A stretch of DNA of 64,000 nt from Argopecten irradians. Taxonomy: Eukaryota; Mollusca; Bivalvia; Pectinida; Pectinidae. Numbering within the stretch: the first letter of the stretch is position 1; every line of letters starts with the position of its first letter. Below the pieces are notes generated by a model. That model searched no databases. It saw only the letters and a program-made list of their open reading frames with translations, and had not been told where the DNA came from. Shown here piece after piece: positions 1 to 64,000 of the stretch. The DNA lies in NCBI RefSeq assembly GCF_041381155.1, contig NC_091134.1, positions 37,841,338 through 37,905,337 of the forward strand, read 5' to 3'. The position numbers and the translations under genes were made by a program.

Positions 1-2060
1 CGATAATTTCTTGTCAGATTTTTAGGCTTGTATGGAAAACGCGCTATTTTCTGTATACACTTCTATTTGGACGAATCAGGGGGACTACATTATAACATTA
101 CAATAATGGCGTTATTTAGTGTATCATATCTGAATAGACACCTACATGTGTGTTGTCACTAAATAGGTCACTTATCTAATTATGATCACCGGAACTACAT
201 GTTTGTATTGTTAAATCTCCAGCTACAGTTGTGTTGATTCATTCCAACCGGATACCATAAACAGTTCAATTCCGTGTTCTTCTGTTAATTGTGACAGTTA
301 ATCAGAGTCAGGTAGTTAACGTCACGATAACTCAAAGTATTGTAATGAAATATGTCAGGAAGCGTGTGGTAAAAACATCAAAGGTATTTATCTATATTGT
401 GTATAGCTTCCCTTTGGTACAATACAAATTTATGTACTTTAAAAGTCGTGACTTTTGTTGTAAAAGAAAAAAACTTTTATGAGGTGAAAAGTACTAGAAA
501 CTTACAAAAATAAATAAATAATCTCAGATTAGTCGCACTTGAATTATAATCCATTCATGAAATCAGACCGTGTGAATATCAACGTTACCTCGCCCTTCTT
601 GAATATCAGCTGTCATCGCGACAAATGAAATCGACATCGCAAACGACATGATATACATATCGGAGGGAGGGAGTCCTTATTACCGTGTAGTATGGAAGTT
701 CCGGGGTCACGTACTCGCCGAGTTCTTAAATGTAATCAGTCACAGGTGTTAGAAATTGAAAGACAATACACATGCATGTTGACAAAATGAGCAGGTGCGC
801 ACTCGGGACCGGGTTGAGTGCATTCAAGTACACAAAGCAATGCTGGACAATGTCTTATACATAACAGTGATTACCATTTTTCTTTGTAATTTAATGATAT
901 TGACATTCGGCCAAATCAGCTGTAATTACGTTTTAAATCAGTGGCAATTTATATCTTCCACTGTATTTATTTCTTTATTCAATTCAGTTATCTACTAATT
1001 CCGTAACTAGGAGTTCAACTAAAAAAACGACATTTACTAACCATCTTCAAACTGTTGAAATTATATTATTACGTGCCTCTTGGATTATTACTGATCCAGT
1101 TTATAATCAAACATTTTGTTTTTCTCTGTACATGAGTTAACCCCAGTAATGAAGGGAAGTAACTCTAATATATTAAAATGTATAGCAAGTCATTTACATA
1201 TTGAAGCAGCCCGTATTAAATCAAATTACATTAGATATCTTACATAATTATATAAGATATATCATTTACAATGAAGATAACTTATATATATCTATATCTG
1301 ATGTTTTATATATCTTATCAGAAACATATTTTAGATATAATCCATTCATGATGTTTCTGATCTGATCTTTTATACTACATAACTAATAACGCGCATCATT
1401 TAAAATATCTGCCCTACAAATGCAGTTTACACACCAGTAAACAAAAACAAAAAATCATTCCTTAATATTATGTACACAAAATGTAGGTCTGGTACATTTA
1501 TGTAAAATGTGACTTGTGTACGTACGGCCGCCACTCACTTTATCCATTCGAAAGGCACTTTATCGTGTGATCGGCGTGTCTGAATATATAAATAATATGT
1601 TGTAATAAGCATCAGAAAAGATCGTAGATGAAATGATACATCATCTAAACCGACGTGATGTACATTTACAATGTAGGTGTAGGCTACTGTGTTGTGGGGG
1701 TTTCCCCAAATTTACGTCACGGTCTATTTTTAGAAATGACAGCAATCCCATCTAAATCACTATCATTCAAATGTTTGTATTCAGTAGCGCAAACAGGAAC
1801 ACAATGACAAGCTTGTGTGATACGCTGATTCAAAGAAAGTCATAAATGTCTGACATATCTTCCTCGCTAAAAAATGTAAATTACTGACATTGTATTTTAC
1901 GATGTAGGAATGCATCTTCTGAGTTGTGAAACCGGTAACATATTATATCCGACAAAACGTTTGTATGATTAATCATTCAATTAACAATAGCCTCAGCGTT
2001 TATAATTTTGTGACCTGTTCTTGACGGTTGAAATAGGCCTATCAATTTACAAAATCAACA
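1..2060. other. Upstream flank of TSG101, no gene seen
   Basis: AT-rich DNA with only short, low-complexity open frames (up to about 67 codons) that resemble nothing I know and have no splice context. It should contain the TSG101 promoter and 5' UTR close to 2061, but I could not place a TATA box, initiator or upstream exon. A run of TATATCT/AGATATA-type sequence lies at about 1230-1340. Confidence 0.5.
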
Positions 2061-5000
2061 ATGTCAACAAATTATGATTCTTACTTAAAAACGTCTTTAT
2101 CGAAGGTAAGTGATTTCCGATTACAAATTTAGTTTTCGTTCAAACACTACATTGTTTATAAAAATTATTTTCGACGTAGATACATTTTCATGGAAATGAA
2201 AATTGACCCTGAAAATAGTTTCCTTTAATTTGAATATAAACACATCTCCCCTATTCAAGATTGGCGTTTCTTTAGACAAGATTTTGCTGTAAATGGGAAT
2301 TTTAGAATACATGCCAACTTTGCCAAATGACATTATTTATAAATGCATGTGTTATATGTTGTAAATTAAATAAATATTATATTCATGTTTATCAACTGCA
2401 TGTGTTGTTGTACATTAAAGATGCTCCACCGCCGACAGAGCTGAGCATAAATGATATTCATCATTTGAACAATAACTAGCGTTTAATCGTGTATATATAT
2501 GTCTAATTAACACAAAAAATAATATGAAATAATTTATTTTACCTTTGGCGCATGCGTAATCAGTATTTCATTCAATATAAGATATAGTGCCACAGAGTTT
2601 TTTTGGGATGCAATTAATTATTTTGCATATTTTTAATTTGAAGTAAAATTAGAAGCTCAAACTTTTCAATGGTGGTAATGGTGTAAAGTAAGTAACTTCT
2701 GTAACTGAAGAAAATACTAAGTCGTCTGTTCCTGCTTTTCATAGTGAAAAAATACTATTTGTCAGCGGTGGAGCATCTTTAATTAGCTTACATACATGTA
2801 CTTCTCAGTTATTGTAAACTTTTTTAAAATATTGAAAAAGAATATTTATTTTCTTTCAGTATAAATATGCAGATATTGCCAAAAGAGATGTTCTCAATGT
2901 ATTTCAACAGTTCAAAGATCTTCGTCCAGCATATGATTCCTATAGTAAGTGCATTAGTTCCTATAGTTGCGAACACCAGGGTTGGGGTCAATTACAAAGC
3001 AATGTAATTCATTACAATTACAATTACTTAGTCAAAACTCAATTACAATTACAATTACTCAATTTTGTAAATGTAATTAATTACAATTACATTCAAAAAC
3101 TAATTAATTACAATTACACATTACATTTTCTTAATATGTTTATTTTAATAACATATATTCACAATTGTATAGTCATACAATATGAAGCATTTATACATAT
3201 ATAAGTCACTATCAGTTAATTCTGATAGAACACATGCTTCACAAAATGTACATTTAAAATTTTTCAGACTCTGATGATGATAAAATGCAATAATATTCAA
3301 AAATATGAATATACTGAATACCATAGTTCTATTTCATATGTAGCAGCAAAAAAAACAGATTTGAACCTGCTGGTTTATACTGTATGATCATCTTATGGGA
3401 CTTTAAATGTTATCTCTTTCATATGAATATACACTGTAGTGTACATGTATAGTCATGTACTGAACTATGCATTGCCCAATATTGTTAGTTAAGATTATGA
3501 TTTGACTAACATTATGTTAGTGTCCTTAGGTAAACCCGTTGATTATAATAAGGCATGCATACACGTCCACAGCTCAGTCGTCTGTATTATATAACCTTGT
3601 TCAAAAGTAGACCATATGCATGTCAACAAGACAAAACCGTATTCGCCATAATTAATGCCCAGGGTGCCTAAATAATTGTAACAAATGGGGGCTTATTAAT
3701 GAACCAAAATGTAAATTTGGGACGAAAAAAGTCAGCCATATTTAAATCTTTCTGTACTCATGGCACATTAATCTGTTTCAGTAAACATGCATATACCCTT
3801 TATTACGGTATATCGTGATTCACATATAAAAGACTTGGCAAGTTTATGTAATATGGGACACAATGCTGATGTTAGAGGCACCGCATGTTGTAAATCATTG
3901 TCAAATCCATGGAAAGGGAGGGTTTATACAAGTCTTCTCCAAAAGAGGGGAGGGGGGCTCTTATTACGGCGAATATGGTATGTTCTTAAACAAAGAATTT
4001 GACCCTAATAAAGCAAACAGGACTCTAATGTGAACTTCCTGCATGAGCATTTGGTTATTATTATTATAAAAGTCAAATTTAACCAGAGATGGGAAATGAC
4101 ACTACCTGATTCATGCAGACTTGTGACTGGGACTCAAAACCTTGTGTCACCAAATTATTTGTTATGATTTCATTTAGACCAGGCCATTCTAAGTCATGTT
4201 AATATAAGCATACCGTATTCAACCCAATAAGTACCCTATAATGGCCCATATTAAATACAGACTGAAAATATGAAAACCTTCAGGTTTTTTATACAATATC
4301 TTTTTGCAAAGTTATTTAAATATATGGCTTAAAATTTGAGCAATAATTTTATGAATTGCTAGTCAAAATTTAGTTCTTTTAAGCACCCTCTTATTTGTTC
4401 ATTTTCAAGCATCAGGGCTCTTATTGGGTCGAATATGGTAATTGAGCTTCATAAATGATGATATTTGTAACATGATTATTTCACAATAAATGCATGGAAA
4501 AACTTGCTATATGGCATAATTAAATAATGTATTTACTTGCAGTTTTCAATGATGGATCGAAGAAAGAACTTTTGAATTTGGATGGAACTATTCCAGTGTC
4601 ATACAGAAGTAGGTATCATACAAACATAAACATTGAAACACTTTTTTCTAAACTGCCTCATTATCATTATATGACATACAACATCCCTGTATGTATATGT
4701 ATGTTTTACTTTTAACAGATGTGACATACAATATCCCTGTATCATATGTATGTTTTACTTTTAACAGATGTGACATACAATATCCCTGTATGTATATGTA
4801 TGTTTTACTTTTAGCAGATGTGACATACAATATCCCTGTATGTATATGTATGTTTTACTTTTAACAGATGTGACATACAACATCCCTGTATGTATATGTA
4901 TGTTTTACTTTTAACAGATGTGACATACAATATCCCTGTATGTATATGTATGTTTTACTTTTAACAGATGTGACATACAACATCCCTGTATGTATATGGA

Positions 5001-8000
5001 TCCTGGACACACATCCGTACAACCCTCCCATGGTGTTTGTCAAGCCTACCAGTAGTATGCAGATCAAACAAGGCCGCAATGTGGACGCTAACGGCAAAGT
5101 AGATCTGCCCTACGTCCGTGACTGGAGATATGTAAGGAGTAGATAAACAAAAAATGCAAACTTTCTTCATACTACTTTGCATGGACTTGAATCAAATTAC
5201 ATCTTATCTATTACTAATTTAATATATAATCATAAATCACGGTCGAATGCCTGGATATAAGGATTGCCCCGGTAAAATTAGGTTTCCAATGAACTTTTAT
5301 CAATATTTTAGTAGGTAGGCCTCAACCCAAGCTTATAAATGTATATAAGAATATAAAATGCAAACAGTACAATTTTCCACACTAGTTGTCAATATATTGT
5401 GATTTAATCCCGAGACTTTGTATTGATGGATGGGACCAAACAATATCCTAAATGTTTTAGAACTCAGAAGCTTAATTATTTATTAGTGTTTGTATTAAAA
5501 ATTAGGTCACAATACAGATAATTCATAAATATATATATGAAATCATGTGTTCCTTAATGCATGCTTAACAACTTAGCAATATTTGGTACATACCTACACT
5601 GTCTATATTTCAGCCTCAGTCGGACCTGCTTGGGTTGATCCAGATCCTTGTCATCGTGTTTAGTGATGATCCTCCGGTGTTCTCGAGAGCATCTACACAG
5701 AGATCACAACCCTACCAGCAGCCACAGGGCTCCAACCTGCCATACCCGGCACAAGGTATGATCGTGCCTAGATGAGTAGTGTGGGACTTGCTAAATATTT
5801 TTAGAACACTATATTGTTCTTTGTAAATGTGACTCATTAAGATTTGAAAATTAGTGTTCTTGACTTGCATTAAAAATTCTTTGTAAATTGCTGATATAAA
5901 CATATCTAAATTTATCTTATTTTATTTCTTATTCATTAACCCCTGAAATGTTTTAATGGACTGGTCTAATCTTTGATTTAGAAAAGACTTTTTGTGTCTT
6001 CAGGAATGAATAAAGTTATAGTGATATAACATATAATAACCATACCTGGTAGTGTGCTTTAGACAATTGACAAAATTTAATGTTCTAGCTATTAAATATA
6101 TGTACCTGTATAATGTCTAAGACTCTTCATATATGAGTATGGTGGATATGGATATCAAAGGGTATAACATAAACAAATGTCGTAAAAATACCAAGATTAT
6201 AGCATTTTATAGTTTGTTGTACAAAACAAAAAAGTCAGTAATAATTTTAGTGCAAGTGTACTCGTACTATTATTTTCCTTGTTGGGTGTAGAGTCTGTGT
6301 ACATCCGCTATGCGCAGATTCCAAGTCTAAAAGCGTTTAATAGATTTACATCTTATAGCCAATCTGTAACAGATTTCGCCATGATTTAGTGACACCAAAC
6401 TTTCAAAAACATATATTAAGAATAACATATATTAAGATATACTTGTCAGCGATAATCTACTATACATTAACAACAATGACATTACTAAGTGCTAAATGCA
6501 TTTGTTTTCTGTAAACTTCAAGCGGCGTATCATACAAACTCTTGCAACGTCACGATATTCTAAGCATCTGATCGACTTTGGAAACTTCTGGAGCAATACA
6601 ATGCAATTTAGGTTTATACAGTCAATAAGAGAAAGAGACGAAACAGATAACTTTTAGTACCCTCAACATATTTAATATCTTTCACATCGTCCTAGGTGTA
6701 CGTTGCATTATCGCTTACTAAACCCGGTGACCATAGACTGCATTTGCTGCAATTCTAATTAATATTTATGAAATTACACAGCTTTGTGAAAGAGAAACAG
6801 AATAAAAAACACATTATAAAATATCAGTCTGAGTGTCTTAGCTCTAGATCTAATGTACCCCAGAAAGGCGTTCAAGCATGTCACAGGTAAGTCACCTCGT
6901 GCACAGAAACTGGACTGTGTTCTAGCGGACGACTATTTTGAACAGGGAAACAAGTGTATCGCATCAATATCAACATGATTATAAACACACTTTTATGTAA
7001 CAAAGAACTTCAAAGTAATTTCACATTTAAAGTTCTGATGAAGTAAAGGAAAGTATTAATTACAATGCACAAAGGGCGTAAACCATCTCCTTGCAATAGT
7101 CCCAAGGATAATGAGCGAAAGTGCTAGGTACACTTGTTGCAGAGGATGATTTCATTGCGGAAATTAAGATTAAGAAGTATTTAGCGAGCACTTAATGTCT
7201 AACAGACATATTTCTAGTCTAAAGATTAAATCAAAACATCTGTTCATCAATTTCTGTTAATATATTTTGTTTAACTTAAAACTTGGAAGACTCTCAGTGT
7301 TTAATTCAAACTGTACATTGTTGGTCCCAACCAAGCTTTTCGCTATATATTTGCATACACTTTAACACCATGAATATTCTGATCATTCAGAGATTATTAA
7401 AAAGATGTTCAGGTTTAATTTTACCCTGGTCCTGCCAAATTTTAGTTAATGAGTTTCATATATAGATGTTAATGTTTTTGTGGATTGATTTATTTTAAGC
7501 CAAATGTTATAACTTCTGCTTATATACATGTATTACAAGTTTAACACAACTGGTTTGTTAATATTCAGGAGGATTTCAGATGCCAACCCCTGGTGGTACT
7601 GGATCCAACCCTCCAGCATACTCCCCCTATCCCTCGGGGGGTTATAACCAGCCTGGGGGTGGGTCCAACTTCAATTACCCAGGAAACTTCCAGCAGCCAC
7701 AGGGATTCCAAGGCTACCCACCTAGTACTGGAGGATATCCTCAAAGTGGTCAGCAGCAGTACCCATCACAGACACCGTACCCAGCGTACCCGTCACAGTC
7801 GCAGTACCCCACATCTACAGCCAGTACAGGTAAGACTCATAAAAACCTTAATGGTGTAGTACCCATCACAGACACCGTACCCAGCGTACCCGTCACAGTA
7901 CCCCACATCTACAGCCAGTACAGGTAAGACTCTCATAAAAACCTTAATGGTGTAGTACCCATCACAGACACCATACCCCGCGTACCCGTCACAGTCACAG

Positions 8001-11000
8001 TACCCCACATCTACAGCCAGTACAGGTAAGACTCTCATAAAAACCTTAATGGTGTAGTACCCATCACAGACACTGTACCCAGCGTACCCGTCACAGTCGC
8101 AGTACCTCACAGCTACAGCCAGTACAGGTAAAACTCATAAAAACCTTAATGGTGTAGTACCCATCACAGACACCGTACCCAGCGTACCCGTCACAGTCAC
8201 AGTACCTCACATCTACAGCCAGTACAGGTAAGACTCATAGAAACCTTAATGGTGTAGTACCCATCACAGACACCGTACCCCGAGTACCCGTCACAGTCAC
8301 AGTACCCCACATCTACAGCCAGTACAGGTAAGACTCATAAAAACCTTAATGGTGTAGTACCCATCACAGACACCGTACCCAGCGTACCCGTCACAGTCAC
8401 AGTACCCCACATCTACAGCCAGTACAGGTAAGACTCATAAAAACCTTAATGGTGTAGTACCCATCACAGACACCTACCCGAGTACCCATCACAGACACCG
8501 TACCCCGAGTACCCGTCACAGTCGCAGTACCCCACATCTACAGCGTGTACAGGTAAGACTCATAAAAACCTTAATGGTGTAGTACCCATCACAGACACTG
8601 TACCCAGCGTACCCGTCACAGTTACAGTACCCGACATCTACAGCCAGTACAGGTAAGACTCTCATAGAAACCTTAATGCTGTAGTATCATAAAGCATCAT
8701 TATATGTTTTCTTGTTGCACAAATTTGGCCGTTAGTTCTTATTGCACATGTGTAATTTGGGTGTGACACAAAGATGACCCTTACATCTTATTGCACATGT
8801 GTAATTTGGGTGTGACACAAAGGTGACCCTTACATCTTATAGCACATGTGTAATTTGGGTGTGACACAAAGATGACCCTTACATCTTATAGCACATGTGT
8901 AATTTGGGTGTGACACAAAGATGACCCTTACATCTTATAGCACATGTGTAATTTGGGTGTGACACAAAGGTGACCCTTACATCTTATTGCACATGTGTAA
9001 TTTGGGTTTGACACAAAGATGACCCTTACATCTTATAGCACATGTGTAATTTGGGTGTGACACAAAGGTGACCCTTACATCTTATAGCACATGTGTAATT
9101 TGGGTGTGACACAAAGATGACCCTTACATCTTATAGCACATGTGTAATTTGGGTGTGACACAAAGATGACCCTTACATCTTATTGCACATGTGTAATTTG
9201 GGTTTGACACAAAGATGACCCTTACATCTTATAGCACATGTGTAATTTGGGTGTGACACAAAGGTGACCCTTACATCTTATAGCACATGTGTAATTTGGG
9301 TGTGACACAAAGATGACCCTTACATCTTATAGCACATGTGTAATTTGGGTGTGACACAAAGATGACCCTTACATCTTATAGCACATGTGTAATTTGGGTG
9401 TGACACAAAGATGACCCTTACATCTTATTGCACATGTGTAATTTGGGTTTGACACAAAGATGACCCTTACATCTTATAGCACATGTGTAATTTGGGTGTG
9501 ACACAAAGGTGACCCTTACATCTTATAGCACATGTGTAATTTGGGTGTGACACAAAGATGACCCTTACATCTTATAGCACATGTGTGTAATTTGGGTGTG
9601 ACACAAAGATGACCCTTACATCTTATAGCACATGTGTAATTTGGGTGTGACACAAAGGTGACCCTTACATCTTATTGCACATGTGTAATTTGGGTTTGAC
9701 ACAAAGATGACCCTTACATCTTATAGCACATGTGTAATTTGGGTTTGACACAAAGGTGACCCTTACATCTTATTGCACATGTGTAATTTGGGTGTGACAC
9801 AAAGATGACCCTTACATCTTATAGCACATGTGTAATTTGGGTGTGACACAAAGGTGACCCTTACATCTTATTGCACATGTGTAATTTGGGTGTGACACAA
9901 AGATGACCCTTACATCTTATAGCACATGTGTAATTTGGGTTTGACACAAAGATGACCCTTACATCTTATAGCACATGTGTAATTTGGGTGTGACACAAAG
10001 GTGACCCTTACATCTTATTGCACATGTGTAATTTGGGTGTGACACAAAGATGACCCTTACATCTTATAGCACATGTGTAATTTGGGTGTGACACAAAGGT
10101 GACCCTTACATCTTATTGCACATGTGTAATTTGGGTTTGACACAAAGATGACTTTTGTTTTTCTCAAATCATTGGTTTGTAGGTTGGGTTAACAAAAGAT
10201 GATCCCTGTTTGAGTGTGTGTAATTTAATCTTTACTTAAACTTTGAAAAAGGGTTCACTTAGGTTTGATAGCTTTATTGTGACCAATCCTTTGGTATTCT
10301 AAGATATAATAATATATGATTAATTGTGACCAATCCTTTGGTATTCTAAGATATAATAATATATGATTAAATGAAATCAAAACTTAAGACCAAAATTGTA
10401 ATCAAGTTGATATAAACTGTGTATAACTTTATGACACTCAATCAATTATCTGTTATGAATAAGACACTAATTGTGTTAAATTTTATACTTTGACCTTTGT
10501 CCTCTAAAGTTCATGGCCTTGAATGTTATTCTTTATTGTTCATTGATTATAACTTCAGTGACAAGTGCTGGTCCAGGCGGCCCTGGGAATACCAACACTG
10601 TGACAGAGGAACACCTACGGATGTCACTTCTGTCGGCTGTCGAGGATAAAATGAAACGAAGGCTGAGGGAAATATTTGAACAAGCTCAGGTAAGAATCTA
10701 TTTTGGTATTTAAATTATTCTAGAATCGAAAAAGTACTATTTTGATTTTCTTTTGGTATATTCTAGATCTTACATTCCAGATCATGATCATGAAACACAC
10801 TTAAGTGTAAAAACAGTCTTAAGTTATAGATTAGCCAATCAAAAACGACTTTACAAAAGTTACACATATTTGGTTGGTTAAGTCAGAATTTAAGTCTAAA
10901 ACTGTTTCATAATCCTGCAGCCAGTTTAACGAAGTTAAGTGGGGTATTCTGGAATTGGGTTGTTTGTCTCTCTGTAGGCGAACTCTCAAACTCCTTAATA

Positions 11001-13677
11001 GATTTTGATAAAATTTGGTACACAGAACACTGACATAAAGGGGAGTTGAGTAAACTATATAGGGTTCTGCAATGTCCCTTATTGATGGAGTTATTACTAA
11101 ATTTGTGCAGCTAGGGGTATTAGTTGTCCACTCTGGCAACAGTTCTAGTTAAAAGTAGTTTTAATTTTGGATTGGCAAATCAGATCAAATATAAAGAGTT
11201 GAAGGACAGTCCTATATGGAACTGCAAAAGTCTGAATTTGAATTTCTGAGATGGGTTATTACAGTAATTATAACATTTAAATATAATATCAGAAATTCTA
11301 CACAACATGACACATTTGGGTTTAGATTCAACAGAATCGTCAGCTCTGCTTTCATGAATTGCCGTATAATTCATGGGCTATACATCTTATACATTGCTTT
11401 TGAACTTTGGTAGGCTGAAATGAATGTACTGCACAAAACACAGACTGATCTACTTCAAGGGAGACAAAAACTTGACAAAATGATGAAAGATCTTGATACA
11501 GAGAAGGTATGAAAATGTATTGTTTATTTGCATATTACAGAGTTACTGCCCCTGTGGGTTGGTACCGACTGTTGTGAGTCATGTTTTTATGAGTGTTAGG
11601 TCATATTTTTCTGAGAAAAAGAAATGATTTTTGTTCAAAAAGTAACGACATCACAATTGATACTTTCTATCAAGGGAACTGACTCTGTAATATGCAAAGA
11701 CAGAAAATGGATAGACAATAACCCTAATGTTGCTAAAAGTTTTAAGCCATGTGGTTCTGACAAAATTTCTGTTCCCATATTTCAATTATATATGGAAAGA
11801 CTTGTATTTGACTTAAGATCATCAAAAATTGAATAAGTGTTCTGTCTAAAAAAAATTTATTATAGTTTTTATTTTATCAACAATTTAATCTCTTCTGTTC
11901 ATTAAAAACTGTTGTTTCAATTTCAGAACGACATTGAGAATAACATCCAGATGCTAAAGGAAAAAGATCGTGAGGTGAAGGAAGCCCTGGAGAGGATGGG
12001 AAAACAGGATTCACTGAACATAGATGATGCAGTGGTCACAACAATGCCACTGTATAAACAGTAGGTTCTTTCTTACCGTTCACAGCCATTGCTTCCTAAA
12101 AAGGAATATTAGCAATCATGTGTGTTTTTTAGGTTATATCAAAATGAACAGTAATTGTCAGAATAAACTATTAAATTTCATCATGTAGTTTTCAACATAA
12201 TTTAATTTTCTCAAAAAAAATAAACTTCCTTCAATTTCTCAAACGTAATTAAATTCAAATAATCTTTTTGATAAGATTGGCCATATATCAGTGTTGTCTC
12301 CCCTTAACAAGGTAGTGAACTAGTTACAAACTTGGTATTAAATTGGGGTTATCTCCCTTTGACAGATTAGTGACCAATATATTTAGTCGTTATGTCTTAG
12401 TTATCTCCCCTTAAGAGTTACCTAAGTAAACTCGTAACATACATGGTCATTATATCCGGATTACATATGGTATCATATCATGTAAGTTTGATTGACTAAG
12501 TAAACGTTATCCTGCTGCCTGCAGAATTCTGGATGGTTTCACGGAAGTACTCAGGTTATCAAGGGTCCACTGTAAAACATAATATGCATTTATTGCCCCG
12601 GTGGCAGTGTGATATAAATCTTTTAACCCGAAGGTATAATATTTCTCGAGGGCTTGCCAGAGGGAAATATTACATCTGAGGGTAAATAAACTTTCATTTC
12701 ACACTGTTATACCGAGTACATAAATTGTTTATTATTCTGAAATTTCTGATTTCGCTTCTCTGGAAATAAATATCACTTACAGTATATTCACGAAGAATAA
12801 AAACTGTTGTTTCACGCTTCGTCTGTCATTGTTGTACAATCTGAAGAGGAGATGACTGTGTGTGAAAGACAAGCATTCACCATGGGGGCATATTTATTTC
12901 CTCCGAGGGAAATACAATGTTTTATTTCCTCCGAGGGAAATACAATGTTTAATTTCCCTGTCATGTGCTGTTTATCAGCTAATCACAGACAACATGAGGT
13001 ATAATATTAGTTATCTCCCCTTTAAAAGTTAGCCAACACATCATATATTAGCTCATTATACCTGGGTTTACTTCATAGTATAGATGAATTATTTCAGACA
13101 GGATATAATTATATCTGGATCATTTCACCTTACAGGTTAGTGAACTCTTTTGCTGAGGAACAAGCAATAGAAGATGCATTGTTTTATCTTGGAGATGCAC
13201 TGCGCAAAGATGTCATTGATATTGATGTCTTCCTTAAGGTCAGTTCCATACTACACCTCTTCATGTGTTAAAGACCACAGTGTCATGGATTCTTGTGTGT
13301 TTGTTTTCTAAACCGTTGTCACATAATATTTGGTTTTAGACTTCGAAGAATTCAATGAATTTTATTGAACATGTTTTGTAAAACTTAGTAATTCAATCCA
13401 CAGTTCTTCTTGCTACATTCCAATAAGTTATAAAATGATTTGTATTCCAAAATGCATATGTATGAAGAGTTAAAACTTTGTCAATCTTCCATAGCAATCA
13501 TCTTTAATGATCTATAAAATACAAATTTCGGGTTCCATTAATAATTTTGTATTTCTGTTGCAATAATGTTATTTTTTATTCTTACAGCAAGTACGAGAGC
13601 TGTCCAGAAAACAGTTCATGTTGCGCGCATTGATCACCAAATGTCGAGACAAGGCAGGATTGCCTCCCTTGGCCTGA
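2061..13677 (+). CDS. TSG101: TSG101, ESCRT-I subunit (11 coding exons, complete)
   Basis: Exons: 2061-2105, 2860-2944, 4543-4608, 4968-5131, 5614-5755, 7569-7829, 10559-10689, 11414-11506, 11927-12060, 13136-13238, 13588-13677 (TGA). All junctions are GT-AG and keep frame, giving 437 aa against 390 in human. TSG101 is the ESCRT-I subunit that binds ubiquitin and P(T/S)AP late-domain motifs, for endosomal sorting, cytokinetic abscission and virus budding. Residues 1-150 are the UEV domain: TYNIP, LDTHPYNPP and KPTSSM are visible, and the E2 catalytic Cys is replaced by Tyr114 (LPY), as the family expects. Residues about 150-260 are a P/Q/G/Y-rich linker, longer than in human, with a PPAY motif at 182-185. 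Residues 265-360 are coiled coil, and 372-437 the steadiness box (EEQAIEDALFYLGDALR). The PTAP that precedes LYKQ in human is TTMP here. The start has no competing upstream Met nearby; identity is very secure, exon 7's exact acceptor slightly less so. Confidence 0.96.
2419..2778. mobile_element. MITE with ~20-bp terminal inverted repeats, TSG101 intron 1
   Basis: The left end reads AGATGCTCCACCGCCGACA and the right end is its reverse complement with one or two mismatches. Both ends are flanked by TTAA (2415-2418 and 2779-2782). The 360-bp interior is AT-rich and non-coding. TTAA flanks suggest piggyBac-type mobilisation; because the inverted repeat extends through the flank, a TA duplication (Tc1/mariner) with a TIR starting AAGATG fits equally well. 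No transposase is present, so the element is non-autonomous. Confidence 0.8.
2987..3140. repeat. AATTAC-rich repeat, possible hAT-like element end
   Basis: A CAGGGTTGGGGTC start is followed by many overlapping copies of CAATTACAATTAC and TAATTAATTACAATTAC. The CAGGGTTGGGG start resembles a hAT-type terminus, but I found no matching inverted end downstream, so this may be a solo end or a simple repeat in TSG101 intron 2. Confidence 0.4.
3637..3978. mobile_element. TA-flanked MITE, TSG101 intron 2, copy 1
   Basis: The left end CCGTATTCGCCATAATTAA pairs with the right end TTATTACGGCGAATATGG, giving inverted repeats of about 18-20 bp around 342 bp. TA follows the right end; the left flank is AA, probably mutated. 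The termini are related to those of the element at 4213-4438. There is no coding potential. Probably Tc1/mariner-related and non-autonomous. Confidence 0.7.
4213..4438. mobile_element. TA-flanked MITE, TSG101 intron 2, copy 2
   Basis: The left end CCGTATTCAACCCAATAAG and right end CTTATTGGGTCGAATATGG are inverted repeats with two mismatches. TA flanks both sides (4211-4212 and 4439-4440), as expected of a Tc1/mariner-type target duplication. The interior is 226 bp, AT-rich and non-coding. It shares terminal sequence with the 3637-3978 element, so one family has inserted twice within 600 bp. Confidence 0.8.
4671..4998 (+). repeat. 50-bp minisatellite spanning the TSG101 exon 4 acceptor
   Basis: Six TTTTA(A/G)CAG|ATGTGACATACAA copies have AG at 4718, 4767, 4817, 4867, 4917 and 4967, so the spacing is 49-50 bp. 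A partial copy starts at 4671. Each unit holds the pyrimidine-rich acceptor, about 20 bases equal to the start of exon 4, then GTATGTATATGTATG. Only the last copy (4967) continues into the conserved UEV coding sequence. Use of an upstream acceptor reaches an in-frame TAA within the next unit, so upstream sites would be unproductive. Confidence 0.93.
7757..8690 (+). repeat. ~100-bp minisatellite spanning the TSG101 exon 6 donor
   Basis: Nine units start at about 7761, 7861, 7957, 8059, 8159, 8259, 8359, 8484 and 8584. Each contains a coding-like stretch (ACCCATCACAGACACCGTAC ... GCCAGTACAG), a donor GTAAGACT (GTAAAACT in unit 4), then about 30 bp of CATAAAAACCTTAATGGTGTAGT. Donors lie at 7830, 7924, 8026, 8128, 8228, 8328, 8428, 8553 and 8653. 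The first unit is the 3' part of exon 6 (YPSQTPYPAYPSQSQYPTS). Read-through into unit 2 shifts frame and ends at the TAA inside its donor (7925). Confidence 0.93.
8735..10152 (+). repeat. 49-bp tandem array, ~29 copies, TSG101 intron 6
   Basis: The unit is built on GCACATGTGTAATTTGGG, then TGTGACACAAAGATGACCC and TTACATCTTAT. Period 49 bp; units are nearly identical. Variants at three positions (TTGCAC/TAGCAC, GTGTGAC/GTTTGAC, GATGACC/GGTGACC) recur in blocks of four to five units, indicating higher-order structure. One unit has an extra GT at about 9588. Each unit carries the palindrome CACATGTG. It is intronic and non-coding. Confidence 0.95.
10276..10369 (+). repeat. 47-bp direct duplication
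   Basis: Two adjacent identical copies (10276-10322 and 10323-10369) begin ATTGTGACCAATCCTTTGG and end AATATATGATTA. They lie in TSG101 intron 6 between the 49-bp array and exon 7. Identity suggests a recent duplication. Confidence 0.9.
12290..13020. repeat. Dispersed-repeat cluster in TSG101 intron 9
   Basis: Degenerate units with TTATCTCCCCTTAA occur at about 12295, 12350, 12408 and 13010. Within the cluster is an imperfect foldback at 12606-12712, whose left arm (TGTGATATAAATC ... ATAATATTTCTCGAGGGC) pairs with GCTTGCCAGAGGGAAATATT ... TTTCACAC. A 28-bp unit (TTTATTTCCTCCGAGGGAAA...) is also duplicated exactly at 12893-12920 and 12921-12948. No coding potential; probably fragments of non-autonomous elements. 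Confidence 0.6.
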
Positions 13678-15850
13678 GATGTTTATTGTCTACAACCACA
13701 AGGCAGATACAATAACAAACTCTCCTAAATCGTTTTCCAAAGTTCAACGATGGACATTTCTGTCGAAGGCATTACAAAGAACTTCTTTAATATTAAGTAG
13801 TTATGATACTGGGGATTATGATTGTTTTCAATCTCTGTATTTGTATTTTTGTTTTGTAAGAGATAAAAAAAAGAGAAAGAATATTTCCTGTCAATATTAT
13901 TTATCATTATCCTTGCATCACAGATATTTATGATGGAGATAAATTAAGTTTGATTAATTAAATAGTAATTGGACAGCATTTGTACTTTCCCTTTTTTCTT
14001 TTCTGATTAATATGAATTAATATAATTAAAATCATAGAGAAGGAATATGTGAAGAACATTATAGTTGTTAGTATGTGATTACATTGTGATTTTTAAAAGT
14101 ACAGTGTTTTAGGTATTTTGGAATCTAGTTCTAGTAAATGTATACCAGTTTTTAGCTTTAAAAATTGTGTTCATTATCAATGGGTTTATTTCAATCATTT
14201 AAATTTTCTACAATCATTCCTTTTCTTGAAGGAGGGAGGGGGAAAAGTATAAACATGTCGAGTGTTGATGAATATGTTTCCTTACAATTTTTACGTTAGG
14301 TCAAGATAATTATAATGATCGATTTCCTACTGTATAGCAGCTTAATTCTGTGAGTGCTTTATTTTAGCTATACATGTGTTAACGTTTTTAGGAAACGGTG
14401 AACGGCAAAATTTTAGCTACACAAACATGCACCGTATAGCAAACTTCGAAATATTGACCCTGCAAATTTGAACAACTATACAATATTTACTGTAAACCAG
14501 TTTTTTCCATTTCAAAACAACTGTGAAGATTAGCATATGCGGATTTAAAGATTCAATGGAAACATTATCAATATAAATGATATAGATACATGCATGAATT
14601 TGCAAAGATAAATTTTCTCGAAACATACATGGATCAAGAAATTCACGAAAAAGAAATTCTCATGTAAAAGAAAGCTGGTTTGCAGTAGTTTTATCACTGA
14701 ATGTGAACTTTACTGAAGAATCGTAATTGTATCCTACATGTCATACTCCCATTTTGAGTATGACTGACTTCTATATATCATAAACATAAATACTACAGTG
14801 TTAGTTGGGTGAGAGCTGGTGAGTTAGCAGATTTTCAGAGTAACTCAAGACATTTTAACAGCTTTAGCTAAGAGTTGTCAGCTTGCCTTTTATCTATATC
14901 TAGATATGGATCTCTGTATACTACACAATGTAGTTTAGGATAGAACTGTGTTGTTAGGGACAAAATCTTATTAATTTTCAATAGATAAATTTCTGTGAAA
15001 ATGTTAGTAAAAATAAATCATTCGCATATTCTACTTTAAAGATTTGGAGTTAAATATTTCCGATAACCATATGCTTTTTAGTCACTATATGAATTAAACC
15101 ATTTTGATCTACCGCAATTACTTCCCTTTGTAGAATACCTGCAGGAAAAGAAAAACTCTTACTAAGGTTTCATATTGACCAAGCATGGTGACAAATGTAT
15201 GTACAAAAGTTGAATGTTGTATGTCTGTAAGGTGTTTGTGTGGTGGTATGCTGTTTGATACATAGCTCTGGAAGTGTGAATGAGGGTGCCAAACCCATCG
15301 CCAGACATAAATGTTTTTAAACCTTTTGTTGTGTATCATTGCTATGACAACAGCACAGGGACCTGAGAATCAGATGAAGTCTGTCATGTGAAAAGTAATT
15401 CCCAGGCCCCTGTATAAGTCAGATATATATTTCATCATTTTGTTATATATTTTGTACTCATTGCACCATGGAAGATCTCTACGGTTTTAGCACCTTGATT
15501 TTATTAAGCTTATTTAGCATTATTTTTAAAATCAAGTCAAGAAACTCAATTTTGAATTATAGCTAACAGAAATCACAGATTGTTTGAGAGGTTTTACTAA
15601 GTTCATGACTTACTCCTGTACTATAGATGTGTATACAGTATATAATACCATTGCTCTCCATCCCTATCTCTCTTGCTTTCTATAAGGGTTTCACTCCTAC
15701 AACAAATTTATGTCAATCATGCAAGTTACTGATTATTTTTAATATTGATTGATAGTTGAATGGGTGTGTATGAAATTGTATTATTACGCTTATAAAACAG
15801 TATGAAAAATTTGTGAAGTGTTTGGTTTTTAACTTATCAGAAGTTGGCTA
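13678..15850 (+). other. TSG101 3' UTR and 3' flank, no further gene
   Basis: AT-rich sequence after the TSG101 stop. AATAAA occurs at 15012-15017 and ATTAAAT-type variants nearer the stop (about 13955-13965); I cannot tell which is used. No open frame resembles a known protein. A short G-rich run (GGAGGGAGGGGG) lies near 14231. Confidence 0.5.
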
Positions 15851-15854
15851 TTAC

Positions 15855-18402
15855 TGATAAAATTGCTGTCCATCTATGCTCCGTGGTACAATAGTCAGCC
15901 GACTGTCAAACTGACCATTATCATATGATGGACTAGCTATAGTAAAATTGCTGTCCATCTGTGGTCAGTGGTACAATGGTCAGCCCACTGTCAAACTGAC
16001 CATTATCATATGGTGGACTAGCTAAATTAATATTGCTGTCAATCTGTGGTCAGTGGTACATTGATGTACAATGGTCAGACGACTGTCAAACTGACCATTA
16101 TCATATGGTGGACTTGCTATAGTAAAACTGCTGTTCGTCTGTAGTCCATGGTACAATGGTCAGCCAACTGTCAAACTGACCATTACCGTATGGTGGACTA
16201 GCTAAAGTAATATTGCTGTCCATCTGTGGTCAGTGGTTCATTGTTCTACAATGGTCAGCCAACTGTCAAACTGACCATTACCATATGGTGGACTAGCTAA
16301 AGTAATATTGCTGTCCATCTGTGGTCCATGGTATAATGGTCAGCTGACTGCAAAATGACCATTATTAGATGGTGGATTAGCTAAAGTAATGTTGCTGTCC
16401 ATCTGTGGTCAGTGGTACATTGTTGTCCAATGGTCAGACGACCGTCAAACTGACCGTTATTATATATTGGTCTAGCTATAGTAAAACAGCTGTTCGTTTG
16501 TGGTCTGTGGTACAATGGTCAGCCAACTGTCAAACTGACCGTTATTATATGGTGGACTTGCTATAGTAAAATTGCTTTCCATCTGTGGTCAGTGTTACAA
16601 TGATCAGCCGACTGTCAAGCTGACCATTACCATATGGTAGACTAGCTATAGTAAGATTGCTGTCCATCTGTGGTCAGTGTTACAATGATCAGTCGACTGT
16701 CAAACTGACCATTACCATATGGTAGACTAGCTATAGTAAAATTGCTGTCCATCTGTGGTCAGTGGTACAATGGTCAGCCAACTGTCAAACTGACCATTAT
16801 CATATGGTGGACTAGCTATAGTAAAATTGCTGTCCATCTGTGGTCAGTGGTACATTCTTGTACAATGATCAGCCGACTGTCAAACTGACCATTAGCTATA
16901 GTAAGATTGCTGTCCATCTGTGGTCAGTGGTTCATTGTTGTACAATGGTCAGCAGACTGTCAAACTGACCATTATCATATGGTGGACTAGCTAAAGTAAT
17001 ATTGCTGTCCATCTGTGGTCAGTGGTACATTGTTGTACAATGGTCAGCCAACTGTCAAACTGACCATTATCATATGGTGGACTAGCTATAGTAAAATTGC
17101 TGTCCATCTGTGGTCAGTGGTACATTGTTGTACAATGGTCAGCCAACTGTCAAACTGACCATTATCATATGGTGGACTAGCTATAGTAAGATTGCTGTCC
17201 ATCTGTGGTCAGTATTACAATGATCAGCCGACTGTCAAACTGACCATTACCAAATGGTGGACTAGCTATAGTAAAATTGCTGTTCGTCTGTGGTCAGTGG
17301 TACAATGGTCAGCCCACTGTCAAACTGACCATTATCATATGGTGGACTAGCTAAAGTAATATTGCTGTCCATCTGTGGTTAGTGGCACATTGTTGTACAA
17401 TGGTCAGACGACTTTCAAACTGACCATTACCATATGGTGGACTAGCTAAAATAATATTGCTGTCCATCTGTGGTCAGTGGTACATTGTTGTACAATGGTC
17501 AGACGACTGTCAAACTGACCATTATTAGATGATGGACTAGCTATAGTAAAATTGCTGTCCATCTGTGGTCATTGGTACAATGGTCAGCTGACAGTCAAAC
17601 TGACCATTATCATATGATGGACTAGCTATAGTAAAATTGCTGTACATCTGTGGTCATTGGTACAGTGGTCAGCTGACAGTCAAACTGACCATTATCATAT
17701 GATGGAAACTGACCATTATCATATGATGGACTAGCTATAGTAAAATGGCTGTACATCTGTGGTCATTGGTACAGTGGTCAGCTGACAGTCAAACTGACCA
17801 TTATTAGATGATGGACTAGCTATATTTAAATTGCTGTACATCTGTGGTCATTGGTACAGTGGTCAGCTATCAGTCAAAATGACCATTATCATATGATGGA
17901 CTAGCTATAGTAAAATTGCTGTACATCTGTGGTCATTGGCACAATGGTCAGACGACTGTCAAACTGACCATTATCATATGGTGGACTAGCTAAAGTAAAA
18001 TTGCTGTACATCTGTGGTCATTGGTACAATGGTCAGACGACTGTCAAACTGACCATTATCATATGGTGGACTAGCTAAAGTAATATTGCTGTACATCTGT
18101 GGTCATTGGTACAATGGTCAGACGACTGTCAAACTGACCATTATCATATGGTGGACTAGCTAAAGTAAAATTGCTGTACATCTGTGGTCATTGGTACAAT
18201 GGTCAGACGACTGTCAAACTGACCATTATCATATGGTGGACTAGCTAAAGTAATATTGCTGTCCATCTGTGGTCATTGGTACAATGGTCAGACGACTGTC
18301 AAACTGACCATTATCATATGGTGGACTAGCTAAAGTAATATTGCTGTACATCTGTGGTCATTGGTACAGTGGTCAGCTGACAGTCAAACTGACCATTATC
18401 AG
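15855..18402 (+). repeat. 85/95-bp satellite with a hairpin in each unit, ~28 copies
   Basis: The consensus runs TTGCTGTCCATCTGTGGTCA, GTGGTACAATGGTCAGCCGA, CTGTCAAACTGACCATTATC, ATATGGTGGACTAGCTATAG. A longer form adds about 10 bp (CATTGTTGTA) before the ACAATGGTCAG block. TGGTCAG ... CTGACCA is an inverted repeat with a 10-12 nt loop in almost every unit. Copies diverge by a few percent to about 15%, and later units (17.5-18.4 kb) share TGTACATC and GGTCATTGG variants, indicating local spread of subtypes. Confidence 0.92.
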
Positions 18403-20054
18403 CACTCCATGCATGATAGTAGATGATAGATAATGACAAACATGTAAATACATATGTATGTGACTGAGCATCAACACCATTGATTCCATGTAAAAATGGT
18501 ATACGGCTAGTCGATGGTTTTGATGACAGATGGCCTAGGTGTCTGAAGAATATCATCTTACATTAAATATACAATTTCCACACCAAATCATTGATGTTGA
18601 TTCTCCATTACATATTTATTTTCCATAAATACAATTAGTGTATTCATGTCTTAGTACAACAATTGACAGATCATCAGCAGCCAAATAATCAACGTGATTT
18701 CGCATTTTGTATTGTGTATGCTACACATTTATTACGATATTGAAAATTGTTTGTCATAGGTTAATACATGTATGTTTAGTTTCCACTGCATGTTAGCCCT
18801 GATAATGTGATACAAGTTTACCTAAATGATTTCAATATATAAAAAAACAATAATCTTCGATAAATGTTATATTTTTAATATTCCTATTTCATGGCAGCAT
18901 ACATATGGTACACAAAATGTAACAAAATATGGAAAGATTTTCTAACAGTCTTCATTAGTGTTCTTTAATGGAAAAGATATATACTTTTTGTAATGTTCCC
19001 TTAACTGCCCTTAGTTAAGTACAATGTATATTTAATAACTTAGTAAATATATAAATTAATACAATGTAAATTTTAAGATAGGTACTTGTTGCAAGCCTGA
19101 TATCAGCTCTTGTCTTGTTCCAGTACTAAGATTTGCCCTATAGTTTCCACATCTCTCACCTGTAACTGTATGCTCCCTAGTCCACCTCCTGTACGATATT
19201 TTATGTACTCATACTTGACAACACTGTATATGAGTCACGATAATTTTCATATCCTACTGGACATATTTCATCCTTAAACCAAGGCCTGTTGGTTATTTAG
19301 AGGAAGTCATTCTATTAAACTAAGATTTCAGCTTCCGGAAAATTTACCTGTGTGATCATGATAGAATGTAAAGGTATTTCCTCCCTCCAGTATGCTCTAA
19401 ACTCAATTGTAACATAAAGCACAGGCTCTATGGACAATAAATATACGTTTATATATATTGTGAAAAACGCCTGTGTATAAACCTTCTACATGCTCAATAT
19501 TACCCTTCTTGTTTTTGGTTCAGACAATGAAAAGTATTCCCATAAGAAATTGGACAACATTAAACATGGTTGTTGAGAAACTGTTGGGAGTTCAGCCAAT
19601 TTGTTTCCAACGACAATGTCATTGATTTAAATAAAATCTGTCTTCTAGCATCCCAGTTTACCCCAACAATGTTAGAGGTATAGCACGATGAAACACTTTT
19701 GAATAATTACCTCGACATTGCTTAATGTCGTACATCTACTACTAATATTATTGGAACAACAACTCGGTGTGACAAAGGCCCATATCAGATTTTTGGTCCT
19801 CGTGGTTATCGAAAGGAAATCGTGCAGAGGAAAAAATTGACAACGGCCAGACGACGGACGCAACACCACGGCATATAACTTACTTCAACCAATTGAGATA
19901 AAAAGGATATTGCGTTGGTTTACAATATACTGTATATTTAGTATGATATCCTACTGATATAATATATGATCCATTGAGCTGGAAGAGCATATTCATGTTG
20001 TCATATTGTAGAATATTCACCCAATGACAATGTGTTCATTGTAAAACCCTAATG
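18403..20054. other. Intergenic, no gene seen
   Basis: AT-rich DNA between the satellite and the - strand gene, presumably including that gene's 3' UTR (reading towards lower coordinates). Open frames are short and unsupported. TTTATT (AATAAA on the - strand) occurs near 18616, too far off to assign. Confidence 0.4.
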
Positions 20055-21152
20055 TCATGTAACGGCCACTTCCTCTGAAGCTTCAGCAATTGCTTTCGGA
20101 GGAAGGAGGAACTTGTCTACTTTCTTCCTCAACCGTTCATATTTGTTCAACTCAAATGCAACTCTCTTGCGCATAACAAGTTCGTCTTCGGCTATGTAAA
20201 GTTTTGTTTCCGGACTCTCGGACTTCCGGACACCTAGAACACTGAGACTGGACACACTTCTGGTCATCCGTGGCAGATTGGCCATGCTCTGTGTCCTCTG
20301 TAGGCCTGGGAGAGCTGTAGAATTTCTACCATGTGGCGGGAGTACACCTTCTCGACTGTCACTTCCGGTTCCGGTTTGGTTTTCCTTAATATTTTCCTTT
20401 GTTGAAAACTCATATGCTGAGTGGCGTCGCGATATTGGTCTGTTGAGAGGAGGTAAAGCTCCTTTTCTTCGCTTCTCCATTTTCCTCTTTAGTAAAACAC
20501 AAGCACCGTCAGTGTATTGGTCCAAATCGTGATCTTTCTCGTATATTTCCTTAAACAATTTCGCTAATGAAACAGTTGGTCTTGTGAATTCTAGCTTTTT
20601 ATTGATAGCCATATTATGTCTCAGAGTTTTCACCGTTCTTGCAAGTTTGGTGATCCGATGTAGGTCGGGTTCATAATCCTGTACGGATATCACTTTTGAT
20701 TGTGGTTTAGGATGCTCCGTTCTATATCTGGAGCCAGATTTCGGTTTGTTTTTGTCATCCTTCGCTGATAATGTAAGAAGAATGGTGGGAATGACCTCTG
20801 ACATCCTCTTGAATTCCCCGAGGAGGTAGGCGTTCGGTCCGTCCTCGTCCTGGGGTGACCGCGGATCAGAGGTCACTGATGAAAGTCTTGCTGGTTTAGC
20901 TGATTGTACAGGAACGCGTGGAGTCATGGTATCTTGTCTGGCGAGAATATTATCAATGGGTATTTGTTTCTTTTTAGAATCTCTGAGTTCATCTCTCACT
21001 TTTATTCTTTCCCTGTCTAACTCAATTTCTCGGAGTCTAGAGCGCAGATGTATCCTTGCTAGCCGGTCTTCTAAAGACTGATCTTCTTTGTGGTTTATAA
21101 ACAGCATCTTTTCCAGATGCTTTGGGGGTCGCATTTTCCTCTGAGCAGGCAT
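20055..21152 (-). CDS. Unrecognised 365-aa charged protein, single coding exon
   Basis: Open frame of 366 codons, ATG at 21152-21150 and TGA at 20057-20055, by far the longest non-transposon frame here. I do not recognise the family. Residues 27-65 (LEDRLARIHLRSRLREIELD...) are strongly charged and probably coiled coil. Residues 75-160 are polar and low in complexity. A second helical, basic stretch lies at about 175-240, and Ser/Arg-rich sequence follows. The C-terminus (ELNKYERLRKKVDKFLLPP) is again helical. There is no signal peptide or membrane segment, so it is probably cytoplasmic or nuclear. Composition is even and coding-like, unlike the flanks. On the - strand a good acceptor (CTTTTCTTTGCAG, AG at 21298-21299) lies upstream of the ATG, and a donor-like CTCAG|GTAAAATA lies at 24630, so the gene may have a non-coding first exon near 24.65 kb and a 3.3-kb intron. 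That part is inference. Confidence 0.8.
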   Translation of the reverse strand: MPAQRKMRPPKHLEKMLFINHKEDQSLEDRLARIHLRSRLREIELDRERIKVRDELRDSKKKQIPIDNILARQDTMTPRVPVQSAKPARLSSVTSDPRSPQDEDGPNAYLLGEFKRMSEVIPTILLTLSAKDDKNKPKSGSRYRTEHPKPQSKVISVQDYEPDLHRITKLARTVKTLRHNMAINKKLEFTRPTVSLAKLFKEIYEKDHDLDQYTDGACVLLKRKMEKRRKGALPPLNRPISRRHSAYEFSTKENIKENQTGTGSDSREGVLPPHGRNSTALPGLQRTQSMANLPRMTRSVSSLSVLGVRKSESPETKLYIAEDELVMRKRVAFELNKYERLRKKVDKFLLPPKAIAEASEEVAVT

Positions 21153-21299
21153 TGTTTGACACAGCTATCTTAACTGAATAATTCCCAATGAAACAAACGA
21201 GCACTCTAGATCATCTCGGGTTATATAGGCGCATCGAATGTCAAAACCTTACATCAAAATTCCACTTCCGGTCACTGTTGTCCGAGGAATTTGTAATCT

Positions 21300-24200
21300 G
21301 CAAAGAAAAGAATTACAATTGAAAATTAATCGTATTGAATTTATTCGTTTCAAAACATGCATGTTCATTCTAGTGGAAAATTCAAAATCCAACGTCAAGT
21401 AATTAAACAGATTAGCATCTCTTTCAATGAATTTATATTTATATTACACATTCAATTATTATTAATACATATTTAGTTAATACCGATGATTTTATATAAT
21501 CCCGTTATTGTTATCAAAAATGTTTGTCAAAATTCAAAATGCATTTCTTGATAAACATTTAAAATGTGATACTGCAAACACCCATATATTTGGTTGCTCA
21601 AGCGTGAAAGTTGTAGAAAAAGCAGGATTCGATTACGTTTTATGTTGCATGACGTCCTCGTATACTACTCCTTAATTCGCACCAATAAGCATCTTTGTAT
21701 ATCGGAGCCGTCGTAATCAAATCCTTACATAAGAAAGAGTTTTTCACATTTTTACAGTTAATATGCTGTAATGTCATTTAGTCCATGGATATAATCCTAC
21801 CAGCACCCCACGCCAACCCCAATCCCCACCTCCCAATACTCAAAGCAAATAAATAACGGAATCCAATGAGATACATCGATCTTCAATTAATCTATTTCAT
21901 TCTTAAATAAAAATAAAATCGTATGGAACGAAAATGTGTAATAATTTAAAATAAAAAAAATCGGGAATTGTGCATACAAGCTAGTGGCACCATTTCTTTT
22001 GATAATGACAGCAGGCATACAGTGTATGCGCCAAAATGTCTAGTCCTAACACCAGAACAAAACTAAACTCGTGCTAAAGGAGATGGAATACATTATTTTA
22101 TTACAGAAGAAGTAATTGTAAGTTCTACATAAGTAATGAACATTATAAACTAGTTCTTGAAGAAATCAACAATTAAGTATAAGTCAAAGTTAGTGGCGCC
22201 ATAAAGAACATGGAGTACGGGTGGATAGGGCTCCTAGGCGTGACAATGGGAATCAATCGGGGGATCGTAAAATATAAATGTAGCTGATTTCTCATGTAAA
22301 GAATAACGTGTCTGTTTCTTTAAACTTCATAATTGACGCTGCAATATATCACAATAAGTGTATAAGTTAAAACACGGAATGTAGTCCCGTGTTTGAGTAG
22401 CTTTTTAGATAAATCTCATGTGACACGTAATTTGTGAGAAATTTCAAAGATAAGAGTTGATGAATTACTGTATTTGTTCTCTACTTCAAATACTGACTCT
22501 TAGTCTCAAACGCTTGAAATAAGATTACACTCTGTAGGATTTTTTCCTATAAATTAATTGATTTGGGGCGTGTATGTAATACATGATTGTTAAATAAACA
22601 CATATGATGTTGTTCGTAATTACCTGTTATCAACTCCTGAAATTATACGTTTCTTTTTTAAATTGATGAAATTAATGTGGTGTTATTCTTTCGCATATGT
22701 AGAAATTTCAAATGAATGTATTATATTTTTATCTCTGTCTTTGTAAAGCTTAATTCAAATCCTATCTCAAACGGCGTGTCTGGTTGTGTTTATTTTGGCG
22801 TGATATCATGGATTACGAAGCAGGGCCGATAACTATACATGTCCTTAACATGTCCGCCCTCCATACAATTTAACATTTTGGTTTTATAAATCTGTTTATC
22901 TTTTTATAATTTTTCTTAATATTTTAAATTCATAAATTATAGTTTAGAATTGCCAGTTGTCAGTTCTCAGGTTCTGACTGTAGATTTTCCGGATACTGCG
23001 TCCTTCCTCGAATTCGAAACTTATATAACATAACATATGCCCTTAATCAAATGACCATATGGCTGTTGATTAAAATACCATGCCAATCTTAATTCGGTAA
23101 TTAATTAGATACAATTAAATTAGTAGAATTAAACAAACATATGTCAATAAAAAAAACTAAAATTTGGCTCTCAGTGTGAATACGACAAAATGCAAATTTC
23201 ACAGGTATATCTGTGGCTGAAAAGTCAAAATCCTATTCAAATTTACCTTGGATTTAAAAGGGGTTTTTTTTTTCAACAAAGCATTAAAAACTCACAGAAA
23301 TCATAGTGACTGAGTTATGATATAATGTAAATTTAAAGTGTGGATCTTTCAATCGAAAATTCAAGGCGGTATTTTTATGAAGGTTATCTTGTATTTTATG
23401 ATCTATGGGTGTAGTTCTTACGTTGATGTGAAAATCAAATGCTTAGTTTTTGTACAAAGTTAAAGATAACCCGTTACATTAGAGAGAAACAGAGATAAAG
23501 TGACGTGATGCTCAATACAAGTCCAGTTTTTAACAATATATATGGTAATCGATAATGGTTATTACGACTGTTTTAAACCCTACCCCAACTAAATTGCTAA
23601 TAGACATTAATGTATTTTACCTACAACCGCTGACATTGTTTTCTATAGATATAAAGGTCATTCTATAGCTTACATTGATCTACGTTTTAAGCAAAGTTAA
23701 GGTCATGTCGCTTATCCTCGAACGTAAATCAACAACAAATTTTATGTCTTTTTAGTTTGTTATACTACAGCAATCAGATAATTAAACAAATTTAAACTTA
23801 CATGCCTCATTCAGATTTTTTGAACATTCTATTTTGTCATTTACAAATCGGCGTAAAAACAACATGTAATTCCCAAATCACCATAGAAATTAATCTGTTA
23901 GATAGCCAAACCGTAGCTGCAATTAATTTATTTTAGTCAAATCATCGTACAAATTTACTTTGTTTCATTAGTCTTATTTTGATCAAGACGTTTGTCAGGC
24001 ATTTTTGCCAACCAGGTTGTCAAATGGTAAAATCTGCATCAATTGATTTTATAATAAAACTATTTGTTATAATTATAATCATACATGTATTTAAAAGAAA
24101 TATAAAAGAAATATTTATGCATTTCGAATAACACGTATTATAAACTGGTATAAGTTTTAAAGAATACTCAGGTAATAAATTTCGCTATTTTTATATATGG

Positions 24201-25240
24201 TCAGATCAATTTTAGATATACGTAGAACACAGCATGAATAATTTTCTATAAATTGTACATTTCGAAGATAATACTGAATTAATGTCTTGTTAATAGAATA
24301 AGTATTAAATAATTAGTATATTGACTGTACTAAATTCAGTAAAGTACGTTTTGACAAAAACAAGTCAAAATTCTCTTATCTTCTTTAAAAAAAAACGTCG
24401 TAAGTATAGTTCAACGATGAACTTCAAGTTGAAGAACTGTTTAAAAATAAATAAGATTTAAGTTAAAAATTATCTTAATGTGAATTTTTTTTAATTGCTA
24501 TGATAATTGATTCAAACATTATCGAATCATAACTGCCAATAAAGGTGTAAAGTAAAGGAAAATAAATTTAAGATTATATTTTCTTTTCAAAATGTCAGAA
24601 CATGAAGTATACCTCGAATAAATATTTTACCTGAGATTTCCTCCTCTGGTCTACCGTTTGGGGATAAAATGTCTCTGGTTTCTCCCTAACAGTCCAGTAC
24701 AAATACTTCTGTCCAAATGCCAGCCTTACGGAGTGTTTACATTTATATAAACTGATATGAAATGTACAGTCGAGGTTTCCGATATCGCGCTATCATTTCT
24801 TTGCTTAGCCAGCTACGCGTTTAACACAATCTAACTTTGAATTTCACTTTGAAATGTGAGAAATTTAAGTTCTATTGAATGTACTGAACGACGTTGTTTT
24901 TAATTTGGAGAGTAAATATTTTAAATCACAACTACAAAATGGACAGATTTGTTGACATGTTTTCGTTTGTTAAGCCAATTTTATACATACGACTGCCAAA
25001 ATACACTAGAAGCTTGGTGTGTAGATGTGTATGTGTACAGACGGCAGTAGTTAGATGCATGTTCAAGGTATACTTTACATTAAATAAAATCGTATTCACT
25101 TAAAAAGATTACTTCACGTTCTGTATATCTGATACCCATATTTGTTTATTGGTGAAGTTTCATTATGAGAAATGAGTTTCAAAACCAAATGAAAATATTT
25201 GTCATCGTCGTCAGAGATTTAAATCTCTGTCATCGTTGTC
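21300..25240. other. Non-coding, probably 5' intron and promoter of the - strand gene
   Basis: About 4 kb of AT-rich sequence without a supportable exon or repeat array. If the splice sites at 21298 and 24630 are real, most of it is the first intron of the gene encoding the 365-aa protein, and the promoter lies near 24.7 kb. Confidence 0.4.
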
Positions 25241-25264
25241 GTCGTCGTTGTCACATTACCATGC

Positions 25265-25505
25265 AACAACACCACAGCATCATCATCATCATCACCATCA
25301 TCACATCACCACGAACAACTACTACACCACCACCGCAACCGCCATCACCATCACCATTACCATCATCATTATCATAATCATCATCATCATCATTATCACC
25401 ATCATTACCACCACCAACACCATCAACATCATCAATATTATCATCATCGTTCATCATCATCATAATCATCATTATCATCATCATCATATATCATCATCAG
25501 CAACA
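25265..25505 (+). repeat. (ATC)n / (ATT) microsatellite
   Basis: About 240 bp of ATC/CAT trinucleotide repeat with interruptions (ACCACC, ATTATC, AATC). It is open in several frames on both strands, encoding poly-His, poly-Ile or poly-Asp; these are composition artefacts. Confidence 0.95.
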
Positions 25506-28135
25506 TCGTCATCTTGTGTTTGTTAATCATCAATTTCACCATTCCCAGTTAATAATCAAAACAGTTACTTACCACTAAGTGTTCAATCTGTCTTATTATT
25601 GCTCAAGTAACATCTGTGCAGTTTTATGCCGTGCATAAATGATTATCGCAGATAACTTTTAAAAATGACGTCATGGTGAAATCCAAGTTAGCCGTGCCCC
25701 TTTAGTCCGGAAACAGGACAGTACCCCCTCACAGTAGTGGGACAATACTTGTGTTGTGTATTTCCATCCTAGGGTACATAGATTCTGACTGCTGAACGTG
25801 CGACCATCAGACCATGTCTAGTTCGATCGGTGGCTTACTAATCACTCAAACTAGCTCATTCATTTTTAAACAAAAATAGTCCTCTAAATTAGTTCGAGTT
25901 CACACAATATACGTGTATTAATAAAACATGAGCTTTCTTTGATTCTACGTCGTCATAAAGCGCTAATTTTGGACTAAAGAATTTTATAAAATTAAAAGAA
26001 AAGATTCTTATTAGTAATGCTTTCTGTGTAGTCAACCTAAATGTTAGTTTACTAGAATTCTATATAAGGTAAGAAAATAAGGAAAGGGAAGAAAATAGTT
26101 AGAAAGACAGTTTACTATTAGGGATGGGATCGAGTCCATGAATATTGAACCTATTTTCCTAACTTTAGTTATTTGAGACACATTGGATATACTGTTACAG
26201 TACAACAAGATGAGTGTTGGAGGATTTGTAACTACCATCGACAAAGAAAGCGATTTTACTATATCTAAGCAAATGCACATTCATGGTGACAGTCCATACT
26301 AATGTAAGGTTTCCGTAGAAAAACATCTTCATCTTCAAATAGATATACTGCAGGCTTGACAGGTTTTACTTCAAATTACTATGTACATGTAGCTTCTGCT
26401 TACTCCAAACGCATCGTGATTTGTTTTAGAAGTAAAAAGTTCGTAGCATGTATATGAAGCATTTTCAGGTGAGCGTTTGTTTGTAATTTTAATGACACCG
26501 AAGATAGCACACATCAAAACGTTTATACTGACGTTATCTCTCTAATCAATATCCGTTCATTGTCACGTACCATTGCACATGCGTGACTTTGGATATTTAA
26601 AAGTTTTTCGCTTCATCATTGAATTAACCAAAGTGATGAGATCAATAGGACAATGAACGGTATGTCGGTATTCTATATTCTAACGTAAACCTTAGTTATA
26701 TATTACATGTGTACTAATTAAGAATTAATTGTCAGTGGGTTTTTCTCGCTTTAACAAAAATACTCTGAAATCAATATCGTGTTTACGTGAGCGCTAATTG
26801 AAAATCAGTTATGTATTTTGAATAAAATAGGTACAGGCGAGTGTCTTCCTGTACATTCAAGTCTAATTCATGTCAACTTCATTTGGGGAAGAAACAGGTT
26901 GATTTTATGTGAAATTTACATCATGTTTTCTTAATCTGAAATTGACCTCGTTTTAGATGTGAGTTCCAGTTTAATTCGGATCAAGATATTTTCTGGTCTA
27001 ATTTATATGAAATTTAGGAGGTTTTTTTTTATTTATCTAATTTCACAGTATAATCAGTGTTTTCATGACGTGTACGATTAAGGAGGAGGCTAAATGACGG
27101 AGTTTCCGAAGAAAAACCACCGATCCACCGTATAATGAATCGATAAGAACAACGGTTTCTCTTTTCGTATAGTTACTGCGACAAGGCGAGATCGCGATAA
27201 TGTGACTGTGACAAAGCAACATTTGTCATTATTTTTTTGGTTAAAATTCAAATTGCGCTCTTGCGAAACTTGCGATATATGACATCGCTTATGATATTAG
27301 GAAAAAAGATAGCAATGACTTTAAAACATAGTTTTACCTTCAGTGATATTGAGGATGTTTTGGTTTCAAATAACAAAAACATTTTATCGACCTTGCCGAT
27401 CGAATACTAAGTACACTGCAAGTCCGGTCTGGGACATGAAATCAATCATTTTTCCCTATTGTTCGATATCAGACAACAAACGCAATTTGTACCTACATGA
27501 TAATTATTGAAACCAGTACGAATAGTCTAAAACTAATTTTCTATTTTTGGACATCGATATACTTTCATCCAAACCTACCGTCCCTACTTGACCTTAGTTG
27601 ATTTTAACATATTTTATTGTAGCTTTTCATATGAGATTGGCCACATTTTTTATCTTGATATATACTCATGTATATGTATACACATTTTCTTTTCATTAGT
27701 CGCGGCTACTTTTCGCAAATTTCGCTTCAAAACATAAAATTAGTTTTCAAATGTTAAATTTTGAACAAAAAGATACCTTTAGACATAAGTAAGAGGCTGT
27801 CTATTTGTTTTGATTGTGAAATCTGCAGATATGGGGCTTTTTCCCGTTATCATGGTTTTCGTGGCAAATGTCGACTACCAACGTTAATGAAGACTATGGG
27901 AAAGTTTCACGATCGCTATTTCGATCTCATCGGTGATCTCGTTACAGCAATTACCCGAACTAAGTTGCAGAAAAAAGCCAAACGACACGTGCAGACATCC
28001 CCCACCCAGGGACACCTAGTTATGGTCTCTCGCATTGTCGCATGGGCGTCCCGTCACTGCGACAATGCGACATGGCCGAAATCATTCACCATACGGCTTG
28101 TTTATATCAATTTGTAATCGCACATAAAAATAAAA

Positions 28136-28350
28136 CATTTCTTGTCCACTTTTACACCTTAAAAGTACACCGTTTATTTAACTCGAATACAATGGAGCTA
28201 AAAATAAAATAAAAAATGTTAACCACTAAAAAATAAAACTAAATCAATCATTTCTTGTCCACTTTAATTGTACGCCGTTTATTTTACTGGGTTACAATGA
28301 CGATAAAAATAAATTGTTGGAAAGCAAATGAAAATGTTAACCACTAATTG
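28136..28350 (+). repeat. Diverged ~110-bp direct duplication
   Basis: Two adjacent copies share CATTTCTTGTCCACTTT, then GTAC(A/G)CCGTTTATTT, then ATGTTAACCACTAA. Divergence and small indels show that this is older than the 47-bp duplication in TSG101. Confidence 0.8.
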
Positions 28351-28894
28351 CATACAATTACTTAACACCTACAAAACCCAAACATGTCCAACAAATAATT
28401 GTATCAACTTAACGGATTAAACAAGCAGTGACTCTGACCGGTGAAATGGATACTTTTATCAATGACCATACACCAATACCTCTCCTATCAGGGAATACAG
28501 AGCTCAGAGGGGGTTATCTCAACAGTTGATAACTTTACCAATGTGCCAAAGTTTTCACTTTTGGGTACTAAAGATGTCAGAATGAGCTCCCCGGGGGTAT
28601 CCGTGTTTATATTAATTACTGTTGTTCTGTGTGAGTTGTAATTAATGATGCCTGGTCATAGTAGAAAACTTTGGTCCGTTATGATATTGTCCGAAAATCT
28701 TCAAAAGTCGGATAGTCTCTGTAGTAGCGGAAACCAGATGATTGATCTTAAAAGTGTACGAATGGAAAAGTGTGTCAATATTTCGCGTAAAAAATCCTTT
28801 ATAACACACTCTTTAATGGAAACGGCAGTTATTGCAGCGATAATTAACCGATCAAGCGAGATAATTGCATAATACAACTGTACAACATAGCCAC

Positions 28895-29010
28895 TAAAGT
28901 TCATGAGATGGAGCAAAACCGGAGTACTGGGAGAAAAAAATCCACAGCCAGCTCCGGGCACCTATCCAACTCGCTACCCGAATATGTAGGCTCGATCTCT
29001 GGCTGGTGAT
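28895..29010 (-). mobile_element. tRNA-derived SINE fragment
   Basis: Read on the - strand, a B-box-like AGATCGAGCCT (about 28998-28988) is followed by TTTTTTTCTCCCAGTACTCC (28940-28921). That core matches SINE copies at 39.4 kb and 61.2 kb. It resembles the conserved central domain of animal MetaSINE-type elements; that family name is from memory and tentative. Confidence 0.6.
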
Positions 29011-29939
29011 GATCACAGACACACGCATTTCGTTTTACAAAAACGTATGGTAGAGGCACAATGTATATATATATATATATATATATGCATGTATATATAC
29101 TGATCTGTTTGAAACTCCGGTAAAGATTGATAGTGTGTTGGGAAAGATTCGTTAAAATACTCAGTGTAATACTTGGTATTAAAAGTTTATTTCGTATAGA
29201 TTTTCGGATATAGGAGTTCGTGCCATTGTTAAAAATCAAAAGATATGTTGATAGTTATCAAAAATACCAATTTGAGAGGAATTATATTCAGAGCAATATT
29301 AATTATTCCTAAATATAACTCTGAAAAGCGAGTACTTAAAAAGATAATTATAAATAATATTTCGTCATGATTAATTACACTCATTCAATTTCCATGGCGA
29401 CGTTTTCTTATCAGTTTGATACGTGTAGTCAGAGATTATATACGATTTAGCAGATCTATATGCATATTGTAGATAGTACATCTACCTAATAATCGACCTA
29501 CTTCATCATATTGAAGATCATGTTGATATTGTTGAAGGTATATTAGTAGTATATTATTTATGTCTCTACATTTGGTAATTAAATATAGGTTGTGGAATGA
29601 AAAACAATGGAATAAAAACAAATCACGGGCTTCATAAAACCAAAAACATGATTTTTTAACGGGATAATTTTGAAGTCTGCACGAGTTATGCCCTTCCACT
29701 ATTACATCGATGGATTTTCACGAGTTATGCCCCTTCCTCTATCGACTGAAAAATAAAATGTCGTGACAAACTTTTTTTTAATAACTAAAATATGACAACT
29801 CAACCTTAGATTATCTGACTTTTTGTCTGAAATCCGGAAATTATCCAGGGGTTGCGATTATTATCAATCAATCTGTATCTGTTTCCCCATTCGTATATCG
29901 TTTCGTTTGTTAATATAATTCGTTCCGTTTAAAAATACG

Positions 29940-29999
29940 TTCCGGAATATACATATTACATGGAAAGGTGCTTGTGGAGAAATCACGAATATTCCAGAA
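29940..29999 (+). promoter_or_regulatory. Heat-shock elements upstream of CCT2
   Basis: CGAATATTCCAGAAG is a perfect three-pentamer heat-shock element: GAA at 29987-29989, TTC at 29992-29994, GAA at 29997-29999, each separated by 2 bp. A second, two-unit site TTCCGGAA lies at 29940-29947. The triple site ends 42 bp before the CCT2 start codon. Cytosolic chaperonin genes are known HSF targets in mammals, so position and type fit regulation by HSF. The transcription start is not defined by sequence alone. Confidence 0.7.
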
Positions 30000-30040
30000 G
30001 TCGTATGCTGTAGTTTCTGAGGTTTGAACACTAAAACAAG

Positions 30041-33000
30041 ATGGTAAGTAATCAAAACATGACAGGAACTCGTAACTGTATGAATTAAGAGTGAGACAGA
30101 GTTCACGAATGACGATACATAACTAAAATGTTGAGTTTCTTGACCACGCGGATCCAGCATGGAGACCATGTGCTAAACCGGCCCCTGCATAAACATGGTG
30201 TTGACAAGCATAAACTTGAAGCGATACAATCGGGAAAATGAACATTTATTCGAATTACTATGTGTTTAAATCATATTAAAATGAAATTTTAAAGTATTTC
30301 TGTTGATATAATTGCTATGTAGAGGTAGTTTTAGCCATTCACAAAAAAAATCGAAATAAAGCGGAGGGAGGGGGAGGGGGGTGAAAAAAGAACTGTCTAG
30401 AATAATCTTATTATTTCTTTTTTATTTTACGAATGTTCTGTCTTATTGCGAATGCATGAATTCAGTCAGTTATTATTATCTCATTTATCCACATTTGATT
30501 AACTATTGACTTCAACGATGATCATGAGCATTTGAAATATTTGTTTGTATTGTTTTCTAGGTGTCACTGAATCCAGTTCAGATTTTCAAAGCCGGTGCGG
30601 AGGAAGAAAAGGCAGAAACAGCCAGATTTGTAAGCCATTGAGTTTGAAGTTAACACTCAAGTTTAAAGTTAATGAGTAATATATATTCTCTGAATAGCGA
30701 CGAGCAGATCTATATCAAGGTCTGCAATATTGACAAACACAAATTCAACCCTAACTGCTGTTGATACAGAAATGTGACCTTTTTTTTTGAATGAAGTTCA
30801 GCAGAAACATATACAGGTCACCTACTGACACTGGTATAGACATAAATAACGAAAATCTGTGCAAACTCATTACAGAGGTAAGTAGTATGAAGTTTTCACA
30901 TTACCTACTGATGGGAGATTTCAATTACCCGGCTATAGACTGGATCAACTGGAATACAAAAGGGGATAACACAAATTCTAGAGAATACAAGTTTATAGAA
31001 TGCCTCCAAGAAAACAACCTTTGGCAGCACATCAACAAGCCTACTAGATGGAGAGGAGCAGACAATCCGAACGTACTAGATTTGGTAATCACAAATGAAG
31101 AGCACATGATTAGAGACCTCGAAATCCAAAGTCCCCTGGGGAAAAGTGACCACAGCTTTATTGTCTTTGACTTTCAATGCTACACTAAGACATATGGGTA
31201 TATAAAACATCGAAAAGCTTATGAAAAAGCAGATTTTCTGAAAATTAACCAAGAAATTGAGGAAATTAATTGGGAAGATGAACTACCAGAATCTGAAGAT
31301 ATTGAACATAACTGGAAAAGATTTGTGTCAAAAATAAAGGAGCTCGAAGACAGATATATACCTGTAAAGAAAGTACATCTAGGTAACCCCAGGAAACCCA
31401 AATTCCCACTAAATAAAACAATCATACAGAAAATAAAAATAAAAACTTCCCTTAACAGAAAATTTATCCGAACGAAAGATGAGAATGTAAGGAAAGAGTA
31501 CAATAGAGTGAGAAACCAAGTTGTTAAGGCAACACGTAAAGCTAGGAAAAACTTTGAAATGAACATTTCAAAAAACACTAAATCTAATCCTAAAGCAATC
31601 TGGCAGTATGTCAACTCAAAAAGTAAGACCAAGGCTGGGATTGGAGATCTATGCAAAGATCCTGCGGATCCAAAATCAGAAAAAACAAACAACAACACGG
31701 AAAAGGCTAATATTTTACAGGAGTACTTCAGTAGTGTGTTTACATTAGAACCAGAAGAGGAAATACCATGTATTGAACCAAGAAACATTCAAACACCACT
31801 CAACAGTATAGAAATAAATGAAGTTGAAGTTGAAAAGTTGCTGAAAGGTTTAAATCCCGAAAAATCTCCGGGTCCTGATGGTATACACCCTCGGCTAATC
31901 AAGGAAACAGCTGACACTGTAAAGATCCCAATTACATGATTGTTCAGGCAATCATTAAAAAAAGGAAAGCTCCCAAAAGCATGGCGTACGGCAAACATCA
32001 GTGCTATACACAAGAAAGGAAGTGTCTCAATTGCAGGAAATTACAGACCTATAAGCCTCACTTCAATACTATGTAAAACCATGGAAAAGATCATTCGAAC
32101 ACATATTACCAAACACATGTCAGCCAATTCACTTTTCACAAACAAACAGTATGGATTTATGTCAGGACGATCAACAGCATTACAACTCCTTAATGTCCTA
32201 GAAGAATGGACAGAAGCCCTAGACAGAGCCCTGGATATAGAATGTATATACCTAGATTTCCGAAAGGCATTTGACACCGTCCCCCATCACCGTCTGATGA
32301 AAAAACTGGAAGCGTATGGAATCAATAAAGAAACCCTCACATGGTTGGAAGACTTCCTAGTAAACAGACAACAACGTGTTATTATCAACGGCGAAACATC
32401 CAAGTGGGGCAGAGTGACATCGGGAATACCTCAGGGTTCGGTGTTGGGGCCGCTGCTATTTGTCATCTATATAAATGATCTGCCTGAGATGATTAAGTCA
32501 ACTGTTTACTTATTTGCGGACGACACAAAACTATTCCAGATAATTAACTCACAAGAAAGCAAAAAGTCAATACAAGAAGATTTGCTGCAACTCACACATT
32601 GGAGTGAGACTTGGCTACTCAAATTCAACGAGGACAAGTGCAAGTCACTACACGTCGGGAAACACACTGGAGGGAACACTGGATATGTGCTTAATAATAC
32701 AACATTAGAAGAAGTGGAAGAAGAAAAGGACCTTGGGGTCATATTTGATAAAGAGCTTACATTTGACAAACACATTAGCGAAAAAGTACAAAAAGCAACT
32801 GCAATTTTCGGTATGATCAGAAGAACATTTAAGTTCCTATATTCTAAACTATTTATTCCACTTTACAAATCTTTGGTAAGAACCCATCTGGAATATGCAA
32901 GTGTTGTCTGGAGACCATATAAAATGAAACACATTGAACAGTTGGAAGGAGTACAAAGAAAGGCGACTAAACAACTACCGGGAATGGATAACCTATCTTA

Positions 33001-36000
33001 TCCTGAGAGGCTTAAGAAGTTAAAACTCCCAACCCTGAGTTACAGACGTGTACGAGGTGACATGATAGAAACCTACAAGGGCAGTTACAGGGAAATACGA
33101 CAAAGGAGCAACCCAGTTCATAAGGATGTGGTCCGACACATCAGAGAGGTCTAGCACTAGGACAAACTCGCTGAAAATATTCCCCCAGCATACTAAAACA
33201 TTGATCAGGAAGAACTCATTCTCCGTTAGGATTGCTTCAATATGGAACAACCTACCAGACCATGTCGTTACATCTAAGACATTGGACACCTTCAAAAACA
33301 GATTGGACAATCACTGGAACGAACAGGAAATCAAATACAATAACTATAAAGAGAATATCAGCTAGGAAGTGACTATAATCATAATATGTAACTAAAAATA
33401 TTACGAAGAGAATTACTTAAGAATTAAGAATCATTAAGAAACAATTCAGATTTATAAGTGGAAATTTGAACTTGCAAGACATGCTTTTTATTTGTACATA
33501 CACTACTACAAAGAGTCAAGTGGAACATTTTAATCATGTTAAAGACCTAAGTGATTTTAACCATTGCGTATGCACAACCCTGAACGCATTGGTGAAGAAA
33601 GTGTCAAGGTGGTCAATAGGGCCCGAATTTTACATTTTTTGTCACTTGCTAAAAATAGCAAGTGCCCTAAATTTTTACTTGCTAAAATATATTTTTACTT
33701 ATAATTAATATCCGTATTCAAATTACAGTTTTGTTATATATAAAATCCTTTATTTTTGCATGATGATGTGAGGTATATATAAGTACATAATGTATATCAA
33801 CAACATTATTGTAAGAACTGGGCCCCCATATTTTCCATTAAAACAATTTTTCACCATCATTATGTCATTTTTACAGTTGTCCCTGATAAAAACCACTTGC
33901 TGAAATAAGCAAGTGCATATTTTTTCCACTTGCTATTCTGGTATATCTACTTGCAAAAAAGCAAGTAAAACAGCCTGAAATTCGAGCCCTAGTCAAAAAG
34001 CTTACAGCTTAAACAGACCGAGGATCAGAAAAAGAAAAGAAACAATAAAATAGCTATCATTAACTAAGGGTGAAACGACACACTTTAATCATGGTTCGGT
34101 AGAAACATAAAAATAATAATGTGGTGATTATGCTAGATTTCTTATCTACCTTATATAGCAAAACACACATCTTTTATCATATAATTTCCACATCATTTTT
34201 TTTAAATGCTGGATTTCAAATTTTGTAACATGATAATGAATGTAATTAATGTATGTATCTTTATTTTGTTTAGTCCTCCTTTGTGGGTGCCATAGCTATT
34301 GGTGATCTTGTCAAAAGCACACTGGGACCAAAAGGAATGGTAAGGACCATGTGGATTTAAAGACTGTAGAGCTTAAATGTGTAATTTGCAAACAAAGAAG
34401 CCATCAAATATAAGCAAATATAGTTTGGTTGGTCCTGTGTACAGGGCTTTTACTTGGTACATGTTTTTTTTTTAAATAAATAGTGACAAGTGTTTTACAT
34501 TTCCGAAATCAAGTAAAATTCTAAAGATATTTATTTGTGAAATCAAGTAAAGTCTACATTTAATTTTTTTCTTTTTTAACCAGGACAAAATCCTTCAGGG
34601 CGGCGATTCCATCTCTGTAACAAATGACGGAGCCACAATACTGAAATCTATTGGAATAGACAATCCTGCAGCTAAAGTATTAGTTGGTAAGATATGATTG
34701 AGATTCTATCTTGGTAAAAATGACGGGAGTCACGATACTGAAATCTACTGAAATAGACAATCTGCAGCTAAAGTATTAGTCTGTAAGATATGATTCTATC
34801 TTGGTAACAAATGACAGAGCCACAATACAGAGATTTATTGGAAAAGACAATCATACAGTTTAAGTATTAGTCGGTATTGCAAGTCCTTAAACCTGTCATG
34901 TTGTTATAGTGAATCATCAATGCATATGTAATTTCAGAGCATATCATTGATTCCTGTCATAAACCGATGATGTTTGTTTAATGGATATCTATCTGTACGT
35001 TCTTTCTTGCTTAATTTTTCCAGTATGTATGACATTTTATATTACCACAGTAAAATTATTCTGGAGACTTTCTTTCTTGTAGACATCTCCAGAGTACAGG
35101 ATGATGAGGTCGGTGATGGAACAACATCTGTGGTAGTGCTGGCATGTGAACTCCTCAAGGTAAACATTCTATCTTTAAATAAAAACCACCATATATAATT
35201 AAATTCAAGTGTAGATTGAGTGTGAATAGCCAAATTGTGCAATACATTATTTTCAATAGCTGACTGAGATCTAAATAGTAACGACATAATTATCTATTAG
35301 TTTAACATTGCTGTGGTCTCGGGAATCGGAAACTTTAAATTTTATAGATGAAATCCATTCTGTGTTACTCATCTGAAATGTATTTATTTGTTGGTAGGAA
35401 GCGGAAGTGCTAGTCTCACAGAGAATACACCCACAGACCATCATCACAGGATGGAGAAAGGCCACCGACGTAGCCAGACAAGCTCTCACAGAATTCGCTA
35501 GAGACCACGGGTAAGTACCCTACAGCTTTATACCTTATATTAATCATCTTTCTGTGTCCATTATGAAAATAAGTCTCAATTTGATGTACTGTGTTTAAGT
35601 GTTATGTCTATTCTCTTGTAGTCACCTGAAATTAAAGACCCAATAAGTTGTCAGGAAAAGTGAGGGACATTTAATTAATGGTAGATCTTTCACAGCGTTG
35701 TTGCACCAAATACCACAGATTGATTTGCTAAATATATTTTTAAAATGCTTCAATATTTATGGTAATAATAAAGATTTAAATTTTAGGTAGGTTAAACTAA
35801 GGCCTTAAAAGTGTAATGGGTGCTTGTAGAGACTGGTGTATGTCAAATATTGTATAACAGTAATTTGTTGTCATAGCACTATGACTTCAGTATCATTTAG
35901 TCGATCAGAACTTTGAAACAAAATTTCTGTTGTATGCTTAACAATGAATTATATACCAATTTCTTACTACAGAAATGACCCAGAAAAATTCAGGAATGAC

Positions 36001-39000
36001 TTGTTGAACATAGCTAGGACAACACTTAGCTCTAAAATCCTCACACAGTACAAAGATTACTTCTCAAACATGTGTGTTGATGCTGTTCTAAGGCTTAAGG
36101 TGAGTTTTTGATTTGTTACTTAAACATGTATTCAAGCATGATTTTTTATACTGGATATTCTCAATTTATTTATATTTTTACAGTTCTGAATAATGTTTCG
36201 ATTAGCCAAAAAAAACTTAGCTCCGAGATATGTAAATGCAGAATTATGTGAAATATTAATGCATTGAAAATAATTTCTTTGCTTGGAAAACAAATTCACA
36301 AATTAGATTTTATGTGTAATTTATTAATGTAGAAATTGAAACTGAAATAAATCCCTACATAAGGAAATCTCATCAAAACATTTTATTGGAGACCTTTCAT
36401 GCATCACCAATTACTACATAAAAGCATAAGTGCTAGACCAAATGTTCAAACATCTCCAAAAGTCTGATGATAGCTTAATCAAAATAGAAGCCAGTGTGCA
36501 GCAGAAATGATTGGACTGAGGCATTTTCTATTCTTTCTTCAAAACCTATTATTTCTGTTCCTCCACAGGGCAGCGGTAATCTAGATGCTATTCAGATCAT
36601 CAAGAAGCTTGGAGGTGGACTGTCAGATTCATACCTGGATGAAGGTTGGTTACTTGTTATATTACAGTTCATTAGTTTTACACAAATTATGTGGGAATGC
36701 AGTAAAGGACCGATTGTATGGAAAACAGTGGTCTGATTTTGTGAAAGATAGAATTGATATAATTGTATACAAGAGTTATGGGCCTTTGACCAGATTGCTT
36801 ATAAAATGTGTTTCTGTTTTATGTTTACAGGCTTCCTTTTAGATAAGAAAATCGGAGTGAACCAGCCAAAGAGGATAGAAAATGCCAAGATTCTGATTGC
36901 TAATACACCTATGGATACTGATAAAATCAAGGTAAGATAATCACTTTGGATTGTATACAAGTTATTTCATTCTCCATCATTAAATAAAATAGTTCTTGCT
37001 ATCCATGACTACCCCATCTAGATTCACCAGAACTTGTTTAGCTCATTAATTATTAATGTGATTCTCACTAACCTCAAATCCGTGTGCTTTCGACCCCAGT
37101 GACTTAAATATATGGTCATTGTTCTTTGAATAGGTGTTTGGTACAAAGGTAAAAGTAGATGCCGTTTCCAAGGTAGCAGAACTTGAAGTTGCTGAGAGAG
37201 AAAAGATGAGAGACAAAGTTAACAAGATCCTGAAACACGAGTGTAATGTATTCATCAACAGGTAAAACACTAATTTATTAAAATTTTCAAATTATTTGGG
37301 ACTCATTTTCTCAGTTAGTGGTAAAGGGACATTGTTATCTCTCATTTGGAAGAAATTTGTTAGTTGGAAGGAAAGTTTTAATTGGAAACTGTATTTTTTT
37401 GGAAATTTGTTGTTTAAAAATTTGAAATAATTTTCATTGGGAATGGGGCCCAATTATTGGCCCCAAAATATTCCTAGAAAATTCCTGAAATATGTATTGG
37501 AGCTGTCAATGCCATAATATAGTTATGCAGTAATAGTGGTATAATTAAAAATAACAATTGAAGAATTTGTTTAATTTTATACGATAAGTGAAATGTATAA
37601 AAATTCAACTTTGTGTAAGTCACAAACTGTAGCTGTGGTGTATCTTTTATGAAAGGGTTTTTGAATTAATGGTATTATGTATTTCAGACAACTTATCTAC
37701 AACTACCCCGAGCAGCTGTTTGCGGATGCTGGTGTAATGGCCATTGAGCACGCTGACTTTGATGGTATTGAAAGATTAGCTCTTGTTACAGGTGAGGAAA
37801 TTTTGCTAGACAGCTTATGGTAAGAAATTGTGTCGGGAGAAGATTCTCAAATTGAAATGACTTCTGTAACGATTTTGCTATTGATACCGACTGCTAATTT
37901 CTATTTGCAATACCTTTTATACAGAACTTCTTCTATACTACTGAAGTGATTTCAACGAAAATTGGCGGCTTTACAATCCTTATACAGTTAAGATATGTGT
38001 TCTATATTGGAACAAAAAGCTCCTATGTGTAATCTATATTGAAATAAATACCTCCACCTTTTAGGCTTTTTCAGAGTTATGCCTCTTTCTACGAAGCCCC
38101 CCCCCCCCCCCCCCCCCAAAAATAAAACGAAATATGATTAACAGCTACTCTTCCTAAAATACTGGGGGAATTTCAATGAAACTTGTATAAGTTGGCCTCC
38201 TGAACGACAGTTGTTTCTGGTATCAACACCAACATCTTAGCTAATGAATCATTGTTGCTAGTTTGCTTCACTTTCATGTTGATATAGAAATAATAACCTT
38301 CAAGTTCAATACTTAAAATAGTGATGATAGAAATTGTGGAGTATTGCATCATATTCTACTGTGTGATGTCTATCCTTATCAGTGGTTCATACTTATTTTC
38401 ATGAAAACCTTGTTTGTTCAACAGGTGGTGAGATTGTGTCCACCTTTGACTGTCCAGAGCTCGTTAAATTAGGTAGCTGTGACCTGATGAATGAGGTCAT
38501 GATTGGAGAGGACAAACTCATCAAATTCTCAGGTAATTGTTGACCTCGCAATGTTAATGATGCCAAAATCTGTGAATTTGTTGTCAGAACTTTATAACCT
38601 TTGTTTAATTCTTTAACCCTCAGAAATTACCATAAACACAGGGAAAAAAATTGCTATAATTGTAATTATACCTGAAGTCAACTTAGATAGGTAAAGTAGC
38701 GTTATGATAAAATATTGTAATATGGAAATAAAAACTCATGATTTTTAAATGAGTGAAAATTTGATTTGTACTACAGCTCCTAAATCCAAAAACTTGTAAC
38801 CCTTTACCTCATACAAACCTCTTACCTGATATGTTGCCAGGTGTAGCTTTGGGAGAAGCCTGTACCGTTGTGTTGAGGGGAGCCACTAAACAGATCTTGG
38901 ACGAAGCTGAACGGTCAATTCACGATGCCCTTTGTGTTCTCACCCAGACTGTGAAAGAAACCAAGACTGTGTTCGGTGGAGGTTAGTTATCTCTATCAAT

Positions 39001-40316
39001 CTCTTTATGAAAATAAGATCATCATTGTTGTACATTGCTGTTGTGGTAGAATTCCAAAACTTATCAGTACATTGTTGAAAAAATAACCATTAATTTTGTA
39101 TTTGTTATGAACATTACAGGTAGCTCAGAGATGTTGATGGCTGATGCTGTTTCTAGACTCGCCACCAAGACACCAGGCAAGGAAGCTGTAGCAATGGAGG
39201 CATATGCCAAGGCCCTGAGGAATGTAAGTCATGACAAGGAACAGCAGGTAACACTAGGGAAAGAATCGTGAAATTAGGCCAACAAGTCATACCTGTTTCA
39301 TTCAGTAACGTGTCAGATTTCTCTAATTTGTGTAACGAAAATTATATGTTTTATAATTTAGTTCGGTTTGATTAGTTTAACGTGCTAACCAGGGTCATTT
39401 AAGGATGTGCCATGTTAAAATGGTGAAGGAAAGCCGGAGAACCCAGAAAAAAAACACCCACCAGCCAGTACCTGGCAACTGCTCCACATGGGATCTCAGA
39501 TGTGAAGGGCTTGTGGTAATATATCAACATTTTAACCACTCAGCCAATGTTTTATCAGTTAACATTTGGAAGCAAGATGATATGCTACAATATTAACCAG
39601 GACCAAAGACAAATTAAATCAATTTTGTTTTTCACAGTTACCAACCACCATAGCAGACAACGGAGGTTTTGACAGTGCACAAATTGTTTCGGAGCTGCGA
39701 GCCCTTCATGCTGAAGGAAAAAATACCATGGGCATTAGTAAGTTTTACCATTTGTCTTTTTATGGATTTAAACTTTTAAAAGATTACTCTTTTAAAAATA
39801 CACAATGATTTTAATTGCAAAATTTTCTCCTCTTTACATTGTTATTAGCGGTGTAACAAAAATTGTACTATTGATATAGTTTCTTGCAAATATATGCCTC
39901 TCAATTTAATCAAATGGTGAGAATCACTGATGTTACCCCAAGCTATCAATAATTTCAATAATCAGATATTTTTGGTGTAATTTGAACTAAAATGAAGAAC
40001 TCTCAGAGGTTTGATATGGTAACAGACAAACAGTCCCAAAATATGTTATTTTGGGATGTGAAGTAATAATAAAGAAATTTAATGCAATTTTGAAATGCTC
40101 TCTTTAAAGCAAAAGTGATCAGAGTAATGTTTTGTGTGTTTAGATATGGAGCTTGGAGAGGTGGCTGATATGGAAAAGACTGGCATCACAGAGTCATTCC
40201 AAGTAAAACGCCAGGTAGTGATGAGCGCAGCAGAGGCAGCCGAAATGATCCTACGTGTCGATGATATCCTCAAAGCCACACCTCGACCACGACAACGTGA
40301 TGACCGATGCCATTAA
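30041..40316 (+). CDS. CCT2: CCT2, T-complex protein 1 subunit beta (16 exons, complete)
   Basis: Exons: 30041-30043 (ATG only), 30561-30629, 34274-34339, 34584-34686, 35083-35159, 35398-35510, 35973-36099, 36569-36644, 36831-36931, 37134-37261, 37688-37791, 38425-38532, 38841-38981, 39120-39223, 39638-39737, 40144-40316 (TAA). All junctions are GT-AG and in frame; 530 aa against 535 in human. The product is one of eight paralogous subunits of the TRiC/CCT ring, the ATP-driven cytosolic folding machine for actin, tubulin and WD proteins. The N-terminus ([20 protein letters not shown]) is beta-subunit specific. Nucleotide-binding signatures TLGPKGMDKIL and VGDGTTS (residues 91-96 GDGTTS) are intact, as are [17 protein letters not shown] in the apical domain, [14 protein letters not shown] and VFGGGSSEML. 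The first exon carries only the start codon; the next in-frame Met lies far inside the conserved fold, which supports this start. No disrupting change seen. Confidence 0.97.
30361..30383 (+). other. G-run tract in CCT2 intron 1, quadruplex-prone
   Basis: CGGAGGGAGGGGGAGGGGGG contains four or more G-triplets separated by single A residues on the transcribed (RNA-sense) strand, 320 bp after the CCT2 start codon. Such a tract can form a G-quadruplex in DNA or pre-mRNA; a role is not shown. Confidence 0.6.
30785..33470 (+). mobile_element. 5'-truncated non-LTR retrotransposon (LINE) in CCT2 intron 2
   Basis: Encodes the C-terminal half of an APE-type endonuclease ([31 protein letters not shown]) from about 30800. 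A linker ([17 protein letters not shown]) and reverse transcriptase follow: [45 protein letters not shown] and the catalytic FADD. The C-terminal [16 protein letters not shown] stretch ends near 33365. Motifs place it in the CR1/Rex1-Jockey part of the APE LINEs. It lacks any ORF1 and the first half of the endonuclease. One in-frame TGA (31937-31939) and one frame change near 33130-33150 interrupt it, so it cannot move by itself. It lies in the same orientation as CCT2. The two main frames (382 and 404 codons) are otherwise open, so the insertion is fairly young. The 3' boundary (about 33470) and target duplication are not resolved. Confidence 0.92.
33617..33991. mobile_element. hAT-like MITE with subterminal hairpins, CCT2 intron 2
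   Basis: The left end TAGGGCCCGAATTTTA pairs with the right end TGAAATTCGAGCCCTA (inverted, two mismatches). Just inside both ends lie hairpins of one motif: CACTTGCTA/TAGCAAGTG at 33642-33663, CACTTGCT/AGCAAGTG near 33895-33917, and ACTTGC/GCAAGT near 33951-33967. Repeated subterminal motifs are typical of hAT transposase binding sites. No coding capacity. A clear 8-bp target duplication was not found. Confidence 0.7.
34617..34878 (+). repeat. Decayed tandem copies of CCT2 exon 4 end and donor
   Basis: The last ~70 nt of exon 4 plus its donor and ~27 nt of intron (34617-34713) are followed by two degenerate copies starting at 34714 and 34804 (periods 97 and 90). Shared blocks include AATGACGG(G)AG, ATACTGAAATCTA, AATAGACAAT, GCAGCTAAAGTATTAGT and GTAAGATATGATT. 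Small indels and substitutions make both copies non-coding, and the donor is kept in copy 2 (CTGTAAGATA) but lost in copy 3 (CGGTATTGC). They lie wholly in intron 4. Confidence 0.92.
38097..38117 (+). repeat. C21 homopolymer
   Basis: An uninterrupted run of 21 C in CCT2 intron 11, followed by AAAAATAAAA. Long C/G homopolymers are uncommon in AT-rich genomes and the exact length may be a sequencing artefact. Confidence 0.9.
39365..39548 (-). mobile_element. tRNA-derived SINE, CCT2 intron 14
   Basis: On the - strand the head reads TTGGCTGAGTGGTTAAAAT (A-box-like, near 39548-39530), then a B-box-like GAGATCCCATGTGG (about 39498-39485). A shared GCAGTTGCCAGG follows, then the core TTTTTCTGGGTTCTCCGGCT (about 39450-39431). 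The tail TGACCCTGGTTAGCACGTTA leads to AACTAATCAAACC. Same layout as the copy at 61.1-61.3 kb. Antisense to CCT2. Confidence 0.8.
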
Positions 40317-41568
40317 ATCATGACTTTGTAGCGTTATTTCAATTTCATACGTGTGATTTGTGGAAGTGCAAGAAACATTGCGAGAGAATTTGAGACTTGA
40401 GAATGAGATGTGCTGGCTTTGTACTGCAAATGTATCTTATGAAGTTGCCGGCTAAAAACTCAAAAACCTATTTATTAAGGAATGATGATCAACTTAGGCA
40501 ACTTTATAATCTTCCTCACAAAACTGTGAGAGAATGGAGCATTTACAACTTCATTTTGCAACAGTTTTGTAATCCTGTGTTCTTATTGAACAGCATGCTT
40601 GTTTAGCAGTGTTGTGTCAATTCTGTCTATGACTGAATTCCCATAGCAGATGAAAACACTAATTTTCTCGAATCGAGATCAACAGATATATAATTAGAAA
40701 GTTATGTGCTAATCACTGGACAATTAAACCCATAAATGTGCTTTCTATTAGAGCATATCAAACGAACAAAATTTGATACTTATTCAAATACCGTTTTCTG
40801 ACTGTTCCAAAATTGGCTTCTTTCAAATTAATGGACAACTCAAAAATAATTCATTTTGTTATGAACAATCCATGTTGATAACAAATTGTTTTCAACTTTA
40901 CATTGTCCAGAATGTCAATTCATTACAGTCGAAATGTGCTAATATTCTTTAAAATCCAAATATATTTATTAATGATATGCAGATATTTGTACAGGTCTCC
41001 AAGGTTTGTTAACCTCAGGATCTGTATCATACTTTTTGATGTCCAGTGCTTCTGATCTGTGATGTAACCCCAATTTTTCTATGTCGTCTCATGTTTTTGT
41101 ATTTTAAAAAAAGTGCAAAAGTATTAAAAACCCAAATCTATTATGGTGTCAAGTTATTTATGACTTTTAGAATCATGATGATCTCAAAAGCAATATTTCA
41201 ATTTGTGTCTGTGGACTTCATTTTCAAGTGTTACATTTGCATTAAGAGAAAAGAAGATCAGTAACCATACAAGAGTATAATTCTTCATACCTACGGGTGT
41301 AATACTGGCTGGTCTAGGGCAATACACTTGTGCCGCCTGAGGCTGCATTGCATGGCTACCCAAAATTTCTCTTTCCTTGGTAAAATTTTAACATTTTTTT
41401 CACAAACTTGACTAGTTTTACTACAAAATATGCAAACAACGGATTTTTTGTTGAAAATATCACGTGAAAAATTGACTTTCAGCCATGGATTTCTTCGAAT
41501 TTATTTCAAAATGGCGGGATATTACAGTTGTAAAATTGCATTAAAACGTCGAGGTATGAAAGAACAAT
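40317..41568 (+). other. CCT2 3' UTR and flank
   Basis: AT-rich sequence after the CCT2 stop with no further coding signal. ATTAAA at 40723-40728 is a possible polyadenylation signal. Short open frames here have no recognisable content. Confidence 0.45.
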
Positions 41569-41690
41569 ACTCTTTCATAGTGGATATGAAGGATATAGAT
41601 ATTCTACCCTCGGCAAGCCTCGGGTTTTGCTACATTTTGTGACCCTCGGGTAGAATATCCCTATCTTTCATATCCACATATGAAAAAGTC
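41569..41690. repeat. Foldback (hairpin) element
   Basis: The left arm 41573-41613 (TTTCATAGTGGATATGAAGG ... ATTCTACCCTCGG) is the inverted copy of the right arm 41643-41685 (CCCTCGGGTAGAATATCC ... TGTGGATATGAAA-complement), with a few mismatches and a 29-nt loop CAAGCCTCGGGTTTTGC.... The arm and loop motifs (ACCCTCGG, GGCAAGCC) recall the imperfect foldback in TSG101 intron 9. Confidence 0.8.
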
Positions 41691-41859
41691 TTATAGTATA
41701 TAGTATAAAGGTGTATAATCCATACATAGTAAAGAGAGAAAGGTGAAAAGAACTACACATATAAGGTAAAGTACTAAAGGCAACTATAGTAAAGAGGAAA
41801 CATCAAGGAAGAGCCAAACAGAGGAGAAATAGATATATTAGTATGTAGTAAGAAGATGA

Positions 41860-43790
41860 AATAATGGTTTATAAAGTACAGTGAGATTAAGATGTGAAAC
41901 AACAGCTGAAATGGAGATAACCAGCATGAATAGCAAGTATTAGTACTCTGTGAAATATGGAGACATCAATTAAACAGCATGTCTAAAATATGGAGGTACC
42001 AAGCATGAAATACAAATCAGAAATATATAGGCATCAATTATGAAGTACATAACATAAATATAAAGTTATTCATGGACATCGAGTACAAGACACGAAGATA
42101 TCGAGTATAAAGTAAAGTTATTCATGGACATCGAGTACAAGACATGAAGATATCGAGTATAAAGTACAGTAATTCATGGACATCGAGTACAAGACATGAA
42201 GATATCGAGTATAAAGTAAATTAATTCATAGACATGAAGATATCGAGTATAAAGTAAAGTTATTCATGGACATCGAGTACTAGACATGAAGATATCGAGT
42301 ATAAAGTACAGTAATTCATGGATATCGAGTATAAGACACGAAGATATCAAGTATAAAGTACAGTAATTCATGGACATCGAGTATAAGACACGAAGGTATT
42401 TAATATAAAGTAAAGTAATTCATGGACATCGAGTATAAGACCCGAAGGTATTTAATATAAAGTAAAGTAATTCATGGACATCGAGTACAAGACACGAAGG
42501 TATTTAATATAAAGTAAAGTAATTCATGGACATCGAGTATAAGACCCGAAGGTATTTAATATAAAGTAAAGTAATTCATGGACATCGAGTACAAGACACG
42601 AAGCTATCAAGTATAAAGTACAGTAATTCATGGACATCGAGCACAAGACACGAAGATATCAAGTATAAAGTACAGTAATTCATGGATATCGAGTACAAGA
42701 CACGAAGATATCAAGTATAAAGTACAGTAATTCATGGACATCGAGTACAAGACAAGAAGATATCAAGTATAAAGTACAGTAATTCATGCATATCGAGTAC
42801 AAGACCCGAAGGTATGGAGTATAAAGTAAAGTAATTCATGGACATCGAGTATAAGACCCGAAGTTATCGAGTATAAAGTAAATTAATTCATGGACATCGA
42901 GTACAAGACACGAAGATATCAAGTACAGTAATTCATGGACATCGAGCACAAGACACGAAGATATCGAGTATAAAGTACAGTAATTCATGGACATCGAGTA
43001 CAAGACACGAATATAAAGTATAAAGTAAAGTAATTCATGGACATCGAGTACAAGACATGAAGATATCGAGTATAAAGTAAAGTAATTCATGGACATCGAG
43101 TACAAGACACGAAGATATCGATTTTAGTATAAAGTACAGTAATTCATGGACATCGAGCACAAGACACGGAGATAGTATAAAGTAAAGTTATTCATGGACA
43201 TCGAGTACTAGACATGAAGATATCGAGTATAAAGTAAAGTTATTCATGGACATCGAGTACTAGACATGAAGATATCGAGTATAAAGTGAAGTAATTCATG
43301 GACCATCGAATACAAGACACTAAGATAACGAGTTTAAAGTAGAGTAATTCATGGACATCGAGTACTAGACATGAAGATATCGAGTATAAAAGTGAAGTAA
43401 TTCATGGACATCGAATACAAGACACTAAGATAACGAGTATAAAGTACAGTAATTCATGGACATCGAGCACAAGACACGGAGATAGTATAAAGTAAAGTTA
43501 TTCATGGACATCGAGTACTAGACATGAAGATATCGAGTATAAAGTAAAGTTATTCATGGACATCGAGTACTAGACATGAAGATATCGAGTATAAAGTAAA
43601 TTAATTTATGGACATCAAATACAAGACACGAAGATATCAAGTATAAAGTACAATAATTCATGGACATCGAGTACAAGACACGAAGATATAAAGTACAGTA
43701 ATTCATGGACATCGAGCACAAGACACGAAGATATAAAGTATAAAGTAAAGTAATTCATGGACATCGAGTACAAGACACGAAGATATCGAT
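41860..43790 (+). repeat. 52-bp satellite, ~33 copies, with degenerate leading edge
   Basis: The consensus unit runs ATTCATGGACATCGAGTACA, AGACACGAAGATATCGAGTA, TAAAGTAAAGTA, with period 52 and frequent small deletions. From 41.9 to 42.06 kb the units are degenerate (GAAATATGGAGACATCAATT-type), resembling the 36-bp satellite further right. The array lies between CCT2 and the right-hand gene and is non-coding. Confidence 0.93.
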
Positions 43791-44480
43791 TTTTATATTG
43801 ACATATATTGTCAGATGTGTTTAATACCTATTGTATAAAGTAGAGTAATTCATGGACGGACACCAGTACAAGACATAAAGATATCGATTTATATATTGAC
43901 ATATATTGTCAGATGTGTTTAATACCTATTGTATAAAGTAGAGTAATTCATGGACGGACACCAGTACAAGACATAAAGATATCGATTATATATTGACATA
44001 TATTGTCAGATGTGTTTAATACCTATTGTATAAAGTAGAGTAATTCGTGGACACCAGTACAAGACACGAAGATATCGATTATATATTGACATATATTGTC
44101 AGATGTGTTTAATACCTATTGTATAAAGTAGAGTAATTCGTGGACACCAGTACAAGACATAAAGATATCGATTATATATTGACATATATTGTCAGATGTG
44201 TTTAATACCTATTATACCTATTGTACCTATTGTATAAAGTAGAGTAATTTCGTGGACACCATGTACAAGACATAAAGATATCGATTATATATTGACATAT
44301 ATTGTCAGATGTGTTTAATACCTATTGTATAAAGTAGAGTAATTCGTGGACACCAGTACAAGACATAAAGATATCGATTATATATTGACATATATTGTCA
44401 GATGTGTTTAATACCTATTGTATAAAGTAGAGTAATTCGTGGACACCAGTACAAGACATAAAAGATATCGAATATAACGT
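43790..44480 (+). repeat. 93-98-bp satellite, seven copies
   Basis: The unit combines ATATTGACATATATTGTCAG, ATGTGTTTAATACCTATTG, then a stretch akin to the 52-bp unit (TATAAAGTAGAGTAATTCGT, GGACACCAGTACAAGACATA, AAGATATCGAT). Phase marker TCAGATGTG falls at 43811, 43909, 44006, 44099, 44192, 44305 and 44398. The 113-bp step comes from a local expansion of ACCTATTGT. This is a composite unit built on the neighbouring satellite. Confidence 0.93.
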
Positions 44481-44868
44481 ACAGTTATTTATTGACATCC
44501 AGTACAAGACACGAAGATTTCGAGTATAAAGTACACGTTTGAAACGGAGAAATCACATGTATTATGTATACGAGTGAAATATGGAGATATTGGGTATGAA
44601 ATACGTGAAAACAATAGAGATATCAAGTATGAAATACATGGAAGAAATATGGAGATATCAAGTATAAAGTGTGTGGAAGAAATATAGAGATATCGAGTAT
44701 TAAAAAGGGCAACAGTTCCACTATACAAGACGACACAACACGAATATACCACAGTCTCCCAAAACACGCAAATACACGCAACACAGATATATCAGGCCGT
44801 CCTTACATATAAGTGGGTACATACGAGTATGAAATGCGTGAAAAAATATGGAGATACATGAAATATGT
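44480..44868 (+). repeat. Degenerate satellite transition zone
   Basis: Diverged units (GAAATATGGAGATATCAAGT, ATGAAATACGTGAAA) intermediate between the 52-bp and 35-37-bp satellites, plus about 90 bp of unrelated sequence around 44705-44800. Confidence 0.7.
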
Positions 44869-47800
44869 ATAAGGGGTACACGACTGAAATATGGAGACAT
44901 CAGTATAAGGTATACGACTGAAATATGGAGACATCAGTATAAGGGGTACACGACTGAAATATGGAGACATCAGTATAAGGGTACACGACTGAAATATGGA
45001 GACATCAGTATAAGGGGTACACGACTGAAATATGGAGACATCAGTATAAGGGGTACACGACATCAGTATAAGGGGTACACGACTGAAATATGGAGACATC
45101 AGTTATAAGGGTACACGACTGAAATATGGAGACATCAGTATAAGGGGTACACGACTGAAATATGGAGACATCAGTATAAGGGGTACACGACTGAAATATG
45201 GAGACATCAGTATAAGGGTACACGACTGAAATATGGAGACATCAGTATAAGGGGTACACGACTGAAATATGGAGACATCAGTATAAGGTACACGACTGAA
45301 ATATGGAGACATCAGTATAAGGGGTACACGACTGAAATATGGAGACATCAGTATAAGGGGTACACGACTGAAATATGGAGACATCAGTATAAGGGTACAC
45401 GACTGAAATATGACATAGTATAAGACGATAAATCAGTATAAGGGTACACGACTGAAATATGGAGACATCAGTATAAGGTACACGACTGAAATATGGAGAC
45501 ACTAGTATTGGGTACACGGCTGAAATATTGAGACATCAGTATAAGGCATACGACTGAAATATGGAGACACTAGTATTGGGTACACGACAGAAATATGGAG
45601 ACATCGGTATAAGGTACACGACTGAATTATGGAGACACTAGTATTGGGTTCAGGACTGAAATATGGAGACATCAGTATAAGGGTACACGACTGAAATAAG
45701 GAGACATCAGTATAAACAATGAAGTACACGACTGAAATATGGAGACATCAGTATAAGGGGTACACGACTGAAATATGGAGACATCAGTACAAGGGGTACA
45801 CCACTGAAATATGGAGACATCAGTATAAGGGGTACACGATGAATATGGAGAAATATGGAGGACACGAGAAAGAGACACAGTATAAGGTACACGACTGAAA
45901 TATGGAGACATCAGTATAAGGGTACACGACTGAAATATGGAGACATCAGTATAAGGGGTACACGACTGAAATATGGAGACATCAGTATAAACAATGAAGT
46001 ACACGACTGAAATATGGAGACATCAGTATAAGGGGTACACGACTGAAATATGGAGACATCAGTATAAGGGGTACACGACTGAAATATGGAGACATCAGTA
46101 TAAGGGGTACACGACTGAAATATGGAGACATCAGTATAAGGTACACGACTGAAATATGGAGACATCAGTATAAGGGGTACACGACTGAAATATGGAGACA
46201 TCAGTATAAGGTATACGACTGAAATATGGAGACATCAGTATAAATGGTACACGACTGAAATATGGAGACATCAGTATAAGGGGTACACGACTGAAATATG
46301 GAGACATCAGTATAAGGGGTACACGACTGAAATATGGAGACATCAGTATAAGGGTAACATGAAATATGGAGACATAGTAAAGGGTACACACTGAAATATG
46401 GAGACATCAGTTAGGGTACACGATGAAATATGGAGACAACAGTCAGGTACAAGGGGAAATATGGAGACATCAGTATAAGGGTAACACGACGAAATATGGA
46501 GACATACAGTAAATAAGAGTTAGGGTACACGATAGAAATATGGAGACACCAGTATAAGGTATACGACTGAAATATGGAGACATCAGTATAAGGGGTACAC
46601 GACTGAAATATGGAGACATCAGTATAAGGGGTACACGACTGAAATATGGAGACATCAGTATAAGGGGTACACGACTGAAATATGGAGACACTAGTATTGG
46701 GTACACGGCTGAAATATGGAGACATCAGTATAAGGTACACGACTGAAATATGGAGACACTAGTATAAGGTATGACGATAAATATGGAGACATAGTATAAG
46801 GTATACGACTGAAATATGGAGACACTAGTATTGGGTACACGACAGAAATATGGAGACATCAGTATAAGGTACACGACTGAAATATGGAGACACTAGTATA
46901 AGGGTACACCGACTGAAATATGGAGACACTAGTATTGGGTACACGACTGAAATATGGCGACATCAGTATAATAAATGACATCAGTATAAGGTACACGACT
47001 GAAATATGGAGACATCAGTATAAGGATACACGACTGAAATATGGAGACACTAGTATTGGGTACACGACTGAAATATGGAGACATAGTATAAGGTAACACG
47101 ACTGAAATATGGAGACATCAGTATAAGGTACACGACTGAAATATGGAGACATCAGTATAAGGTATACGACTGAAATATGGAGACACTAGTATTGGGTACA
47201 CGACTGAAATATGGAGGACATTAGTATAAGGTACACGATTGAAATATGGAGACACTAGTATTGGGTACACGACTGAAATATGGAGACATCAGTATAAGGT
47301 ACACGACTGAAATATGGAGACACTAGTATTGGGTACACGACTGAAATATGGAGACATCAGTATAAGGGTACACGACTGAAATATGGAGACATCAGTATAA
47401 GGGGTACACGACTGAAATATGGAGACATCAGTATAAGGTACACGACTGAAATATGGAGACATCAGTATATAAGGGTACACGACTGAAATATGGAGACATT
47501 AGTATAAGGTACACGACTGAAATATGGAGACATCAGTATAAGGGTACACGACTAGAAATATGGAGACATCAGTATAAGGTACACGACGGAAATATGAATA
47601 CATCAGTATAGTATAAGGTACACGACTGAAATATGGAGACATCAGTATAAGGTACACGACTGAAATATGGAGACATCAGTATAAGGTACACGACTGAAAT
47701 ATGGAGACATCAGTATAAGGTACACGACTGAAATATGGAGACATCAGTATAAGGTACACGACTGAAATATGGAGACATCAGTATAAGGGGTACACGACAG

Positions 47801-50040
47801 AAATATGGAGACATCAGTATAAGGTACACGACTGAAATATGAATACATCAGTATAAGGGGTACACGACTGAAATATGGAGACATCAGTATAAGGGTACAC
47901 GACTGAAATATGGAGACATCAGTATAAGGTACACAATGAAGTACTAGTATTGGGTACACGACTGAAATATGGAGACATCAGTATAAGGGTACACGACTGA
48001 AATATGGAGACATCAGTATAAGGGGTACACGACTGAAATATGGAGACATCAGTATAAGGGGTACACGACTGAAATATGGAGACATCAGTATAAGGGGTAC
48101 ACGACTGAAATATGGAGACATCAGTATAAGGGGTACACGACAGAAATATGGAGACATCAGTATAAACAATGAAGTACACGACTGAAATATGGAGACATCA
48201 GTATAAGGTACACGACTGAAATATGAAGACATCAGTATAAGGGGTACACGACAGAAATATGGAGACATCAGTATAAGGGGTACACGACTGAAATATGGAG
48301 ACATCAGTATAAGGGTACACGACTGAAATATGGAGACATCAGTATAAGGGGTACACGACTGAAATATGGAGACATCAGTATAAGGTATACGACTGAAATA
48401 TGGAGACATCAGTATAAGGTACACGACTGAAATATGGAGACATCAGTAGTATAAGGGGTACACGACTGAAATATGGAGACATCAGTATAAGGTACACGAC
48501 TGAAATATGGAGACATCAGTATAAGGGGTACACGACAGAAATATGGAGACATCAGTATAAGGTACACGACTGAAATATGGAGACATCAGTATAAGGGTAC
48601 ACGACTGAAATATGGAGACATCAGTATAAGGGGTACACGACTGAAATATGGAGACATCAGTATTGGGTACACGACTGAAATATGGAGACATCAGTATAAG
48701 GGGTACACGACTGAAATATGGAGACATCAGTATAAGGTACACGACTGAAATATGGAGACATCATATACACGACAGAAAGGTACACGACTGAAATATGGAG
48801 ACATCAGTATATTGGGTACACGACTGAAATATGGAGACATCAGTATAAGGTATACGACTGAAATATGAATACATCAGTATAAGGGGTACACGACTGAAAT
48901 ATGGAGACATCAGTATAAGGGGTACACGACTGAAATATGGAGACATCAGTATAAGGGGTACACGACTGAAATATGGAGACATCAGTATAAGGGGTACACG
49001 ACTGAAATATGGAGACATCAGTATAAGGGGTACACGACTGAAATATGGAGACATCAGTATAAGGGGTACACGACTGAAATATGGAGACATCAGTACAAGG
49101 GGTACACCACTGAAATATGGAGACATTAGTATAAGGGTACACGATAGAAATATGGAGACATCAGTTTAAGGGTACACGATAGAAATATGGAGACATCAGT
49201 ATAAGGGGTACACGACTGAAATATGGAGACACCAGTATAAGGTATACGACTGAAATATGGAGACATCAGTATAAGGGGTACACGACTGAAATATGGAGAC
49301 ATCAGTATAAGGGGTACACGACTGAAATATGGAGACATCAGTATAAGGTATACGACTGAAATATGGAGACATCAGTATAAGGGGTACACGACTGAAATAT
49401 GGAGACATCAGTATAAGGGGTACACGACTGAAATATGGAGACATCAGTATAATGGTACACGACTGAAATATGGAGACATCAGTATAAGGTATACGACTGA
49501 AATATGGAGACATCAGTATAAGGGGTACACGACTGAAATATGGAGACATCAGTATAAGGGGTACACGACTGAAATATGGAGACATCAGTATAAGGGGTAC
49601 ACGACTGAAATATGGAGACATCAGTATAAGGTATACAACTAAAATATGGAGGCACCAGTATAAGGTATACGACTGAAATATGGAGACATCAGTATAAGGG
49701 GTACACGACTGAAATATGGAGACATCAGTATAAGGGTATACGACTGAAATATGGAGGCACCAGTATAAGGGGTATACGACTGAAATATGGAGACATCAGT
49801 ATAAGTATACGACTGAAATATGGAGGACAGTATAAGGTACAAGACTGAAATATGGAGACATCAGTATAAGGGGTACACGACTGAAATATGGAGACATCAG
49901 TATAAGGGGTACACGACTGAAATATGAAGACATCAGTATAAGGTATACGACTGAAATATGAAGACATCAGTATAAGGTATACGACTGAAATATGAAGACA
50001 TCAGTATAATTAATAAGTTATACGACTGGAATATGAAGAT
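44869..50040 (+). repeat. 35-37-bp satellite, ~140 copies
   Basis: The unit is GGTACACGACTGAAATATGG + AGACATCAGTATAAG. Length differences come mainly from a G run of two, three or four at the unit junction. Identity is very high in long stretches (for example 48.88-49.1 kb), while 46.3-47.6 kb is more disordered and carries the ACTAGTATTGG variant. The - strand is open in overlapping frames (repeated TDVSIFQSC or MSPYFSRV); this follows from the near-36-bp period and is not a gene. Confidence 0.95.
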
Positions 50041-50603
50041 ATCTGATTGTGTCTATATCAGTCATTTCAGACGTCGTTGAATCCTATTAACAATGTAAAA
50101 AAAACAACGCGTATCCTTACACGTACAGTGTGTATACACGACCGCAACGCTAGTCCAGGGGTGTAGAGATTCAGGTGATCGGAACCCCTAGAGTATCGTG
50201 TTGTCAGTTCGGTGGACGTGGCCTTCACTGATCTTACAAAGAATACATACAGAAGATAAGCAATTGCCACTTAATACGGCTACTCATTATTCACTCATGA
50301 CATGAAATATGTATATATGTAACAAGAGGTCACAAAAATAATAATAAAGAAGGAAATAATGGATGGACACATGCACAGCAATCAATGGAGATTCGAGATA
50401 CATTGAAACACAATAATTCCACTTTTACTTATATAATAAGAAGCTTAATTACTCTCTGAAAAAAGCGACTCATTTTACTTATAAAGCTGTATTTCATTTA
50501 GTGCACCTGGTTCGACCGGTTCTCGTAATTTTACATAACGTGCTCAATCAATTTTAAGTGACAAACATATATAATTACTGCAGTTAATCCGATAACTACA
50601 GTA
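50041..50603. other. Unique spacer between satellites
   Basis: About 560 bp separates the 36-bp and 20-bp satellites. No gene or RNA recognised. Confidence 0.5.
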
Positions 50604-51600
50604 TACTAAGTCGTTATAAAAATATCACTAAGTCGCTATAACGAGATACTAAGTCGTTATAACGAGATAACTAAGTCTTTAGAACGATATACCAAGTCGT
50701 TATAACAATATCATTAAGTCGTTATAACGAGATACTAAGTCGTTATAACGAGATACTAAGTAGTTATAACGAGATAACTAAGTCGTTATAACGAGATACT
50801 AAGTAGTTATAACAATATCATTAAGTCGTTATGGCGCGTTATGGCGAGATACTAAGTCGTTATAACGAGATACTAAGTCGTTATAACGAGATACTAAGTC
50901 GCTATAACGAGATACTAAGTCGTTATAACGAGATAATTAAGTCGTTATAACGAGATACTAAGTCGTTATAACGAGATAATTAAGTAGCTATAACGAGATA
51001 CTAAGTCGCTATAACGAGATACTAAGTCGCTATAACGAGATACTAAGTCGTTATAACGAGATAATTAAGTCGTTATAACGAGATACTAAGTCGTTATAAC
51101 GAGATACTAAATAGTTATAACGAGATAACTAAGTCGTTATAACGAGATACTAAGTCGTTATAACGAGATAACTAAGTCGTTATAACGAGATAACTTAGTC
51201 GTTATAACGAGATAATTAAGTCGCTATAACGAGATACTAAGTCGTTATAACGAGATACTAAGTCGTTATAACGAGATAATAAGTCGTTATAACGAGATAA
51301 CTAAGTCGTTATAACGAGATAATTAAGTCGCTATAACGAGATACTAAGTCATTATAACGAGATACGAAGTCGTTATAACGAGATAATTAAGTCGTTATAA
51401 CGAGATAATTAAGTCGCTATAACGGGATACTAAGTCGTTATAACGAGAAACTAAGTCGTTATAACGAGATACGAAGTCGTTATAATGAGATACTAAGTCG
51501 TTGTAATGAGATACTAAGTCGTTATAACGAGATAATTAAGTCGTTATAACGAGATACTAAGTCGTTATAACGAGATAACTTAATCGTTATAACGAGATAA
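50604..51600 (+). repeat. 20-21-bp palindromic satellite, ~48 copies
   Basis: The unit is AAGTCGTTATAACGAGATAC(T), alternating with AAGTCGTTATAACGAGATAA(TT). Each unit centres on the perfect 12-bp palindrome TCGTTATAACGA (variant TCGCTATAACGA). Spacing is 19-22 bp, close to two helical turns. The array is sharply bounded and non-coding, with no unique spacers. Confidence 0.95.
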
Positions 51601-53065
51601 AAATATTTATTCGTGTGTCAGCCACTGTAGACAACAATAAATCAAAGAAATTAGTATAGCAATATCGAAATTAGTAGTGCTTGAAATAATGTGCACATCC
51701 ATATGTACCCTTTGAAAATGTTGTTTGTTAAATCGAACAAAATCAGGCGATCGTCAACGACACAATAACTTTAAAAACAATCGAGGGTCATAGAGCTCAG
51801 CTGCTAGACCGTACATTGTTTGGTAATCCAAAAATATCACTCACGCAGTAGGTGTATTTCACAATAAGTTTGGTGATCATGACTCCTCTTCGCTGACATT
51901 CGTAAGACGATTTTGAAATGCTAGAGAGAGAAAAAATGGTATTTAATCAAAAGCGTAACTACATTGCAGTAGATTCTAATCCATCTTTACTATACTTTTG
52001 CCAAGGAATCGAAATGTCAAAGTTTTAACAAACCAATTAAAATCGCTCATGATACAAGCAAAGTAGCATCAACAATTAAGGGAGGGAATTTATGTATTAG
52101 TTGATGAATGTTACCAAAATCGGTGAGGTTTTCAAATAACTTCGCTAAATCAAAATGGTTTGTTTTACTAGATATTTATATAATTAGATAGTAATCAGCA
52201 TCTCTGGTTTTAACGTTAACATACAAGTACATGTACACATATATATAGGCCTTGATATACAGGTTCATATCGTACAATTACTTTTATTTAGTAATTCAAA
52301 GATTGGTGTACCAAAGTCAAGGACGTATATATATCTCACTTATAAATCCTTGACCAAAGTCAAATATAATAGACATATCGATATAAATTACTATATAGTC
52401 TTGACATTTAGCTGTACGGTTTACTGATGTTTACACTACCTATACTGTAACTACTGTATTGTGACAGGATAATATTACTGTAGTAGATCTAACTGTTAAC
52501 TGTTAGTCATAATTTAGCAAACAGCGCAGTCGTGCCACACTGTCCGCGTATCAGAATACAGTATCCGTTAAAAAATACTCTGCTTTTTTATGTAGATATA
52601 TTAAACAAATCAATGCGAACTGTCTACTTTCATTTTCAAGTAACATCGAAGTTATAAATAGACACTATTCGCGTATACCTTTATCACCGGACGTTATCAT
52701 CTTCAGGTGTAGAAAAATTGCGAGAACTTCCGGAATTTAAAGAAAACCCAGGAAAGGCGCCACCTATGCCACCGTGAAGTTTCTTTACTCTGCATGGGTG
52801 TGGAACGAAGAACCTGTTTTGATTGGACTTTTGATGTTTGATTAAGTGAAATGTTTGGATATGTCGTAAACACTAAAACAAAATCACAGGGATTGCGATT
52901 TGTATAACTCTAAAGGTCGATATCTTACGGTGTTAATAAGGCCTGTTAAGTGAACGAACAAGCCTCGGGCTACGCCTGTTGCTGAGCCTGAACAATCTGC
53001 AACCTCTCAACGCTGTTGAGCGTCAGGGTGTGACTTCGGGATATTAGACACCCGATAAAGACGCC
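51601..53065. other. Upstream region of the right-hand gene
   Basis: AT-rich flank that becomes more balanced in composition from about 52.68 kb, where promoter and 5' UTR of the gene starting at 53066 are expected. An in-frame TAG at 53045-53047 precedes that start codon. No other coding sequence found. Confidence 0.45.
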
Positions 53066-56000
53066 ATGGAGCCCATAGGATTCGAAATGCACACAGGGCC
53101 ACAAGGTACGTATTGCAAGTTTTTCCTTTTGTTTATCTGGGTCGTGTGTTGTGACTGCGATCTGTGATGAACACATTCGGTTTTCAATGTCTCCTCTACT
53201 CAACCATGACGTAGGTACTGTTAATGTAACGCTACATTGTAGTGGAAGGCCTACGAATCAAAGAAGTACAAATAACATACGTGTAGCATGCTATTGTTAA
53301 CGTTTGGTTGTACATAATTATGTCACAAATCATTGTAAAGAAGGGCAAGTGTTCAATGTATATATATTTAATCAGTCATGCATGGTAGCTAGCTACGTCT
53401 GATGACAAAAATAATCAAGACGTGCAGGTACTCAAATACAAAAGGTACTGTCAGTCATAGGCTTACATTTGTATATGGCTACCATGACTGAATTTCAAAA
53501 CAAATTTCAGCGTGTCATATATACATGTTATGTAAATTTTACTCATATATTATATAACAAGTTTAAATTGATAATAAGGACAAACTCAACAGTAAGAGAA
53601 ATTCACTGTCTTGGAGATTGCTTGGTCGCTGCACAGGAGCTTGACGTTCTGTCAATAATGTATAGCACACATACATAGAATCTATATATAAAAAATAGAC
53701 CTCTTTATAAATATTTGTGCTATTTTTTTATTTATTATTGACAGAACGTCAAGCTCCTGTGGTCTATGACAAAAGTAGGAGAACTTTGTTTTTTATATTA
53801 ACTATCTAATTAGTTGTTTTTTAAAAGTCTAGGCATATAACTGTATAATTTTATATACACATTTATGTATATAATTAACAGTTTGGATATGAAAATATGT
53901 CTCGCTAGGTAAAAAAGTAACTCTTTAGTCTTGCTGCATGGTGACACTTTTAAAATTGTTTCTTATATATAGTTTCAGTGATATATATATACCACACATA
54001 TATATGTGACACTTGAATAAATCTGTACTTCTCATTCCTGGTGATTTCTTGAATCAGTGTTAAATCTGAAGTACTCCGATGCACAAGAGATTGACTGCAA
54101 TCAGGACGTTGATAAGTATTGTGTGGGAGGGAAATGACAAACCTCTTGAACCACTTATCTATTTATTCTTTCTTATCTACCAGATAATATACATGTACTG
54201 TATGTGGCCAGTTTTAATATTTGGTAATAAATTAAATTGTAGAAATTAACAAAGCATGATTATAATCACCGTAATTATATACAGTTTGATAGTGAATCTG
54301 ATGTTTCATTTTGTCTAATTGCCATTGGTATTGATTTCCTTCCTAATTTCATGACGTTGTGATATCAACAATATATATTATGTAGTACAAATGTATAGAA
54401 AAATTTACTTATAAACAGGAAATGTGATTTCCTTAAGTCTATAGGTGTCACTCACATGTGTATATATTTATATGTACATATTGATTAGACAAGTTGTTCC
54501 TATAATTAGATGAATCAGTCTACATTGAGGACAGATCTGTGTATATGTGCTTTATTCTAATTTATCAATGCATGAACATTAAATCAGTACTTTATAGATC
54601 ATTTATATAGATACTTGTGAAGATTTATTTATAATTGCACTGGGTGTTCCTTACTGTTCAATAAACATTTACACCTCTTCAGAAAAAATGGTGTCCCCTA
54701 ATGTAATAAAAATGGAGTTTCAGAAAAAAAGAGTTCCTAGCAAGGAAAAGAGGATAATCAGAAAAAGAGAGGACAATTGACTTTTAGTGGTCAGTTATGG
54801 ACATTGCTGTAAAAGAATATTATTTTGATATTTTAATTGATTAGTCAAATGGTGAAGATGTTCAATTCCGACATAAAACCTCTAGTCTTCACTGTGATAG
54901 CGAATTTGTAAACCCACTAGGGAGGTTATAAACGTTGCTATGACAATTACTGGTTAAAGGTTGATGGTTTTATTTTTTTCAGAAAAAAACATAAAGTAGA
55001 TGTCATTGTAACGACTTGACAGTCAGGGAATATGTGGTGCAGACCAATGCACTTGGACAACATCATGTTAACAGTATATATAGTTATTAATGCTTTTCTC
55101 TGCTTTGTTTTTTTATCTAGATCATTAGATCAAAAAAGATTTTATTAGATTCAAACCTAACAGGTATTACAGGTTTTACTAATACTGGTTGTTTAAGGAC
55201 ACACTACTGCTCATGCATGATACTTCAATAGATTCCTTAGATTTACAATATAAAGGGAGGCGTAAAATTTTCACATTATGAATTCAATATGTGTGTACAC
55301 ACCATAGAAGAGTTTGACTTATATAATATGTCTAACCATCGGCTTCTATTTTTAACACAAAGGCATGTATATGCCTTGTTAACACAAAGGCATGTATATG
55401 CCTTGTGTTTATACAAGCACATATGGCTGACCTACTCATTTAAATGCGGTTGACCTCTCATTTAAATGCAATTTTTTTTTATCTTCTTCTTATTCATATC
55501 TACCTTCCATTACACATCTTTGAATTAACTAATATCTATAATAATGATATAATTTGGGAATAGGATACCAAGGATTCATAAAAAAGTATGATAAAGTCGC
55601 TATTTATGTAAAATGGTCAAGACAATTTGCCCCTTAACTGGACCACTGCAAATCCCCTTAGCAGAACCACTTAAAATCCACTGGTAGATTATTTAAATAT
55701 TTTAAATGCTTAAAATCCCCTTGTGTGATCCACTTAAACTACCGTAATTACGCTTGCAGCATACATTTTACATTTTTAAGTCACCTGACCATAGGTCATG
55801 ATGACCTGTGATAGTCTTTTGTACATTCTTGTGAACACGGTAACTTGAGTAAATTTGAATCAACTTAATGAATAAATGAGTTTGAAAATCAGTTTGATTT
55901 GACTGTAAGTTACGGAGTTATTGCCCTTTGCACTAATAATTATTACTGGACTTTGTTTATACGATAGCTTTAGTAAGTATGTACAGAGCTTAATGAAACT

Positions 56001-59000
56001 TTGTGTAAAATAACATCGGAGAAATCCTTGGATGAGTATGAAAATCAGCTTGATTCGACTGTAATTTACGAAGTTATTGCCCTTTGCAATATTAATTAAT
56101 GAACATTGTGAACGCTATAACTTGAGTAAATATGCACCAAGTGTAATGAAACTTTGTGTGTAGACTTACATTGGAAAGATCTCATAGGAGTGTGAAAATC
56201 AGCTTGATTCGACTGTAAGTTACGGAGTTATTGCCCTTTGCACTAATAATTATTTTTGGATCTTGTGAACATGATAACTTGAGTAAAAGACCAACATTGG
56301 AGAGATCTTTGACAAGTTCGAAAATCAGTGTGATTTGAAATAAACTTACCGAGTTATTGCCCTTTACAATAAAAATTAATGAACATAGTGAACACTTTTA
56401 ATTGAGTAAATATGCACCGATCTTAATGAAACTTTAAAGGAGACTAACATTAGAAAGATCTCAGATGAGTTCGAAAATTAGCTTGATTTGACTGTAACTT
56501 ACAGAGTTATTGCCCTTTGCAATAATAATTGTTATTGGACTTTGTCTTTTTTATAGAAACTATCCATTTATTTCTTATTTTCAATTTGTTATACCTACTT
56601 AAATGATTTTTCTATCTTTCTCAATAACTATTAGCATATGTATAAAATTTGTCTCTATCTAGAATCCAATCATCCATTCATGAAAAAATTCTAATCGGAC
56701 AATTTACTCCTTTCACAACAATGGTAATGGTATTGCTATTAGAACCAACTTGATCAGGTAGCCTTTGTGTTTCAGTACTTTCAGTACTTTGATTAGGAAA
56801 TGATTATGACGTTGTAATGGTTTGCGATGGCCATGATATGGATGTTCCATAAATGGGGTCCTCCTCAGATAAATGGGGATTCCCTTATGCAATTGAAATG
56901 GAGTTTCAGATAAGTGGAGTTCTTTTGATTTTCTGTGCTTGAATATTATTATTTGGGGATTGCATCAACGCAAACCCTGATTTTGTATATTTTATAGCAA
57001 TATAATCTATGGTATATTTGAAGGATAATGAATCTAAACAATTTTTAAATGCATTTGTTAAGGGATTGATCGATTAAGGAAACTACTGCTGAACAATACC
57101 TGAAATGCCAAAATGTGCAAAAATGTAATTGGAGAGGAGGGGAGTTGGTGGGGAGGTGATGTGTTTTCGGGGATTTGTGTAAGTTGGTAATGTCAGATTA
57201 GGTTTTAAAATTTGTAGCAGAAATTGATCACTTTCCCTTAAATGTCAAGGTTTCATTTTCTGGATATATTTTATGTCATATTTGTCATTTAGGTGAGACT
57301 GTAATGCGAGTCAAAATCGAATCTATCCCCCGGTATTCATGTACAAACCTAGTACTAATATCCCAGTATGATACATTTTCAATATTCCTCTCCAATTTCA
57401 CAAACGCCCACATACAGTTTATGATGAAACAAGAACAAAAAACCAGATATTTATGAGCTGACATTGCAAATACATCTTTGCCCCAAAGCATGCATGATGC
57501 ATGCAGATCATCATGTAATATTAATCACGGACTGGTAATGTAAAACTATGGGGAATATATACATGTATATATATGTTGTTGTCGTTGTATCCTGATCTGC
57601 AAACAAAAGATTTGTGTAAGGAATATTACTACCAATGTTCAAAATGAATGAAGTATTGATTGTTTATCAATCATATTAAAATGATAAATATTACGTGATA
57701 TATATCTTTATCAGATTGGTTTAAGATTGTCCACGTGATTATGTATAGGAAACACTATCTTATTTCAACATTTATAGATACTATTACAATCATATATTGT
57801 ATAGTCAAATTAATTCTTTTGACATTTACATGTCGAAATACCTTCACCAAGGAACTACATTCATAAATGTTTCATTGATCCACAGGTATATGCACAATTG
57901 CACATATACATTGTATACCAGTTGTTAGACTTTAGCATTTACAAATCCAATGATAGTCAGATCTAAAATAAAAACAAATTATAGCCGCTTAATTTAAATT
58001 GATATCATAAAGCTTCATGCATTTGACTGAAACTTGAAAATGTTCACAAATCTTATGCAAACACTTGTTTATGCATAATACAGATCAATTTTACATTATA
58101 TTGACAGAACAGTACATTTAACACTTTAGCCAAGGGAGATAATTATGAGAGGATAGTATTTAGGTGTAATGTCTATTGAATGATGATGGTCAATTGACTG
58201 ACACATAAGTGGTGATAATTAATGTTGGACCATTTGGAATGACCACTGACCAGTGGACACTGGACACGCTGGACAGCAGTTGAGTTGTAAATGACATTGA
58301 TTTGTGTACATAGCACCATGCATATATGCCTAAAGGTCAAAATAAGCTACAGCACTACATATCATTCTACTATATGGTCAGCAAAGGTCAGATAGTATAT
58401 GTGACATATCGCTGTAATAAGACGTTACCGACATTTTGCATTAGTGGGACGGCCAGTTTGATATAAAAATGTCATCAGACGTGTACAGGTTTATATTTCT
58501 CCGCAATAAAATGTCACAGAGCTATATCATCAAGCGTAAATATTTGATATAGGCCAACATGTAACATACTAATCAAATCATGGTTGGTGGGCATGAAAGG
58601 GATTTAGTATTTTCAATATAAGTTCCAACAATTTTTTACAGTTCACAGACACTGCACGTAAAGTGTTGTAATTATACGTTATATCACAAACACATGACAT
58701 TATTTAACATGAACAAATTATAGTATGAATCACACTCACAGCAAATTAAATGTATGCATATAGATTGTGCATGTTAAGTCTGAGTTAATTATGTACACGA
58801 CAACCTATATAAAGGTATTGTTAGGAAAGGATCTTCAATGCTTAAAGATTAGGGAGAAATTGTATCCAAATTGTTGCTAAGCATTAACCACGGGAGTTTA
58901 TCAACTTTTATAAAAACATGAGAATTTTTTAAGGAAGATACTGTTATGGTAGACATCATGATATTGATTTTAAGTGTAACAAAACTTGTGGCATTGTGAT

Positions 59001-62000
59001 GTCACCTACCTATAATTATTGTCATTATATTGAGGTGGGAATTTTGAATGCACCAAGACCTAAGGATATTTTTTGGCCTCCCCTCTAACTCCCCAACCCC
59101 ATAGCTCTTCGCAATGGTGAATCAGAATAACTATCTAGATGTTTAAAATACACTAGGCAATATGGTTCTAGGATCACAAGGTATTGTTTTGATGTAGTTA
59201 TGTTGTACTATGTAAGTGTTTATTTTTGAAACTTAATTTGGGTAATTTAAACTTATATTTAACATGTAGTTTATGATAGAAGATAACCATGCTCTATGAT
59301 GTGGTATATGATTTAAGAGTGTGAAAGGTTCAGGAATGCTATATGTATATTGCAATTGGTGTCAGGGGCATTAATCTGTTTACACAGAAGCTGGCTATCA
59401 TACCATGTTTATTGTTATATAGCCCTCAGTCTCTAAATGTGGATTAGCGCTTGATTCTACATTGAATTGGTACATGTAGATTTCCAATCAAAGAAAATTA
59501 TTATCAATAAATTCAATACTAAATTACTATTGTGATTTTCTTTTTGAACTTAGAACTTTCTGAAGGGATAATTTTCTTTATGATATATCAATTGCATTTA
59601 CATGTAGAATTTACAGAAAACCATTCTGATTGATTCAATAACTATTTAGAAAAGAAAAACCCTGAAGATTAGTTAGTTATGAAATAAATCTGAATAAATC
59701 CTGGCTGGAGCCATTGGTACGATATATATGATATGATATGCTAACCAGACACGGTCAGTGTTTTTATCTCACACCAGCTGTGTGTGTGTATCACCTGTTT
59801 CTGGAATTCAAGGTTCAACTAAAGCTACTACACATAAACATAGGGATCTTTGATAATCAGAGATAGGTCTCTGGTAAAAAAACCATCTACCATACGATCA
59901 CACATCTCATCCCTTGGAGTGTATAGGACTTACCGAGGCCTTTACACATGTAATAGACCTGTGATGTTGTAGGCTAAATCTGATACTGTTTCACAATTTT
60001 CATTAAAATGAGGAGAAATAGAATTTTAAAATGTTTAAATTTTATTCCAATTTACTTTTGTTTTCAGTGATATCGATGACTAGCTAGTGCTAGATAAAGG
60101 TAAACACACAATATTTAAATTTAACTGCTTAAAGTTTATCTTGTGAGACTCAAAATGATTATGATTAAAAACATGTGTACACATGTAATGACAGAAATGA
60201 TGATAAAATAGTGTTTTATCATGCACAGGGGCAGCCAGTGTGTAGTCATAAAAGGCCCAACAGGCCGTAGTGGGCAACACTCAATAGGCCATATTAGCTA
60301 GCTAGGTTTCCTTGTGATTCTGCTAATAGATTTTGCTGTATAACATAAATTTTCACTTCTTTGTAGTATGGATTCTAATTGACAAAATATTTAGTGATAT
60401 TTTCAGAATGTCAGAGTTGTGAAACTTTAAATAATGAACCATAATAAGGGCGTGTCTGTATACGGTCAATTAGCTGAGCCTTTATTTAAGGTTATATACA
60501 TGGTATTTATTAGAGTTTGCATATTTGGTGAAAGTATTGTCAGGGAGTATGGTATGCAGCTTTTACTGTATAGGACATTCCATTGTATATAGGTTGGAAT
60601 CATGCTCCTGATTTATATACAGACTTTCTCTTTCTTTTACAGACCAGCCGGCCCATGTGTCCCAGGTCAATGTGGAGTACCCGATGAACTCCCCATCTCC
60701 AGCAGTGGGTAAGTCTAAACCTGATATATTCTAGGGTAGATAAGTCTGGACATATTCTATATATAGGGTATAGGTAAGTCTGAACATATCCTATATATAG
60801 GATATAGATAGTGTAGATAGGGTGGATTAGATTTACAGCCATTCAACGCCCTTGTGAAATCTGGGTGTAGGAGAGAGTAGGGGCAGACACTATTTGTTTA
60901 CAATGTGATGTAATTGGCTAAACATTTCAGTATTCTACTGGTGTTCATGATCATGTAGTGTGTCGGAAACAAAACCATGGTAGGACTAGAATATATTTCA
61001 CAGAAATTTTATAAGTGAACTAATTCAGACGGAGCATCTAAGATAAAATTTATTTGTATTTTTTCCTAACCATGAAAGAGCAGAGGCTTATGGTGTTACA
61101 CTCACATTTCCACAAGCCTTCTATCTCAGTATCATGAGTTTGAATCCCATGTGAGGCAGTTGCCAGGTAACTGACGACTATAGTGGTCGTTGATTTTTCT
61201 CCAGGTACTCCAGCTTTCCTTAACCACTAAAGCTAGCACATTATTGGTTGAGGATGACTGTTAATGGAACGTTTAACCAATCAAACTTATAGTGTAGTTA
61301 TAGCCATGTTTGTCCCATTTCTTCCTATACCATCCCTTATAATTCCATAACATCTCAAACCATTCCACTTTGTTTTGGTCTTACAAACATTTCTATAATT
61401 AGTTACAATTCAGTTTGAATTATGAATGGTGGTGAGAGCAAGGGACAATTCCTATTTCCCTTAAATTATTTTGGAGGCGCTTTCCATCCTTCTTTTCTCT
61501 AACATGTATGTTTGTTCTTCAATAAACTATTAGGTCATGAATCTAAAGTAGGTCAAGGTGACCTAATTAAAAAAAAACCTCATTTGATTGTCTGTGATTG
61601 AACTTTCCTTTACTCAAGCGTAACAATAATTTTACAGTCGTCAATATAACAGGCAAGTAGCAATGAATATGGAAATGATAACTTTAGATGAATTGCCATG
61701 AATAAAATCATGTCATCAACAATTAATCTTCCACAGGCAATAATGGTCACAAATGTTTTCTGATTATGCTAGTCAGTACATAAACAGCATGCACTCTCTG
61801 TGTGTATGGTAAACATGACGTAGTCTAGCTTTAGACATTTTAATCCATCTGAATGTTTACATGCAATACGTTGTCACCAGCGTCGGGGAGGGACAATATG
61901 GGGGAATAAAAGACTAGCTATATACCTTTTTGTATGTGTATGTGCCTGTTTCCAATTTTATCACAATTTTATTCCATGAAATTCAAAATGATTTTAATTC

Positions 62001-64000
62001 AATTTTTCGTTTCATTGAAATACAATGCAATAATGATGATGATAATGGCGAATCAAATGATGATACTTCCTAATTTGGAATGATATGAGAGTAATGAAAC
62101 CAATCTGCTCTATTAGGCCCCCGTGTCTTCTGCAACTTAACTAATTACTCTCTCCTTGAAGAGGAATCTGTTTGATGAATAAAATTTGATAAATGCTCTA
62201 CCATAAAGCAGTATATAATAGATGACGTGAAAATGTTCACTGTAACTCATAGAGCACCTGTTATCAGGAGGTTGTTAGGCAGGTACAGGGTTTATAAGTT
62301 GTGTTTACACTGACCTCAGTGTTGTGTATATCTTCTTATCGTCTCATGGCACTTCACTGAAATATGTCGGACACTAAATCAGAGCGGAAGGCAACTAAGA
62401 ACAAACTATGCCTATAATACGATGTGGGGAACGTTAACATTATCACGAAATTCATGAGTTATATGATGTGGATCCATGATTTCATATTTTGATATCAAAG
62501 TTGACAGAAGAGTTTGTGGGCGGCTCTAAGTTATCTATGCAAATTATTTGACAGTGTAGCACCTTGATGACATTAGGGATGTTTGTTAGGTGACAGATCA
62601 TTTCTTTTTGTGTGGAATTGGTCAATAATTAATTCTGAATTGTTCGATATAGGATTGCAGTAGTGAGACATTGGTGAATTTGGATGTGGTTTCTCTGTGT
62701 TTTCGTTTCTTTGTGAAGTTGGAATTCTAAGTAAATCTTGTACATACTTGATATTTAAAAAAAAAATGTGATTACCCAGTACATAGGAAAGGAAAAGTTT
62801 TGGATTGGATTTCGAAATTTTCAAAAATGTCACGTAAGTATCCTCAGATTTATTTTTCATTACTTTTACTCAAGTAGTTGGTTTTGGAATTGTCTTTCTG
62901 TCAGTCCATCTATCATTGTACATGTGTATGTGTTTAGAACTGCATAAAGTTCTTTATCTTCAAACTTTGTATTTTGGTTAATGCATTTTGGGCTCAGCCA
63001 AATTTGATTTGAAATTCTTTCCTGATTATTATGTTCAACCCCTAAAAACAATGTACCAATAATGAAAAAAAATCACTACCATTCCATAATGTCAATATTT
63101 AAGACAAGTTTGAAATTTTTCTTATATTTCTAAGGAATATTACTTTAAAATAAAAGTTATAAGCTTGGTATCAGGTATTCTTTTCCTTGTGTTCACATCC
63201 ACTCCAGTAAAACCTGTCTATAATGACCACCCAAGTAACAAAATATTAGTAATTGTGTTGAAATTGGCTATTTGGGACCCACTACACTCCTCCTTCCCTT
63301 CTCAAAATCTTTGCCCTTGAAGACACATAAGCCCTGGCCCTCATACCACTATCATCGTGTTCCTAATCAGGAATTGAATCTGGGTCTCTGATGTAAAAAA
63401 CTATGGTTCTACCGACTGAGCTTAAGAAGCATGCTCCGTCAGCTGAGTGACAGAGACTGTACGTATCTAACATAATGTACAAGCCACATCCACCCGCTCC
63501 TTTTACATACAGAGGTGTCAGTGGTGGTGGTCAGTGGTGGTGGTCAGTGGTGGTGTGGTCAGTGGTGGTGTGGTCAGTAGTCACTAAGGCAGGTTTTATT
63601 GTATTATAATTATTCATTATATCATCAATTTGCAATGAAATCTTTTGTGTGGCTACACATGGCCTTTCTGTTTATACATCGGGATATCATAGGGACAGCT
63701 AAGTTATGATTAGGGCAAGGTCAAGGTCGATACTTGGACTCATTGTTTACATTCCAAGATATGTTAACTTTGATACACCCTTAAACTGAATCATTGACCA
63801 TATCAAAGCTATTTTAAGTATCTATAGGCATGGCTAGTGGATGGAGTATGAACCAAATGCCATCCTTAGTAAATTTTCTATACATTGTATATCTGTAAAA
63901 AAAAAAAAGCTTATATTGAAATAGCAGATCCCAGAGTTAATATTGAAAAAGTAAATTTTCTTGTTGAATTCTATTTATAGGTCACGAGTTTACTAGAATG
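53066..64000 (+). CDS. 5' exons of an unidentified gene, continues past the window
   Basis: Exon 1 is 53066-53105: ATG in good context (GACGCCATGG), encoding MEPIGFEMHTGPQ, and ending at GTACGT. Exon 2 is 60643-60708, preceded by a strong pyrimidine tract (CTTTCTCTTTCTTTTACAG); it encodes DQPAHVSQVNVEYPMNSPSP plus AV and ends at GTAAGT. A possible exon 3 starts at 63981 after CTATTTATAG and encodes GHEFTRM up to the window edge. All three junctions are phase 1 and compatible, and a stop lies in frame upstream of the ATG. The visible ~43 residues are polar and proline-containing, like a disordered N-terminus; I cannot assign a family. Intron 1 would be 7.5 kb. Exons 1 and 2 are reasonably supported; exon 3 rests on one acceptor and 20 bases. 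Confidence 0.55.
53632..53761. repeat. Perfect 28-bp inverted repeat (hairpin)
   Basis: CACAGGAGCTTGACGTTCTG + TCAATAAT (53632-53659) is exactly repeated in inverse orientation at 53734-53761. A second inner pairing, ATAGCACA against TGTGCTAT, lengthens the stem across a small bulge. It lies in intron 1 of the right-hand gene. It could be a foldback element or a hairpin transcript; the sequence alone does not decide. Confidence 0.85.
55800..56535 (+). repeat. ~150-bp tandem repeat, 4-5 diverged copies
   Basis: Units share TTGAGTAAATATGCACC, TTAATGAAACTTTGTGT, GAAAATCAGCTTGATTCGAC and TGTAAGTTACGGAGTTATTG + CCCTTTGCA. The last block occurs at about 55906, 56059, 56212, 56346 and 56500. Copies differ by 10-20%. 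The 'GAGTTATTGCCC' motif is typical of dispersed repeats in mollusc genomes (from general knowledge). Confidence 0.85.
60709..60806 (+). repeat. 31-34-bp tandem copies starting at the exon 2 donor
   Basis: GTAAGTCTAAACC at the exon 2 donor (60709) is followed by ATAAGTCTGGACATATTC (60740) and GTAAGTCTGAACATATCC (60774), each ending CTATATATAG or CTAGG. The third copy retains a consensus donor. The units lie on the intron side of the junction. Confidence 0.8.
61075..61295 (+). mobile_element. tRNA-derived SINE, intron 2 of the right-hand gene
   Basis: An A-box-like GGCTTATGGTGTTAC (about 61085) and B-box-like GAGTTTGAATCCC (about 61135) head the element. GCAGTTGCCAGG and the core TTTTTCTCCAGGTACTCCAG (61194-61213) follow, then the tail GACTGTTAATGGAACGTTTA. 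It matches the antisense copy in CCT2 intron 14 across head, core and tail. Confidence 0.8.
63270..63440 (-). mobile_element. tRNA-derived SINE or tRNA-like relic
   Basis: On the - strand TAAGCTCAGTCGGTAGAACC (A box) lies about 30 nt before ACCCAGATTCAATTCCTGAT (B box), the spacing of a tRNA promoter. The acceptor stem does not pair convincingly and 3' sequence continues, so a SINE head or decayed tRNA is more likely than a working tRNA gene. Confidence 0.6.
63515..63582 (+). repeat. GGTCAGTGGTGGTG minisatellite
   Basis: Four to five units of GTGGTGGTCAGTGG or GTGGTGTGGTCAGTGG in tandem, in intron 2 of the right-hand gene, about 400 bp before its possible exon 3. Confidence 0.85.

Follow-up and report, generated by a model that had tools for sequence, protein, structure and literature searches.

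Three exon–intron junctions in two genes, TSG101 and CCT2, lie within tandem arrays in a 64,000-nucleotide stretch of the Argopecten irradians genome (hereafter the window), and the same anatomy of junction arrays recurs in other genes of this genome, which comprises 845.8 Mb in 1508 contigs. An earlier note on this DNA had described four repeated junctions in three genes; three of these four cases hold up, two in TSG101 and one in CCT2, and the case in the right-hand gene of the window is withdrawn here. Known processes explain the pattern: junction arrays are probably the product of ordinary local tandem duplication, tolerated at exon–intron borders through the use of the exon-proximal splice site.

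Junction arrays in the window

The exon models of the three window genes contain 27 introns, the number counted in the earlier note, and 53 junctions. The introns of these genes are AT-rich. The 11 joined exons of TSG101 give an open CDS, of which residues 6–145 align to solved TSG101 chains, and residues 2–526 of the protein encoded by the 16 exons of CCT2 can be aligned with a solved CCT2 chain. The positions of genes, exons and arrays are listed in Table 1.

Table 1. Genes, exons and tandem arrays of the window (positions counted from its first nucleotide) and junction arrays of the independent sample
Feature	Position	Strand	Unit	Copies	Basis or remark
TSG101 gene	2061..13677	+			11 exons, from start to stop codon
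Array across TSG101 intron 3/exon 4 border	4672..4998	+	50 bp		TRF
TSG101 exon 4, beginning at last (exon-proximal) acceptor copy, 4968	4968..5131	+			Open 11-exon CDS
TSG101 exon 6, ending at first (exon-proximal) donor copy, 7829	7569..7829	+			Open CDS only
Array across TSG101 exon 6/intron 6 border	7758..8686	+	100 bp		TRF
Array wholly within TSG101 intron 6, touching no junction (comparison)	8737..10152	+	49 bp	29	TRF
CCT2 (T-complex protein 1 subunit beta) gene	30041..40315	+			16 exons
CCT2 exon 4, ending at first donor copy, 34686	34584..34686	+			16-exon model
Array across CCT2 exon 4/intron 4 border	34605..34876	+	97 bp	3	TRF
Right-hand gene, exons 1 and 2	53066..60708 (53066-53105, 60643-60708)	+			First two exons
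Intronic array, right-hand gene	60737..60810	+	34 bp	2.2	TRF; 29 bp downstream of exon 2 (ends 60708)
Myosin C5 acceptor array			60 bp	at least 24-26	Array reaches end of DNA examined
Dynein C14 acceptor array			53 bp	11-12	
Kinesin C2 acceptor array			31 bp	at least 8-9	Array reaches end of DNA examined
Dynein C7 donor array			22 bp	74-77	
Two donor arrays, one chaperonin gene on C10			53 and 40 bp	~4 each	

The acceptor of TSG101 exon 4 is situated in an array of 6.6 copies with 96% matches (TRF), which contains six intact acceptor copies, as the earlier note had read them. Its unit consists of ~19 bases of the intron end, including the AG, and 31 exon bases. In the alignment of residues 6–145 with solved TSG101, the protein shows no break at the exon 4 junction. 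At the donor of exon 6, the TRF array and nine donor motifs (starting at positions 7825, 7919, 8021, 8123, 8223, 8323, 8423, 8548 and 8648) bear out the nine 100-bp copies described previously, and the first copy holds 72 exon bases. This donor falls between the stretches that align to solved structures, and the open frame served to place the junction.

The array at the donor of CCT2 exon 4 is likewise confirmed as three copies of a unit of ~97 bp: TRF reports 2.9 copies with 81% matches, both intronic copies are decayed, and their donors score 0.5 and 4.5 versus 8.9 for the coding donor. The array contains 82 bases of exon 4, and the comparison with solved CCT2 shows no break at this junction. 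The unit thus includes both exon and intron bases in all three window arrays, as it also does in the six clear arrays of the independent sample described below.

In each of the three window arrays, the coding copy adjoins the exon, and protein continuity is seen at two of the three junctions, those of TSG101 exon 4 and CCT2 exon 4. At the junctions that can be checked in this manner, a protein without an insertion is obtained only if the exon-proximal copy is used, and this copy is presumably the one used in the RNA. Each window array reaches only one of the two ends of the intron that it occupies; the arrangement of the Rogers model of intron gain, in which AGGT is duplicated in tandem and the new intron lies between the two copies, was not found in the window. 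By their head-to-tail units of roughly 10–100 bp (TRF), the junction arrays are minisatellites. Introner-like elements would be expected to recur, as one dispersed element, in many introns; searches with the TSG101 and CCT2 arrays, in which simple repeats were skipped, yielded no other genomic copy among the best 40 of 371 and the best 40 of 2457 candidates.

The fourth claimed case, three copies of 31–34 bp at the exon 2 donor of the right-hand gene, was rejected. The TRF array at this locus is wholly intronic, and the donor-proximal piece taken as the first copy resembles the array no better than chance, its score being matched by 174 of 2000 shuffles and by 708 of 2000 when the donor-like first 8 bases were kept fixed.

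Junction arrays in an independent sample

Further exons of the same genome were collected by family searches for chaperonins, myosin heads, dynein AAA_6 and kinesins. The matches entered were 59 for PF00118 and 82 for PF00063, of which 40 and 40 were used, together with 72 of the 89 matches for PF12774 and 31 of the 130 for PF00225, which were picked for lying in dense clusters. This gave 183 anchored exons in 242 kb. Contig C451, which nearly duplicates C4, was then left out, as were the window and two long matches of a single exon, and 295 junctions exceeded a threshold of splice score that had been trained on the sites of the window.

Nine of the 295 junctions were located inside arrays before inspection, and reading by eye left six clear cases and one weak case (2.0–2.4%; the 95% interval for 7/295 is 1.0–4.8%). 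This rate suggests that junction arrays are not rare in this genome, and it does not differ significantly from that in the window (3/53; Fisher P 0.18). The six clear arrays fall in five genes: a chaperonin gene on C10 (twice), a myosin gene on C5, dynein genes on C14 and C7, and a kinesin gene on C2. Their copy numbers are given in Table 1 as ranges that reflect two ways of matching copies. Reading by eye shows an in-frame join between the proximal copy and the neighbouring exon, with the order of the family kept, for the arrays of dynein C7, dynein C14 and chaperonin C10:8996203.

Inspection changed several calls. The dynein C7 donor was shifted one copy upstream, to 43142632. The candidate at C13:20961061 was dropped as a wrong junction call, the exon ending ~95 bp earlier and the array being intronic, and that at C1:64666937 was dropped as two 21-bp copies that are mostly exonic. 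The weak case, C2:23209014, was kept with 10 exon bases only. A kinesin donor array at C3:47909018, which begins exactly at the donor, was not counted.

The copies also differ in their state of preservation, with 96% matches in the TSG101 acceptor array versus 81% in CCT2, and the earlier note had regarded the process as ongoing. Two chaperonin gene segments on C4, which both match one 1.8-kb stretch of C451 at ~99.7% identity, differ in a nearby 36-bp intronic array, with 6.1 versus 7.1 copies. This difference in copy number supports the idea of ongoing activity in general terms only, as the array is not at a junction.

Placement of arrays, selection and the choice of splice site

The earlier note had considered four repeated junctions to be far more than expected at random. 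Simple null models do not confirm this for the window. TRF with a unit of ≥10 bp gave 20 merged arrays, covering 24% of the window bases and 12.3% of the intron bases. When the positions of these arrays were shuffled, a procedure that ignores selection, 3.7 arrays were expected to lie over a junction versus 3 seen (P for ≥3 = 0.78), and 11.7 junctions (sd 6.8) were expected inside arrays versus 3 of 53 (P for ≥3 = 0.94). In the sample, whose non-exon sequence may contain unannotated exons and intergenic flanks, 2958 of 43,808 nearby intron control points (6.75%) lie in arrays versus 9/295 junctions before and 7/295 after inspection, and junctions are thus covered less often than intron points (binomial P 0.0006 for 7/295). 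The comparison that the note itself had proposed, between splice sites and intron positions, therefore goes against it in both the sample and the window.

A null model restricted to placements that put a single repeat unit over a junction was judged to be fairer. Under this model, 2.62 junction arrays were expected in the sample versus 6–7 seen (P 0.051 or 0.018), or 3.09 with a 5-bp overlap rule (P 0.093 or 0.038). For the window, which was picked post hoc for these cases, 0.49 were expected versus 3 seen (P 0.014). An approximately 2.5-fold excess of junction-crossing arrays over this null is therefore possible, but it is borderline and could be due to chance. The exon-facing ends of arrays also appear denser near borders, with 16 in the 35.3 kb within 60 bp of a border versus 48 in the 193 kb beyond. 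In four 30-bp bins from −60 to +60, their densities are 0.23, 0.68, 0.34 and 0.57 per kb, compared with 0.21–0.29 beyond, and of the six ends counted between −30 and 0, one belongs to the dropped C1 case. Because the one-unit null is exceeded and array ends are denser near borders, uniform placement may be too simple an assumption.

These two observations are what speaks for a mutational process that favours exon–intron borders, for example where a change of composition disturbs replication or transcription, with duplications starting there more often than elsewhere. Under this alternative, borders would be a hotspot giving birth to tandem arrays at ~2–3 times the intron rate, with approximately 1 in 40–50 splice sites self-copied and up to tens of near-identical sites competing in essential genes. 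However, the statistics are borderline, the events are few and two of them are in one gene, and junctions are covered by arrays less often than intron points are. Arrays that cross no junction have a median GC content of 0.319, equal to that of non-array noncoding sequence (0.325), so that a simple GC effect is not seen; birth of arrays driven by GC content is unsupported outside exons. A bias of mutation towards borders, one of the two explanations offered in the earlier note, is thus not established, and we regard both this process and the hotspot that it implies as unlikely.

The other explanation offered there, that duplications are tolerated when one copy of the splice site stays functional, fits the data: exonic arrays are scarce, and junction-crossing arrays recur elsewhere in the genome. 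In 32.0 kb of sampled exon, one fully exonic array was seen versus 8.4 expected at the intron rate, a comparison in which exons broken by arrays would be missed because exons were located by family match; besides this array, there is the mostly exonic case on C1. Ordinary tandem duplication with tolerance at borders may accordingly be pictured as follows. Local head-to-tail duplication, probably by slippage or unequal exchange, would be common in this genome and land more or less anywhere. Copies falling within exons would mostly be purged by selection, whereas a unit straddling a border would be tolerated, since a full junction (the first donor or the last acceptor) survives beside the exon. 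Splicing would take this exon-proximal copy and leave the transcript unchanged, and the extra copies would turn into intron, free to grow to tens of copies or to decay.

The state of the splice sites bears on the last of these steps. Among the splice cores with ≤3 mismatches, coding sites included, 147 of 148 keep GT or AG; more decayed cores, which are present in the CCT2 and chaperonin C10 arrays, are uncounted in this figure. In none of the nine arrays (three in the window and six in the sample) does the coding site score below the median of the extra copies, although the intact exon-proximal site is partly a matter of construction, because junctions were chosen by splice score, and the score was trained on sites including the window's own. 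Single kinesin copies outscore the coding site (13.8 versus 11.6). Since the extra sites are mostly intact and some kinesin copies outscore the coding one, mis-splicing would be invited if the rule of proximity were weak. Of 134 alternative sites in the nine arrays, 36 would keep the frame open (myosin C5, 10 of 23; kinesin C2, 2 of 7; dynein C7, 24 of 73). In most cases, a wrong choice of site would therefore disrupt the protein, and splicing would have to select the proximal copy accurately.

The near-complete preservation of splice cores close to the coding one, together with the open alternatives in myosin C5, kinesin C2 and dynein C7, could instead mean that the extra copies serve as alternative acceptors, donors or mini-exons, which would diversify the protein or reduce transcript levels. 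However, no alternative keeps the frame open in the other six of the nine arrays, the unit is a multiple of 3 in only one of the nine, and the conserved proteins, wherever a junction can be aligned, show no insertion; we consider such use very improbable. Least probable of all is misassembly of the arrays: tandem repeats are difficult to assemble and the copy numbers may be off, but we found no point in favour of this explanation, the CCT2 copies match at only 81%, unlike the product of stacking one sequence, and the pattern is present at several separate loci.

The tens of near-identical competing donors or acceptors in conserved motor and chaperonin genes represent natural experiments on the choice among equal splice sites. 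Nearly invariable use of the exon-proximal copy would directly support proximity or exon definition.

Comparison with known systems

Among the 10 to 15 papers listed per literature search, no title dealt with junction-crossing arrays in molluscs. Single junction-crossing duplications are already known from other organisms. In human CBS, a 31-bp VNTR spans an exon–intron border and forms a minisatellite with repeated donor sites; it concerns a single gene, in which allele differences are known. The same gene provides another close parallel, the 844ins68 variant, in which 68 bp across an intron/exon junction are repeated in tandem; the extra copy is spliced out to give a normal mRNA according to the account in PMC2630376, an example of the splicing behaviour proposed above. 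That account calls the two sites 'donor', and a title that it cites concerns 3′ splice site selection. The variant consists of one extra copy in one gene, whereas the scallop arrays have 3 to ~77 copies and occur in several genes.

Human internal tandem repeats have been described in PMC2812944 as modifying genes in segmental duplications. The likeness lies in minisatellite expansion that alters gene structure; those repeats concern paralogues in segmental duplications. In the potato RdRp gene, as outlined in PMC4974935, a tandem duplication across an intron–exon boundary produced a new intron. As in the scallop, the duplicated unit crosses the border and inherits its splicing signals; however, a new intron was made in potato, whereas an existing intron is lengthened by the Argopecten arrays.

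Arrays at splice sites of motor genes

Beyond the window, in the same Argopecten irradians genome, a myosin acceptor and a kinesin donor carry tandem arrays (table, contigs C5 and C3). For the myosin array, an in-frame open insertion is predicted from 10 of the 23 alternative acceptors. The kinesin array has its first base exactly at the donor and includes zero exon bases; it was excluded from the count of junction-crossing arrays, whose units span the exon-intron border.

Repeats outside exons

Two near-identical chaperonin gene segments on contig C4 share an intronic array, with 6.1 copies at C4:11543040-11543264 and 7.1 at C4:11562807-11563067. Within the window, four very large arrays all lie outside annotated exons. 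TSG101 intron 5 contains a dispersed repeat with 81-90% identity to dozens of places among the matches listed (the best 40 of 2457 first-look candidates scored, for the whole 5-kb query). In CCT2 intron 2, LINE-like reverse transcriptase sequence was recognised by eye, and a genome sequence search with window positions 33000-33406 returned 100% matches at at least 10 further places, which suggests that the element belongs to a young family.

Locations of the repeats and of a single open frame
Feature	Location	Strand	Size
Myosin acceptor array	C5:36365997-36367526		60-bp unit
Kinesin donor array	C3:47909018		69-bp unit
Chaperonin intronic array	C4:11543040-11543264; C4:11562807-11563067		36-bp unit
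Large array	window 15858-18401		main unit near 85 bp
Large array	window 42061-44535		main unit near 52 bp
Large array	window 44867-50009		main unit near 36 bp
Large array	window 50603-51599		main unit near 21 bp
TSG101 intron 5 repeat	window ~6239-7218		~970 bp
LINE-like sequence, CCT2 intron 2	window ~30800-33400		
Single open frame	window 20055-21152	minus	365 aa
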